A DNA stretch of 52,441 nucleotides from Aerophototrophica crusticola (GTDB lineage Bacteria > Pseudomonadota > Alphaproteobacteria > Azospirillales > Azospirillaceae), in the NCBI GenBank assembly GCA_001939945.1, contig MOEB01000030.1, positions 1-52,441 of the forward strand, written 5' to 3'. This document shows positions 1 through 52,441 of the stretch, one piece after another. Position 1 is the stretch's first letter; each line of letters starts with the position of its first letter. A program made the translations under genes and the position numbers. A model generated the notes under the pieces. The model saw only the letters and a list, made by a program, of their open reading frames with translations. It was not told the DNA's origin and did no database searches.

Positions 1-216
1 GCCTTCCGCGGTCGGGCCGCGGGGCGACCCGCGCCAGACCCCTTCCCGGCCCTGGACGCGGCGCTCGCCGCGGTGGCGGCCCAGCCGGCGACGGCGGACG
101 CGGACCGCTGCCTGATGTTGCTGGCCGGGGTGCGCCATGCCCTGGCCCTGCATGGCGGCATGGTGCCAGGCGAGGGGCCGCCGCCCGTGGCCTATCCAGC
201 GGGGGCGGCGCCATGA
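1..216 (+). CDS. FUSC-family efflux protein, C-terminal end (partial)
   Basis: The reading frame is open from the first base and stops at TGA 214-216, giving about 71 residues of a C-terminal tail that contains a short helix-like stretch (DRCLMLLAGVRHALALHG). The sequence alone is not diagnostic. The call rests on context: the stop overlaps the start of a DUF1656 gene by ATGA, and a HlyD-type membrane fusion protein follows. That order (FUSC, DUF1656, HlyD) is the usual layout of aromatic-acid and fusaric-acid efflux operons such as aaeB-aaeX-aaeA. The gene starts outside the window, so transmembrane segments and full length cannot be seen. Alternative: any inner-membrane transporter paired with DUF1656. 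Confidence 0.55.
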   Translation, partial: AFRGRAAGRPAPDPFPALDAALAAVAAQPATADADRCLMLLAGVRHALALHGGMVPGEGPPPVAYPAGAAP

Positions 217-410
217 CCGGGGAGTACGACCTGCTGGGCGTGCTGGTGGCGCCCATGCTGGCCTGGGCCGTGGCCGCCTTCCTGGTCTGCCTGGTGCTCT
301 ACCGCCTGCTGGCCTGGGCGGGGGCCTACCGCTTCGTCTGGCACCGCAGCCTGTTCAACACCGCCCTCTACCTGATCGTGCTGGCCGGCATCGCCGCGCT
401 GGCCGCCTGA
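213..410 (+). CDS. DUF1656 small membrane protein (AaeX-like)
   Basis: A 65-residue protein made almost entirely of two hydrophobic segments (about residues 8-33 and 46-64) joined by a short loop with Trp, Tyr, Arg and His (YRFVWHRSLFN). This size and two-helix plan fit DUF1656/AaeX proteins encoded inside FUSC/HlyD efflux operons. The ATG overlaps the stop of the preceding gene as ATGA, so the two are probably translationally coupled. The next gene starts 14 bases after its stop. The molecular role of the family is not settled; it is expected in the inner membrane next to the FUSC pump. Confidence 0.85.
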   Translation: MTGEYDLLGVLVAPMLAWAVAAFLVCLVLYRLLAWAGAYRFVWHRSLFNTALYLIVLAGIAALAA

Positions 411-424
411 CCGGACGCCCGCCC

Positions 425-1312
425 ATGGCCACCACCCAGCTCCTGCTCCGCGTCCTCGTCACGCTGGGCGTCGTCGCCCTGGCCCTGGTGGCGGGGTGGC
501 TGCTCTGGGACTATTACCTGAACGACCCCTGGACCCGCGACGCCCGCGTCCGGGCGGAGGTGGTGGAGGTGGCGGCCGACGTCTCCGGCACCGTCACGGC
601 GGTGCATGTGGCGGACGACCAGTTCGTCCGCGTGGGCGAGCCCATGTTCACCATCGACGACCAGCGCTTCCGCCTCGCCGCGGCCCAGGCGGAGGCGCTG
701 CTCACCGCCAGGCAGGCGAGCCTGGAACAGGCGCGGCACGACGCCGACCGCGCCCGCCGCCTGGGCAACAACGCCATCACCGTGGCGGCGCGGGAGCGGC
801 TGGAGGCGGAGGAGCGGGTGGCCGCCGCCACCGTCCGGCAGGCCCAGGCCGACCTGGAGGTGGCCCGCCTGGACCTGGAGCGCACCGTGGTCCGCGCGCC
901 GGTGGAGGGGCTGGTCACCAACCTGCAACTGAACCGGGGCGACTTCGCCGCCGCCGGCAGCCCCGTGGTGGCCCTGGTGGACAGCAACAGCTTCCACGTG
1001 GTGGGCTATTTCGAGGAGACGCGCCTGCCCCGCATCCGCGTGGGCGCCCGGGTGGACATAAGGCTGATGGGCGGCGGCCCCGCCCTGTCCGGCCGGGTGC
1101 AGAGCATCTCCGGCGGCATCGTGGACCGGGAGCAGCAGGCCACCGGCGGCCTGCTGGCCAACGTGAACCCCACCTTCAACTGGGTGCGGCTGGCCCAGCG
1201 CATCCCCGTGCGCATCGCGCTGGACCCCGTGCCCCAGGGCGTGCGCCTGGCCAACGGCCTGACCGCCACCGTCGCCATCGCGGAGACGGTCCCCCGGCCC
1301 CAAACACCATGA
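425..1312 (+). CDS. HlyD-family membrane fusion protein (efflux periplasmic adaptor)
   Basis: Predicted 295-residue adaptor linking an inner-membrane pump to an outer-membrane channel. Residues 6-28 form one membrane anchor (LLRVLVTLGVVALALVAGWL). A lipoyl-like half motif follows (VRAEVVEVAADVSGTV), then a coiled-coil hairpin rich in Ala, Glu and Arg (about residues 85-145), then the second lipoyl half (TVVRAPVEGLVTNLQLNRGD) and a beta-barrel region (VVGYFEETRLPRI). Length and domain order match AaeA/EmrA-type proteins. I chose ATG 425, the first codon that begins a membrane-anchor sequence; the frame is open further upstream, but that part overlaps the DUF1656 gene. No strong Shine-Dalgarno is visible, which fits translational coupling within the operon. 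Substrate unknown, probably an aromatic acid or a toxic organic compound. Confidence 0.9.
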   Translation: MATTQLLLRVLVTLGVVALALVAGWLLWDYYLNDPWTRDARVRAEVVEVAADVSGTVTAVHVADDQFVRVGEPMFTIDDQRFRLAAAQAEALLTARQASLEQARHDADRARRLGNNAITVAARERLEAEERVAAATVRQAQADLEVARLDLERTVVRAPVEGLVTNLQLNRGDFAAAGSPVVALVDSNSFHVVGYFEETRLPRIRVGARVDIRLMGGGPALSGRVQSISGGIVDREQQATGGLLANVNPTFNWVRLAQRIPVRIALDPVPQGVRLANGLTATVAIAETVPRPQTP

Positions 1313-1358
1313 TGGTGGGCCATTGCCCAGAGCGGGTTCCGGGTAACCGGAAGCCGCT

Positions 1359-1431
1359 CCGGCGGCGACCGCCGCCGCGCGACCGCGTGGTCGCGTGAGC
1401 CAAGCCGCGGATGCGGCGCCGGCGACTGAGG
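1359..1431 (+). repeat. Family A triple-hairpin repeat, copy A1
   Basis: Three tandem hairpins, each with a 4-base loop: GGCGGC-GACC-GCCGCC (1361-1376), CGCGACC-GCGT-GGTCGCG (1378-1395) and GCCGC-GGAT-GCGGC (1404-1417), followed by a GC-rich tail ending GGCGACTGAGG. The same design recurs at 10052, 15503 and 28580 with different but still paired stem bases, and in degenerate form at 7896 and 33891. This copy lies 76 bases before the start of the hybrid kinase gene, in the strand sense of that gene, so it could sit in its mRNA leader. It could also act as terminator of the efflux operon, though no T-run follows. Confidence 0.85.
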
Positions 1432-1443
1432 AACCGGATAGCG

Positions 1444-1475
1444 AGCCCTGTTTCCAGTTCCCTGGAAACAGGGCT
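1444..1475 (+). promoter_or_regulatory. Perfect 14-bp inverted repeat ahead of the hybrid kinase gene
   Basis: AGCCCTGTTTCCAG and its exact reverse complement are separated by a 4-base loop (TTCC). The right arm ends 32 bases before the ATG of the kinase at 1508. No T-run follows, so it is not a classical terminator. It could be an operator or a leader hairpin. Its inner core TGTTTCC/GGAAACA resembles imperfect inverted repeats upstream of flagellin (6880-6894) and of the XRE regulator (13942-13958). Confidence 0.7.
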
Positions 1476-1507
1476 AAGCTGGTTCCCGCATCGTTCGGCG
1501 GGGCTCC

Positions 1508-4500
1508 ATGGATCCGTGGCTGGTACTGGGTTTCTCCCTGATCTACCTGGCGGCGCTGTTCGGCATCGCCTGGCGGGGGGACCGGCTGGCCGCGGCGGCG
1601 GGGCCGTCGCTGGGGGAGAAGCGGGCGCCGCTGCTCTACGCCCTCAGCCTCGCGGTCTATTGCACGTCCTGGACCTTCTACGGCGCCGTGGGCCGGGCGG
1701 CCACGGGCGGGTTCGACTTCCTGTCCATCTATGTCGGCCCGATCCTGCTGGTGGGCTTCGGCTGGCCCATCCTGGCCAAGATGGTGCGGGTGGCGAAGGC
1801 GGAGAACGTGGTCTCCATCGCCGACTTCATCTCCGCCCGCTACGGCAAGAGCCGGGTGCTGGCCGCGCTGGTGACGGTCACCGCCGTGCTCAGCGTGCTG
1901 CCCTATTTCGCCTTGCAGCTCAAGGCCATCACCATCAGCCTGGAGGCCTTGGCCGGCGACCCGCTGGCGGGGGCCGGGCTGGACGTGCCGGGGCAGACCA
2001 CCTTCCTGGTCACCGTGGCCATGGCGGCCTTCGCCATCCTGTTCGGGGTGCGCAGCATCCACGCGAACGAGCACCACCGCGGCCTGATGTCCGCCATCGC
2101 GGCGGAGTCCCTGGTGAAGCTGGCGGCTGCCTTGATCGTGGGCGGCGTGATCACCTTCAGCCTGTCCGCCGGCCCCATCCAGCTGGTCGCCGACGCCGCC
2201 AACGACCCGCGGCTGGCCGAGGTGTTGAGCCCCGACCTGGACCTGGAATGGTGGGTCATCACCCTGCTGGCGGCCTGCGCCATCGTCTGCCTGCCGCGCC
2301 AGTTCCACGTGACTGTCGTGGAGAACACCCATGTGGGCGACATCCGCACCGCAAGCTGGCTGTTCCCGGCCTATCTGGTCGCCATCAACCTGTTCGTGCT
2401 GCCGGTGGCCTTGGCCGGCCTCGCCCTCTATCCCGACGGGTCGGTGAACGCCGACACCTTCCTGGTCACCATCCCGCTGGACCAGGGGCGGCCCTGGCTG
2501 GCGCTGATGGCCTTCATCGGCGGACTGTCCGCCGCCACCAGCATGGTCATCGTCGGTGCCGTGGCCCTCAGCACCATGGTCTGCAACGACCTGGTGGTGC
2601 CCGTCCTGATGGCGTGGAAGCCGGTGCTGCGGCGCTGGCAGGCGGACCCCAAGCCCCTGCTGCTGGCCGTGCGCCGGGTCTCCGTGGCGGCACTGCTGGG
2701 CCTCGCCTACCTCTATTACCTGCTGATCGGCAGCGTCTTCCCGCTCGCCACCATCGGCATCGTCAGCTTCGCCGGGGTGGCCCAGTTCGCGCCCGCCCTG
2801 CTGCTGGGCCTGTTCAATCGCCGGGTCACCAAGGCGGGCGCGGTGGCCGGGATCGGCGGCGGCTTCCTGGCCTGGATCTACACGGTGCTGCTGCCCAGCT
2901 TCGCCGTGGCCGGCATCGTGCCCGCCGGCTTCATCGGGCATGAGCCCTTCGGCCTGTCCTGGCTCAGCCTTTCCGGCCTGGGCGGGGTGCATGACCTGGA
3001 CACCCTGTCCCACGGGGCCATGACCAGCCTTGGCATCAACCTGTTCCTGCTGCTGGTGGTCTCCGCCCTGTCCAGCCAGTCGGAGCTGGAGAAGCAGCAG
3101 GCCCGCCGCTTCGTCTCCATGCGCCACGACACCGGGGACCGGCAGGCCTCCGTCAAGGGCGGCACCCTGGCCGACCTGTACGAGCTGGCCGCCCGCTATG
3201 TCGGCCGCCAGCGGGCGGAGGCTACCTTCCGGGAGCTGGCCCTGCTCCGCTCCGGCCCCGTGGGCAGCTTCGAGAGCGCCCTGCTGGTCCGGGTGGACGA
3301 GGAGGCGATCCGCGCCACGGAATGGCTGCTGTCCGGGGCCATCGGGTCCGGGTCCGCCCGTGTGGTGGTGGCCAGCCTGCTGTCCGACCGCCGCCTGTCC
3401 CGGCAGGAGACGCGCAGCATCATCGACGACGCCTCCCGCGCCATCCTGGACCAGCACCTGCTGCTGTCCACGACGCTGGAGCATGTGGGCAAGGGCATCT
3501 GCGCCTTCGACAGGAATTTCCGGGTGCTGGTCTGGAACCGCAGCTTCCTGGAACTGCTGGACTTCCCGGCGGAGCGGGTGGGCGTGGGCACGCCCCTGTC
3601 GGAGATCGTGGCCTATCTCCAGAGCCGCGGCGAGTATGGCCGGAACGGCGAGATCGAGACCCTGCTGACCCGCCGCTCCGACCCCCGCCGGGCGGGCCAG
3701 CCGGACGCCTACCACCGCATCCGCCCCGACGGGTCCGTGCTGGAGATCAGCACCAATCCCCTGCCCGACGGGGGCTTCGTCGCGGTCTATACCGACATCA
3801 CCGAGCAGTACCGCGCCCGCGAGGCGCTGGAGGAAGCCAAGGAGTTCCTGGAACGCCGGATCGAGGAGCGCACGGTGGATCTGGCCGCGGCGAAGGCGGA
3901 GGCCGACCGCGCCAACCTGGCCAAGACCCGGCTGCTGACCGCCGTCAGCCACGACCTGTTGCAACCGCTGCACGCCGCGCGGCTGTTCATCTCCGCCGCC
4001 TTGGACCAGCGCCCCGACCCGCTGATGATCCAGGCGGACGCCGCCCTGCGGTCGGTGGAGCATCTGCTGGGCGACCTGCTGGACGTGACCAAGCTGAACA
4101 CCGGCGTCGTCACGCCCAAGCGCGCCGTCGTGCGGCTGGAGGAGGTGATGCGCCCCCTGGCGGAGGAGTTCGCCGTGCTGGCCGGGCGCCACGGCTTGAA
4201 GCTGCGCTGGGTGCCGTGCAGCCTGTCGGTGGACACGGACCCGGTGCTGCTGCGCCGGATCCTGCAGAACTTCCTGGCCAACGCCATGCGCTATACCCCG
4301 TCGGGCGGCGTGCTGTTCGGCTGCCGCCGCCAGGGGGGCGTGCTGCGGGTGGAGGTGTGGGACACCGGGCCCGGCATCCCGCCGGAAAAGCAGGCGGAGG
4401 TGTTCAAGGAGTTCCGCCAGCTCGACACCGCCACGGGCGCGGAGAGCCAGCGGGACAAGGGCCTGGGCTTGGGCCTGTCCATCGTGGAGCGGCTGGCCGC

Positions 4501-5017
4501 CATGTTGGGCCACCGGGTCACCCTGCGCTCCACCGTGGGCAAGGGGAGCTGCTTCGCCGTGGAGGTGCCCATCGCCGCCATCGCGGCCCCCATCCGGCTG
4601 GCCCCCGGCGGCGCCCGGACCAAGGGGCTGGAAGGCACGCTGGTGCTGTGCGTGGAGAATGACGCGGCCATCGCCCAGGCCATGGCCGCGCTGCTGGCCG
4701 GCTGGGACTGCGACGTGGTCACGGCCCGCGACCCGGCCTCTGCCCTAACGGCCCTGGCCGGCCGCCGGCCGGACGTGGTGCTGACCGACTACCACCTGGA
4801 CGAGGGCGCCTCCGGCCTGGAGGTGCTGGCCGCCGTACGCCAGGCTTTCGACCCCGGCATCCCCGCTGCCGTCGTCACCGCCGACCGCGGCGAGGCGGTA
4901 CGTGATTCGGTCGCCGCCGCGGGGGCAAGGCTGGCCTACAAGCCGCTCCGCCCCGGGGCGCTTAGGGCCCTGCTGGGGCACCTGGTGGTGGAGGGGAAGC
5001 GGGGCCGGGCGGCGTGA
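1508..5017 (+). CDS. Hybrid sensor histidine kinase with SSS-type membrane domain, PAS and receiver (NahK/ErcS'/CbrA-like)
   Basis: A 1169-residue protein. Residues about 1-500 are a sodium:solute symporter-like membrane domain of roughly 12-13 helices (early motif YCTSWTFYGAVGRAA). A cytoplasmic linker and a PAS domain follow (about 650-770, ending GGFVAVYTDIT), then a coiled coil, then HisKA with the phospho-accepting His near residue 815 (AVSHDLLQPLHAARLF). An ATPase domain carries the N-box LQNFLANAMRYTP, the G1 box DTGPGIPPEKQAEVF and G2 GLGLGLSIVERLAA. The C-terminal receiver has its acceptor Asp near 1094 (DVVLTDYHLDEG). CbrA-type kinases share the symporter domain; the HDLLQPLHAARLF box is typical of the NahK/ErcS' group. 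The ligand is unknown. The LuxR response regulator convergent 18 bases downstream is a likely partner. Confidence 0.93.
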   Translation: MDPWLVLGFSLIYLAALFGIAWRGDRLAAAAGPSLGEKRAPLLYALSLAVYCTSWTFYGAVGRAATGGFDFLSIYVGPILLVGFGWPILAKMVRVAKAENVVSIADFISARYGKSRVLAALVTVTAVLSVLPYFALQLKAITISLEALAGDPLAGAGLDVPGQTTFLVTVAMAAFAILFGVRSIHANEHHRGLMSAIAAESLVKLAAALIVGGVITFSLSAGPIQLVADAANDPRLAEVLSPDLDLEWWVITLLAACAIVCLPRQFHVTVVENTHVGDIRTASWLFPAYLVAINLFVLPVALAGLALYPDGSVNADTFLVTIPLDQGRPWLALMAFIGGLSAATSMVIVGAVALSTMVCNDLVVPVLMAWKPVLRRWQADPKPLLLAVRRVSVAALLGLAYLYYLLIGSVFPLATIGIVSFAGVAQFAPALLLGLFNRRVTKAGAVAGIGGGFLAWIYTVLLPSFAVAGIVPAGFIGHEPFGLSWLSLSGLGGVHDLDTLSHGAMTSLGINLFLLLVVSALSSQSELEKQQARRFVSMRHDTGDRQASVKGGTLADLYELAARYVGRQRAEATFRELALLRSGPVGSFESALLVRVDEEAIRATEWLLSGAIGSGSARVVVASLLSDRRLSRQETRSIIDDASRAILDQHLLLSTTLEHVGKGICAFDRNFRVLVWNRSFLELLDFPAERVGVGTPLSEIVAYLQSRGEYGRNGEIETLLTRRSDPRRAGQPDAYHRIRPDGSVLEISTNPLPDGGFVAVYTDITEQYRAREALEEAKEFLERRIEERTVDLAAAKAEADRANLAKTRLLTAVSHDLLQPLHAARLFISAALDQRPDPLMIQADAALRSVEHLLGDLLDVTKLNTGVVTPKRAVVRLEEVMRPLAEEFAVLAGRHGLKLRWVPCSLSVDTDPVLLRRILQNFLANAMRYTPSGGVLFGCRRQGGVLRVEVWDTGPGIPPEKQAEVFKEFRQLDTATGAESQRDKGLGLGLSIVERLAAMLGHRVTLRSTVGKGSCFAVEVPIAAIAAPIRLAPGGARTKGLEGTLVLCVENDAAIAQAMAALLAGWDCDVVTARDPASALTALAGRRPDVVLTDYHLDEGASGLEVLAAVRQAFDPGIPAAVVTADRGEAVRDSVAAAGARLAYKPLRPGALRALLGHLVVEGKRGRAA

Positions 5018-5035
5018 CCCGCTGCCCTGGCGGCC

Positions 5036-5683
5036 TCACCCCTCCCCGGCCGGGGGTGGCGGGGCGAAGGCCAGGCGGCTGGCGACCAGGGCGGCCTGGG
5101 TGCGGCTGTGGACGCCTAGGCGGCGGAGGATGACGGTGACGTGGGCCTTCACCGTCGTCTCGGCCACGCCCATCTCGTACGCGATCTGCTTGTTCAGCTT
5201 CCCGGCGGCGATGCCGCCCAGCACGCGGAGTTGCTGCGGCGTCAGGCCCGCCACCACGGCGGCAAGGTCCGCCTCCTCCCCGCCCTGGTTGCCCGTCTCC
5301 GGCGCCCAGAGGGAACCGTCCAACACGGCCTGGATGGCATCGCCGATCTGGGTGATGGGGGCGGACTTGGGCACGAAGGCCGACGCCCCGTACTCCATGG
5401 CCCGCTGCACCGTGGCGGGGTCCTCCTGGGCGGAGACGACGATGACGGGGATGGCCGGGTGCTCGTTCCGCACCAGGGCCAGGCCGATCAGCCCGTTCAT
5501 GCCCGGCATGTGCAGGTCCAGCAGCACCGTGTCCGGCGGATCCCCCTTGTTCAGGGCCGACTCCACCTCCTCGAACCGGGAGGCCTCGACGATGTCGGCA
5601 TCAGGCAGGGACTGGGTGACGGACTGGCGCAAGGCCGCCCGCATCAACGGGTGGTCATCCGCGATCAGGATGCGCGTCGCCAT
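5036..5683 (-). CDS. LuxR/NarL-family response regulator
   Basis: A 215-residue two-component regulator. The receiver domain (residues 1-120) has the acidic pair in ILIADDHP, the acceptor Asp56 in VLLDLHMPGMNG and the conserved Lys in FVPKSAP. The C-terminal GerE-type helix-turn-helix begins LTPQQLRVLGGIAAGKLNKQ and continues with AETTVKAHVTVILRRLGV. I chose ATG 5683 because it leads straight into the receiver; an in-frame TTG at 5695 is possible, but its GGAGG would touch the start codon. It converges on the hybrid kinase with an 18-base gap, so cognate pairing is a reasonable inference. LuxR regulators paired with this kinase type in Pseudomonas control carbon and alcohol catabolism; the targets here are unknown. 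Confidence 0.9.
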   Translation of the reverse strand: MATRILIADDHPLMRAALRQSVTQSLPDADIVEASRFEEVESALNKGDPPDTVLLDLHMPGMNGLIGLALVRNEHPAIPVIVVSAQEDPATVQRAMEYGASAFVPKSAPITQIGDAIQAVLDGSLWAPETGNQGGEEADLAAVVAGLTPQQLRVLGGIAAGKLNKQIAYEMGVAETTVKAHVTVILRRLGVHSRTQAALVASRLAFAPPPPAGEG

Positions 5684-5845
5684 GCCGGACCCCAACCTCC
5701 CCCGATTGCCGCCCCGCCTTCAGCAGCGGGATCATTGCTTGGGGCGGCATCATGCCCCTTATTTGTATAATGGCAAGGACATTGCTTGAAGTTGCCCGTC
5801 AGCAGAAGGATATGCGCCCATTCCGCCCGCGCTATGGTCCCGGGC

Positions 5846-5878
5846 AAAAGAAATGGGGGCCGCCCGAAGGCGACCCCC
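5846..5878 (-). terminator. Rho-independent terminator of the flagellin gene
   Basis: Read on the minus strand: a 10-bp stem GGGGGTCGCC/GGCGGCCCCC (one G-T pair) closed by a TTCG tetraloop, followed by ATTTCTTTT. It begins 27 bases after the flagellin stop codon. Confidence 0.85.
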
Positions 5879-5905
5879 AGCAACCAGCCTCGCGGGGCGA
5901 AGCGC

Positions 5906-6757
5906 TCAGCGGAACAGCGACAGGATGTTCTGCGGGGCGCCGTTGGCGATGCTCAGGGCCTGGATGCCCAGCTGCTGCTGGACCTGCAGGGCCTGGAGCC
6001 GCGCCGACTCCTCGTTCAGGTTGGCGTCGACCAGCGTGCCGACGCCCTGGTTCAGGCTGTCCACCAGCTTGGACGTGAAGTCCTGCTGCAGCTCCAGGCG
6101 CTTGCCCACGTTGCCGAACTCGGCGGCGGCGTTGATGACGGTGGTCATCTGGGCCTCCAGCGCGAGCAGTTGCGTCTGCGCGGCGCCAGCGCGGGCGATG
6201 CCGTCGGCACCGCCCGTGATGGCGGCGTTCAGGCCGGCCACGAAGGTCTGCACCGCGGCCATGTCCCGGCCGGCAACCGTGTCGGTCACCGCGGAGATGG
6301 TGGAGCCCGACCGGTTGATGGACACGGTCAGGGTACGGGTGTCGGTGTTGTTCAGCAGGTTCTCGCCGTTGTAGCTGGCCGCCGAGATCGTGTTCTGGAT
6401 CTGGGCCGCCAGGCTGTTCAGCTCCGCGCCGATCTTCGCGTGGTCGACCGAGGAGGAGGTGGCGAGCGAGAGCTGGGACTTCACCTCGCCCAGCAGCTTC
6501 TGGATGTTCTCCGAGCCGATGCGCGCCGTCTGCACCGTGGCGGAGTTGATCGCCAGGTTCTCGTTCAGGGCCTTCAGGGCGCTGACGTCAGACTTCATGG
6601 TGGTGGCGATCGACCAGTAGGACGAGTTGTCCTTGGCGGTGCCCACCTTCATGCCGGTGGAGATGCGATCCTGGACGACCTGCAGGTCCTTGCTGGTGCG
6701 GTTCAGGGTCTGCAGCGCCACCATGGCGCCGACATTGGTCAGAATGGACGTGGTCAT
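5906..6757 (-). CDS. fliC: Flagellin
   Basis: A 283-residue flagellin, the filament subunit exported through the flagellar type III system. The N-terminal D0/D1 helices are conserved (LTNVGAMVALQTLNRTSKDL, then QDRISTGMKVGTAKDNSSYW) and the C-terminal D0 helix is intact (ALQVQQQLGIQALSIANGAP, ending QNILSLFR). The middle is short, as in many alphaproteobacterial flagellins. The ATG is preceded by AAGGA on the minus strand. A strong terminator follows. Upstream, an inverted repeat GTTTCC-AAAT-GGAAC lies near 6880-6894, and TTTA-N7-TTAA (plus-strand 6860-6874) resembles a CtrA site with one mismatch. No clear sigma-28 or sigma-54 promoter was found by eye. The gene is separated from flgFGAH by mepA and a large exported protein gene. 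Confidence 0.95.
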   Translation of the reverse strand: MTTSILTNVGAMVALQTLNRTSKDLQVVQDRISTGMKVGTAKDNSSYWSIATTMKSDVSALKALNENLAINSATVQTARIGSENIQKLLGEVKSQLSLATSSSVDHAKIGAELNSLAAQIQNTISAASYNGENLLNNTDTRTLTVSINRSGSTISAVTDTVAGRDMAAVQTFVAGLNAAITGGADGIARAGAAQTQLLALEAQMTTVINAAAEFGNVGKRLELQQDFTSKLVDSLNQGVGTLVDANLNEESARLQALQVQQQLGIQALSIANGAPQNILSLFR

Positions 6758-6859
6758 GGCTGTATCCTTCGTGGAGGGTTCATGTCCAAGCGCCTTCTGA
6801 CGCCGCCGCCCCGCACGGGTTCACCCGAGGGGGCTGGGGCTGATGCTGGCAGGCCGGGT

Positions 6860-6874
6860 TTAAGCCGGGGTAAA
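6860..6874 (-). promoter_or_regulatory. Possible CtrA-like site upstream of flagellin
   Basis: On the plus strand the bases read TTAA-GCCGGGG-TAAA, one mismatch from the alphaproteobacterial CtrA consensus TTAA-N7-TTAA. It is about 105-115 bases upstream of the flagellin ATG. CtrA control of flagellar genes is established in several alphaproteobacteria; here it is only a sequence resemblance. Confidence 0.3.
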
Positions 6875-6879
6875 ATTCG

Positions 6880-6894
6880 GTTCCATTTGGAAAC
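6880..6894 (-). promoter_or_regulatory. GTTTCC/GGAAC inverted repeat upstream of flagellin
   Basis: The plus strand reads GTTCC-ATTT-GGAAAC, an imperfect inverted repeat about 125 bases upstream of the flagellin start. Similar half-sites occur at 1449-1470 ahead of the hybrid kinase and at 13942-13958 ahead of the XRE regulator. A shared regulator is a hypothesis only. Confidence 0.35.
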
Positions 6895-7030
6895 ACCTGG
6901 TGCAGGGACATTGCGCGGCCATGGCCGGAACAGGCCCCTGGGGGGCTGCCGGGCTGCGGGCGACCATGGCAGGATGGGGCCGGGGCGGCCCCTGCCGCCG
7001 CCCCGGCCGACCCACCGCGACACGGACCCC

Positions 7031-7888
7031 ATGGCCACCAGATACCCCCTCCCCATCCTGCTGCTCTACCTCGCGGCCCTGGCCGCGGCGCCCGCTTACG
7101 CATGGGACGGACCCGCGCCGGGCCTCCCGGCCCCGATCGGCAGCCACGCCAACGGCTGCATCGCCGGGGCCGCCGCCCTGCCGGCAGAGGGTCCGGGTTA
7201 CCAGGCCGTCAACCCCGGGCGCCGACGCACCTTCGGCCACCCGGAGCTGGTGGACTTCGTAAAGGGCCTGGCCGCACAGTCGGCGGAAGCCGGCCTCGGC
7301 ACGCTCCGGGTCGGCGACCTGTCGGCTGCCCGCGGCGGCCGGCTGCCGGGGACGCACGCCAGCCACCAGACAGGGCTGGACGTGGATGTCTGGCTGGAGA
7401 TGGGCCGGGCGCCGCTGCCCCCGGGCATGCTGGACGGCTACGACTTCCCCCCGCTGGTGGACGCGGCGACGCGGCGGTTGGACCCGCAGCGCTACGGGCC
7501 GGCACAGACGGCCCTTGTCCGGCTGGCGACGGGGGACGGGCGGGTGACGCGGGTCTTCGTGAACCCGGCCATCAAGCTGGCCTTGTGCCAGAGCGCCGGG
7601 GAGGATCGGGACTGGCTGCGCAAGGTGCGCCCCTGGTTCGGCCACGCGGCCCACATCCATGTGCGCCTGGCCTGCCCGGCGGACGCGGCGGCCTGCGTGG
7701 ACCAGGGGCCGCCGCCGGAGGGGGACGGCTGCGGGGAGGAGCTTGCCGGCTGGCTGGAGCCGCCCCCCGGCACACCCCCGGCACGGCCACCGGCCCCGCC
7801 ACCCGAACCGCCGGCCGCCTGCCTCGACATCCTGGGCCTTGCAGGCGGACAGCCGGGCCCCACCCCCCAGCCGACCCCGGCCCGTTAG
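7031..7888 (+). CDS. mepA: Penicillin-insensitive murein endopeptidase
   Basis: A 285-residue exported LAS-type metallopeptidase that cleaves D-alanyl-meso-diaminopimelyl cross-links in peptidoglycan. Residues 1-24 form a signal peptide ending AAPAYA. The zinc-binding and catalytic motifs are present: SHQTGLDVDVWL (His and Asp ligands) and, near the C-terminus, HAAHIHVRLACP. The spaced LRVGDLSAARGGRLPGTHAS segment matches MepA. I chose ATG 7031 because it begins the signal peptide, although the frame is open far upstream across the flagellin region. The C-terminus is Pro-rich and low in complexity (about residues 240-285). It lies in the motility block; a wall-remodelling role during flagellar assembly is possible but not shown. 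Confidence 0.93.
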   Translation: MATRYPLPILLLYLAALAAAPAYAWDGPAPGLPAPIGSHANGCIAGAAALPAEGPGYQAVNPGRRRTFGHPELVDFVKGLAAQSAEAGLGTLRVGDLSAARGGRLPGTHASHQTGLDVDVWLEMGRAPLPPGMLDGYDFPPLVDAATRRLDPQRYGPAQTALVRLATGDGRVTRVFVNPAIKLALCQSAGEDRDWLRKVRPWFGHAAHIHVRLACPADAAACVDQGPPPEGDGCGEELAGWLEPPPGTPPARPPAPPPEPPAACLDILGLAGGQPGPTPQPTPAR

Positions 7889-7895
7889 GGGATAT

Positions 7896-7950
7896 CCCGC
7901 CGCGCGACCACGTGGTCGCGTAAGCCAAACCGTGGACGCAGTGCCGATAT
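7896..7950 (+). repeat. Family A repeat, partial copy A2
   Basis: It contains the middle hairpin as a perfect 18-bp palindrome (CGCGACCACGTGGTCGCG, 7903-7920) and the linker TAAGCCAAACC, but hairpin 1 is mostly missing and hairpin 3 is decayed. GATATC occurs on both sides (7891 and 7945). It lies between the convergent ends of mepA and the exported helical-repeat gene, where it could also work as a bidirectional terminator. Confidence 0.7.
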
Positions 7951-7984
7951 CAGGTCTGGCGGCAGGCCCCGCGGGGAGCCCGGG

Positions 7985-10207
7985 TCAGGGCGCTCGCGCC
8001 AACTCCCCCGCCTGCCGCAGAAGGGCCTTCAGCGACTCCGCCGTCACCGGCCCGTCCGTCGCCGGGGCCAGGGCGTGCAGGCGCTTAGGCCAGTCGGTCC
8101 CATCCAGGGATGACAGCCCGGCGGGATGTCCCTCCCCCGCCAGGATGCCCGCCAGGGCGAGGCGGACCGATTCTTCCCGTGACAAGGGGGCCTTGCCCGC
8201 CAGGGTACGGTAGGCGCCTGCCGCCTCCGCCCACTCCCCCAGCTGCCAATGGGCCAGGGCACGGGCCGACAGGGCGTCCGGGTCGGGCGTGGTGCCAGCC
8301 TTCTCCAGGGCCGCCCCCGGCTGGCCTTGGGCCACCAACAACCGGGCCTGTAGCGCCGGCGAGGGCGCAGGCAGCAAGGCCAGGGTCGCCTCGGCCCCGG
8401 CGGCATCCCCCTGGGCGAGCTGCGCCCGCGCGATGCCGGGGAGCAGCCCGGGCCGCTCCGCCTCCGGCACGGAGGCCGCCAGGGCTGCCCGCTCCTGCCC
8501 GGCGGCTACCACCATCCCGGCACCTGCCAGCAGGTCGGCATAGGCTTGGCGCAGGGTGCGGCCTTCCGGGCCGGGGGGCAGCAGGGGACGGCCGCGCTCG
8601 AACAGGGTGATGCGTCGGGCCAGGGGAAGCGACGCCCCCGGCTCCCCCAGCAGCCCGGCCAGCAGCACCCCGGACCGGGCCGTGTCCGCCGCCCCGGGGA
8701 ACCGGTCGGCCAGGACGCGCAGGGTGCCCAACGCCTCCACCAGCCTGCCCTCCCGCTGCTCCAGCGCCGCCCGGTGGGCCAGGACCTCGGCCTCCAACCC
8801 GGTGCCAGGCCAGTCCCGCATGGTCCCGTCCAGCAGTTCGCGCCAGACCGCGTCCGGCAGATCGCCGTTGAGGAAACGCTGCTCCGCCGCGAGCAGCCGT
8901 GCGCGGGCGGCGGCGGGGCCCGGCAGGGCCGCCGCCTTGTCCCATTGCGCCAGGGCCAGGGCGGCGCGGCCGGCGGTGGCATGCAGCCGGCCCACCAGCA
9001 GCAGCAACTGCGCCTGTTCCACCGGTGTCGGGTTGGCGGTTTCCACTTGGCGCGCGAACTCCCGGGCGAAGCCGTCAAGTCCGGCCTCCGCCGCCACGGC
9101 CAGCAGGTCCAGCCCCAGCGGGCGGCGGAATTCCGGTGGCTGGCCTTCCAGGGCCCGGGCCGCGGCGGGCAGGTAGGCCAGGGCCTGCTGCCCCTTGCCC
9201 CGCCGCTGCATCAGCACCGCCGCCCAGAGCGGCCCGTCGGCGGCCTTCAGCGTGTCAGGCGCCAGCAGCCAGTCGGCCGCCGGGTTGACCGGTTCCACCA
9301 GCACCGCCGCCACCGCGGCCAGGGGCTGCATGGGTTGTTCCGTCGAAAGGGACACGGCCAACGCCTCCGGTCCCAGGTCCCAGGCCAGCAGGAAGCGCGC
9401 CAGGGCCGCCGCATCCCCCGCCTGCCGCAGCCGGTTCCGCTCCGCCGCGAAGGGTGCGGTACGCCATGCCATGAGGTCCAACAGGGCCGGGCCGGTGCCC
9501 CAGGACGGGTCCGGCCGCGGCTTGGCCCGCCGCGCTTCCCCGGCCTTGGCCGCCGCCGGCGTAGGGGGCTCCGCGTCCACCGCGGCAAGGCCCTTGGCGA
9601 TGGCGTCACGGGCGAAGTCAGCGTCGCGGTTGGTGTCAGGGGCTGCGGGCGCCTCCCCCGCCGGGGCGGCTTGCGCCGGCTTGCGGCCGGGCACCGGGGC
9701 CGCGGTGACCCGCAGGATGGACTCGGTGCCCCGGCGCAACAGGCGCACCGCGGCACCGCATTCCGTGCTGACGACCAGCCTTCCCGGGTCGGCCTCCACC
9801 ACCCCGCGCACCCGGCGGGCGCCCGTGGCAACACCGCCCAGGTCCAGCCCGCCCGGCGCCTCCACCGACAGCACGGCCCCGCAGGGCTGGGCCTCCAGCC
9901 CGCCGACCCGGACGTCCCCGCCGGGAATGACCAGCTCCGTCACCCCGCCTTCCTGCCGGAAGGACAAGGGCGCCGGTGCCGCCAGCGCGGAGCCGGTGAG
10001 CAGGCTGGCCATGATGGCGGATGCCAGCGGCAGGGGCGCCCTGACGCTGGGGGCCGGCGACCGCCGGCCCGCGCCCCCATGGGCGCGCAAGCCAAGCCGC
10101 CAGATGGCGGCGCGAGCCTGCCCTGGCCCCCGAGCCGGGGGCGCCTGAGGGGGTGCCTGCTCGGCCACGAGCAAGCACCACGCATGCATCATGTTTCTCA
10201 TCGGCAA
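7985..10207 (-). CDS. Large exported alpha-helical repeat (TPR-like) protein of the flagellar block
   Basis: An open frame of 740 codons. After a hydrophobic stretch ending ALAAPAP (residues 57-77) comes a beta-rich segment (RQEGGVTELVIPGGDVRVGG) that looks AMIN-like, then an Ala/Pro-rich linker, then about 450 residues of repeated helix pairs of TPR type (QLLLLVGRLHATAGRAALAL, ALAHWQLGEWAEAAGAYRTL). The start is uncertain. The 5' end (10052-10150) is itself a family A repeat, so residues about 20-52 are repeat-encoded. Possible starts are TTG 10207, an internal TTG near residue 40, or ATG 10012, which would cut into the hydrophobic core. I see a periplasmic protein, possibly motor- or envelope-related from its position; I do not recognise a named family. 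Confidence 0.7.
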   Translation of the reverse strand: MPMRNMMHAWCLLVAEQAPPQAPPARGPGQARAAIWRLGLRAHGGAGRRSPAPSVRAPLPLASAIMASLLTGSALAAPAPLSFRQEGGVTELVIPGGDVRVGGLEAQPCGAVLSVEAPGGLDLGGVATGARRVRGVVEADPGRLVVSTECGAAVRLLRRGTESILRVTAAPVPGRKPAQAAPAGEAPAAPDTNRDADFARDAIAKGLAAVDAEPPTPAAAKAGEARRAKPRPDPSWGTGPALLDLMAWRTAPFAAERNRLRQAGDAAALARFLLAWDLGPEALAVSLSTEQPMQPLAAVAAVLVEPVNPAADWLLAPDTLKAADGPLWAAVLMQRRGKGQQALAYLPAAARALEGQPPEFRRPLGLDLLAVAAEAGLDGFAREFARQVETANPTPVEQAQLLLLVGRLHATAGRAALALAQWDKAAALPGPAAARARLLAAEQRFLNGDLPDAVWRELLDGTMRDWPGTGLEAEVLAHRAALEQREGRLVEALGTLRVLADRFPGAADTARSGVLLAGLLGEPGASLPLARRITLFERGRPLLPPGPEGRTLRQAYADLLAGAGMVVAAGQERAALAASVPEAERPGLLPGIARAQLAQGDAAGAEATLALLPAPSPALQARLLVAQGQPGAALEKAGTTPDPDALSARALAHWQLGEWAEAAGAYRTLAGKAPLSREESVRLALAGILAGEGHPAGLSSLDGTDWPKRLHALAPATDGPVTAESLKALLRQAGELARAP
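10052..10150 (+). repeat. Family A triple-hairpin repeat, copy A3
   Basis: Hairpins GCCGGC-GACC-GCCGGC (10053-10068), CGCGCCC-CCAT-GGGCGCG (10070-10087) and GCCGCC-AGAT-GGCGGC (10096-10111), then an extra CCCCCG-AGCC-GGGGGCG hairpin and the terminal GCGCCTGAGG. Compared with copy A1, bases on both sides of each stem have changed while pairing is kept. It lies between the divergent helical-repeat gene and flgF and overlaps the 5' end of the former reading frame. Confidence 0.85.
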
Positions 10208-10314
10208 CGGACCCGCTGGCCTTGAACCCGGGTTTAACCTCGCACGGGCACATTAAAGCCGGTTCAAAGCCGCCCGCCCCGCAGCGTCAGGGGCGGCAAC
10301 GGGAGGCCGGTGCC

Positions 10315-11070
10315 TTGGAAAACGCGCTTTATGTCGGGCTGTCGCGCCAGATGGCCCTGCGCCGCATGCTGGACGTCACGGCCAACAACGTGGCCAACAT
10401 GAACACCACCGCCTTCCGCGCGGAACGCCCGGTGTTCGACGATTTCGTCAGCCGCGTGCGCAACGGCGACCCCACCGCCTTCGTGGTGGACCGGGCCACC
10501 TATACGGACACGCGGGAGGGGACGCTCGCCATGACCGGCAACCCGCTGGACGTGGCGATCCGCGGCGACGCCTGGTTCCAGGTGGAAACGCCCGACGGAC
10601 CCCGCTTCACCCGCGACGGCCGGCTGGGCCGCGCCCCCGACGGGCGGTTGGTCACGGTGGACGGCCATTCGGTGCTGGACGCGGCGGGCGCCCCCATCGA
10701 GCTGCCGGACGATGTGGGCCCGGTCAGCATCGGCGCTGACGGCAGCATTTCCTATGAGGTTCCGGGGGCCGATGGCGGCGGGCAGGCCGTGGTCATCGGC
10801 CAGCTCGGCCTGTTCACCCTGCCCGGCGCCCAGGGCCTGCCCCGCGACCCCGGCGGCCTGGTCCGCCCCCCGCCCGGCTCGGCACCCCAGGCGGCAGAGC
10901 GCGCCACCCTGGTGCAGGGCGCCCTGGAGGGCTCCAACGTCCAGCCGATCCAGGAGATGGTCCGGCTGGTGGAGCTGACCCGCGCCTATGGCGAGAGCAA
11001 CCGGCTGGTGGAATCGGAGAACGAGCGCCAGCGCAACGCCATCAACAAGCTGGGCGGCCCCGCGTCCTGA
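10315..11070 (+). CDS. flgF: Flagellar basal-body rod protein FlgF
   Basis: A 251-residue proximal rod protein. The N-terminus ENALYVGLSRQMALRRMLDV followed by TANNVANMNTTAFRAERPVF is the flagellar rod/hook signature. The C-terminus has the family's LVQGALEGSNVQPIQEMVRL and a coiled-coil D0 helix (TRAYGESNRLVESENERQRN). The start is TTG 10315, with GGGAGG eight bases upstream; the frame is open to 10153, but the conserved N-terminus begins exactly at this TTG. It opens the flgF-flgG-flgA-flgH operon, with flgG 36 bases downstream. Family A copy A3 lies 165 bases upstream in the same sense and may be in the leader. Confidence 0.95.
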   Translation: MENALYVGLSRQMALRRMLDVTANNVANMNTTAFRAERPVFDDFVSRVRNGDPTAFVVDRATYTDTREGTLAMTGNPLDVAIRGDAWFQVETPDGPRFTRDGRLGRAPDGRLVTVDGHSVLDAAGAPIELPDDVGPVSIGADGSISYEVPGADGGGQAVVIGQLGLFTLPGAQGLPRDPGGLVRPPPGSAPQAAERATLVQGALEGSNVQPIQEMVRLVELTRAYGESNRLVESENERQRNAINKLGGPAS

Positions 11071-11106
11071 CCCGCGGCCCCATCCGGAAACGAGGAAACC
11101 CAATCG

Positions 11107-11892
11107 ATGCGCACCCTGAACATCGCCGCGTCCGGCATGATGGCCCAGCAGTTGAACGTGGAGGTCATCTCCAACAACATCGCCAACATGAACACGGTGG
11201 GCTACAAGCGGTCCCGCGCCGAGTTCCAGGACCTGATGTACCAGTCCCAGGTGCGTCCCGGCGCCACCTCCTCCGACCAGGGCACGCTGGTGCCGGCGGG
11301 GGTGCAGGTGGGGTTGGGCGTGAAGCCCGCCGCCGTGGGCCGCATCGGCACCCAGGGGCCCCTGACCCGCACCGAGAACCAGTTCGACATGGCGCTGGAG
11401 GGCCGCGGCTTCTTCGTCGTCACCCTGCCGAACGGGGAGGCGGCGTACACCCGCGCCGGCAACTTCCAGCTCTCCCCCGAAGGCACCGTCGTCACCGTGG
11501 ATGGGTATGAGGTCAGCCCCGGCATCACCGTGCCGGAGAACACCCGCAGCGTCATGGTCAACCGCAACGGGGAAGTGCTGGCCTACCAGGACGGCAACAC
11601 GGAGCCGCAGAATGTCGGCCAGTTCGACCTCGCCATGTTCGTGAACGAGGCGGGGCTGGAGGCCATCGGCGACAACCTCTTCCGGGAGACGCCGGCGTCG
11701 GGCGTGCCGCTGCTGGGCATCCCCGGCCAGGTGGGTTTCGCAGGCATCCGCCAGTTCTATGTGGAATCCGCCAACGTCAACATCGTGCAGGAGATCACCA
11801 GCCTGATCTCCGCCCAGCGGGCTTACGAAATGAACAGCCGGGTGGTGGAGGCGGGCGACCAGATGCTCACCACCCTGACCCAGATGCGTTGA
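11107..11892 (+). CDS. flgG: Flagellar basal-body rod protein FlgG (distal rod)
   Basis: A 261-residue protein, the usual FlgG length. The N-terminus MRTLNIAASGMMAQQLNVEV and then ISNNIANMNTVGYKRSRAEF is diagnostic, and the C-terminus (ESANVNIVQEITSLISAQRA, then YEMNSRVVEAGDQML) is the conserved D0 helix. FlgG forms the distal rod on which the hook is built. It sits between flgF and flgA with a 10-base gap to flgA, so the genes are clearly co-transcribed. No odd features. Confidence 0.97.
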   Translation: MRTLNIAASGMMAQQLNVEVISNNIANMNTVGYKRSRAEFQDLMYQSQVRPGATSSDQGTLVPAGVQVGLGVKPAAVGRIGTQGPLTRTENQFDMALEGRGFFVVTLPNGEAAYTRAGNFQLSPEGTVVTVDGYEVSPGITVPENTRSVMVNRNGEVLAYQDGNTEPQNVGQFDLAMFVNEAGLEAIGDNLFRETPASGVPLLGIPGQVGFAGIRQFYVESANVNIVQEITSLISAQRAYEMNSRVVEAGDQMLTTLTQMR

Positions 11893-11902
11893 GGGTGATG
11901 GC

Positions 11903-12556
11903 ATGCGCCGCGCCCTCACCCTGGCCCTCACCTGCCTGCTGCTGGCCGCCCCCGCCCTTGCCGACACGGCGGAGTCCGTGCTGCGCGACGCGCTGGCCCA
12001 GCGCCATGCCCAGAGCTTCGCGGGCGGGGAGCTGCGCCTGGCCCTGGACGGGCAGCAGCCGGGCCCGGTGAAGGCCGTGCAGGCCTTGCGCTTCGACCCC
12101 GCCACCGGCCGCTTCGCCGCCATCCTGCTGCGGGACGCCGACCGGGTGCGGGTGACGGGGGAGGCCTGGGCGGAGGTGCAGGCCGCCATGCCCGCCCGCC
12201 CCCTTCCCCCCGGCACGGTGATCCAGGCGGAGGACCTCTCGCGCCAGCCCCTGCGGCTGGACCGCGGCGGCGGGGCCGTGCTGACGGACGCGGAGGTGCT
12301 GGTGGGCATGCAGGTGAAGCGGGCCCTGACCCCCGGCCGCCCCATCCCGGCCAGCGCCGTGACCTCCCCCGCCCTGGTCCGCCGCAACAAGCCCGTGGCC
12401 CTGGAATACCGCAGCGGCCCCTTGCTGCTGGCCGCCAAGGGCCGCGCCCTGGAAGACGCCGGGCTGGGGGAGATGGTCCGGGTACAGAACCTGGACAGCG
12501 GCAAGACCATCACCGGCACGGTACGGGGCCCCGGCCTCGTCTCCGCCAACCCTTGA
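11903..12556 (+). CDS. flgA: Flagellar basal body P-ring formation chaperone FlgA
   Basis: A 217-residue periplasmic chaperone for P-ring (FlgI) assembly. Residues 1-21 are a signal peptide (LTLALTCLLLAAPALA). The C-terminal half has the SAF-type domain: ARPLPPGTVIQAEDL, then GMQVKRALTPGRPIPASAV, then GEMVRVQNLDSGKTITGTV, which are standard FlgA motifs. It starts 10 bases after flgG. Its stop TGA (12554-12556) precedes an unused-looking ATG at 12565 and a family B repeat that separates it from the probable flgH start. No flgI lies in this window, so the P-ring gene must be elsewhere. Confidence 0.95.
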   Translation: MRRALTLALTCLLLAAPALADTAESVLRDALAQRHAQSFAGGELRLALDGQQPGPVKAVQALRFDPATGRFAAILLRDADRVRVTGEAWAEVQAAMPARPLPPGTVIQAEDLSRQPLRLDRGGGAVLTDAEVLVGMQVKRALTPGRPIPASAVTSPALVRRNKPVALEYRSGPLLLAAKGRALEDAGLGEMVRVQNLDSGKTITGTVRGPGLVSANP

Positions 12557-12606
12557 GGTGTGAGATGACCCTGGCCAATCCCTTCGTTTCCGCCGACACC
12601 TTCATC

Positions 12607-12702
12607 GCTTCCCCCGCGAAGGCGGGGGTCCACAGTTCTGTGGCGACGGGGCCACTGCCAAGTGGGTCAAAAACCGTGGGCCCCCGCCTTCGCGGGGGAG
12701 GC
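12607..12702. repeat. Family B (SPAKAGVH) palindromic repeat, copy B1
   Basis: GCTTCCCCCGCGAAGGCGGG opens the left arm (12607-12634) and CCCCCGCCTTCGCGGGGGAG closes the right arm (12681-12700). Each arm is self-complementary and the two are complementary to each other, with a variable centre. Translated, the left arm reads SPAKAGVH. The element lies between flgA and flgH; its purine-rich right edge (GGGGGAGG) sits 10 bases before TTG 12712. Confidence 0.9.
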
Positions 12703-12711
12703 GGCTTTTCC

Positions 12712-13470
12712 TTGGGGGACCGCACCCGATTCACGACCAGGGTCACCAGGGCCCTCCTCCTGGTCCCCCTGGCCCTCCTCCCCGCCTGCGCCGACCGGCT
12801 CGACCACCTCGGCAAGCCGCCCAGCATGACCGCCATCGACAACCCTGCCCAGCAGGCGGAGGCGGCGCGGGTCACCATGCCCATGCCAGTCTCCCTGCCG
12901 GAGGTGCGGCAGCCCGCCAGCCTATGGGAGCCGGAGGCGCGGGGCTTCCTGCGCGACCTGCGGGCAAAGACGGTGGGCGACATCGTCACCGTCGTCATCG
13001 ACATGGCGGAGCAGGCCCAGATCCGCAACCAGACCACCCGCAGTCGCGGGGCGAGCGAGGCTGCGGGCGTGCCCAACTTCTTCGGCCTGGAAAGCCGCCT
13101 GCCGGCCATCCTGCCGGACCAGGTGGACCCGTCCAAGCTGGTGGACCTGAACAGCAACAGCTCCAGCAGCGGCAGCGGCCAGATCAACCGGCAGGAGCAG
13201 ATCCAGCTCAAGGTGGCCGCCGTGGTGACGGACATCCTGCCCAACGGCAACCTTGTCATCGCCGGCCGGCAGGAGATGCGGGTGAACTATGAGCTGCGGG
13301 AACTGCGCATCGCCGGCGTGATCCGGCCGGAGGACATCACCACCCGCAATACCGTGTCCTATGAGAAGATCGCCGAGGCCCGCATCGCCTATGGCGGCCG
13401 GGGACAGATCACCGACGTGCAGCAGCCGCGGGTGGGCCAGCAGGTGCTGGACGTGATCCTGCCATTCTGA
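12712..13470 (+). CDS. flgH: Flagellar L-ring lipoprotein FlgH
   Basis: A 252-residue outer-membrane lipoprotein forming the L-ring. From TTG 12712 the product begins with Arg/Thr-rich residues, a hydrophobic core (ALLLVPLALLPAC) and a lipobox Cys. Conserved FlgH motifs follow: SLWEPEARGFLRDLRAKTVG, IVTVVIDMAEQAQIRNQTTR and, at the end, GGRGQITDVQQPRVGQQVLD. ATG 12565 (SD GAGG) would add a repeat-encoded extension of about 49 residues before the signal peptide, which is unlikely to be processed normally. I therefore prefer TTG, with GGAGG from the B1 repeat 10 bases upstream. It is the last classic gene of flgFGAH; the next gene overlaps its stop by one base. Confidence 0.93.
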   Translation: MGDRTRFTTRVTRALLLVPLALLPACADRLDHLGKPPSMTAIDNPAQQAEAARVTMPMPVSLPEVRQPASLWEPEARGFLRDLRAKTVGDIVTVVIDMAEQAQIRNQTTRSRGASEAAGVPNFFGLESRLPAILPDQVDPSKLVDLNSNSSSSGSGQINRQEQIQLKVAAVVTDILPNGNLVIAGRQEMRVNYELRELRIAGVIRPEDITTRNTVSYEKIAEARIAYGGRGQITDVQQPRVGQQVLDVILPF

Positions 13471-13907
13471 TGGGGCGTGTCATGGTCTCCTGGCGCAAGG
13501 CGCTGCTTCCCGCCCTGGTCGTCGGCGGCCTGACCGCCGGCTTCGGTACCGGCATGGCCCTGTCCGGCCCCGCGGCCCCGGCCAGGCCCGCAGGCCCGCC
13601 CGTGATGGGCATCGTGGGCCCCTTGTTCGCCCCGGTCTGGACCCACGGCACCGTCGGCAGCTTCGTGGCGGCGGAGGTGCAGGTCACCCTGGCTCCCGGC
13701 CACCGCCTGTCGGAACAGGCGCCCCTCCTGGAGGACCGGATGCTGGCGGAGCTGGTCCGCGTCGGGGCGGAGGGAGGGCTGGAACCCGGCCGTGTCCAGG
13801 CCGACGCCCTGTCCGCCCGCCTGCTGGCCGTGGCACGGGAAGGCGGCGCGCCGGTGACGGCGGCATCGGTGGTCAAGCTGGTCCGGCAGGAAAACCGTCG
13901 CCCCTGA
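13470..13907 (+). CDS. Small membrane-anchored protein following flgH (FliL-like)
   Basis: A 145-residue protein whose ATG overlaps the flgH stop (TGATG), so it belongs to the same operon. Residues about 9-34 form an N-terminal anchor or signal (ALLPALVVGGLTAGFGTGMA). The rest is a small soluble domain: VAAEVQVTLAPGHRLSEQAP followed by a helix (LLEDRMLAELVRVGAEGG) resembles the pattern of FliL, where a beta strand in charged context precedes a helix of similar spacing. FliL is a single-span stator-associated protein. The resemblance is by pattern only; it may be a lineage-specific flagellar protein. A second in-frame ATG at 13482 is an alternative start. Confidence 0.75.
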   Translation: MGRVMVSWRKALLPALVVGGLTAGFGTGMALSGPAAPARPAGPPVMGIVGPLFAPVWTHGTVGSFVAAEVQVTLAPGHRLSEQAPLLEDRMLAELVRVGAEGGLEPGRVQADALSARLLAVAREGGAPVTAASVVKLVRQENRRP

Positions 13908-13941
13908 AAATACCCCTTCCGTACAGGCCGCCCCGGTGTAT

Positions 13942-13958
13942 GTTTCCCCAGAGGAAAC
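13942..13958 (+). promoter_or_regulatory. Inverted repeat ahead of the XRE regulator (possible autoregulatory operator)
   Basis: GTTTCC-CCAGA-GGAAAC lies immediately before the Shine-Dalgarno (GGAGGAG, 13959-13965) of the XRE gene. XRE regulators commonly bind such short dyads at their own promoters. Similar dyads occur upstream of flagellin and of the hybrid kinase. Confidence 0.5.
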
Positions 13959-13973
13959 GGAGGAGACGGCGCG

Positions 13974-14585
13974 ATGGTCGGGGGCCAGGACGGGGCGCGG
14001 CTGCGGGCCTTGCGCGCGGCGCGGGGGTTGAGCCTGGCCCAGCTCGCCGGCCAGGCCGGCCTGTCCAAGGGGGAGTTGTCGAAGCTGGAAACCGGCGTCC
14101 GCCCGGTGCGGCCGGACCATGTGCTGCGGCTGGCCCGCGCCCTGGCGGTGCCGCCGCAGGAGCTGCTGGGCCCCGACAGCCCCCTCCAGGCCCTGTTGCA
14201 GGAACGGCCCCAGCCGGCGGCCAGCCTGCCCCTGTTCGACGGCCGCGACCTGGTGCGGGACGGCGATGGCGCCAAGCCCACCGGCAGCATCGCGGCACCG
14301 GAGCCGCTGCGCGGCGTGGCCGGTGCCTATGCCGTCGTCATCAACGACCTGTCCAACGCCCCGGCGCTCTCCCCCGGCATGGTGCTGCAGGTTGACCCGA
14401 CCCGGGTGCCGGGCGTGGGCGACTTGGTCATCAATCGGGTGGGCTGGTCACCCCTGGCCTTCTACCTGCGCCAGGACGACGACGGACACTTCTACGGCCT
14501 GACCCTGTCCCGCAAGCGGGTGGACCTCGCCCTTGACGACATCGAGCGGCTGCACAAGGTGGCGGGCGTCTGGTTCGTGGGCTGA
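13974..14585 (+). CDS. XRE-family transcriptional regulator with C-terminal S24-like domain
   Basis: A 203-residue DNA-binding protein. Residues 8-62 are a Cro/CI-type helix-turn-helix (LRALRAARGLSLAQLAGQAG, LSKGELSKLETGVRPV). The C-terminal part (about residues 112-200) has the fold pattern of LexA/S24-like domains (LSPGMVLQVDPTRVPGVGDL), but I do not see a clear Ser-Lys catalytic pair, so it may sense or dimerise rather than self-cleave. SD GGAGGAG precedes ATG 13974. Directly upstream is the dyad at 13942-13958, suggesting autoregulation. It follows the flgH operon in the same direction with a 66-base gap. A role in motility control is inferred from position. Confidence 0.85.
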   Translation: MVGGQDGARLRALRAARGLSLAQLAGQAGLSKGELSKLETGVRPVRPDHVLRLARALAVPPQELLGPDSPLQALLQERPQPAASLPLFDGRDLVRDGDGAKPTGSIAAPEPLRGVAGAYAVVINDLSNAPALSPGMVLQVDPTRVPGVGDLVINRVGWSPLAFYLRQDDDGHFYGLTLSRKRVDLALDDIERLHKVAGVWFVG

Positions 14586-14693
14586 ACTCTGCCCCCCGGC
14601 ACACGCGGGGCGGTCATAACGGCACTCTGTCTTCTACTTTCGTTGCGTTCGGCATAAGCTTTTCGGCCTACGCCGCCGCCGAGCTTTGCACCC

Positions 14694-15473
14694 ATGTCCC
14701 GCACCTTCCAGGTCCTGATCGCCGACGATGCCCGCTACCAGCGGGAGATGGTGCGCCACGCCGTGCGCATGGTGGTGCCCGACGCCCAGGTGACGGAGGT
14801 GGACAATGGCCGCTGCGCCTTGGAGAAGGCGACGGCGCGCCCCTATGATTTGGTCCTGCTGGACCTGGAGATGCCCCACATGAACGGGGCGGACGTGCTG
14901 TACCGCATCAAGATGGACCGGCCGGACACGGTGGTGGGCCTGGTCACCGGCAACGGTGACGAGCAGGTGCGCCAGTCCGTCATCTCCCTCGGCGCCGACT
15001 TCTTCATCCTGAAGCCCTTCACCACGGGCGACATCCGGGCCGCCGTGGAACAGGGCCTGGCCGCCGCCATCCGGCTGGGCGCCAAGCGGGACGCGCGGGT
15101 GCTGGTGGCCGACGACAGCCGGACGATCCGGGAGGTGATGGCCGCCACCCTGCGGCTGATGGGCCTGCGCCACACGGTGGAGGAGGTGGCGGACGGCCGC
15201 GCCGCCCTGGACGCCTTCAAGCGCAACCGCCACGACCTTCTGTTCCTGGACGTGAACATGCCGGGGCTGACGGGGCTGGAAGCGCTGGCCCGCATCCGGG
15301 CCCTGGCGCCCAACGTCTTCGCCGCGCTGGTCACCTCCGACAGCGACCGCGACACGCTGGTGGCCGCCCGCACCCTGGCGGTGGACGGCTTCATCCTGAA
15401 GCCGGTGACGTCGGAGCGGCTGGGCCAGGTGGTGGACCGGTTCAAGAAGCGCTGGGCCGACCTGCCGGGTTAG
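14694..15473 (+). CDS. Response regulator with two CheY-like receiver domains
   Basis: A 259-residue protein made of two receiver domains and nothing else. Receiver 1 (residues 5-122) has VLIADDAR, the acceptor Asp in LVLLDLEMPHMNG and the Lys in FILKPFT. Receiver 2 (about 138-255) has VLVADDSR, LLFLDVNMPGLTG and FILKPVT, so both keep the catalytic set. There is no output domain, so it probably works by protein-protein contact or as a phosphate relay, for example at the flagellar switch or with a diguanylate cyclase. It lies 108 bases after the XRE gene on the same strand. A family A repeat (A4) begins 30 bases after its stop. Confidence 0.93.
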   Translation: MSRTFQVLIADDARYQREMVRHAVRMVVPDAQVTEVDNGRCALEKATARPYDLVLLDLEMPHMNGADVLYRIKMDRPDTVVGLVTGNGDEQVRQSVISLGADFFILKPFTTGDIRAAVEQGLAAAIRLGAKRDARVLVADDSRTIREVMAATLRLMGLRHTVEEVADGRAALDAFKRNRHDLLFLDVNMPGLTGLEALARIRALAPNVFAALVTSDSDRDTLVAARTLAVDGFILKPVTSERLGQVVDRFKKRWADLPG

Positions 15474-15502
15474 ATTGAGTTTACGCCCGGCGTGAACTCG
15501 AT

Positions 15503-15575
15503 CCGGCGGCGACTGCCGCCGCGCGCCCCCGTGGGCGCGTTAGCCAAGCCGCGGATGCGGCGCTGGCGCCTGAGG
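15503..15575 (+). repeat. Family A triple-hairpin repeat, copy A4
   Basis: Hairpins GGCGGC-GACT-GCCGCC (15505-15520), CGCGCCC-CCGT-GGGCGCG (15522-15539) and GCCGC-GGAT-GCGGC (15548-15561), then GGCGCCTGAGG. Hairpins 1 and 3 match copy A1, while hairpin 2 matches copy A3. It lies 382 bases upstream of kup in the same sense. Confidence 0.85.
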
Positions 15576-15889
15576 AAAACGAACCGATGCCGGGCCGATA
15601 CACCCGTGTCCCGGATGCCGCACCCCCTGGGACCCTCTGCCGCCCGGGCCTTGAGATCGTTGACTCCACCAGTATCCCCGCAAGCTGTGGAAAACCCTGT
15701 GCGCAGGTGGCGGGCAGCTTGTACCGGGCCAGGAACCCCGCGGCTCCCCGCGTTCTGCCTAAAAAATGGGCAAAGACGGTCCGGCCCGGAATCCCTGGAC
15801 CGACTCGCGGGCGCCGGGGCGGTGCCATGCCCGGCGAGGGTTCCTGGATTGCGCTTTCCCCTCTAGACCGCGGGGTCATTCGGCCCAAC

Positions 15890-15905
15890 TGTGACGCGCG
15901 TCACA
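15890..15905 (+). promoter_or_regulatory. CRP/FNR-type palindrome upstream of kup
   Basis: TGTGACGCGCGTCACA is a perfect 16-bp palindrome and an exact match to the TGTGA-N6-TCACA consensus of CRP-type regulators. Its centre is about 60 bases before the kup ATG. Whether it activates or blocks depends on the unmapped promoter. Confidence 0.65.
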
Positions 15906-15957
15906 CCGGGATGGCGCCAGCCGCCCGGGTGCCCTGCAACGGACCCCGTCCATCCCC

Positions 15958-17862
15958 ATGACAAGCATCCCCCAGGCAAGCCCGGCCGAACACGCCCGGA
16001 CCTCCTCCTTCGGCGCGCTGTTCCTGGCGGCCATCGGCGTGGTGTTCGGCGACATCGGCACCAGCCCGCTCTATGCGTTGAAGGAGGCCTTCGCCGGCCC
16101 CCACCCGCTGCCGGCCGACCGGCTGCACGTGCTGGGGGTGCTGTCGCTGGTCTTCTGGACCGTGCTGCTGGTGGTCTCCGTCAAGTACGTGGCCATCATC
16201 ATGCGGGCCGACAACAAGGGGGAGGGTGGCAGCCTCGCCCTGCTGGCCCTGTTGCAGCGGGCCGTGGCCGGCCGGCAGGGGCTGGTGCGCCTGACCGGCG
16301 CGCTGGGCGTCTTCGCCGCGGCCCTGTTCTATGGCGACAGCGCCATCACCCCCGCCATCTCCGTCCTCTCGGCGGTGGAGGGGCTGGAGGTGGCGGCCCC
16401 CGCCCTGCACCAGTGGGTGGAGCCGCTGGCCGTGCTGGTGCTGGTTTTCCTGTTCGCGGTGCAGTCCAGCGGCTCCGCCGCGCTGGGCGGGCTGTTCGGC
16501 ACGGTCATGACCGTGTGGTTCCTGGTGCTGGCCTGGCTGGGGCTGCGCAACGTCGGCCTCTCCCCCGGCGTGCTGGCAGCGCTGAGCCCCCACCACGCCC
16601 TGGCCTTCCTCTGGCATGACGGCTGGACCGGGTTCCTGGCGCTGGGCTCCGTCGTGCTCTGCGTCACGGGGGCGGAGGCGCTCTATGCCGACATGGGCCA
16701 TTTCGGCCGCGGGCCGATCCGGCTGGCCTGGTACCTGCTGGTCTGGCCCTGCCTGCTGCTGAACTATTTCGGCCAGGGCGCCCTGCTGCTGGCCGACCCG
16801 GCCACGTCGGACAACCCGTTCTTCCGCATGGCCCCGGCCTGGTCCACCCTGCCGCTGGTGGGCCTTGCCACCCTGGCGACGGTGATCGCCAGCCAGGCCG
16901 TCATCTCCGGCGCCTTCTCCGTCACCCAACAGGCGGTGCAGCTCGGCTACCTGCCCAAGATGAACATCGTCCACACGTCGGAGCGGGAGATCGGCCAGGT
17001 CTACCTGCCCTTCGTCAACCGCGCCCTGTTCCTGGCGGTGATCGCCCTGGTGCTGGGATTCCAAAGCTCCACCAACCTCGCCTCCGCCTATGGCGTGGCG
17101 GTGACCGGGACCATGCTGATCACCACCCTGCTGGTGGTGCTGGTGATGCGGGAGGTGTGGGGCTGGCGCAGCCGCTGGGTGCTGGTGTTCGCGGGCGTGC
17201 TGCTGGCGGTGGACCTCGCCTATTTCCTGTCCACCGCCACCAAGATCCCCCATGGCGGCTGGTTCCCGCTGGCCGCCGGCATCGGCGCCTATGCCCTGCT
17301 GACCACCTGGAAGATCGGGCGCAAGCGGGTGCTGGTGGCGCTGGAGCGGGACAGCATGGACCTGGGCGCCTTCCTGGGCAGCCTGTCGGACCGCGTCTCC
17401 CGCCCGCCGGGGACGGCGGTGTTCCTGACCGCCATGGACAAGGGCGTGCCGCTGGCCCTGCTGCACAACCTGAAGCACAACCACGTCTTCCACGAGCGGG
17501 TGGTGATCCTGACCGTCAGCGTGGCGGAGACGCCCACCGTGCCCCTGGACTGCCGCGTGTCGTCGGAGAAGCTGCGCGACGACGTGTTCCGGGTGCGGGT
17601 GCGCTTCGGCTTCATGGAGGACCCGGACATCCCCAAGGCCCTGGCCAACGCCCGGCGCACGGACCTGGGCTTCGACTACGAGCCCATGCGCATCAGCTAC
17701 TTCCTGGGGCGGGAGACCATCGGCCTGGCCCGGGACAGCGACCTGCCCGTCTGGCGCCGCCAGCTCTTCGCCTTCCTGTCCCGTACCGCCACCACCACCG
17801 CCGCCTACTTCCACCTGCCCATCAACCGGGTGGTGGAGCTGGGCGGGCACGTGGAGATCTGA
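15958..17862 (+). CDS. kup: KUP-family potassium uptake permease
   Basis: A 634-residue inner-membrane K+/H+ symporter. Residues about 15-440 contain 12 predicted membrane segments. Diagnostic motifs are present: AIGVVFGDIGTSPLYALKEA at the first helix, ADNKGEGGSLALLALL, YGDSAITPAISVLSAVEGLE, and YADMGHFGRGPIRLAW. The hydrophilic C-terminal domain (about 450-634) ends VVELGGHVEI, as in Kup proteins. Length is normal. It stops only 7 bases before the convergent diguanylate cyclase gene, with no obvious terminator between. The long upstream region has a CRP/FNR-type site and a family A repeat, suggesting control beyond simple K+ starvation. Confidence 0.97.
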   Translation: MTSIPQASPAEHARTSSFGALFLAAIGVVFGDIGTSPLYALKEAFAGPHPLPADRLHVLGVLSLVFWTVLLVVSVKYVAIIMRADNKGEGGSLALLALLQRAVAGRQGLVRLTGALGVFAAALFYGDSAITPAISVLSAVEGLEVAAPALHQWVEPLAVLVLVFLFAVQSSGSAALGGLFGTVMTVWFLVLAWLGLRNVGLSPGVLAALSPHHALAFLWHDGWTGFLALGSVVLCVTGAEALYADMGHFGRGPIRLAWYLLVWPCLLLNYFGQGALLLADPATSDNPFFRMAPAWSTLPLVGLATLATVIASQAVISGAFSVTQQAVQLGYLPKMNIVHTSEREIGQVYLPFVNRALFLAVIALVLGFQSSTNLASAYGVAVTGTMLITTLLVVLVMREVWGWRSRWVLVFAGVLLAVDLAYFLSTATKIPHGGWFPLAAGIGAYALLTTWKIGRKRVLVALERDSMDLGAFLGSLSDRVSRPPGTAVFLTAMDKGVPLALLHNLKHNHVFHERVVILTVSVAETPTVPLDCRVSSEKLRDDVFRVRVRFGFMEDPDIPKALANARRTDLGFDYEPMRISYFLGRETIGLARDSDLPVWRRQLFAFLSRTATTTAAYFHLPINRVVELGGHVEI

Positions 17863-17869
17863 GGGGGCG

Positions 17870-19492
17870 TCACCCCGCCACCACCACCCGGTCCCGCCCG
17901 CCCCGCTTGGCGGCGTAGAGGGCCTGGTCGGCGGCCAGGGAGAGGGAGCGGGCGTCGCCCTGGGGGCCCAGCTCGGCCACGCCGGCGCTGAAGCTGCTGC
18001 CGAACGGGCCGTCGGCCCCGCGCCAGGACAAGAGGCCGAAGTCGCGGCGGATCTGGTCGATGCGCTCAGCCGCCGTGGCCGCGTCGGTGCGGGGCAGCAC
18101 CAGGGCGAATTCCTCCCCGCCATAGCGGCCGACGATGTCGGTGCGGCGCAGGCGCTGCTGCAACAGCCGGGACAGTGAGGTCAGCACCCGGTCGCCCAGG
18201 GCATGGCCATGGCTGTCGTTGACCTTCTTGAAGTGGTCGATGTCCAGCATGGCGAAGGCCAGCTTGGTGCCCTCCCGCCGGGACCGCGCCACCTCCAGCG
18301 ACAGCTGCTCCAGCACCATGCCGTGGTTCAGCGCCCCGGTCAGGCTGTCGCGCATCATCAGCGACCGCAACTGCCGTGACCGGGTCGCGCGGGCCCGCAC
18401 CTGCTCCACCAGCACGGGCAGGGAGATGGGTTTGGCCAGCATGTCGTCGGCGCCCAAATCCAGGGCTTGGCGTCGGCTCTCCCCCTCCCGGTCGGCGGTC
18501 AGGAACAGGATGGGCAGGGCCAGCAGCCCCTCATGCTGACGCAGCACGGCCGCCAGCTCCAGCCCGGTGCAGCGGGGCATGTGCAGGTCGGTGACCAGAA
18601 GGTCCGGGTTGAAGGCGCGGATGGCCGGGATCACCTGGTCCGGGTCGGTCAGGGCCTCCGCCTGCATCCCCGCCTGGGTGAGGGCCGCCTCGTACCGGGC
18701 GGCCAGCAGGGCGTCGTCATCCACCACCAGCACGCGGAAGGGTTCCGGCCGCTCCCTTCCGGTGAGCTGGTCCAGCCGGCCCACCAGGGCGGCCACGTCC
18801 ACCGGCTTGGCGACATAGCCGTCGCCCCCGGCCCGCACCGCCTCCAGCCGCGCCCCGAAGTCCGTCCGGGCCGACAGGAACACGGTGGGCGGCACCGGCC
18901 CGTCCCCGGCCAGGGCCTGCATCGCCAACGGCCCGGCCAGCAGTTCCCCGCCGCACATCACGTCCACCAGCAGCGCGTCGGGGCGGTCCCGCCGTACCGC
19001 CGCCACGAAACCGGCACCGTCGGCGAAGGCGCTGACCGCGTAACCGTAGGGCGCCAGTTGCAGGGCCAGCTCCGCCGCCTGGTCCCCGTCATCCTCCAGC
19101 AGGTAGACCTCCGCCTCCGGCCTGCCGTCCGGCAGCCGGGTCGGGACAGGAAGAACGGCTTCGGCAGGGCGCAGGCTTTCCGACAATTGCGTGGCGGCCC
19201 GCAGCCCCTCCACCCGGCGGGCCACCCGCTGGGCCGCCCCCTCCTCCCCCGCCCGCCAGGCGATGGCCGCGTCTTCCAGCAGCCGCGCCGCCTCCGACAC
19301 GCCGGACAGGCCGAAGGTCCCGGCGGAGCCCACCAGCGTGTGTGCCTCACGCACCAGCGCGTCGGCCCCGGCGCGGCTGGCCGCCGCCGCCTCGATCCGG
19401 GCCAGCCGCTCCGGCACGGTCTTCAGGAAGGCGGCCCTTATGTCCTGCACCCGGCGCCGCAGCGCCTCGTCTGGGGAGGGGTCCGGATGCAT
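17870..19492 (-). CDS. Diguanylate cyclase with Hpt and two receiver domains (Hpt-REC-REC-GGDEF)
   Basis: A 540-residue cytoplasmic signalling protein. Residues 1-105 form an Hpt domain with the acceptor His51 (REAHTLVGSAGTFGL). Receiver 1 (about 127-245) has YLLEDDGD, LLVDVM and VAKPVD. Receiver 2 (about 252-370) has VLVVDDDALL, LLVTDLHMPRCTG and LAKPIS. The GGDEF domain (about 385-540) has an intact active site RYGGEEFALVLPRTDA and, five residues before GGEEF, an RxxD inhibitory site (RRTD). So it should make cyclic di-GMP and be product-inhibited. An Hpt fused ahead of two receivers suggests input from a phosphorelay. It converges on kup and is divergent from the Gfo/Idh gene. Soluble, no membrane segments. 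Confidence 0.94.
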   Translation of the reverse strand: MHPDPSPDEALRRRVQDIRAAFLKTVPERLARIEAAAASRAGADALVREAHTLVGSAGTFGLSGVSEAARLLEDAAIAWRAGEEGAAQRVARRVEGLRAATQLSESLRPAEAVLPVPTRLPDGRPEAEVYLLEDDGDQAAELALQLAPYGYAVSAFADGAGFVAAVRRDRPDALLVDVMCGGELLAGPLAMQALAGDGPVPPTVFLSARTDFGARLEAVRAGGDGYVAKPVDVAALVGRLDQLTGRERPEPFRVLVVDDDALLAARYEAALTQAGMQAEALTDPDQVIPAIRAFNPDLLVTDLHMPRCTGLELAAVLRQHEGLLALPILFLTADREGESRRQALDLGADDMLAKPISLPVLVEQVRARATRSRQLRSLMMRDSLTGALNHGMVLEQLSLEVARSRREGTKLAFAMLDIDHFKKVNDSHGHALGDRVLTSLSRLLQQRLRRTDIVGRYGGEEFALVLPRTDAATAAERIDQIRRDFGLLSWRGADGPFGSSFSAGVAELGPQGDARSLSLAADQALYAAKRGGRDRVVVAG

Positions 19493-19599
19493 GGGCGGGG
19501 GTGGCCGTCAATCGGTCTGGTCGCAAAACCAATAGGGTCTTTTACCCCTTCTGTCGAGGTCCCGGGCCATCCCCAGCCTTTTTCGGCACCCCCGCCGTG

Positions 19600-19623
19600 C
19601 TTTCGAATTCGAAAGTCACGTGA
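19600..19623. promoter_or_regulatory. Adjacent palindromes upstream of the oxidoreductase gene
   Basis: CTTTCGAATTCGAAAG (19600-19615) is a perfect 16-bp palindrome, directly followed by the 8-bp palindrome TCACGTGA (19616-19623). Both lie in the 185-base gap between the divergent diguanylate cyclase and oxidoreductase genes, 55-78 bases before the latter's ATG. This is a likely operator; the regulator is unknown. Confidence 0.5.
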
Positions 19624-19677
19624 CCGTCCGGCATCAGCCCTGTTGGGACGGCGTCCCCGACCTGACAGGAGAAAACC

Positions 19678-20937
19678 ATGCGCCTCATGCTGCCGCCCGC
19701 CCTGCTGCCCGACACCGGCCGCCGGCGCTTCCTGCGGGGGGCCGGTGTCGGCGCCCTGGCCACGCCGCTGGTGCTTTCCTCCATCGGCGGGCCCGCCTTC
19801 GCCCAGGAAGGCGGCGGCGGGGGCGGCGTGGTCACCGGCCGCGACCTGCCCGACCGGGCCGTGGGCCGGCCGCAGCCCCAGGCGGAAAAGGAACCGCCCC
19901 TGCCCCCGGGGGAGCGGGTGGGCTATGCCATCGTGGGCCTGGGCAAGTTCGCCCTCGGCCAGATCATCCCGGCCTTCGCGGAGTCCAAGCGCTCCCGCCT
20001 CGCGGCACTGGTCAGCGGCAACCGGGACAAGGCCCTGGCCACCGCCCGCCAGTACGGGGTGGATGAGGCGTCGGTCTACGATTACCAGACCTTCGACCGC
20101 ATCGCCGACAACCCGGCGGTTGACGTGGTCTATGTGATCCTGCCCAACGCCCTGCATGCCGAATACACGATCCGCGCCTTCCAGGCCGGCAAGCACGTGA
20201 TGTGCGAGAAGCCCATGGCCAACACGGTGGAGGAATGCCGCCAGATGATCGAGGCGGGGCGCAAGGCCGGCAGGAAGCTGATGGTCGCCTACCGCGCCCA
20301 CCATGAGCCGCACAACATGGAGGCCATCCGCATGGCCCGCGGCGGCGAGCTGGGCCAGGTCAAGCTGGTCACCTCGGACCATGGCCGGCACCTGGACCCC
20401 AAGGACCCGGCGGACCAGTGGCGCATGGACAAGTCCCTGGCCGGCGGCGGCTCCCTCTACGACATCGGCATCTATTCCCTCCAGGCCGCCCGCTACATGA
20501 CGGGTGAGGAGCCGGTGGAGATCCGGGCCATGATGCACACGCCCCAGGACGATCCCCGCTTCAAGGAGGTGGAGGACACGGTCACCTGGCAGATGGCCTT
20601 CCCGTCCGGTGCCCTGGCCCTGTGCAGCTCCAGCTATTCCATCGACGACACCAAGCGCATCACCGCCCTGGGCAGCAAGGCCGGCCTGCGCCTGGACCCC
20701 GCCACCAACTATGAGGGCAACCAGCTCTACCTCCGCCGCGGCGGGTCGGAGACCCACATGAAGGTGCAGGACAAGAGCCAGTTCGCCGGCGAGATGGACC
20801 ACCTGGCCCAGGCCATCAAGGAGAACAAGCCCGTCAACACGCCCGGTGAGGAGGGCCTGCAGGACGTGCGCCTGATGCAGATGATCTACGAGTCCGCCCG
20901 GGAGGGCCGGCCGGTGAAGGTGGCAGAGGGGCGGTAG
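19678..20937 (+). CDS. Tat-exported Gfo/Idh/MocA oxidoreductase (glucose-fructose oxidoreductase-like)
   Basis: A 419-residue NAD(P)-dependent oxidoreductase. The N-terminus has a twin-arginine signal (GRRRFLRGAGVGALATPLVL, then GGPAFAQ), so the folded protein with cofactor is probably exported to the periplasm, as for Zymomonas glucose-fructose oxidoreductase. The Rossmann motif is VGYAIVGLGKFALGQIIPAF, and the family motif CEKPMANTVEEC carries the conserved Lys. YRAHHEPHN and GGGSLYDIGIYSLQAARY match the Gfo substrate domain. ATG 19678 has AGGAG six bases upstream. Substrate, probably a sugar or sugar derivative, cannot be assigned. It is a single gene followed by a large inverted-repeat element. 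Confidence 0.92.
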   Translation: MRLMLPPALLPDTGRRRFLRGAGVGALATPLVLSSIGGPAFAQEGGGGGGVVTGRDLPDRAVGRPQPQAEKEPPLPPGERVGYAIVGLGKFALGQIIPAFAESKRSRLAALVSGNRDKALATARQYGVDEASVYDYQTFDRIADNPAVDVVYVILPNALHAEYTIRAFQAGKHVMCEKPMANTVEECRQMIEAGRKAGRKLMVAYRAHHEPHNMEAIRMARGGELGQVKLVTSDHGRHLDPKDPADQWRMDKSLAGGGSLYDIGIYSLQAARYMTGEEPVEIRAMMHTPQDDPRFKEVEDTVTWQMAFPSGALALCSSSYSIDDTKRITALGSKAGLRLDPATNYEGNQLYLRRGGSETHMKVQDKSQFAGEMDHLAQAIKENKPVNTPGEEGLQDVRLMQMIYESAREGRPVKVAEGR

Positions 20938-20973
20938 AGTTCGTCCGGGACGAGGCGGTCGGGCCTAGGGATA

Positions 20974-21154
20974 GGGTTGGTGCCGTAAGACACGGACGAC
21001 ACGGACGGGCCCTCGGTGGGGGGCGCCACGGCCTTCCCGAGGGCCGGACCCCCGCGGCTTCGCCTCGGGTGCGGGATGGGCACCGTTCGGCCCCGCAGCG
21101 GTCCGTGTTTGTCCGTGTCCCGCGAAGTGTCGTCCGTGTCTACGGCACCGACCC
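20974..21154. repeat. Long inverted-repeat element between convergent genes
   Basis: The left arm (20974-21002, containing GGTGCCGTAAGACACGGACG) and right arm (21127-21154, containing CGTCCGTGTCTACGGCACCG) are complementary over about 28 bases with one bulge and one G-T pair. The arms enclose about 124 bases with further copies of the ACACGGAC unit, in both orientations. It fills the gap between the oxidoreductase and chemoreceptor genes. It may be a miniature mobile element or a bidirectional terminator; no transposase or target duplication was recognised. Confidence 0.75.
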
Positions 21155-21180
21155 CACCACAGGCCGAACGGCCCCGCTCC

Positions 21181-22671
21181 TCACGCCGCCCCCTTCCGCA
21201 CCTGGTCCACGAACTGCCCCAGCACGCTGGTCAGGCGGTCGGTCTGTTGGGACAGGCGGGCGGCGATGCCGGCGATGCTGTCGGCGCGGGTGGCGGTGCT
21301 GGCCCAGGTGTTGACCATGGCCTCGCCGCCATGGGCGGTGGCCTGGGCGCACTCGGCGGCGTCCTCGGCGCTCCTGGCGATCTCCCGCGTTGCGGCGTCC
21401 TGCTCCTCCACCGCCGCGGCGATGGCGGTGGTGGCGCCGTCAACGTCGATGATGATGCCGGTGATGGCCTCGATGCTGGAGGCGGCGTGGCCAGTGCTTT
21501 CCCGGATGGTGGCGATGCGGCGGGTCACCTCCTGGGTGGCCGCCGCTGTCTGGTTGGCCAGGTTCTTCACCTCCGAGGCGACGACGGCGAAGCCCTTGCC
21601 AGCCTCGCCCGCGCGGGCCGCCTCGATGGTGGCGTTCAGCGCCAACAGGTTGGTGGTCTCGGCGATGCCGGTGATGGTGGCCACCACCTCCTCGATGTCG
21701 GCGGCGGCGGTGGACAGGTCCAGCACGATGGCGCGGGTGGCCTGACCCTTCTGGGTCGCCTCCCTGGCGATCTCCGAGCAGCGGGCCACCTGGCCGCTGA
21801 TCTCCGCGATGGCGCCGGACAGTTGCTTGGCGGCGGCGGCCACGGCCTCCGCCCCCTCCAGGGCGCGCTGGCCGCCGCTGGCCATGGCCTCCCCGTCCTG
21901 GGACCCGGTGCCCACCAGCTCATGCAGCACGCTGGCGTCGCCGGCGGCGGCCTTGGCCTCCTCCGACACGATGGCGGCGAGGCCACCGATCTCCCGCTCC
22001 AGCCGGTCGGCCACGTCGCGCAGCATGGCAGAGCGTTCCGCCGCCGCCGCGGCCTGGGCCCGCTCCCGCTCCGCCGTGGCGGCCTCCAGTCCCTGGTGGG
22101 CCTCCTCCGCCTTGGCCAGGGCCTGCGACGCCTGGGTGAAGCTCTGCCGCATGTTGTGGGACAGCCAGCCCAGCAGCAGGCCGCTGAAGATCGCCAGCCA
22201 GACGAACATCAGGATTTCCAGCACGTCGCCGCCATGGATGTTGGCAAGGCTGGGGTGCAGGATGCCGGCCGCCAGGGTGGCCAGCACGATGGTGCCGCTG
22301 GCGGACGCCACGATCCGCCAGTCGCAATATCCCACCACCACCGCCACCAGGATGTAGACGTACAGCTGCATGCCCACCTGCCAGGGGTGCCCAGCGAAGG
22401 CGGCGATGGACATGGTCGCCGACAGGGTCAGGGCCACCGCGGTCGCCCCCTCGCCCCACAGCGTGGGCAACAGGCGGCGGGCCGGCAGGGCGACGGCAAG
22501 GCAGATGGCGGCGACCAACGGCTCCACCCAGGAGATGCGGCCCAGCACAACCAGCTGCGACATGGCGATCACCGGGACCTGGAGGGCCAGCAGGCCCAGG
22601 GTCAGCAGGTCGGTCGACTTGCGGATGCGCTCGAGCGGCGTCACGGCGAACTCCCGGTCAGGACATGCCAT
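21181..22671 (-). CDS. Methyl-accepting chemotaxis protein with multi-span membrane domain
   Basis: A 496-residue chemoreceptor. Residues about 20-190 are strongly hydrophobic, with 5-6 predicted membrane segments and no sizeable periplasmic ligand domain, so the signal is probably sensed in or at the membrane. A coiled-coil linker (about 195-235) leads into the MCP signalling domain, whose hairpin tip is intact ([20 protein letters not shown], then [19 protein letters not shown]). No HAMP domain and no C-terminal CheR/CheB pentapeptide are evident. The start ATG 22671 is the first residue of a short charged N-terminus. It is transcribed toward the inverted-repeat element. Fits the motility genes in the window. 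Confidence 0.93.
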
Positions 22672-22851
22672 GGAATGTTGCCCGAAAAAGGGTTACTTTT
22701 CCATGATCCAAGTCATTTGGTGGCCCAATCGTTACGATTTGGGGTTGGAAGTCCGGGTCGCGGCACCCGCGTCCTAGGCCAAAGGCGGGGTGGCGGGGCC
22801 GGTCCGGCGCATTATGCTCTTCCCCGTTCCCCCGCCGACCGGAGACGTACG

Positions 22852-23766
22852 CTGCCCCTCCGCCCCCGCGCCCTCCCGATCCTGGTCCTGACCCTTGCCC
22901 TGGCCGGTTGCGCGTCCAGGCCGGGGGCCGATTCCGCGCAATGCGTCCCCGAGGGGCGCTGGGTCCGGCCCGCGGGCGCCAAGCCCATCCCCGCCCGCGA
23001 CCTGCTGGCCCGCGCCGCCGCAGCACCCGCCGTGTTGTTGGGGGAGCGGCACGACAGCGCCGCCCACCACCGCTGGCAGCTCGACACCCTGGCCGCCCTG
23101 CACAGGGTCCGGCCCGACCTGGTGCTGGGGTTGGAGATGCTGCCCCGCCGGGCGCAGGGCCCCCTCGACCGCTTCGCCGCCGGGGAGATGGGGGAGGCGG
23201 AGTTCCTGGCCGCCGTGGACTGGAAGAAGGTCTGGGGCTACGACCCCGAGCTCTACATGCCCTTGCTGCGCTTCGCCCGGGACAAGCGGATCCCCCTGGT
23301 GGCCCTGAATGTGGGCCGCGACCTGGTACGGCAGACCAGCAAGGGCGGTTGGGCCGCCGTGCCCGTGGCGGCCCGGGAAGGTTTGGGCGACCCTGCCCCG
23401 CCCCCGCCCGGCTATGTGGCGCGGCTGACGGACATCTTCGCCGCCCACGGGCGGGGCAAGGACGGCACCTTCGACCCCGAGGACCCCGGCTTCCGCCGCT
23501 TCGTCGACGCCCAGCTCGTCTGGGACCGGGCCATGGCGGAAGGGATCGCCGCCGCGCACCGGCGGGACGGCGCGCTGGTGGTGGGGATCATGGGGGGCGG
23601 CCATGTGGAATATGGCGACGGCGTCGCCTACCAGCTCCGCGATTTGGGGCTGGAGGGCAGCCTGGGCCTGCTGCCCTGGGAAGGGGACCGGGACTGCGCC
23701 GAGCTGGCGCCGGACCTTGCCGACGCCGTATTCGGCCTGCCACCGGAAGACCCACCAGGACGTTGA
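22852..23766 (+). CDS. ChaN-family lipoprotein (heme/iron-related), probable non-ATG start
   Basis: About 304 residues. The mature sequence starts after a lipoprotein signal (ALPILVLTLALAGCAS, lipobox LAGC). The ChaN signature VLLGERHDSAAHHRWQLDTL is present, with GLEMLPRRAQ and GIMGGGHVEYGDGVAYQLRD further on. ChaN proteins bind heme and are linked to iron uptake. The start is a problem: between the divergent promoter region and the signal peptide there is no in-frame ATG, GTG or TTG. CTG 22852 has GGAGA 11-7 bases upstream and gives a good signal peptide. The only in-frame ATG (22675) lies close to the divergent chemoreceptor start and would add 59 residues. I give CTG as best guess. Confidence 0.85.
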   Translation: MPLRPRALPILVLTLALAGCASRPGADSAQCVPEGRWVRPAGAKPIPARDLLARAAAAPAVLLGERHDSAAHHRWQLDTLAALHRVRPDLVLGLEMLPRRAQGPLDRFAAGEMGEAEFLAAVDWKKVWGYDPELYMPLLRFARDKRIPLVALNVGRDLVRQTSKGGWAAVPVAAREGLGDPAPPPPGYVARLTDIFAAHGRGKDGTFDPEDPGFRRFVDAQLVWDRAMAEGIAAAHRRDGALVVGIMGGGHVEYGDGVAYQLRDLGLEGSLGLLPWEGDRDCAELAPDLADAVFGLPPEDPPGR

Positions 23767-23955
23767 GGCGCATGGAAGCGCATTTTCGTCCCCTTGCTTC
23801 CCCCGGGGCGGGGTGATTTCATAGGCATCCAGTTTCGAGGCGGCCCGGGCACGGGGCGGTTCGACCCGCATCGTGGCCTCCCCCCGGGGGCGTCCTGGCG
23901 GGCCGGGGGATGCGGGCACGACGGGGAACCGGTGGCGGACGGCAAGGTCGATTTC

Positions 23956-24975
23956 GTGACGCGGGCCATGGCCCTGCGGGACCGGCCTGTGGCCGCGTTC
24001 ATGTTCGCCGCAGGGGCGTTCGCCGTGGCCCTGTGGCTACGTTTCGCCCTGGCCGAGGACCTGCCGCCGGGCTTCCCCTTCCTGACCTTCTTCCCGGCGG
24101 TGATCCTCACCACCTTCCTCTGCGGGTTGTGGCCCGGGGTGGCCATTGCCATCGCCTGCGGCCTGGCCGCCTGGTTCTGGTTCATCCCGCCTTTCGGCTC
24201 GTTCGGCCTTGACGGGGCCAGCGCCCTGGCCATGGGCTTCTATGTCGGCATCGTCGCGGTGGACATCGCCCTGATCGAGGGCATGCACCGCGCCCTGGCC
24301 CGCCTGCGCCAGGAAAAGGCCCGCAGCGCCGCCCTGGCGGAGCAGCAGTCCCTGCTGTACCAGGAGCTGCAGCACCGGGTTTCCAACAACCTGCAACTCG
24401 CCGGCGCGCTGTTGCAGCTCCAGGGCGCCGGGCTTGCCGATGCCCAGGCCCGCCGCGCGCTGGAGGAGGCGTCCGGCCGGCTCTCCCTGCTGGGCCGCAT
24501 CCACCGCCGCCTGCACAGCCCCACCGGGGCGCCCCTGCAGCTCGAGGCCTTCCTCCAGGAACTCTGCCGCGACGTGCTTGAAGCCTCCGGCGCGACCCGG
24601 GTGACCTGCACCGTCACGGCCCCCGCCTCCCTTACCCTGGGGGCGGACAAAGCCATCCCCCTGGCCCTGATCGTGACGGAGCTGGTGAGCAACGCGCTGG
24701 AGCACGGCTTCGGCGGCCGCAGCGACGGGACCATCCGGGTTGAGGCGCTGTGGCAGGACCAGCACCTGGCCATCACCGTCGCCGACGACGGCCACGGCCT
24801 GCCCCCCGGTTTCGACATGGCCGACACATCCAGCCTGGGCCTGCGCATCGTGCAGGGCATGGCCCGCCAACTGGGGGCCGAGGTCGCGCTGAGCAGCGGC
24901 GGGGGGCAGCCCCGGGGTACGGAGGCGACCCTGACCCTGCCCCGCGACGCCCTGTTCCCCGCCCTGGCGGAGTAG
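23956..24975 (+). CDS. Membrane sensor histidine kinase, DUF4118 plus HisKA_2 type
   Basis: About 339 residues from GTG 23956. Residues about 8-110 are a DUF4118 membrane domain of about four helices (FPFLTFFPAVILTTFLCGLW, AAWFWFIPPFGSFGL), as at the N-terminus of KdpD and related kinases. A short coiled coil leads to the HisKA_2 dimerisation box with the acceptor His (LYQELQHRVSNNLQLAGALL). The ATPase domain has the N-box LIVTELVSNALEHGFGGRSD and the G-box VADDGHGLPPGFD, then SLGLRIVQGMARQLGA. Start choices are GTG 23932, GTG 23956 and ATG 23968. No response regulator is adjacent. It converges on the helicase gene with a 10-base gap. The input signal is unknown. Confidence 0.9.
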   Translation: MTRAMALRDRPVAAFMFAAGAFAVALWLRFALAEDLPPGFPFLTFFPAVILTTFLCGLWPGVAIAIACGLAAWFWFIPPFGSFGLDGASALAMGFYVGIVAVDIALIEGMHRALARLRQEKARSAALAEQQSLLYQELQHRVSNNLQLAGALLQLQGAGLADAQARRALEEASGRLSLLGRIHRRLHSPTGAPLQLEAFLQELCRDVLEASGATRVTCTVTAPASLTLGADKAIPLALIVTELVSNALEHGFGGRSDGTIRVEALWQDQHLAITVADDGHGLPPGFDMADTSSLGLRIVQGMARQLGAEVALSSGGGQPRGTEATLTLPRDALFPALAE

Positions 24976-24985
24976 GCTCGACCCA

Positions 24986-26851
24986 TCACGCCTTGATCCG
25001 CTGCCGGCCGAGGCGCACGCCCCGCGCCTTCTCCCGCGGGGCGGTATATCGGGTGTCGCCGTCCAGCAGGTTGATATGGTCGGCGATGCGGTTGCGGCCA
25101 AGCCAGGCCAGGGCGGCCTCCAGCTCCGCCAAGCCCATCTCCCCCCGCCCCTTGCCCAGCACCCGCTTCAGCACGGCGTTGTAGGCGTGGTAGCCGGGCG
25201 GGCGGCCCAGCCGGTACAGGTGCGCGTCCTCATCCTCCACCACCTGTGCCGCCACCAGGGCGCCGATGCGCTGGCGAAGCCGATGCTCCGCGGCGGACGG
25301 CGGCTCGGCCCGGTCCACCTCCGCCAACGCCCGGGCCGCCTTGGCCAGGGAATTGGATTCCGGCGCGCTGCCGAAGTCCGGCCCGGGTGCCACGATGTCG
25401 AAGCGCAGGGCCAAGGTGTTGGAGCTGAGCGGCTCGATGCCCGGGTCGGCATGGGCCAGTTCCCCCTCCTGCGTCTCCTCCTCGAACAGGTCCCGCTGCA
25501 CCGGGCGGCGCAGGCGGGCCTTGGTGCCCTGGTCGGTCTCGATGGCGTGGCGGAACTGGCGGAACAGGGGGTCGTCGGGGTGGTAGACCACCGCCGCCTG
25601 ACCCTCATAGGGCCCGCCCCGCGGGTCCACCCGCACCGCCCGGGCGATCAGCTGCTCCAGCCAGGGGCGGGAACGGATGTGGGTCAGGCAGGCCACGTGG
25701 CTGACCTCCGGGCAGTCCATCCCCTCATAGGCCATGGCGACGGTGACCAGGATGCTGGGCTCGGGCCGCAGGCGGAAGGCGGCGATGGCCTCTGCCGCGT
25801 CGCCCGCCTCGCTCACCGCCAGCCGCACCGCATCGCCCGCCAGGTCCGCCGGGAAGCGCGCGCGCAGCTTGTCGAAATAGAGGGAAGCGGTCTTCTGGTC
25901 CGTGGCCACCACCAGCAGCTTGCCCAGGCCCCGGGCCGGCTCCCCCGCCCTCAGCCCCTGCGCCTGCCGCCGGGACAGGCGGTGGGCGCGGCAGGCGCTG
26001 AACGCCTCCTCCAGCAGCCCGTCGGCGAAGCCCGTGCGGAACGCGGTGTAGAGGGCGGGCCGGGCCAGGTCCGGCCGCTGGGACAGGCGGATGGGGCCGG
26101 TCGCCGCCTCCGCCGCGCGGAAGCGCCACTCAGCCTCCCCGTCCATGGCGCCGAAGGTGACGGGCAGGATGGCCTGCTCCGCCAGGGCCTGCCGCCGCGA
26201 ATAGCCCACCACGGCCCAGCCCGGCGCCTCGAAGTCGATCCGCCGCACCTTCTGCCCGCCCCGCTGCCGCCCCGGCGCCTTGTAGGGCAGCCAGAGGATG
26301 GGCTTGCCGTCCGCCCTTTCCAAAGTGCCACTCATCAACAACCGGGCAGATGCACTCTCCAGCAAGGGTAGAAGCGACCGGCTCCATGAGGTCTCGTCCG
26401 CCGCAAGGGTCAGCGGGTCCAGGTCCTGCAAGCCCGGCAGATGGTGCAACTCGTCGATGGCCAGCAGGTACCGATGCCGCCGGAACTCCGCCAGGTGCAG
26501 GTCCGGGGCAGCCGCCACGGCCTGGTAGGTGGTGACATAGCCCTGGCCGCCGCGGCAGGGGTCCGGCCCGTTGTCGGCGGCGCGGACGGACAGGGCGTGG
26601 CCCAGCCCTTCCCGCCAGAACGGGTCGGCGAAGGCCTCCTCCGCCTGCAGGCGCAGCGTGTCCCGCGGCACCACCCAGCAGACCCGCTCCGCCACCCCCG
26701 CCTGGATCAGCCTGGATGCCGCGATGACCGGCAGCAGCGACTTTCCCCCGCCTGGGGTCACCGCCGCCAGGATGTCGCGCACGGGCGCCCCCTCCGCCAT
26801 GGCGGCACAGACCCGATCCACCTGCCGCTGGTGCGTGCGCAACCGCGCCAT
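24986..26851 (-). CDS. DEAD/DEAH-box superfamily II helicase-like protein
   Basis: About 621 residues. Helicase motifs are visible: Walker A TPGGGKSLLPV, Walker B/DExH IDELHHLPG, motif III MSGT, and in the second RecA lobe VAMAYEGMDCPEV followed by a motif VI-like QLIARAVRVDPRGG. The Q-x-x-x-R-x-x-R form is typical of type III restriction-subunit-like helicases. The C-terminal region (from about residue 430) is charged and of unknown function. ATG 26851 is favoured, with GGGAG five bases upstream; GTG 26857 is in frame. It stands alone: no nuclease, methylase or other defence gene is next to it apart from the toxin-antitoxin pair upstream. Function in repair, RNA metabolism or defence is open. 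Confidence 0.88.
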   Translation of the reverse strand: MARLRTHQRQVDRVCAAMAEGAPVRDILAAVTPGGGKSLLPVIAASRLIQAGVAERVCWVVPRDTLRLQAEEAFADPFWREGLGHALSVRAADNGPDPCRGGQGYVTTYQAVAAAPDLHLAEFRRHRYLLAIDELHHLPGLQDLDPLTLAADETSWSRSLLPLLESASARLLMSGTLERADGKPILWLPYKAPGRQRGGQKVRRIDFEAPGWAVVGYSRRQALAEQAILPVTFGAMDGEAEWRFRAAEAATGPIRLSQRPDLARPALYTAFRTGFADGLLEEAFSACRAHRLSRRQAQGLRAGEPARGLGKLLVVATDQKTASLYFDKLRARFPADLAGDAVRLAVSEAGDAAEAIAAFRLRPEPSILVTVAMAYEGMDCPEVSHVACLTHIRSRPWLEQLIARAVRVDPRGGPYEGQAAVVYHPDDPLFRQFRHAIETDQGTKARLRRPVQRDLFEEETQEGELAHADPGIEPLSSNTLALRFDIVAPGPDFGSAPESNSLAKAARALAEVDRAEPPSAAEHRLRQRIGALVAAQVVEDEDAHLYRLGRPPGYHAYNAVLKRVLGKGRGEMGLAELEAALAWLGRNRIADHINLLDGDTRYTAPREKARGVRLGRQRIKA

Positions 26852-26927
26852 CGCCACTCCCCGTCCCCAGAAAAGACGGAAAACCCAACAGGAACAAGCG
26901 TTCAGGAGGTGCGGCTAAGCAAGTGGG

Positions 26928-26940
26928 TTAAGCGGCTTAA
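26928..26940. promoter_or_regulatory. Short palindrome between the helicase and toxin-antitoxin genes
   Basis: TTAAGCGGCTTAA reads as TTAAGC-G-GCTTAA. It is flanked by a further GGGTT/AACCC pair and preceded by a near-direct repeat of GCGGCTAAGC. It lies in the 192-base divergent gap between the helicase and brnT-like genes. Regulatory role inferred only. Confidence 0.35.
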
Positions 26941-27019
26941 GCAGGTCGAGTCAACCCATGGGGTGTGGCGGGGGTAGGATGCTGGGGGCTGGGCGCAACC
27001 AGTCTTGAATCCATGCCGT

Positions 27020-27038
27020 GTATATGATGAACATATAC
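27020..27038 (+). promoter_or_regulatory. Palindromic operator of the BrnT/CopG toxin-antitoxin pair
   Basis: GTATATG-ATGAA-CATATAC is a perfect 7-bp inverted repeat, AT-rich in a GC-rich genome, ending six bases before the toxin ATG. Type II antitoxins of the ribbon-helix-helix class usually bind such sites to repress their own operon. Confidence 0.7.
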
Positions 27039-27043
27039 GGGCC

Positions 27044-27346
27044 ATGCTGGATTTCCGCCGTGTCATCGGGTTCGACTGGGATGCCGGGAATGCCCGGAAA
27101 AGTGCGGACAAGCACGCTGTCAGCCAAGCCGAAGCGGAACAGGTTTTCTTCAACCAGCCGCTTGTCGTGGCGGCGGATACCCGACACAGCAGCCAAGAGG
27201 CGCGGTATCATGCCTTGGGCACGACAAATGGCGGGCGGCTGTTGCACGTGACGTTCACGCTACGGCAGGGCGGCACGCTTGTCCGGGTGATCTCGGGCCG
27301 GGCCATGAGCCGGAAGGAAAGGGGACGCTATGCCCAGGAAGACTGA
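27044..27346 (+). CDS. brnT: BrnT-family ribonuclease toxin
   Basis: A 100-residue toxin of a type II toxin-antitoxin system. BrnT has a RelE-like fold and cleaves RNA. The family core is present: IGFDWDAGNARKSADKHAVS at the start (the usual FEWDxxKxxxNxxKHGVSF region), then EAEQVFFNQPLVVAADTRHS, then a C-terminal VRVISGRAMSRKERGRYAQ motif with conserved Arg, Ser and Arg residues. I chose ATG 27044, since the upstream frame runs through the operator. The antitoxin gene starts 17 bases inside its 3' end, so the two are co-translated. Toxin before antitoxin is the normal brnTA order. Confidence 0.9.
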   Translation: MLDFRRVIGFDWDAGNARKSADKHAVSQAEAEQVFFNQPLVVAADTRHSSQEARYHALGTTNGGRLLHVTFTLRQGGTLVRVISGRAMSRKERGRYAQED

Positions 27347-27593
27347 CACGGTCCCGGCCTTCGCCTCGGAGGCGGAGGAGCGCGCGTGGTGGGAGAGCCA
27401 CGACAGTGCCCCGCATGTGGATTGGGCTAAGGCGCAGCGGGCCACCTTCCCCAACCTGAAGCCCTCCACCACCTCCATCTCCCTGCGCTTGCCCTTGGAC
27501 CTGCTGGAGCGGATCAAGGTAGAGGCAAACCGGCGGGACGTGCCCTACCAGTCTTTGATCAAGATCTGGCTGGCGGAGAAGGCGGGGCCGTAG
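27330..27593 (+). CDS. CopG/BrnA-type antitoxin
   Basis: An 87-residue antitoxin overlapping the toxin gene by 17 bases. The N-terminal half (ASEAEERAWWESHDSAPHVD, about residues 12-31) would wrap the toxin. The C-terminal half has the ribbon-helix-helix DNA-binding pattern (STTSISLRLPLDLLERIKVE, then ANRRDVPYQSLIKIWLAEK). This arrangement matches the CopG antitoxin family often found with BrnT, more closely than classic BrnA. It probably represses its own promoter through the palindrome at 27020-27038. The pair lies between a helicase and a rhomboid protease gene and may be a mobile or defence-associated insertion. Confidence 0.88.
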   Translation: MPRKTDTVPAFASEAEERAWWESHDSAPHVDWAKAQRATFPNLKPSTTSISLRLPLDLLERIKVEANRRDVPYQSLIKIWLAEKAGP

Positions 27594-27696
27594 GTCCTGG
27601 TGGGGCGGCGGATATGTCGAACAGGGCTGGCGGCACCGCGGCGCCAACGACCCAAACCCCACGATCACCGCTGACAGCCAAACGCCCCCCTGACCC

Positions 27697-28503
27697 CTAC
27701 CTGTCCCACGGGCTCCGCCCCGCGGACGGCACGCTGCCCCGGCGCTTCGGCGACCAGGGGCCCGTCTCCAGGGCTTGGCGGGGCGGCATGGTGGTGAAGG
27801 GCCGGCTGTGGGCGCCGTCCATCAGGCGCACGCCCTTCTCCCGGAAGAACGGGATCAGCACCATCCCGGCCACGAACCCGCCCACATGGGCCCAGAAGGC
27901 CACGCCGCCGCTGCTGGTGGGGGTGGCGACGCCGCTCAGCACCTGCCCCGCGAACCAGAAGCCCAGCACGATGACGGCTGGCACGTTGATGATCGTGGCA
28001 AAGATGATGATCCAGACCAGGCAGCGCACGTTGGCCCTTGGGTGCAGCAGGATATAGGCCCCCAGCACCCCGCCAATGGCGCCGCTTGCCCCCACCATGG
28101 GGATGGTGGAGGTGGGGTCGGGCAGGCTCTGGGCCAGGGCGGCGGCCGTGCCGCACAGCAGGTAGAACAGCAGGAAGCGCCCGCGCCCCATGCTGTCCTC
28201 CACGTTGTTCCCGAAGATCCAGAGGAACAGCATGTTGCCGCCCAGGTGCAGGAACCCGCCATGCATGAACATGCTGGTGACGATGGTCGTCCAAGCCGGC
28301 ACCTGGGCCACGCCCGGTGGCAACTCCTCGATCCCGAAAAGCACGGCGGGGATGACACCGAAGCTGAAGATGGCGATGTCCCCCTCCCGCCCCGGCAGGG
28401 TCACCTGCCAGGCAAAGACGGCGACGCAGGCGATGATCAGCCCGATGGTCACCACCGGCCTGCGGCGGGTAGGGTTGTCGTCATAGAGCGGCAGGAACAG
28501 CAT
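27697..28503 (-). CDS. Rhomboid-family intramembrane serine protease
   Basis: A 268-residue inner-membrane protease that cleaves transmembrane substrates within the bilayer. Six or seven helices are visible. The catalytic Ser motif is MVGASGAIGGVLGAYILLHP (GxSG) and the catalytic His is in WAHVGGFVAGMVLIPFF. The HGGFLHLGGNMLFLWIFGNN segment with its conserved His and Asn is the rhomboid L1/TM2 signature. I chose ATG 28503, which gives the expected MLFLPLYDDNP start; upstream codons run into a family A repeat. The C-terminal 40 residues are polar and cytoplasmic. Substrate unknown. Confidence 0.94.
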   Translation of the reverse strand: MLFLPLYDDNPTRRRPVVTIGLIIACVAVFAWQVTLPGREGDIAIFSFGVIPAVLFGIEELPPGVAQVPAWTTIVTSMFMHGGFLHLGGNMLFLWIFGNNVEDSMGRGRFLLFYLLCGTAAALAQSLPDPTSTIPMVGASGAIGGVLGAYILLHPRANVRCLVWIIIFATIINVPAVIVLGFWFAGQVLSGVATPTSSGGVAFWAHVGGFVAGMVLIPFFREKGVRLMDGAHSRPFTTMPPRQALETGPWSPKRRGSVPSAGRSPWDR

Positions 28504-28579
28504 CGGGCCTCCCCGGGGCAGCCTCAGGCGGACCAACCGCAACGGCCGATGGGCCGGCGCGTTCCGCCCCACGAACCTG

Positions 28580-28652
28580 GGCCGGCGACCGCCGGCCCGC
28601 GCACCCATGCGCGATCCAAATGCCGCCGGATGGCGGCGCCGGGCGCCTGGGG
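28580..28652 (+). repeat. Family A triple-hairpin repeat, copy A5
   Basis: Hairpins GCCGGC-GACC-GCCGGC (28581-28596), CGCGCA-CCCA-TGCGCG (28598-28613) and GCCGCC-GGAT-GGCGGC (28622-28637), then GGGCGCCTGGGGG. The middle stem has a sequence unlike the other copies yet pairs perfectly. It lies 160 bases upstream of the RNase J-like gene in the same sense. Confidence 0.85.
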
Positions 28653-28772
28653 GAGCACGGAAACCCTACATAGCGCCGCGGTACGGCGGAAGTAGGGCCA
28701 TTTCCCCGGTGCGTGCCGCGCCCACGCTGCCCAGCCCTGCGCCCGACGCGGTTGGCTCTTTTGCGCAAACGA

Positions 28773-28801
28773 TTGACAGGCAAACGGTTTGGCCCCATCT
28801 C
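28773..28801 (+). promoter_or_regulatory. Possible sigma-70-type promoter of the RNase J-like gene
   Basis: A consensus -35 TTGACA (28773-28778) followed after 17 bases by CATCTC, a weak -10. The position, just before the gene, is suitable if the mRNA leader is very short. Confidence 0.3.
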
Positions 28802-28811
28802 TCCACCACAG

Positions 28812-30344
28812 ATGAGTAACGAAGACTCCGGCATGCCCAAGGGGGCTGCTACCACCAAGGCGACTGTCACGCAGGTCTTGGCGGAAATGAACCGTGACGG
28901 TGGCACCGTCATTCCCTTCAACAAATACCGCGATTTCGGCAAGCGCTGGCCCGTGCCGGGGCATGGCGAGGTGCTGGTCGTGCCCCTGGGCGGCCTTGGC
29001 CGCATCGGCATGAACTGGACCCTGTACGGCCATGACGGCAAGTGGCTGCTGGTGGACGCCGGCATCGCCTTCCCGCCGGAAGAGATGGCGGACGAGGTCG
29101 ACGCCCTCGTCCCCGACCCGGCGTTCCTGGCCCCCATCGCCAAGCGGCTGGTGGGCCTGGTCGTCACCCACGCCCACGAGGACCATATCGGTGGCGTGGA
29201 CAAGTTGTGGCCCTACGCCATCACCTGCCCCATCTGGGCCACGCCCTTCGCCAAGGCCATGCTGGAGCGGCGGTTCGAGGAGGCGGGCAGCCTGGACGAC
29301 GTCACCATCCACAGCTTCCCCGTCGGGGGCAGCTTCGAGGTGGGGCCGTTCAAGGTGCGCAGCGTGCGCATGACCCACTCCATCCCCGAGCCGGTGGCCC
29401 TGGCCATCGGGACGGCGGCGGGCACCGTGCTGCACTCCGGCGACTGGAAGTTCGACCCGGACCCCCTGATCGGGGCGCCGACGGATTTCGACGCCCTGCG
29501 GGAGATCGGTGACCAGGGCGTGCTGGCCATGCTCTGCGACAGCACCAACGCCCACAAGGACCTGCCCACCACGTCCGAGGCGCAGGTGCGGGAGGCGTTC
29601 CGGCGCCTGTTCGCCCGGCGCAGGGGCCAGGTGGCCATCTGCGGCTTCTCCAGCAACGTGGCCCGTGTCGCCTCGGCCGGGTTGGCCGCGGCGGAAAGCG
29701 GGCGCCAGGTGGCCCTGGCCGGCCGGTCCATGCGGAACGCGGAGGAGACCGCCCGGTCCCTCGGCATCCTGGACGGCTACCCGAACTTCCTGGCGGAACC
29801 GTCGCACCTGAAGGGGCTGGAACGCTCCCGGGTCGCGCTGGTCTGCACCGGCGGCCAGGGTGAGGACAAGGCGGCGCTGGCCAAGCTCGCCCGCGGCGAC
29901 CGGCGCCTGCCCGCCTTCGGGGCCGGCGACACGGTGGTCCTGTCCGCCCGCATCATCCCCGGCAACGAGGAGGCGGTGGAGAAGGTCTGCTCGCGCCTGC
30001 GGTCCCGCGGGGTCGAGGTGCTGCACGGCAACGACAGCATCGACGGCCTGCCGCTCCACGTCTCCGGCCACCCCGGGGCGAACGAGCTGCGGGAGCTGTA
30101 CCGGTTGGTCCGCCCGCGCTACGCCATCCCCGTGCACGGCACGGAGATGCACTTGGCCGCCCATGCCCGCCTGGCGCGGGAAGAGGGGGTCGAGGCGGCG
30201 CTGGTCTGCGACGAGGCGGAGCTGATCCGCCTGACGCCGCACGGCGCCTGCGTGCTGGGCCGGGTGGAGGCCCCCATGCTGGCGCTGAGCCGCGACGAGA
30301 ACGGCAACCGCGTCCCCTACAAGCCCCAGGCCGCCCTGGCCTGA
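28812..30344 (+). CDS. RNase J-like metallo-beta-lactamase/beta-CASP nuclease
   Basis: About 510 residues. The N-terminal region has the RNase J opening VLVVPLGGLGRIGMNWTLYG and the zinc motif VVTHAHEDHIGGVDKLW (HxHxDH), followed by HSGDWKFDPDP and LCDSTNA. The beta-CASP part has CTGGQGEDKAALAKLARGD, where canonical RNase J usually reads TGSQGE, and the C-terminal His motif VHGTEMHLAAHARLA. The protein ends soon after, so it seems shorter than the usual 550 or more residues and lacks most of the C-terminal domain. ATG 28812 is given; ATG 28833 is an alternative and neither has a strong SD. It is RNase J or a diverged paralogue of it. Confidence 0.85.
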   Translation: MSNEDSGMPKGAATTKATVTQVLAEMNRDGGTVIPFNKYRDFGKRWPVPGHGEVLVVPLGGLGRIGMNWTLYGHDGKWLLVDAGIAFPPEEMADEVDALVPDPAFLAPIAKRLVGLVVTHAHEDHIGGVDKLWPYAITCPIWATPFAKAMLERRFEEAGSLDDVTIHSFPVGGSFEVGPFKVRSVRMTHSIPEPVALAIGTAAGTVLHSGDWKFDPDPLIGAPTDFDALREIGDQGVLAMLCDSTNAHKDLPTTSEAQVREAFRRLFARRRGQVAICGFSSNVARVASAGLAAAESGRQVALAGRSMRNAEETARSLGILDGYPNFLAEPSHLKGLERSRVALVCTGGQGEDKAALAKLARGDRRLPAFGAGDTVVLSARIIPGNEEAVEKVCSRLRSRGVEVLHGNDSIDGLPLHVSGHPGANELRELYRLVRPRYAIPVHGTEMHLAAHARLAREEGVEAALVCDEAELIRLTPHGACVLGRVEAPMLALSRDENGNRVPYKPQAALA

Positions 30345-30350
30345 TCTTCC

Positions 30351-30392
30351 CTCCCCCCTCTCCCCGCCGGGGAGAGGGTCGGGGTGAGGGGG
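30351..30392. repeat. Family C pyrimidine-rich hairpin repeat, copy C1
   Basis: CCCTCTCCCCGCCGGGGAGA is followed by GGGTCGGGGTGAGGGGG: a strong hairpin (CTCCCC-GCC-GGGGAG core) seven bases after the RNase J-like stop. Related units occur at 46741 and, inverted, at 46836. It may serve as terminator, though no T-run follows. Confidence 0.65.
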
Positions 30393-30500
30393 ACCGCATG
30401 CTTGCGCGAAGCGCTCCACGCCATTCCACCGGGAAGGATAACTTCCCGGCCGTCAATCCATGAGGTCAAGCCAGGACAATCCGCCTGTGGCCGGCCCAAC

Positions 30501-30595
30501 CGCTTCCCCCGCGAAGGCGGGGGCCCACAGTTTTAAATCCATTTCCCGCGCAGCCACGGTAAAAGAACCGTGGACCCCCGCCTTCGCGGGGGAGA
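30501..30595. repeat. Family B (SPAKAGVH) palindromic repeat, copy B2
   Basis: The left arm CGCTTCCCCCGCGAAGGCGG and right arm CCCCCGCCTTCGCGGGGGAG are the same as in copies B1 and B3, with a different centre of about 40 bases. It is fully intergenic, between the RNase J-like and beta-barrel genes. Confidence 0.9.
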
Positions 30596-30730
30596 CACAA
30601 AAGTTGCCAAGCCTGCTGAATTGGCGCCTGCCGGACAAGGTATGAGCTGTAGGGGTGCCGGGAGCAGGCCGAGCGTTGGTCCCCCCGCCTAACCCACCCT
30701 TAACCCTGCTGGGCGTATCCCACGCCCATC

Positions 30731-31849
30731 ATGGCCCCCCGATCCTTCCTCACCGCCCTTCTCGCGACGGTCCTCGCCAATCCCTTGGCGGCGGCCGATG
30801 GCGTGCCGCTGCACCGGGTGCGCCTGCATGGCGTGCTGGCGGCGCAGGACCTGCCCGGTCGCCGGGCCATGCCGGTCCCGGAGATCGAGGGCGAACGCCC
30901 CTGGGCGGAGAAGCCGGCGCCCCTGTCCCTGGGCACGTCTGAGGCCGGGCTCGGCCTTGGCGGCACTTGGGGCTGGCTTGAGCTGAGCCCCACCGGTGGC
31001 GCCATGGGTGCCTTGTCGGTGGGCGCGCCGACCCTGGGCATGGGCCAGGTGGACGCCCCGGCCGAGCGGGCGGAGGGTTATCCCTGGTTCCTGCGCGGCG
31101 CCCGCGACAGCGGCGGCGGGCCCAAGGCCGTCTGGTATTCCCCGGACCGGGGCGGGTTCCGTGCCGCCGCCAGCCTGGGTGCCGGCGGCCGGCTGGCGGG
31201 ACCGCGGCCCGATCCCCTGGGGCTGGAGGAGGAGGACGCGGCGGAGCTGCTGGACGGCGGCTTCACCAACGTCCGCGACCATGCCGGGGATGCCGACTAC
31301 CGCGGCGGGCTGGAACTGGCGCTGGCCTGGACCGGCGCCTTGGCCGGCGGGGAACTGACCCTGTCCGCCGCCCTCGCCCGCGGTGGCGACGGGCAGGCCC
31401 TGCGCCTGCGCACCGGCTGGCCGGGGACGCTGGACAGCGCCACCCTCCGCTACGGCACCCTTTCCTCGCGCCAAGCCGGGTTCAGCTTCACCCGCGGCCC
31501 CTGGACCCTGGGCGGGGCCGTGGTGGATGACGGGCACGGCAACCAGCCGTCCCATGTCCGCGGCCGGTTCTTCAACGCCTGGGAAGAGGAATGGGCGGAG
31601 CTGGACGAGGCCCTGCCAACCCGGCGCCTGCGGGGCTGGAGCCTGGGCCTGTCCCGGTCCGGTGAGGGGTGGGGCTTCGCCGGCACCCTCGCCGCCCGCG
31701 ACCTGCCCACCGGCAGGGTCAAGGCCCTGGGCGCGGGGCTGGAGCGCCAGTGGGAAGACGGCCCAACCCTGGCAGCCGACGCCGTGGCCTGGCGCAAGGA
31801 CGGGCAGGCGCAGGGCATGCTCCTGCTCCGGATCACCGCGCCGTTCTGA
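30731..31849 (+). CDS. Predicted outer-membrane beta-barrel (porin-like) protein
   Basis: A 372-residue exported protein. Residues 1-22 are a signal peptide (FLTALLATVLANPLAAA). The rest is made of alternating polar/non-polar strands with frequent Gly and aromatic girdle residues, and it ends in Phe (GMLLLRITAPF), the C-terminal signature for BAM-dependent insertion in the outer membrane. Examples of strand-like stretches are GLELALAWTGALAGGELTLS and SATLRYGTLSSRQAGFSFTR. About 14-16 strands could fit. I recognise no named porin family. It ends 6 bases before the convergent hydrolase gene. A CtrA-like site lies 28-42 bases upstream of the ATG. Confidence 0.75.
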   Translation: MAPRSFLTALLATVLANPLAAADGVPLHRVRLHGVLAAQDLPGRRAMPVPEIEGERPWAEKPAPLSLGTSEAGLGLGGTWGWLELSPTGGAMGALSVGAPTLGMGQVDAPAERAEGYPWFLRGARDSGGGPKAVWYSPDRGGFRAAASLGAGGRLAGPRPDPLGLEEEDAAELLDGGFTNVRDHAGDADYRGGLELALAWTGALAGGELTLSAALARGGDGQALRLRTGWPGTLDSATLRYGTLSSRQAGFSFTRGPWTLGGAVVDDGHGNQPSHVRGRFFNAWEEEWAELDEALPTRRLRGWSLGLSRSGEGWGFAGTLAARDLPTGRVKALGAGLERQWEDGPTLAADAVAWRKDGQAQGMLLLRITAPF

Positions 31850-31855
31850 CGAGGG

Positions 31856-32635
31856 TCAGAGGAACCGCTCCACGATGCCCAGGAACTCCACCGGCTTCTC
31901 CGCGTGCAGCCAATGGCCGGTGTCGGGGATCATCTCGATCTCCGCGGTCGGGAAATGGCGGCGGATGGCGTCATGGTATTCCGGCAGGATGTAGGTCGCC
32001 TTCGCCCCGCCCACGAACAGGGTCGGCCCGCCATAGGTGGCGCCCCCGAAATCCGGGAAGTCCACCAAATCGTCCATGGCCCGGTCCAGCACGTCCAGGT
32101 TCAGCCGCCAGCGCAGCTTCCCGTCCTCCGTCACCAGGTTCTGGCCCAGGAATCCGCGGATGCCGGCTTCCGGCACGGCGGGGGTGAGCTGGGCCTCCGC
32201 CTCCGCGCGGCGGCCGGCGGCGTCCAGGTCCACCGCCTTCATGGCCGCCACATAGTTGGCGTGGCTGTGGCCGTAGCTGACGGGGGAGATGTCGGCCACC
32301 ACCAGCTTTTCCACCCGATCCGGGTGGGCCAGGGCGCAAGCCATGGCCGCCTTGCCCCCCATGGAGTGGCCCAGCAGCTGCGCCCGCGCGAACCCCCGGT
32401 CGTCCATGAAGCGCAAGATGTCCGCCGCCATGGCCGGATAGGTCATCACGTCGGACCAGGGGCTGCCGCCATGGTTGCGCATGTCCAGGGCATAAACCGG
32501 CCGCCGCTCCGCCAGCTTCTTCAGGTGCCCCTGCCAGTTCCGGGCGGAACCGAACAGCCCGTGCATGACCAGCAGCGGGGTTCCCGGCCGGTCAGTGCCG
32601 GCTTCCAGGCTGGTGAGGGCGAGGGCGTCGGTCAT
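31856..32635 (-). CDS. Alpha/beta hydrolase (YbfF/ABHD11-like esterase)
   Basis: A 259-residue soluble hydrolase. The oxyanion segment is PLLVMHGLFGSARNWQGHLK, the nucleophile elbow LLGHSMGGKAAM (Ser) and the catalytic His is in PDTGHWLHAEKPVEF near the C-terminus. YALDMRNHGGSPWS and VADISPVSYG match the YbfF/ABHD11 esterase group, which act on short acyl esters. I chose ATG 32635 (MTDALAL); upstream codons are not conserved-looking. It ends 6 bases from the convergent beta-barrel gene and lies 84 bases downstream of a second, unrelated-looking hydrolase gene, possibly in the same operon. Substrate unknown. Confidence 0.88.
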   Translation of the reverse strand: MTDALALTSLEAGTDRPGTPLLVMHGLFGSARNWQGHLKKLAERRPVYALDMRNHGGSPWSDVMTYPAMAADILRFMDDRGFARAQLLGHSMGGKAAMACALAHPDRVEKLVVADISPVSYGHSHANYVAAMKAVDLDAAGRRAEAEAQLTPAVPEAGIRGFLGQNLVTEDGKLRWRLNLDVLDRAMDDLVDFPDFGGATYGGPTLFVGGAKATYILPEYHDAIRRHFPTAEIEMIPDTGHWLHAEKPVEFLGIVERFL

Positions 32636-32719
32636 GGTCGTTTCGTCCTGGTCGGTCACGGGCGGTTCCCGGCTGGATACACCAGGACCGCCCACCCCGA
32701 TCCAGGTTTTTCGGCCGGG

Positions 32720-33733
32720 TCAGGCCGCGACGCGCTCATGGCGGGCCGCCGCCTCGATGCGGGCCAGGTCGCCAACCAGGTCCGCCACCAGCTCCGGTTC
32801 CGCATGGTGCACCATGTGGCCGGTGCCGGGCACCAGCTCCAGCCGGCTGCCGGGGATCATCCGGTGCAGCCAGCGGGGATGGCGGGACAGGTCCACCACC
32901 CCGTCGTCGGTCCCGGCCAGGATGACGGTCGGCATCCGCACCCTCTCCAGCCGGGGCCGCAGGGCGGCGGCGCCCGGCAGCATGGCCACCGTGTCCTGGG
33001 CGGCGGCGCGGATCTGCCAGGGCCGCAGGGCGAGGGAGACGGGGAACCCTTCCCGGAACGCCTTGGGCACCTGCCGCGGGGCGAACAGCCGTTGGATCAG
33101 CTTGGGCGCGATGGCCCGGCCCACCAGGGGCGACAAGGTATAGCGCATCAGGTCGCCGATGCCGGGCACGGCCGGCCCGCCGAAGACGGGGATGTCGGCC
33201 CGCATCTCCGGGTAGTAATAGCCGGACATCAGCAGCAGGCCCGCCACCTCGTCCGGGTGGTCCAGGGCCATGTTCAGGGTGACCAGCGTGCCCCAGGAAT
33301 GGCCCACCAGGATGGGCCGCCGCACGCCCAGCCGCCGCAGCCCCTCCCATAGCACCCGGGCCTGGAGCGCCGCCGTCCAGGGCAGGCCGTGGGGCCGGCT
33401 GCTGTAGCCATAGCCGGGCCGGTCCACCACGATGACCCGGTGGTCCTGGGCCAGAAGGTCCACCACCCCGCTGCTGAGGAAATCCTGCACCATGGAGCCG
33501 TTGCCGTGGACCAGCACCACCGTCCGTGGCCCCTGCCCCCGCTCCACATAATGCAGCCGCGCCAGCCCCGCATCCACGAAGCGGCCCAGCGGCGGGTGGC
33601 GCTTTTCCGCCTGCCGCGCCCTTGCGTGGGTCACGGCCACCCAGGCCCCGGTGGCCAGCGCGCCCAGGGCCAGGGCACCCGCACGGGCGGGGCGGGCATC
33701 CTTACGGCTTGGGGGATGGGTGGGGGGCACCAT
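32720..33733 (-). CDS. Membrane-anchored alpha/beta hydrolase
   Basis: A 337-residue hydrolase. An N-terminal hydrophobic segment (about residues 15-35, GALALGALATGAWVAV) is probably a membrane anchor. The fold motifs are VVLVHGNGSMVQDFLSSGVV, VVDRPGYGYSSRP, the nucleophile elbow ILVGHSWGTLV (Ser) and the catalytic His in VPGTGHMVHHAEPELV. ATG 33733 has GGAG six bases upstream; the longer open frame runs into the terminator of the TonB gene. This type (HGNGSMVQDF...RPGYGYSSRP) is common among epoxide-hydrolase- or lipase-like proteins, but the substrate cannot be given. Confidence 0.87.
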   Translation of the reverse strand: MVPPTHPPSRKDARPARAGALALGALATGAWVAVTHARARQAEKRHPPLGRFVDAGLARLHYVERGQGPRTVVLVHGNGSMVQDFLSSGVVDLLAQDHRVIVVDRPGYGYSSRPHGLPWTAALQARVLWEGLRRLGVRRPILVGHSWGTLVTLNMALDHPDEVAGLLLMSGYYYPEMRADIPVFGGPAVPGIGDLMRYTLSPLVGRAIAPKLIQRLFAPRQVPKAFREGFPVSLALRPWQIRAAAQDTVAMLPGAAALRPRLERVRMPTVILAGTDDGVVDLSRHPRWLHRMIPGSRLELVPGTGHMVHHAEPELVADLVGDLARIEAAARHERVAA

Positions 33734-33825
33734 GGTCGTCTCCGTCCGATTCCTTGACCCAGCGCCAACCTTCGCAGCGCAGCATGGTTCCCCATCCTTA
33801 CCGCGTGGGGGCATGCGCCGACACC

Positions 33826-33865
33826 GAAAAGGAAAGGCGCCCGCACCGGGTGGGGTGCGGGCGCC
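33826..33865 (-). terminator. Rho-independent terminator downstream of the TonB receptor gene
   Basis: A perfect 12-bp stem GGCGCCCGCACC/GGTGCGGGCGCC with a 6-base loop, followed on the minus strand by TTTCCTTTTC. It lies about 115 bases after the TonB-receptor stop. Confidence 0.8.
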
Positions 33866-33890
33866 AGGGTTGGTCCCGGGAACGGGGTTT

Positions 33891-33938
33891 GGTGGCAGCC
33901 GCACAAGGCCTTGTGCAGCTGAAGGCCGGCGCCTGAGG
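33891..33938 (+). repeat. Family A repeat, divergent copy A6
   Basis: It has the family order GGTGGCAGCC, a central 16-bp palindrome GCACAAGGCCTTGTGC (33901-33916), AGCTGAAGGCC and the terminal GGCGCCTGAGG. The central palindrome differs entirely from the other copies, and hairpins 1 and 3 are reduced. It lies between the TonB-receptor stop and its terminator. Confidence 0.6.
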
Positions 33939-33979
33939 GGGCCGTCGGTCGGTCACGACCAACGGCCACGCGGATCAGC

Positions 33980-36900
33980 TCACCACTTGAGGCTGGCGCG
34001 CAGGTAGTAGTTGCGGCCCACGGCGCTGGCCGGGCGGTTCAGCTCGTTCACGAACGGCTCCTCATCCGTCAGGTTGTTGACGCCCGCGGTCAGGCGGAGC
34101 TGCTCCGTCACCTCATAGCCCACCGACGCGTCATGCACCCAGGTGGCCGGGGCGAAGGCAGGCACGAAGCCGCCGGCCGTCTCCACCTCCACGCCCGGCA
34201 GGGCCTGGCGGGACTGCCAGAAGCCGAACCAGGACACCGTCAGCCCATCCAGGGTCCAGCTCACGCTGGGGTTCAGGCTCCACTTGGGGTTGAACCGCTC
34301 GCCCAGGGCGCTGTTGGGGATCGTGTTGTTGTTGGGGGTCTGGAACGACCGGTTCTTCTGGTACCAGGTGCCGGTCAGGCCCAGGTCCAGCTCACCCGCC
34401 CCGCTGATGCCTGCGTCCTCCAGGTCCAGGTTGTAGGCAAGGTCGATGTCAACGCCCGCCGCCTCGAACCGGGCGAAGTTGATGACCGTCTGGTTCAGGC
34501 CGTTGACCGTGAACTGGGTGGGCCCGGCGGCACGGTTGCGGCTGATCTGGCCGCAGAACGGGTTGTCCAGGCTGGGCGCGTCATAGCAGGCGTTCAGGAT
34601 GGTCTGCGCCGTGAGGGGGGAGACGGCATCCTTGATCTTGATGTTCCAGTAATCCACCGCCAGGGAGAAGCCGGGCAGGAAGCCCGGCGTCAGCACGCCG
34701 CCGACCGTGTAGCTGGTGGAGGTTTCCTCCTTCAGGCCGGTGTTGCCGCCGGTGGTGCCGTTGATGCGGGCCGTGCGGTTGTCGACATAGGTGCCGGGGA
34801 TGCCGTCGGCCGCGCAGTTGGCGGTTCGGTTGGCCGGGGCCGGCCCACGGTTGCGCTGGGCCGCGTCGCAGGGGTCCACCACGTCGAACAGGGCGGAGGA
34901 GCGGGGCTGGAACAGCTCGAAGATGTTCGGCGCGCGCACGGTGCGGGAATAGCCGCCGCGGGCCCGGATGTCCCGGATGGGGGCATAGACGCCGCCCACC
35001 TTCCAGGTGTTGATGCCGCCCACGGTGCTGTAGTCGCCATACCGGTAGGCGCCGTCCACCGACAGCAGGTGCACGCCGGGCAGGTCAGCCAGCAGCGGGG
35101 CGTTCACCTCGACGAAGCCTTCGGTCACGTCGAAGTCGCCCTTCACCGGCTGCTGCCCGCCGCGGTCGGTGAAGCCCAGCCGCTCGAAGTCGGTGACCTG
35201 GAAGTCGCTCTCCTCCTTGCGGTACTCGAAGCCGGCCGCGAAGCCCAGCGGGCCGCCCGGCAGCTCGAAATAGCCCTCGCTGCTGCCCGTCAGCACGCCG
35301 CTGAAGACGTTCTGGGTGATCTTGGAGGTGCGCTCGTTGTCGATGGTGACGAAGTCCTGCGCCTCCTGGCTGGGGGCGCCCAGGCCGAACAGGTTCAGCG
35401 GCCGGCAGGTCCCGTCCGCCGGGTTGAAGGTGTTGAAGGCCGTCACCGCCGGCGAGGTGTCGGAGTTCAGCGGCAGCGCGTTGGGGTTCAGGCTGGACCG
35501 GCAGACGATCTGGCCGTTCGGCGCCCGCACCGCGTCGATGGCGGCGAAGAAGCGGTCGTTCAGCCGGTTCGGGCGGATGTCCTCGCTGTCCGTGCGGCCC
35601 CAGTTGTAGGACAGCTCATAGGTCCAGCCATTGTCGAACTCACCCTCGAAGCCGCCCACCACGCGGTAGGTCTCGCGCTCGCTGGTCACCACAGGGCTGA
35701 CCACGTCGGTGTGGTCGCGGGTGATGATGAAGCGGTAGGTGCTGGCCGACAGGGCCGGGTTGGCGGCGATCTGCGCGTCGGCGATGGCCTTCAGGGCGGC
35801 CGGGACGAAGGGGTTGTCGTAGCGGATGGGGATGGCGTCGTCGAAGGTGCGCACGCTCTCCACCAGCCGCGCCTTGTTGCGGACGACCTTCGCCTCCACG
35901 AACGGCTTGAAGTAGGGGCTGACCTCGTAGTTCAGGTTCAGGTCGGCGGTCTGGGTCTGGATGTTGGGGACGATGGTCGCCCGGTCCAAATTGTCGGGCG
36001 TGCCGTCGCCGCCGGACTGGTCGTTGTTGGCGAAGGCGGTGCCGTCGCGGAAGGGGCGGAGCTGGCCGGTGGCCGGGTCGATCACCAGGCAGCCGAAGCC
36101 GCGGCGGCCGGGGAAGTTCTGGACGCAGTCGCGGACGCCGTTGTTGTCCAGGTCGATGTTCGGGGCGTTGGCGCTGGTGCCGCTGACGGGGAACCGGCCG
36201 CCGGTGGGGGCGAAGCCGATGATGCCGTAGATGCTGGACAGGGCGAAGCGCGGGTCGTTGATGAAGCGCCGCGGCACCGCCGTCTGGGCGCGGCTGACCA
36301 GGGCCGGGGTGAGCGCGGCCTGCTGGGCTCCGGTCAGGCTCAGGATGCGGGCGCCGGCGGTCACGCCGGCGGCGCGGAGGGCCGGGGTCAGGTCCGCATC
36401 CTGAACGAACAGGTCGGGGTTCTGGACATCGTCATCGATGCCGTTCCCCCTGGAGAAGGACCGGTCACCGAACCGCAGCTCCTTCTGGTCGAAGGCGGAG
36501 ACGCTGATGACCGCGTTGCCCTTGCCGTTGTCGAAGTTGCGCCCCACCGTGGCGGAGACGGAGAAGCGGTCCGCGTCCCCCTCCTCCGACAGGCCGTACT
36601 GGGCGCGGACCTCCTGGCCCTCGAAATCCTTCTTCAGGACGAAGTTGACCACGCCGGTCACCGCGTCGGAGCCATAGACGGCCGAGGCGCCACCCGTCAG
36701 CACGTCCACCCGCTCGATCAGGGCCGACGGGATGGTGCTGAGGTCGACGGAGGCCTCGCCCGCCACGCCGGAGACATGCCGGCGGCCGTTCACCAGCACC
36801 AGCGTGCGGTTGGCGCCCAGGCCACGCAGGTTCGCCGTCACCAGGCCGTTCGTCGTCTCCGCCACGCTGCGGGTATTCTGCAGGGCGGGCACGCGGGCCA

Positions 36901-37138
36901 GGGCATCGGAGATGGCGGTGATGCCGCGCTGTTCCAGCACCTCCTCGCCGATGGCGGTGACGGGCACCGGGCTCTGCTCCGCCGGCCGCGCGATGCGCGA
37001 GCCGGTGACGATGATCTCCTCCAGCTCCTCCGTGGCCGCGGGGGCTCCTTGGGCGTGGGCGGGCAGGATGGCGGCGGTGGCCGCCAGGATGGACAGGCTG
37101 GCGCCGAGCAGAAGGCGCTGTTGCAGGCTCCCAGACAT
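33980..37138 (-). CDS. TonB-dependent outer-membrane receptor
   Basis: A 1052-residue receptor. Residues 1-30 are a signal peptide ending AHAQ. The TonB box region is ELEEIIVTGSRIARPAEQSP. The plug domain carries LVTANLRGLGANRTLVLVNG and GGASAVYGSDAVTGVVNFVL, both typical. The barrel has large extracellular loops and ends in an aromatic residue (YYLRASLKW). This long class is the one that brings in oligosaccharides or peptides in alphaproteobacteria rather than the shorter siderophore type. ATG 37138 has GGGAAG six bases upstream. It follows the cyanophycinase gene by 89 bases on the same strand, and a terminator lies downstream. Ligand inferred from neighbours: peptide or cyanophycin-derived material. 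Confidence 0.94.
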   Translation of the reverse strand: MSGSLQQRLLLGASLSILAATAAILPAHAQGAPAATEELEEIIVTGSRIARPAEQSPVPVTAIGEEVLEQRGITAISDALARVPALQNTRSVAETTNGLVTANLRGLGANRTLVLVNGRRHVSGVAGEASVDLSTIPSALIERVDVLTGGASAVYGSDAVTGVVNFVLKKDFEGQEVRAQYGLSEEGDADRFSVSATVGRNFDNGKGNAVISVSAFDQKELRFGDRSFSRGNGIDDDVQNPDLFVQDADLTPALRAAGVTAGARILSLTGAQQAALTPALVSRAQTAVPRRFINDPRFALSSIYGIIGFAPTGGRFPVSGTSANAPNIDLDNNGVRDCVQNFPGRRGFGCLVIDPATGQLRPFRDGTAFANNDQSGGDGTPDNLDRATIVPNIQTQTADLNLNYEVSPYFKPFVEAKVVRNKARLVESVRTFDDAIPIRYDNPFVPAALKAIADAQIAANPALSASTYRFIITRDHTDVVSPVVTSERETYRVVGGFEGEFDNGWTYELSYNWGRTDSEDIRPNRLNDRFFAAIDAVRAPNGQIVCRSSLNPNALPLNSDTSPAVTAFNTFNPADGTCRPLNLFGLGAPSQEAQDFVTIDNERTSKITQNVFSGVLTGSSEGYFELPGGPLGFAAGFEYRKEESDFQVTDFERLGFTDRGGQQPVKGDFDVTEGFVEVNAPLLADLPGVHLLSVDGAYRYGDYSTVGGINTWKVGGVYAPIRDIRARGGYSRTVRAPNIFELFQPRSSALFDVVDPCDAAQRNRGPAPANRTANCAADGIPGTYVDNRTARINGTTGGNTGLKEETSTSYTVGGVLTPGFLPGFSLAVDYWNIKIKDAVSPLTAQTILNACYDAPSLDNPFCGQISRNRAAGPTQFTVNGLNQTVINFARFEAAGVDIDLAYNLDLEDAGISGAGELDLGLTGTWYQKNRSFQTPNNNTIPNSALGERFNPKWSLNPSVSWTLDGLTVSWFGFWQSRQALPGVEVETAGGFVPAFAPATWVHDASVGYEVTEQLRLTAGVNNLTDEEPFVNELNRPASAVGRNYYLRASLKW

Positions 37139-37227
37139 CAATGGCTTCCCTGTTCTGTTGTTCTGTCGCGTGTTCTTGGCAACGAAGGCGTGCGTTTACG
37201 ACTGTTCTTGCTCTTGGCCCGCCCCGG

Positions 37228-38439
37228 TCAGGGAGCAAGCGGTGTGTAGAGGGGACGGGCCATGGCGACCGGACGGATGTCCAGCCGCAGCCCGGTCACG
37301 GTGTAGCCCGTAGCCCCGCCGCCGCTGGCGTACCAGCCACGGCTTTCGGGCGTGCGGGTCAGGGTGAACTCGAAGCCAGGTTGGGTCGGGCCCTCCCCCG
37401 GCTCGGCGAAGGCGATGCCGCGGGCGAGGCCGGACCTGCTGTCCGCCACCTTGCCCATCAGGTCCGACAGCACGCCGGGACCCAGCATGTCCGCGGTCCA
37501 GAAGGGCTTCGTGCTGTCCAGGTAGGGCTTGGCCGGGTCGATCGGGCCCTTGGCCCGAACCTCCGCCGGGGTGACGGCACCCGTCTCCAGGTCGAAGCGG
37601 TCGCCGCCGCTGGCGAGGGCGACGGTGACCCCCTCGGCCCGGAAGGGCACGCCGGCGCCGACCTTGGCCGTTGCCATGTCCACCAGCAGCACGGCCCGGC
37701 CCACCACCTCCGCCGTGCGGCCCGCGGTGACGACGATGGCCGTGTCCTCCTCCACGCCGACGCCGCGGCGGTAGCCCAGGTCGCGCAGGGCCACCACCAT
37801 GCGGCCGATCCGGCCGCGGGCCAGGAAGTGCTGGTCCACGAACCAGCCGTCGCCGATGAAGCCCAGGCCGGTGTCCGTCTCCCGCCCCGCCTCAAGCCCC
37901 TTGGACAGGGCGTCCAGGGGCTCCGGCCCTTCCTTGAACATCCTGGCCGACATGATCGCGGCCCCGGCGCTGGACCCGCCCACCACGGCGCCGGCGGCAT
38001 GGGCCTCCCGGATGGCGGCCAGCAGGGGCGTTGGGCTGTCGTCGGGCTTCAGCAGCGCGTCGGTGATGCGGGCCTGGTCGCCGCCGACGAACCAGATCCC
38101 CTTGGCGGCCCGGGCCTTGGCGACCCAGGCGGGGTCCGTGGCGGCGCCGGTGGCGTCCGCCTTGCCGTCCTTGGCCCAGAGCGGCACCACCTCCGCCCTC
38201 AGCCCCAGGCTGGCCAGATGCTCCACATGCCGCTTGCCCGTGGCCTCCGGCGTCCCGCTGGCCGTGGGGATGATGAGCACCGGCGCCCCCGCCCCGCCCG
38301 CCAGCTCGGCGAAGCGCTTCCAGCCGGGGTTGGCGAAGCTGAACTCCCCGCCCGCGATGACCAGCGGGCCCTTCGGGCCGGCGGCGAGGGCGGGGAGGCT
38401 GACAACGAAGACGGCGAAGATGACGGCCGCGACCCTCAC
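37228..38439 (-). CDS. Exported cyanophycinase-like serine peptidase (S51 family)
   Basis: About 403 residues. From GTG 38439 the product begins MRVAAVIFAVFVVSLPALAA, a clean signal peptide, so the enzyme is probably periplasmic or secreted. The S51 motifs are present: VLIIPTASGTPEATGKRHVE, GIWFVGGDQARITDAL and the nucleophile motif VVGGSSAGAAIMSARMF. Cyanophycinases cut the Asp-Arg polymer cyanophycin to beta-Asp-Arg dipeptides; distant members are dipeptidases. The region upstream of GTG is family B repeat B3, which encodes the SPAKAGVH peptide in the open frame and supplies GGGGGAAG just before the GTG. It sits between oligopeptide-binding and TonB-receptor genes. Confidence 0.88.
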   Translation of the reverse strand: MRVAAVIFAVFVVSLPALAAGPKGPLVIAGGEFSFANPGWKRFAELAGGAGAPVLIIPTASGTPEATGKRHVEHLASLGLRAEVVPLWAKDGKADATGAATDPAWVAKARAAKGIWFVGGDQARITDALLKPDDSPTPLLAAIREAHAAGAVVGGSSAGAAIMSARMFKEGPEPLDALSKGLEAGRETDTGLGFIGDGWFVDQHFLARGRIGRMVVALRDLGYRRGVGVEEDTAIVVTAGRTAEVVGRAVLLVDMATAKVGAGVPFRAEGVTVALASGGDRFDLETGAVTPAEVRAKGPIDPAKPYLDSTKPFWTADMLGPGVLSDLMGKVADSRSGLARGIAFAEPGEGPTQPGFEFTLTRTPESRGWYASGGGATGYTVTGLRLDIRPVAMARPLYTPLAP

Positions 38440-38535
38440 CGCTTCCCCCGCGAAGGCAGGGGTCCACAGTTTTTGGCCCCGGTTCCGCGGCGCCGTCGCA
38501 AAGGAACCGTGGACCCCCGCCTTCGCGGGGGAAGC
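38440..38535. repeat. Family B (SPAKAGVH) palindromic repeat, copy B3
   Basis: GCTTCCCCCGCGAAGGCAGG opens and CCCCCGCCTTCGCGGGGGAA closes the element, both arms self- and mutually complementary. It ends exactly at the probable GTG start of the cyanophycinase gene, to which it gives a purine-rich Shine-Dalgarno. Confidence 0.9.
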
Positions 38536-38583
38536 AAGATTGCGCCCAAACACCGTGGGGAGAAGCTCAGCGATGCCCATCAC

Positions 38584-40224
38584 TCACTCCCCCACCCACA
38601 GCCCGCGCAGGGGCGTCATCTGCGTGGGGCTGTCCTGCCAGCCCTTGACCCGGTCGGCCACCAGCACCCGCCCGCCGCCGAACAGCACGGGGATCACCGC
38701 CGCCTCGTCCAGCAGCAGCCTCTCCGCCGCCCGCAGCTTCTCGTGGTATTGGGCCCGGTCGGCGGTGGCCATGGCGGCGCCCAGGGCCGCGTCATAGGCC
38801 GGGTTGTCGTAGCCGCCGTTGTTCTGCGCCTCGCTGGACAGCATGATGTCCAGGAAGCGGACCGGCAAATTGTCCACCCAGCTGTCATAGACCAGCCCGC
38901 CGAAGCTGCGGTCCCGCAGCCGGTCCCAGACCACCCGGGCCTCCTGGTTCACCAGGGTGACCTTCACGCCCAGGGTCTTCTGCCACATGGCCGCCACGGC
39001 GACGGAGACCTGCTTGCGGATCTCGTCCGTGGCGTACAGCAGCTCCACCTCCAGCGACTTGCCGCCGGGGCCGAAGTCCGCCTGGGCCAGCAGCGCCTTG
39101 GCCTGGGCGTCCCGCTGGGCTTGCGTCCACCCCGCCCAGCCGGGCCGGGCCGGCTGGTAGCCGCCGGTGCCGGGCGGCACCATGGAGTAAGCCGGGCTGT
39201 CCACCCCGCGGGAGACCTTGGCCGCCAGGATGTCCCGGTCCAGGGCCATGGACAGGGCCTGGCGCAGGGCGGCGTTGGACTTCCAGGGTTCCTTGCTGAA
39301 GTTGGGCGTCAGATAGAAGGTGCGCTGGGTCGGCGCGATGCGCAGGGCGGGGCCCAAATTCTCCCGCATCCACTGCACCTGGGTGATGGGGGAGGTGTAG
39401 GAGATGTCCAGCTCCCCCCCGCGGAAGCGCTTCAGGGCCGTGGCCGCGTCCTCCGTCTGGTAGAACACCAGCGCGTCCAGCCGCACCGACCCCGCCGCCC
39501 GCCACTGCGGGTTCCGGGTCAGCTTCACGTGGCTCTGCGGCACGTTCTCCGCCAGCAGGAAGGGGCCGTTGCCCACCAGGTTGCCCGCCCTGGCGAAGCC
39601 GTCGCCATGCTTGGCCAGGGACGCCCGGTTGACGGGGTAGCAAGACCGGTCCGCCAGTTGGATCAGCAGGTCCGGGCTGGGCCGGTTCAGCCGGATCTCC
39701 AGCGTGCGGTCGGCCACGGCGCGCACGCCCAGCTCCGCCGGCTTCTTCTTGCCCGTCGCCACCTCTTCCGCGTTCAGGATGGCGTAGAGGTCGCGGGGGT
39801 CGGCGGCGCGGGTGGCCGGGTCCAGGGCCCGGCGCAGGCCGTGGGCGAAATCCTCCGCCACCACCGGCGTGCCGTCCGACCACTTGCCGTCGGCGCGCAG
39901 GGTGAAGGTCCAGGTCAGCCCATCGGCGCTGGTGGCCCAGGACTCCGCCGCCGCGGGCCCAACCTCCCCCGACGCGTCCAGGGCGACCAGCCCCTCGAAC
40001 AGCTCCTGGATGATGCGGGCGTCGGGGATGCCGATGGCGCGGTGGGGGTCGAGCGTCTCCGACGGCGGGCCGTTGCCGATGCGCAGCACCCGCTCCGCCG
40101 CCGCCGGGAAGGACAGGGCCCCCGCCAGCAGTGCCGCCGCGGCCGCCAACGAAACGCCGCGACAGGACAGGCCCGGGCGCGCGTGGAAGGGGGGGCGACC
40201 TGCGCTGGGGAGAAGCTGACTCAT
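38584..40224 (-). CDS. Periplasmic oligopeptide-binding protein (OppA/MppA-type)
   Basis: A 546-residue extracellular solute-binding protein, family 5. The signal peptide covers about residues 20-43 (GVSLAAAAALLAGALSFPAA). The family signature region reads VLRIGNGPPSETLDPHRAIG, followed by WTFTLRADGKWSDGTPVVAE and YPVNRASLAKHGDGF. The late motif ALRQALSMALDRDILAAKVS is characteristic of peptide binders. No permease or ATPase genes are adjacent, so it must use a transporter encoded elsewhere. The gene lies upstream of cyanophycinase on the same strand with only repeat B3 between, and it is preceded by the Lrp gene. A peptide-uptake role is well supported by family; the exact peptide is not. 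Confidence 0.93.
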   Translation of the reverse strand: MSQLLPSAGRPPFHARPGLSCRGVSLAAAAALLAGALSFPAAAERVLRIGNGPPSETLDPHRAIGIPDARIIQELFEGLVALDASGEVGPAAAESWATSADGLTWTFTLRADGKWSDGTPVVAEDFAHGLRRALDPATRAADPRDLYAILNAEEVATGKKKPAELGVRAVADRTLEIRLNRPSPDLLIQLADRSCYPVNRASLAKHGDGFARAGNLVGNGPFLLAENVPQSHVKLTRNPQWRAAGSVRLDALVFYQTEDAATALKRFRGGELDISYTSPITQVQWMRENLGPALRIAPTQRTFYLTPNFSKEPWKSNAALRQALSMALDRDILAAKVSRGVDSPAYSMVPPGTGGYQPARPGWAGWTQAQRDAQAKALLAQADFGPGGKSLEVELLYATDEIRKQVSVAVAAMWQKTLGVKVTLVNQEARVVWDRLRDRSFGGLVYDSWVDNLPVRFLDIMLSSEAQNNGGYDNPAYDAALGAAMATADRAQYHEKLRAAERLLLDEAAVIPVLFGGGRVLVADRVKGWQDSPTQMTPLRGLWVGE

Positions 40225-40394
40225 GAAATTACCCGATCCGGTCCCATGGGCGACTTAATCCGCCGCCAGAGTAGGCCTGGACGCACAGATGTTGCGCCGG
40301 ACTTGCAAGGCCGGAATCGGTGATTCTTCAGGGTGACTCGCGGCCGATCGGAGATTCTTCGCCGCCCATCCGGCAACCTGCCGTGGCGGGCTGG

Positions 40395-40889
40395 TCATCC
40401 CTCCAGCTCGGCGATGCCCGCCAGGGGCACCCCGGCGAAGCGCTTCGCCAGCTTCATGACGACGGTGCTCTTGATCTGCAGGATGCCGATGTCCTTGGCC
40501 AGCAGGGCCTCCGTCACCACGCGGTAGGCCTCCATGTCGCGGGTGACCACCTTGATCAGATAGTCGCACTGGCCCGCCACCTGGTACGCCTCCACCACCT
40601 CCGGCACGGTGGCCACGGCCTTCTCGAAGGCGTCGAAGTCGGTGGGGCGATGGTTGGCCATGGTCACCTCCGCGAAGGTGACCAGGCTGGGCCCGATGGC
40701 CTGGAGCCGCAGCTCCGTCAGGTAGCGCTGGATGACGCCCGCCGCCTCCAGCCGCCGCAGCCGGCTGTGGCAGCCGCTGGCGGACATGGCGACCCGCTCC
40801 GCCAGCGCCTGGATGGGCTGCCGCCCGTCAAGCTGGAGCGCCTCCAGGATCTTCAGATCCAGCCGGTCGATCCGCGCCTTGCCCTTCAT
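40395..40889 (-). CDS. Lrp/AsnC-family transcriptional regulator
   Basis: A 164-residue regulator. The N-terminal winged helix-turn-helix is LDLKILEALQLDGRQPIQAL, then AERVAMSASGCHSRLRRLEA, then AGVIQRYLTELR. The C-terminal RAM/AsnC domain has VPEVVEAYQVAGQCDYLIKV and IGILQIKSTVVMKLAKR. Length is typical. ATG 40889 is favoured over GTG 40913. It is transcribed in the same direction as the peptide-binding, cyanophycinase and TonB genes, 170 bases upstream of the first of these. Lrp proteins sense amino acids, so it is a reasonable candidate regulator of that locus. Confidence 0.92.
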   Translation of the reverse strand: MKGKARIDRLDLKILEALQLDGRQPIQALAERVAMSASGCHSRLRRLEAAGVIQRYLTELRLQAIGPSLVTFAEVTMANHRPTDFDAFEKAVATVPEVVEAYQVAGQCDYLIKVVTRDMEAYRVVTEALLAKDIGILQIKSTVVMKLAKRFAGVPLAGIAELEG

Positions 40890-41065
40890 CACCCGTCCCT
40901 GACTCACCTTCACGTGGAGCTGGGACGATAGGGCCTAGACCGAAAGCGGTAAACGCGCACGCGCAGGCCCAGGGCCATCCGGAAGCCGGGCGTGGCTTCC
41001 GGGCAACCATTTCGGTCCTGCAATTTTCGGCAGGGATGAAGGATTTAGCCCCGCTTGGGGTCCCC

Positions 41066-42244
41066 TCACGCCACCTCGAACAGCCCCGCCGCCCCCATGC
41101 CGCCGCCGACGCACATGGTGACGACAACGAAGCGCACACCGCGCCGCTTGCCCTCGACTAGGGCATGGCCGGTCAGGCGGGCGCCGGACATGCCATAGGG
41201 GTGGCCGACGGAGATGGCGCCCCCGTCCACGTTCAGCCGCTCGTCGGGGATGCCCAGCTTGTCGCGGCAGTACAGCACCTGCACGGCGAAGGCCTCGTTC
41301 AGCTCCCACAGGCCGATGTCGTCCACCGTCAGCCCGTGCCGCTTCAGCAGCTTCGGAATGGCGTAGACCGGGCCAATGCCCATCTCGTCCGGCTCCAGCC
41401 CCGCCACGGCCATGCCGCGGTAGATGCCCAGGGGCTGGAGCCCCCGCCGCGCCGCCTCCCGCGCTTCCATCACCACGCAGGCGGAGGCGCCGTCGGATAG
41501 CTGGCTGGCGTTGCCGGCGGTGATGCAGTGCCCCTCTCCCCGCACGGGCTGGAGCTTGGCGAGCCCCTCCAGCGTGGTGTCCGCCCGGTTGCCCTCATCC
41601 CGGGTGAGGGTGACATCCCTGTAGCTGACGGCCTTCGTCTCCTTGTCCACCACGGCCATGCGGCTGGTCAGGGGCACGATCTCCGCGTCGAAGCGGCCGG
41701 CCGCCTGCGCCGCCGCGGTGCGCTGCTGGCTTTGCAGGGCATAGGCGTCCTGGGCCTCCCGGCTGATGCCATAGCGCTTGGCCACCGTCTCCGCCGTGTC
41801 GATCATGGGCATGTGGATGGCCGGGTGCATGTCCATCAGCTCCGGGTCGCGCTCTACCCGGAACTTCTCCGTCTGCACCAGGCTGATGCTGTCCACCCCG
41901 CCGCCGACGGTGATGTCCATCCCATCCACGATGACCTGCTTGGCCGCCGTGGCGATGGCCATCAGGCCGCTGGCGCACTGCCGGTCGATGGACATCCCCG
42001 CCACCGTCACCGGCAGCCCCGCCCGCAACGCCGCCAGCCGGGCGATGTTGGGCGCCTGGTGGCCCTGGATCATGGCCGACCCGAAGACCACGTCCTCCAC
42101 CTCCCCCGGCTCGATCCCGGCACGCTGCACCGCGTGCCGGATGGCGTGCCCCGCCAGGGTGGGGGACGGCGTGGCATTGAACGCGCCGCGGTAGGCCTTG
42201 CCGATGGGCGTGCGGGCGGTGGAGACGATGACGGCTTCACGCAT
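41066..42244 (-). CDS. Thiolase (acetyl-CoA C-acyltransferase), beta-oxidation type
   Basis: A 392-residue thiolase that cleaves 3-ketoacyl-CoA to acetyl-CoA and a shortened acyl-CoA. The acylated Cys is in [20 protein letters not shown]; the conserved His is in [20 protein letters not shown]; the second Cys is in [18 protein letters not shown]. Length is standard. It lies 52 bases downstream of the FadB/PimF-type gene on the same strand, an fadBA-like pair. In the pimeloyl-CoA pathway the equivalent gene is pimB. Confidence 0.95.
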
Positions 42245-42296
42245 GGGGGCCTCCTGGGGGGTCGTGATGTCCGGGCGGGGTTTCAGCAGCGAAACG

Positions 42297-44378
<2,082 letters not shown>

Positions 44379-44438
44379 GCTGCACTCCTTCCCTGGTAGA
44401 AAGTTCCCTGGTGGCGTTGTGCCGTTTTAATTTTGCAC

Positions 44439-44457
44439 TGCGAAATTGCCTTTCGCA
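44439..44457. promoter_or_regulatory. Inverted repeat in the divergent fadB/iclR gap
   Basis: TGCGAAA-TTGCC-TTTCGCA is a perfect 7-bp inverted repeat, 61 bases before the minus-strand hydratase gene and 58 bases before the iclR gene. IclR-type regulators bind dyads of this size at divergent promoters. The half-site TTTCGC recurs ahead of the acyl-CoA dehydrogenase genes. Confidence 0.6.
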
Positions 44458-44514
44458 TCTGGACGGGACTGTAAGGGCTGGTTAGGCTGTTGGCAAGCGG
44501 GGTGGCGGGGGTAG

Positions 44515-45318
44515 ATGGGGAGGGACATGGCCGACACGTCTTTCGCGACCGAGGCGACCGACCGCCAGTTCGTGGTGGCGCTGGCGCGCGGCCTGGACAT
44601 CCTGCGCGCCTTCACCCCGGCCGACCCCATCCTGGGCAACCAGGAGATCGCGGCGCGGACGGGCCTGCCCAAGCCCACCGTCTCCCGCCTCACCCACACC
44701 CTGACCAAGCTGGGCTACCTGACCCACCTGGACCGGCTGGGCAAGTACCAGCTCGGCGCGCCGGTGCTGTCCCTGGGCTTCGCGGCGCTGAACGGGATGA
44801 GCGTGCGGCAGGTAGCCCGGCCGCACATGCAGGCCCTGGCGGACCATGCCGGGGCTTCCGTGTCCCTGGGCAGCCGCGACCGGCTGAGCATGGTCTATGT
44901 GGAACATTGCCGGTCCAACGCCACGGTGGCCTTGCAGCTTGACCTGGGCTCCCGCATCCCGCTGGGCACCACGGCCATGGGCCGGGCCCTGCTGGCGGGC
45001 ATGTTGCCGCATGAGCGGGCCTTCCTGCTGGACCAGTTGCGCGACGACAACCCGGCCGACTTCCCCCGCATCCAGGCGGGGGTGGAGCAGGCGCTGGAGG
45101 ATTTCGACCGACGCGGCTTCACCCTGTCCCTGGGGGACTGGGAGCGGGACGTGCACGCGGTGGGCGTGCCCCTGGTCCCGCCCGACGGGTCCGGCATCCT
45201 GGCCTTCAACTGCGGCGGACCCAGCTTCCTGTTCAGCCGCGACCGGCTGGTGAACGATTTGGGCCCACGCCTGGCGGCCCTGGCCAGGACTGTGACCACC
45301 GCCAGCCGCGGCCGGTGA
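44515..45318 (+). CDS. IclR-family transcriptional regulator
   Basis: A 267-residue regulator. The N-terminal winged helix has FVVALARGLDILRAFTPADP, then GNQEIAARTGLPKPTVSRLT and TLTKLGYLTHLDRLGKYQLG. The C-terminal IclR effector domain (about 95-262) has VSLGSRDRLSMVYVEHC, IPLGTTAMGRALLAGML and RRGFTLSLGDWERDVHAVGV. ATG 44515 is given; ATG 44527 is possible. It sits between the minus-strand thiolase/FadB genes and the plus-strand acyl-CoA dehydrogenases and very likely controls both, sensing an acyl-CoA or dicarboxylate. Confidence 0.93.
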   Translation: MGRDMADTSFATEATDRQFVVALARGLDILRAFTPADPILGNQEIAARTGLPKPTVSRLTHTLTKLGYLTHLDRLGKYQLGAPVLSLGFAALNGMSVRQVARPHMQALADHAGASVSLGSRDRLSMVYVEHCRSNATVALQLDLGSRIPLGTTAMGRALLAGMLPHERAFLLDQLRDDNPADFPRIQAGVEQALEDFDRRGFTLSLGDWERDVHAVGVPLVPPDGSGILAFNCGGPSFLFSRDRLVNDLGPRLAALARTVTTASRGR

Positions 45319-45354
45319 TGCCAACGGCATGAGGCTCTGGCCCATCCCGTTGCA

Positions 45355-45386
45355 GGCCGGCGACCGCCCGTCCAGCGCCTGGGTGA
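45355..45386 (+). repeat. Family A remnant with internal deletion
   Basis: It begins GGCCGGCGACCGCC, as in copies A3 and A5, and ends AGCGCCTGGGTGAG, close to the end of A5, but hairpins 2 and 3 are missing. It lies between the iclR stop and the dehydrogenase promoter. Confidence 0.4.
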
Positions 45387-45396
45387 GCAAAGGTGT

Positions 45397-45413
45397 GTTT
45401 CGCACAGCGGAAC
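45397..45413 (+). promoter_or_regulatory. IclR-like dyad upstream of the acyl-CoA dehydrogenases
   Basis: GTTTCGC-ACA-GCGGAAC is an inverted repeat with one mismatch per arm pair, ending 14 bases before the -35 of the putative promoter at 45428. It shares TTTCGC with the dyad at 44439-44457. Confidence 0.5.
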
Positions 45414-45427
45414 AAAATTTCGCGTTA

Positions 45428-45456
45428 TTGACGGGCGCCAATCCGATGGGTAGGGT
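45428..45456 (+). promoter_or_regulatory. Putative promoter of the acyl-CoA dehydrogenase pair
   Basis: TTGACG (45428-45433), a 17-base spacer and TAGGGT (45451-45456), 29 bases before the ATG at 45486. The IclR-like dyad directly upstream is in a position suited to activation. Confidence 0.5.
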
Positions 45457-45485
45457 CGCCTGAAAAGCCACCGGGGAGGAACGCC

Positions 45486-46682
45486 ATGGACCTGAACTAC
45501 ACCGCCGAGGAGCAGGCCTTCGCCGCCGAGGTCCGCGCCTGGGTCCGGGCCAACCTGCCCGCCGAGACCCGACATGCGGTGGAGCACCACAAGCGCCTGC
45601 GCAAGGAGCAGTATGTGGACTGGCAGCGCCGCTTGGCCGACCACGGCTGGGGCGCGCCGTCCTGGCCCACGCAGTTCGGCGGCCCCGGCTGGACCCCCGT
45701 GCAGAAGCACATCTTCGACGAGGTCCTGTCGGAGGAGCACGCGCCCCAGCCCCTGCCCTTCGGCCTGAACATGATCGGGCCGGTCATCATGGCCTTCGGC
45801 AGCAAGGCGCAGCAGGACCATTACCTGCCCCGCATCCTGACGCAGGAGGATTGGTGGTGCCAGGGCTTCTCGGAGCCCGGCTCCGGCTCCGACCTCGCGT
45901 CGCTGCGCTCCAAGGCGGTGCTGGACGGGGACCAGTGGGTGATCAACGGGCAGAAGACCTGGACCACCCTGGCCCAGCACGCCAACATCATCTTCGTCCT
46001 GGCCCGCACCGACTTCCAGGCCAAGCCGCAGAAGGGCATCTCCATGTTCCTGGTGGACATGGCCCTGCCCGGCGTCACCGTCCGCCCCATCATCACCGTG
46101 GACGGGGAGCATGAGGTGAACGAGGTCTTCTTCGACGATGTCCGCATCCCCAAGGACTGCATCGTCGGGGAGCCCGGCCAGGGCTGGACCTACGCCAAGT
46201 TCCTGCTGAGCCATGAGCGCACCGGCATCGCCCGCATCGGCCGCAGCAAGGCGGAGCTGCGGCGCCTGAAGCACATCGCCGCGACGGAGACGGTGGACGG
46301 CGTCCCCCTGATCGACACATCAGGCTTCCGGGAGAAGGTGGCCGGCCTGGAGATCGAGCTGATGGCCCTGGAGCTGACCAACCTGCGCATGCTGGCGGCG
46401 GAGAAGCACGGCCAGGCCCCGGGGGCGGAGGCCAACATGCTGAAGATCAAGGGCTCCGAGATCCAGCAGACCCTGACCGAGCTGATGATGGAGGCGGTGG
46501 GCCCCTACGCCCTGCCCTTCGACCCCCAGGCGCGGGAGCAGGGCTGGAACGGCGAACCCATCGGCCCGGACTACGCCGCCCCCCTGGCGCCCGACTACTT
46601 CAACTACCGCAAGGTCACCATCTACGGCGGGTCGAACGAGATCCAGCGCAACATCCTGGCGAAGGCGCATCTGGGGTTGTGA
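45486..46682 (+). CDS. pimC: Acyl-CoA dehydrogenase, large subunit (pimeloyl-CoA dehydrogenase PimC-like)
   Basis: A 398-residue FAD-dependent dehydrogenase introducing the 2,3 double bond in an acyl-CoA. FAD- and substrate-binding motifs are QGFSEPGSGSDLASLRSKAV and the flavin segment WVINGQKTWTTLAQHANIIF. The C-terminus has KVTIYGGSNEIQRNILAKAH. The N-terminal EEQAFAAEVRAWVRANLPAE and the HGWGAPSWPTQFGGPGWTPV segment match the large subunit of two-component dehydrogenases such as PimC. ATG 45486 follows GGGGAGGA with good spacing. The second subunit gene follows after 262 bases. Symbol is by resemblance; acyl chain preference is not proven. Confidence 0.88.
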   Translation: MDLNYTAEEQAFAAEVRAWVRANLPAETRHAVEHHKRLRKEQYVDWQRRLADHGWGAPSWPTQFGGPGWTPVQKHIFDEVLSEEHAPQPLPFGLNMIGPVIMAFGSKAQQDHYLPRILTQEDWWCQGFSEPGSGSDLASLRSKAVLDGDQWVINGQKTWTTLAQHANIIFVLARTDFQAKPQKGISMFLVDMALPGVTVRPIITVDGEHEVNEVFFDDVRIPKDCIVGEPGQGWTYAKFLLSHERTGIARIGRSKAELRRLKHIAATETVDGVPLIDTSGFREKVAGLEIELMALELTNLRMLAAEKHGQAPGAEANMLKIKGSEIQQTLTELMMEAVGPYALPFDPQAREQGWNGEPIGPDYAAPLAPDYFNYRKVTIYGGSNEIQRNILAKAHLGL

Positions 46683-46740
46683 GGGCCTCAGGCGAGCTTC
46701 CCTAACGCCTTCAAAACAAAGTCGAACGGTGCCGTCCCGT

Positions 46741-46776
46741 CCCCTCTCCCAGGGGGAGAGGGACAGGGTGAGGGGA
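46741..46776. repeat. Family C pyrimidine-rich hairpin repeat, copy C2
   Basis: CCCCTCTCCCAGGGGGAGAG then GGACAGGGTGAGGGGAGG: a hairpin related to copy C1, 58 bases after the pimC-like stop. An inverted relative (C3) follows at 46836, and the two can pair with each other over about 25-30 bases. Confidence 0.65.
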
Positions 46777-46835
46777 GGCCAGACCAGGACAGCAGGACCC
46801 TATCCGCAGGTTCCCCTTTCCGGAGAGAGGACAAC

Positions 46836-46872
46836 CCCTCTCCCTGTCCCTCCCCCTCTGGGGGGACGCGGG
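46836..46872. repeat. Family C repeat, inverted copy C3
   Basis: CCCCTCTCCCTGTCCCTCCC then CCTCTGGGGGGACGCGG. Its reverse complement resembles copy C2. Together they make a large inverted repeat in the 262-base gap between the two dehydrogenase subunit genes. Confidence 0.6.
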
Positions 46873-46944
46873 GGCGCCGTTCGCCCCCACATCCAATTCA
46901 ACGACACCCCGGGCCGAACCCGGACCAGCACAGGAACCCCCACC

Positions 46945-48081
46945 ATGGATTTCAGCCTCAGCGACACCCAGCAGATGTTGCGCGACACGGCCGAGCGGCT
47001 GGTGCGGGAGCGGTATGGCTTCGAGGAGCGCAAGCGCATCCTGGCCGGCCCCGGCGGCTTCAGCCGGGAGCTGTGGGCCACCTACGCGGAGCTGGGCCTG
47101 CTGGGGATCGAGGTGGCGGAGGACCAGGGCGGCATCGGCGGCAACTTCCAGGACCTTGCCATCGTGCTGGAGGCCTTCGGCCGCGGGCTTGTGGTGGAGC
47201 CCTACGTCCCCACCGTGGTTCTGGGCGCCGGCCTGGTGAACGCCGCCGGGTCCGACGCCCAGAAGGCCGACATCCTGCCCCGCGTGGTGGGCGGTGAGGC
47301 CTACCTGGCCTTCGCCCATGGGGAGCCCAAGTCCCGCTACACCCTGGCCCATGTGGCGACTTCGGCCACGGCCGACGGGGACGGGTTCAGCCTGACCGGC
47401 GACAAGGCCGTCGTGCTGGGCGGCGACGTGGCCGACCTGTTCATCGTCTCCGCCCGAACCGCCGGCAAGGCGGGCGACACGGACGGGCTGTCCCTGTTCC
47501 TGGTGCCGAAGGACGCGGCAGGCCTGACGGTCCGCGGCTATCCCACCGTGGACGGCACCCGCGCGGCGGAAGTGTCGCTCCGCGGCGCCAAGGTCGGCCG
47601 CGACGCCCTGCTGGGGCCGGAGGGCGGCGCCTTCCCCCTGATCGCCCAGGCCCTGGACCGTGGTGCCGCGGCCCTGTGCGCGGAAGCCGTGGGCGTGATG
47701 ACCGCGCTCAATGAGCTCACCCTGGACTACCTGAAGACCCGCACCCAGTTCGGCGTGCCCATCGGCAGCTTCCAGGTCTTGCAGCACCACATGGCCGACA
47801 TGTTCATCGCCCAGGAACAGGCCCGCTCCATGGCCATCCTGGCGGCAAGCCGCGCCGACTCCGCGGATGCCGCCGCCCGCTCCCGCGCCATCTCCGCCGC
47901 CAAAGTCCAGGTGGGCAAGTCCGCCCGCTTCATCGGCCAGCAGTCGGTGCAGATGCATGGCGGCATCGGCATCACCGAGGAATACGTGGCCGGCCACTAC
48001 TTCAAGCGCCTGACCACCATCGACCGCACCTTCGGCGACGTGGACTTCCACCTGACCCGCTTCGCCACACTCGCGGCGTGA
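46945..48081 (+). CDS. pimD: Acyl-CoA dehydrogenase, small subunit (pimeloyl-CoA dehydrogenase PimD-like)
   Basis: A 378-residue partner of the preceding dehydrogenase. N-terminal FSLSDTQQMLRDTAERLVRE and AELGLLGIEVAEDQGGIGGN are typical of the small subunit; the middle flavin segments are degenerate (AFAHGEPKSRYTLAHVATSA), as in PimD-type chains. The C-terminal domain keeps LKTRTQFGVPIGSFQVLQHH and QMHGGIGITEEYVAGHYFKR. I chose ATG 46945 because the frame upstream crosses the family C repeats. In Rhodopseudomonas pim genes, large and small subunits work together on dicarboxylyl-CoA; the same is inferred here, together with the thiolase and FadB-like enzyme. Confidence 0.88.
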   Translation: MDFSLSDTQQMLRDTAERLVRERYGFEERKRILAGPGGFSRELWATYAELGLLGIEVAEDQGGIGGNFQDLAIVLEAFGRGLVVEPYVPTVVLGAGLVNAAGSDAQKADILPRVVGGEAYLAFAHGEPKSRYTLAHVATSATADGDGFSLTGDKAVVLGGDVADLFIVSARTAGKAGDTDGLSLFLVPKDAAGLTVRGYPTVDGTRAAEVSLRGAKVGRDALLGPEGGAFPLIAQALDRGAAALCAEAVGVMTALNELTLDYLKTRTQFGVPIGSFQVLQHHMADMFIAQEQARSMAILAASRADSADAAARSRAISAAKVQVGKSARFIGQQSVQMHGGIGITEEYVAGHYFKRLTTIDRTFGDVDFHLTRFATLAA

Positions 48082-48150
48082 GCAGGCGGGCAGCCTTTAC
48101 GCCCGTTTAAGCGCACGCTGGCACCCTGGCCTCCTCCCAGGAGGTGGGCG

Positions 48151-48723
48151 GTGCGGAACCCGTTCTTCGAGAAGCGTCGGCAGTTGCGTGAGCCCGTGGC
48201 GGACAGCCGCGTGCTGGCGCAGGGCCAGGCGTTGCGCCTGCTGAACTGGTCCCAGAACGGCATGTTGCTGGAGGGCTGGGCGACAGCGGCCAGCCCCGGC
48301 CAGCGCCTGTCCGCCACGGTGGAGCTGACCGCCGGCGGCAAGCGCTTCCAGTTCGAGGCGGAGCTGCGGGTCGTCCGCGCTTCCCCCGCCGGGCGGCTGG
48401 CCGCCACCTATGTCTGCCTGGACGCGCCGGAGGCGGCGCGCATCGCCAACCATTTCCGCCCGGCCCCGGGCCCCGCCTTCATCGCCGAGGCCCGGCCGGT
48501 CCCACCGCCGCCGCCGCCCAGGAATGACGACCCGGAAAACGGGGTGAAGCTGGCCGACATGGTCATCGCCCAGCGGGAGATCGCGTCCCTAAAGACCGCC
48601 TTCGCCCGCCGCTTCCACCCCGACACCGCCCCGCGGGACGAGACCTATGCCGTGCGGGTGGAGCTGTTCAAGGAATTCTGGTCCGTCCTGGAAGCCGCCG
48701 AGTCGAAGGTGAAGGGGCGGTAG
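48151..48723 (+). CDS. PilZ-like protein with C-terminal HPD helical segment
   Basis: A 190-residue protein. Residues about 5-110 look like a PilZ domain: an RRQLREPVADSRV segment fits the RxxxR cyclic di-GMP motif, followed by beta strands (LRLLNWSQNGMLLEG in place of D/NxSxxG). After a Pro-rich linker (about 117-123), a C-terminal helical part reads IASLKTAFARRFHPDTAPRD, with an HPD tripeptide like the J-domain of DnaJ-type cochaperones, then a second helix. GTG 48151 has AGGAGG six bases upstream. The combination is unusual. Probably a cyclic di-GMP receptor; the HPD part might recruit an Hsp70 or be coincidence. Confidence 0.7.
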   Translation: MRNPFFEKRRQLREPVADSRVLAQGQALRLLNWSQNGMLLEGWATAASPGQRLSATVELTAGGKRFQFEAELRVVRASPAGRLAATYVCLDAPEAARIANHFRPAPGPAFIAEARPVPPPPPPRNDDPENGVKLADMVIAQREIASLKTAFARRFHPDTAPRDETYAVRVELFKEFWSVLEAAESKVKGR

Positions 48724-48745
48724 TAGCGGAGCCCTCTTGCGAGGT

Positions 48746-49528
48746 CTAACCCCACGCTCCGTTTTCTGTGCCTATCCGGGCCATCGGCTCACTCCAATCC
48801 ATCTCTATCACACGAGAGAATTCAAAATTGAACTTACGCAGCGCTTTCAGCAAGCCAGAATGCTTAGATTCAATCATCTTCCAGGTATTTGAATACTTTA
48901 ATGAAATATCTTTTGGCAAATTCTCCTGCTCCATTACATCATTTAGATTCTTTATATAATACAGAAGATATGCAACCCACCATTCCATACCCGTTGCCTC
49001 TAGCTCTTCGCCACTGATTGGATAGTAATCTTCCTTGAAGCTGATCATATCAAGATGTTGCATCACATGAACAAAGCTGCAGTTTTCATCGAACTTCGTT
49101 AATTTGAAAATATCAGAATACGAGGATAGCTTTCGATCAATGAACACACCCGTACATTTTATATCTTTCTCTCTCAAATAACATTCAATTAAAGCTTCTC
49201 CATAATACGCTTCAATGTTTTTCATTTTGTAATGATGGAACTCTCCTTCCGTTATATAAGCTCTAATGTTAATATTTTTGCTAATCAATCTATAAAACAG
49301 GTACTGCGCAAACTCGACTAACCACATGACACCCATATTTTTGTGCGAATTCCATTCTTCCGAAGCGTAAACGATCATCGTATCTGAAAACACTATGCTT
49401 GTGAAATCTCTATCTCTATGAACTGGATTCTCATCTATTATCTCAAACAGCTCCGTCATATCAAATCCGGATTCGACCAGATCTTTAAAACCAAGTATAT
49501 CAATATAGAGGAATAATTTTCTTGACAT
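48746..49528 (-). CDS. AT-rich gene for a class III nucleotide cyclase-like protein
   Basis: A 260-residue protein in DNA markedly richer in A and T than everything around it, with codon use to match, so probably acquired horizontally. The pattern follows a class III cyclase fold: LFLYIDILGFKDLVES (first metal Asp, compare FxDIxGFT), SIVFSDTMIVYASEEW (second Asp), INIRAYITEGEFHHYKMKNI (compare RxGIHxGxxxxG), and YYGEALIECYLREKDIKCTG (compare GDxVNxAxRLE). The Asn and Arg that stabilise the transition state are not conserved, so activity is doubtful or the enzyme is specialised. ATG 49528 has GGAGAG four bases upstream. Pycsar-type antiphage cyclases share this fold, but no effector gene is adjacent. 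Function unproven. Confidence 0.75.
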   Translation of the reverse strand: MSRKLFLYIDILGFKDLVESGFDMTELFEIIDENPVHRDRDFTSIVFSDTMIVYASEEWNSHKNMGVMWLVEFAQYLFYRLISKNINIRAYITEGEFHHYKMKNIEAYYGEALIECYLREKDIKCTGVFIDRKLSSYSDIFKLTKFDENCSFVHVMQHLDMISFKEDYYPISGEELEATGMEWWVAYLLYYIKNLNDVMEQENLPKDISLKYSNTWKMIESKHSGLLKALRKFNFEFSRVIEMDWSEPMARIGTENGAWG

Positions 49529-49745
49529 GCCGCTCTCCAAAACAATATGGCTTCTGGGCATCTGAATGTACAATCAATGACAGAATCTCTCGTCCAATCG
49601 AAGAGTCTGTCACTGGATGCATATCCCAGCTGCGTTCAAAGAATTATATCAGAATCTTTTTCTAAAGTCTCCTCAAGGATTCAATCCGCCCTTGATGGCG
49701 CAGCGCTACAACGCAACAACATGGCGGTGAGAATAGAATTGATGT

Positions 49746-49982
49746 TCAACACCGCCCCGCCGCCTCCGCCGCCAGCAGGTCCTGCATCAGGATCTGCCGG
49801 TGCAGCGCCGGGGCATGCTCCAGCCCCGCCGGCACATCCATGGTGAAGGTGGCCAGCTCGGCCCCTTCGGCCAGGCAGGAGAGCACCTGCAACAGGCGGG
49901 AAAGCCCCTGCTCATCGGCCACCGCCACCGCCTGGTCCAGCAGCGCGTGCATCTCGGTGCGGAGCGTGGCGGCGGGGAGCAT
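49746..49982 (-). CDS. Small conserved-looking helical protein, unknown
   Basis: A 78-residue protein, mainly alpha-helical (LRTEMHALLDQAVAVADEQG, LSRLLQVLSCLAEGAELATF, HRQILMQDLLAAEAAGRC). GGAGG lies five bases before ATG 49982, and base composition returns to the genome norm, so it is likely a real gene. I recognise no family. It is divergent from the PadR gene and lies just outside the AT-rich segment; it may mark the original junction of the inserted DNA. Confidence 0.6.
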   Translation of the reverse strand: MLPAATLRTEMHALLDQAVAVADEQGLSRLLQVLSCLAEGAELATFTMDVPAGLEHAPALHRQILMQDLLAAEAAGRC

Positions 49983-50102
49983 GGGGGCCTCCAGGGTTCG
50001 GCGTTGTAATTGCCTAAAACTTTATCCGAACACTTTTAAAACCGGGTTTAAGCTTCGCTGGACGAACCGCCTGTCCTAGCCGCTTGACGGCCGGGCATTT
50101 CC

Positions 50103-50117
50103 CCTACACCGTATAGG
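50103..50117 (+). promoter_or_regulatory. Dyad ahead of the PadR gene
   Basis: CCTACAC-C-GTATAGG, an inverted repeat with one mismatch, ends two bases before the padR ATG. PadR regulators commonly repress their own promoter at short dyads. Confidence 0.4.
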
Positions 50118-50119
50118 TA

Positions 50120-50470
50120 ATGACCAACAGCCCCACCCTCGGCCAGTTCGAGCAGCTGGTCCTGACCGCCATCCTCAGCCTGGGCGACAACGCCTATGGC
50201 GTGACCATCCATGCCAGGGTGGAGGAACTGGCCGCCCCGCGCAAGGCGGCGTTGGGCGCGGTCTACGCCACGCTGGACCGGATGGAGGACAAGGGCCTGG
50301 TCTCGTCCTGGATGTCCGACCCGACGCCGGAACGGGGCGGGCGGGCCAAGCGCCATTTCAAGTTGGAACAAGCGGGCGTCCTGGCCCTGCGGGAGGCCGC
50401 GGCCACGGCGCAGCGCATGGTGGAGGCCGTGCGGGCACGGTGGGGGGAGGATTCATGGGAAGCGACGTGA
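50120..50470 (+). CDS. PadR-family transcriptional regulator
   Basis: A 116-residue repressor-type protein. The winged helix covers LGQFEQLVLTAILSLGDNAY, GVTIHARVEELAAPRKAALG and AVYATLDRMEDKGLVSSWMS; the C-terminal dimerisation helix is AATAQRMVEAVRARWGEDSW. The ERGGRAKRHFKLEQAG beta-wing is typical of PadR. Its 3' end overlaps the next gene by 16 bases, so the two are co-expressed, an arrangement seen with PadR-controlled membrane proteins. The ligand is unknown. Confidence 0.92.
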   Translation: MTNSPTLGQFEQLVLTAILSLGDNAYGVTIHARVEELAAPRKAALGAVYATLDRMEDKGLVSSWMSDPTPERGGRAKRHFKLEQAGVLALREAAATAQRMVEAVRARWGEDSWEAT

Positions 50471-51531
50471 GCCAGCGTGGCGGGCCGCCGGCCCTGCTGG
50501 AAGGGGTGATCCGGGTCCTGCTGCCGCCCGCGGCGCGGGAACCGGTACTGGGGGACTTGTGGGAGCGGTACCGCTCCCCGGGGCAATTCTTGTCGGAGGG
50601 GGTCAGGACCATGTCATACGTCGTCGCCGCCCAGGCGCGCCGCAGCACCAGCGCGCCCATCGTCGGCTTGCAGATCTTCATCCTGTTCGCCTGCCTGGGC
50701 GGCTTCTTCCCCACCATGCGGCCGGATGTGATGCCCAACGGCGCGCGGGCGGGCATCGCCGTCGCCGCGGCCCTGCTGGGCCTTATCCTGCGCAACGTGT
50801 ACCGGGAGCCGGGGTCGCCCGTGCGCCAGGGCCTGCTGGACGCGGCCACCGCCGCGGCCATGGTGCTGGCCAGCCAGGGACTGCTGGCGGTGCTGATGAA
50901 CGCGGGGGCCATCGGCCCGGGCTGGATGATCTCCACCGGCACCTACGTGCTGGGCGCCCTGGCCCTGCCCATCCTCTGCATCCTGGGCGCGGTGGAAGGG
51001 CGGGACGACAGCCTGCGCCAAGCCGCCGCCGCGGGCACCTTGGACTCGGTTCGAATGGACTATGAGCGGTTCGGTAACCGCACCCGTGGCCGCAACATCG
51101 CGGAGATGGCGGCCCTGGCCCTGATCATCGGCCTGTCCGCCTACATCCTGGTGACGACCAAGCCTGCCGTGGCGCCCTTCGGCTGGAGCTTCCTGGCCGG
51201 CTATGCCGCCATCCTGGCCTACCTGGCCCGCCGCGGCGGGGCGGCCAACCTGCCCGCCGACGCCGACCTGGCCGCCACCCGGGCGCTGTACCGGGCGGAG
51301 CTGGTGCGGCAGGACAAGCTTCGGCGCGTCATGTGGTGGTTCTGGTTCGTGCCCCTGTTCGCCGGGCTGATCACCGAGCTGCTGGTCTTCGGCATCACCC
51401 ATGACGACCCCGCCCGCATCCTGGCCGGCATCGCCACCATCCTGCTGCTGGGCCTGTGCATCGCCAAGATCAACGCCGACCGCGGCACCACCGTGCGCCG
51501 CAAGGTGGCGAGCCTGGAGGCAACCGCCTGA
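50455..51531 (+). CDS. Multi-pass membrane protein with permease-prefix-like N-terminus, PadR-linked
   Basis: A 358-residue protein overlapping padR. The N-terminus (LEGVIRVLLPPAAREPVLGD, then LWERYRS) resembles the permease prefix domain found before some ABC permeases that are also preceded by PadR genes. About eight hydrophobic segments follow (for example IVGLQIFILFACLGGFF, IAVAAALLGLILRNV, MAALALIIGLSAYILVTT, FWFVPLFAGLITELLVFGI). No ABC-transporter domain or FtsX-like domain is visible, so it may be the membrane partner of a PadR-regulated system of unknown function. ATG 50455 is chosen over the upstream start at 50440. The 3' end lies 9 bases from the convergent gene. Confidence 0.8.
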   Translation: MGSDVSQRGGPPALLEGVIRVLLPPAAREPVLGDLWERYRSPGQFLSEGVRTMSYVVAAQARRSTSAPIVGLQIFILFACLGGFFPTMRPDVMPNGARAGIAVAAALLGLILRNVYREPGSPVRQGLLDAATAAAMVLASQGLLAVLMNAGAIGPGWMISTGTYVLGALALPILCILGAVEGRDDSLRQAAAAGTLDSVRMDYERFGNRTRGRNIAEMAALALIIGLSAYILVTTKPAVAPFGWSFLAGYAAILAYLARRGGAANLPADADLAATRALYRAELVRQDKLRRVMWWFWFVPLFAGLITELLVFGITHDDPARILAGIATILLLGLCIAKINADRGTTVRRKVASLEATA

Positions 51532-51540
51532 CCCTGTCCC

Positions 51541-52441
51541 TCAAGCCCCCGGCATCAGCTCAGGCCAGGCCGGGGGCGTGCCCCAGCGGATGGTCAGGGA
51601 CACGCCGTCCAGCGCCTTGGACAGGCCGGCGGCGAAGCGGTCGCGGGAACTCGCGTCCGGTTCGCCGCTGACCGTCAGCTCCAGCCGCAGCCGGTGCGGC
51701 GCCGCCAGGCCCTTGAGCTGCACCGACCCCAGTTCCGCCAGGGTCGCCCCCAGCACGAAGGCCGTACCCGGCAGCAGGCCGCGCCCCCCTTCCCCATCCT
51801 CCGCCTCCGGCTCCAGCCAGAGCTGGCGGTGGGCCAGCAGCAGGGCGGACAGCTCCTCCCCGTCCATGTAGGGCAGCAGCAGGGTGGTCCAGGCGGTGCC
51901 GTCAGCCGCCAAACGCTGGGTGGGCACCATGGCCTCCTCCAGCGTTGCCAGCGCACCTGAGTCGGCCTTGGTCAGGTGCGCGAGTGCCGAGTCCCCCAGC
52001 CAAGCCCGGGCCCCGCCGTTGCGCGCCCCGAACAGGTAAAGCAGCAGCGCCGGCCCGCCCAGCCGGTCCGGCCGGGGCAGGTATGCCGCCAGCCGCGCCA
52101 GCATCCCCGGCTGTCCCAGCGCCGCCGCCAAGGCCAGGTCCGGCCGCGACCCCACCTCCGCCAGCACGGCCGGAGACGGTGCCGCCAGCTCCTCCGCCGT
52201 CGCCATCCCACCCGCCGCGGTCCCCAGCCCGGCGGGCCCCGTCCCCACCGCCGCCCGGGCCCGCTGGGCCGCCTGCTGCAAAAGGTCCTGCGCCGCCGCC
52301 CCGGCGGAGCCTCCCGCCCCGGCCACCGCCTGGGGCGTCTGCACCGATGCCGACAACCGCGCCCCTTCCGCGGCCAGCCCCGCCAGGGGCAGCGGCCCGG
52401 CGGGCTTGGGTTGCGCCGTCCCCGCCGCCGCGGTCAGCGCA
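51541..52441 (-). CDS. Partial flagellar hook-length control (FliK)-like protein, C-terminal part
   Basis: The minus-strand frame is open from the stop at 51541 to the window edge (52441), so the gene is cut and its N-terminus lies outside. About 299 residues are visible. The upstream part is Ala/Pro/Gly-rich and of low complexity, as in FliK. The C-terminal part (LLPYMDGEELSALLLAHRQL, then GTAFVLGATLAELGSVQLKG and LRLELTVSG) resembles the FliK C-terminal domain, in which a beta-sheet region has the pattern L-x-x-LG-x-V-x-L. An apparent TTG start at 52356 is probably not the real start, since the coding frame continues beyond it. The match is by pattern and moderate at best. Confidence 0.5.
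   Translation of the reverse strand, partial: ALTAAAGTAQPKPAGPLPLAGLAAEGARLSASVQTPQAVAGAGGSAGAAAQDLLQQAAQRARAAVGTGPAGLGTAAGGMATAEELAAPSPAVLAEVGSRPDLALAAALGQPGMLARLAAYLPRPDRLGGPALLLYLFGARNGGARAWLGDSALAHLTKADSGALATLEEAMVPTQRLAADGTAWTTLLLPYMDGEELSALLLAHRQLWLEPEAEDGEGGRGLLPGTAFVLGATLAELGSVQLKGLAAPHRLRLELTVSGEPDASSRDRFAAGLSKALDGVSLTIRWGTPPAWPELMPGA

Follow-up and report, generated by a model that had tools for sequence, protein, structure and literature searches.

A stretch of 52,441 nucleotides from Aerophototrophica crusticola (hereafter the window) carries several copies of a hairpin repeat whose stems differ between copies on both strands of the stem together. Paired changes with kept loops usually count as strong evidence for functional RNA, and the question raised by this locus is whether the repeat is such an RNA or owes its structure to something else. 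The four full copies reported in a preliminary description were all found as described in stems, loops and places (Table 1), and a core model built from these four copies and six others matches the window at 1359-1431, 10051-10125, 15503-15575 and 28579-28651, all on the plus strand. Of the three degenerate copies it had listed, those at 7896 and 33891 were recovered, the latter as a 3′ remnant, and 45355 is at best a short A-B piece (local score 19, shuffle maximum 14).

The three-hairpin layout of that description holds as a core (B, C and D), and the whole unit usually comprises five hairpins in the order A-B-C-AGCCAA-D-TGAGG-E, with one further hairpin on each side of the core. The repeat unit is typically about 146 bp long; inserts and units range over about 100-190 bp and contain four to five hairpins. 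Hairpins A and E are parts of the unit, both being missing at clean empty sites of related species, and hairpin A stands directly beside the core in 87/127 copies vs 1/127 control windows. This outermost hairpin falls into about 20 sequence clusters, and in some copies, 10052 among them, an additional GC-rich hairpin separates D from TGAGG. Most copies retain the loops GGAT and GACC/GACT, whereas stem sequences vary, and at least two subfamilies can be told apart by their differing end sequences, TACC...GGTA and GAGC...GCTCTA.

Table 1. Positions of the repeat copies and their parts in the window
Feature	Position	Strand	Basis
Copy 1, hairpin A	1330..1359	+	sequence, fold, like hairpins in other copies
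Copy 1, hairpin B, loop GACC	1360..1377	+	sequence, fold
Copy 1, hairpin C, CGCGACC/GGTCGCG	1378..1395	+	sequence, fold, stem comparison among copies
Copy 1, linker TGAGCCAA	1396..1403	+	sequence, comparison among copies
Copy 1, hairpin D, loop GGAT	1404..1417	+	sequence, fold, comparison among copies
Copy 1, tail GCCGGCGACTGAGG	1418..1431	+	sequence, comparison among copies
Copy 1, hairpin E, perfect 14-bp stem	1444..1475	+	sequence, fold
Copy 2, hairpin A, CCAGCG...CGCTGG	10024..10050	+	sequence, fold
Copy 2, core B-C-D, GGCCGGC type	10051..10111	+	sequence, fold, core-model match
Copy 2, extra GC-rich hairpin and TGAGG tail	10112..10150	+	sequence, fold
Copy 2, hairpin E	10152..10179	+	sequence, fold
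Copy 3, hairpin A	15473..15503	+	sequence, fold
Copy 3, core B-C-D and tail	15504..15575	+	91.5 bits, core model
Copy 4, core B-C-D and tail	28580..28653	+	50.4 bits, core model
Degenerate copy: C, linker, decayed D	7877..7954	+	42.1 bits, core model
3′ remnant: tail and hairpin E, GGCCGGC type	33924..33969	+	local alignment score 43, shuffle maximum 20 (200 shuffles)

The repeat extends far beyond the window. A profile search finds at least 150 copies in the same genome, the matches listed all having E values of 4.5e-4 or lower, and all ten other genomes of the genus carry it, with 13 to 121 copies each. A genome of another genus (G015) has at least 150 matches, and 104 among the matches listed there have one identical score. 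The hosts are Niveispirillum-type bacteria. The pattern of the four copies exceeds chance: the typed core has 48 matches in the genome (23 on the plus and 25 on the minus strand) and none when read backwards. A palindrome pattern run over 96 genomes of the class is a poor probe, with one match even in the repeat's own genome. Copies examined in detail are the best-scoring ones and form a biased sample. The 127 cores counted below are 129 matches minus a weak one (L097:3533, E 0.026) and a copy present twice (L016 = L087:61).

The covariation in the element is real. From copy to copy the two arms of stems C and D change together, and they do so beyond what the remaining column pairs in these copies show, which bears out the earlier view of a dispersed structured element. 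When the 666 column pairs of one length class are ranked, the first six are stem pairs, as are the first three of the 1378 in a second class; 13/201 distinct copies that have no CCAA anchor were left out of the ranking. Hairpin B shows little covariation, its pairs standing at ranks 21 to 67 in the first class and 18 to 608 in the second. The search model, R1, contains no D pairing, and pairing was counted from fixed columns, from the copies' own folds or from a separately given structure. Two of the five covariation measures in the shuffle test do not rise above the shuffles, namely two-sided pair changes (7 vs 6.0, reached by 111/500 shuffles) and further pair types (12 vs 10.5, reached by 69/500). 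G.T pairs are rare in the stems, and G.T departures are not clearly above A.C departures (8 vs 4, p = 0.39; 25 vs 10 with fixed columns, misaligned rows included).

Alternatively, template switching during replication might by itself create and maintain the paired stems, with no selection for structure; multibase compensating changes of this origin have a precedent (PMC8794818). Among 39 distinct copies, neighbouring pairs of the D stem indeed switch two at a time, with no mismatched intermediate forms (47-60 with 48-59 in 15/39, 49-58 with 50-57 in 10/39). However, template switching on its own is a rather unlikely explanation: the loops are kept while the stems vary, and copies shared between species have slow stems. 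In eight shared copy pairs, on which the in-place comparison rests and from which a repeat of the L164/L195 copy was subtracted, 8/620 stem bases vs 16/306 unpaired bases are changed (p = 7e-4), and none of the 8 pairs contains a two-sided stem change.

Strong covariation and kept loops would suit a structured regulatory RNA as well, and all four window copies do lie on the plus strand upstream of plus-strand genes, from which a transcribed leader had been proposed. Genome-wide this arrangement disappears. The 127 cores comprise 56 in convergent positions, 30 along and 29 against tandem genes, 10 divergent and 2 at edges, so that among the 125 placed copies the preliminary description's own test, an orientation bias toward downstream genes, gives random orientation (30 vs 29, p = 1.0), the outcome that it had itself named as counting against its proposal, and few placements are divergent. 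No copy is found within 1.5 kb of kup in 10/10 other genomes of the genus, nor near 4/4 close flgF orthologues in relatives, and the rarity of G.T pairs points in the same direction. An Rfam search of the window (E up to 1) gives six matches, none of which reaches its gathering score or falls on a copy, in agreement with the earlier statement that no named family was recognised. A leader RNA is rejected on orientation, which largely refutes it, and a structured regulatory RNA or leader is most improbable. The first interpretation as a whole is partly supported, and its cruciform or DNA-structure half may still hold.

The placement of the copies points to gene ends. None of the 127 cores lies inside a predicted gene (gene calls being made by a codon-usage script), convergent gene pairs account for 41/93 with a copy vs 40/320 without one (p = 3e-10), and copies face 171 gene 3′ ends vs 79 5′ ends. 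It is possible but not probable that the repeat is a bidirectional 3′-end element, whose inserted hairpins would serve the host by ending transcripts of the genes on either side or by blocking their decay; this role is compatible with mobility. Besides the facing of 3′ ends, the slow stems of shared copies are in its favor. On the other hand, promoter avoidance alone would give the same bias, and T-tracts are lacking (a run of five T downstream, or of five A upstream, lies within 100 bases in 3/127 copies, as against 2% at random positions). With 7/10 sites differing between two species, not many genes can rely on a copy. Read by eye, a comparison of L163 with L202 suggests that the end of the element supplies the stop codon of the flanking gene, which would also fit a function at 3′ ends.

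Those sites come from related species, where both occupied and empty matching sites are seen. A 188-kb alignment of genomes G010 and G005 has 3/10 sites common to both, and six of the other seven have a shorter partner; several partner sites hold remnants of internal deletion. A gain is supported at L170 of G010, which is occupied while the matching sites of G005 and G004 are both empty (L208, L221). L164 and L166 of G010 are common with the more distant G005 and absent without a scar in the closer G004 (L212, L213), and these two clean absences are read as losses. As in a MITE, the element is short, non-coding and present or absent between relatives, with a polarity showing both loss and gain. 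In the TACC...GGTA subfamily, whose copies are young, T-N-A stands on the left in 12/14 and on the right in 12/14 scored copies (14 of 17, no right end being found in three), and the flanking 3-mers are identical in 7/14 (permuted mean 2.9, p = 0.006). No clean duplication is seen in the GAGC...GCTCTA subfamily, whose right end is TA even in a case where the empty site has TG (G005:160726, L160). Among junctions compared with empty sites, 3/8 agree with TNA, and in each of the three either one base has changed or the empty site is unclean.

These observations make the element probably a mobile repeat of the non-autonomous kind, similar to MITEs or REPs. TNA is the target of the IS1031 group of IS5 (PMC12016507). 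The element resembles MITEs of this group in the apparent TNA duplication of one subfamily, in its short inverted ends TACC...GGTA and in being too short to code, but a hairpin array replaces the two terminal repeats, and a search of the own genome for PF13340 gave no parent insertion sequence. A search with PF01797 (Y1_Tnp) and PF13340 yielded no transposase with matching ends; the single PF13340 match in the own genome has ends different from those of the element.

REPs are the other obvious relatives. PMC3733652 describes palindromes of 20-40 bp or dimers tagged GTAG or CGTC, and assigns the CGTC type mainly to alphaproteobacteria, seemingly without a dedicated transposase, its movement without a RAYT (Y1 tyrosine transposase) being stated as an open point. 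The element is like them in its many copies, palindromes and intergenic location, mostly between convergent or unidirectional genes near 3′ ends, but it differs in consisting of several hairpins in a fixed order, with neither tag as consensus. GTAG or CTAC, expected unpaired at the palindrome foot, occurs in 4/127 cores, and CGTC or GACG anywhere in 24/127; the consensus does not have the latter tag at the feet of B, C or D. Around hairpin A, GTAG is found in 11/127 and CTAC in 3/127 copies (control window 3 and 13), and CGTC in 13/127 and GACG in 20/127 (control window 23 and 35). Complementary changes preserve the palindromes here as in REPs with RAYT, whose TnpA-REP proteins bind them as folded single strands (PMC2817692 and PMC8266576). 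A classical REP or BIME moved by RAYT would also account for the copy number, and the copy-rich G015 has two Y1_Tnp genes. Nevertheless, unlike REPs with RAYT and REPINs (PMC3116915), the element has no GTAG guide and its host genome no match to PF01797; nor do 10/11 genomes of the genus overall, the one match, in G010, being weak (24.5 bits, cut-off 23). Around ten Y1_Tnp loci, a single weak core match was found (18.4 bits, E 0.032). A RAYT-moved REP is very unlikely and was rejected on the missing Y1_Tnp and the scarce GTAG/CTAC.

Rhizobial RIME and pneumococcal BOX elements are mosaic palindromic intergenic repeats, and by this general description the element is like them. As a non-autonomous repeat it would be moved by an enzyme supplied in trans, which most likely cuts at TNA as IS1031-group transposases do, and its insertions may survive mainly at gene 3′ ends, where they would do least harm. 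The hairpins may be kept as folded DNA, needed in movement and retained in place at gene ends, and template switching, by rewriting both arms at once, could uphold them in part. Another reading, in which ordered hairpins with kept loops GACY/GGAT and varying stems identify the element by shape and folded single-stranded DNA is moved by neither RAYT nor a known IS transposase, is rather unlikely.

A randomly oriented repeat that is present or absent between species gives the same signal as a functional RNA, so that genome scans for RNA families can be misled if they rely on covariation alone. Movement, hairpin upkeep and effects on gene 3′ ends can be tested directly at the occupied and empty sites of closely related Niveispirillum genomes, and these sites may lead to an enzyme that moves repeats without a RAYT.

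The four copies reported on the plus strand in the preliminary description are real and present in the window sequence, and the labels given there to the genes beside them are consistent with Pfam matches (see the table). The three hairpins described for each copy also stand, but not as the whole unit: judged by the flanks of other copies, they form the middle of a longer unit, consisting of hairpin A, hairpins B and C, a linker with an AGCCAA end, hairpin D, GCC(C)GGCGNNTGAGG, a spacer and hairpin E. The loop of B is GACC or GACT and that of D is GGAT in most copies, and the loop of C is variable with CCAT frequent. The core (the B-C-D part) has two common length classes, the CGGCGGC type at 73 nt and the GGCCGGC type at 76 nt; an extra hairpin precedes TGAGG in some copies, and hairpin E is apparently missing from some. 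Of the 127 copies, 87 have a hairpin A directly abutting the core, versus 1/127 sequence windows farther upstream and 0/127 mononucleotide shuffles, and the 87 arms fall into 20 clusters by greedy clustering.

Features located in the window (contig MOEB01000030.1) and occupied/empty junctions in related genomes
Feature	Position	Neighbouring genes (Pfam) or junction bases	Empty site or fit to TNA
Copy 1	1359, + strand	HlyD-type protein / hybrid histidine kinase	
Copy 2	10052, + strand	gene without Pfam match / flagellar FlgE/F/G-type rod protein	
Copy 3	15503, + strand	response-regulator protein / K+ transporter	
Copy 4	28580, + strand	rhomboid protein / RNase J-like protein	
Second palindromic family	12592-12702		
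Second palindromic family	30487-30593		
Second palindromic family	38426-38535		
Junction	G010:65603	TAA; right copy AAA	empty site TAA
Junction	G002:24239	TTA; right copy TTG	empty site TTA
Junction	G010:194894	TCA both sides	empty site not clean
Junction	G010:75942	TATGGC repeated	ambiguous
Junction	G002:21604		fit unclear
Junction	G005:54302		fit unclear

The core pattern occurs 48 times in the A. crusticola genome (23 plus, 25 minus; control 0), and at least 150 matches are obtained there with a covariance model built on the core. Matches to this model at E values up to 0.001 are found in 20 of 40 relatives; per genome, the matches listed for the ten other members of the genus number 13, 31, 41, 77, 85, 103, 115, 119, 121 and 121. 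A family survey with stricter filters gave a core match at E values up to 1e-4 in 44 of 82 genomes, with 12 to at least 60 matches per genome in the genus, at least 60 in G015, a genome of another genus, and 0-16 in all remaining genomes. Searched separately, G015 yielded at least 150 core matches; of those listed, 104 are identical in score and many sit at the start of a contig, so that the repeat probably breaks this assembly. G015 also carries two Y1_Tnp genes.

The preliminary description read the copies as a transcribed leader element upstream of plus-strand genes. This reading fails genome-wide: among the 127 copies analysed in stretches of the A. crusticola genome, none has its core midpoint within a predicted gene and two lie at stretch edges, and the other 125, with both neighbours known, comprise 56 convergent, only 10 divergent, and 30 along versus 29 against two same-strand genes. 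Orientation is even (p = 1.0), and convergent placement exceeds divergent placement (p = 7e-9). In longer stretches and the window, the convergent arrangement is seen in 41/93 gene pairs that flank a copy versus 40/320 that do not (p = 3e-10), and the difference persists for gaps of at least 150 bp (30/72 versus 8/115, p = 2e-8). The same kind of placement is described for REPs in PMC3733652; the element is REP-like in placement, unlike a leader. It may serve the 3′ ends of transcripts arriving from either side. T-tracts, sought in the 127 copies, are absent as a feature.

The covariation claimed for the stems is real for C and D. Of 666 column pairs in the 54 sequences of the 76-nt class, the six with the highest corrected mutual information all belong to the C and D stems, and of 1378 in the 38 sequences of the 73-nt class the top three belong to the C stem; hairpin B pairs rank far lower. 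Among 39 distinct 76-nt copies, 99.4% of stem cells are paired versus 35-46% when slid, and both members of the pair differ in 71 cells versus 20.6 in shuffles (0/500 as high), none of the 71 in hairpin B. Neither the number of pairs with two-sided change (7; 111/500 as high) nor that of further pair types (12; 69/500) exceeds shuffles in these copies. Stem cells of 77 distinct fixed-length copies, including some misaligned rows, are Watson-Crick in 1435/1503 cases, with 25 G.T, 10 A.C and 33 other. Across several genomes, 188 of the 201 distinct copies together have 3510 pairs, and their single internal mismatches are 8 G.T, 4 A.C and 8 of other kinds, with no significant excess of G.T over A.C (p = 0.39). 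Nine distinct C and fourteen distinct D stem versions are perfectly paired (some one base offset), and the D loop is mostly GGAT. Stems can be both created and maintained by template switching (PMC8794818); this route is consistent with the block-wise changes of D stems but leaves the kept loops unexplained. In eight copies, each common to two genomes, changes number 8/620 in stems, 16/306 at unpaired positions and 342/5996 in flanks, the stems being those of one predicted fold that includes a few long-range pairs, probably false. Stems change more slowly than unpaired positions (p = 7e-4), so the hairpins are held in place over the span of these comparisons, by selection or repair; unpaired positions and flanks change at an equal rate (p = 0.90), and two-sided stem changes are absent from the eight pairs.

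At corresponding sites of related species, one genome has the whole unit with A and E and the other lacks it, both for G010 versus G005 or G004 and for G002 versus G009. First, a 188-kb alignment of G010 and G005 (92% identity) contains 8 and 5 copies, respectively, with 3 common sites, 6 one-sided sites with a shorter partner and 1 with a longer partner region. Second, in 45 kb aligned between G002 and G009, 3/12 G002 copies have a partner region, 1 being common and 2 one-sided. In all ten other genus genomes the kup orthologue has no core match within 1.5 kb, and four close flgF orthologues likewise have none nearby. Gain/loss polarity is mixed. The kup region is 96% identical between G010 and G004, and G005 is 92% identical to each; since it is missing in both G005 and G004, the G010 copy in stretch L170 reads as a gain, and those in L164 and L166, common to G005 and absent without scar from G004 (L212, L213), read as losses in G004. 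Internal-deletion scars are found where another species has a fuller unit (L135, L197, L198, L199, L201, L220). At one site (L209 versus L171), G010 has the element and G005 a different palindromic pair (CCCGGCGAAAGCCGGG...). Judged by eye, the element end CTAG in L163 (G010; compared with L202 of G005) apparently provides a stop codon, making the flanking gene a few codons shorter.

Among 17 A. crusticola copies with one common A arm, the right end was located in 14, all with ends A/TACC-like on the left and GGTA/T on the right. T lies three bases to the left in 12/14 and A three bases to the right in 12/14, and the left and right 3-mers are identical in 7/14 (permuted mean 2.9, p = 0.006). 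Three of eight occupied/empty junctions fit TNA in part. Copies of a GAGC...GCTCTA subfamily enter after TA or TG and end in TA (G010:37442, G005:160726; also L163, L160 and L170), with no target duplication demonstrable at these sites. The TNA target of the TACC...GGTA subfamily is like that of the IS1031 group of IS5, which as a rule duplicates a 3-bp TNA target (PMC12016507). A PF13340 gene with matching ends was not found, the sole one found in the A. crusticola genome having different ends. The GTAG and CGTC tags of the two REP superfamilies (PMC3733652) do not occur as a consensus in the 127 copies; no RAYT-type gene was found in this genome, and no Rfam model reached threshold. The titles and abstract openings listed for published repeats of Azospirillum/Niveispirillum, palindromic mosaic elements and RIME, a set mostly outside the subscription literature, contain no description of the element. 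A second dispersed palindromic family in the window, with TTCCCCCGCGAAGGCGGGGGTCCACAG and an inverted partner, resembles the CGTC-type REPs of alphaproteobacteria as described in PMC3733652. Beside the observed presence/absence, target, placement and structure of the element, an enzyme similar to an IS1031-type transposase would move it in trans, and folded DNA would be what is maintained. The element is best read as a mobile palindromic interspersed repeat, unusual in its ordered string of hairpins and strong covariation.
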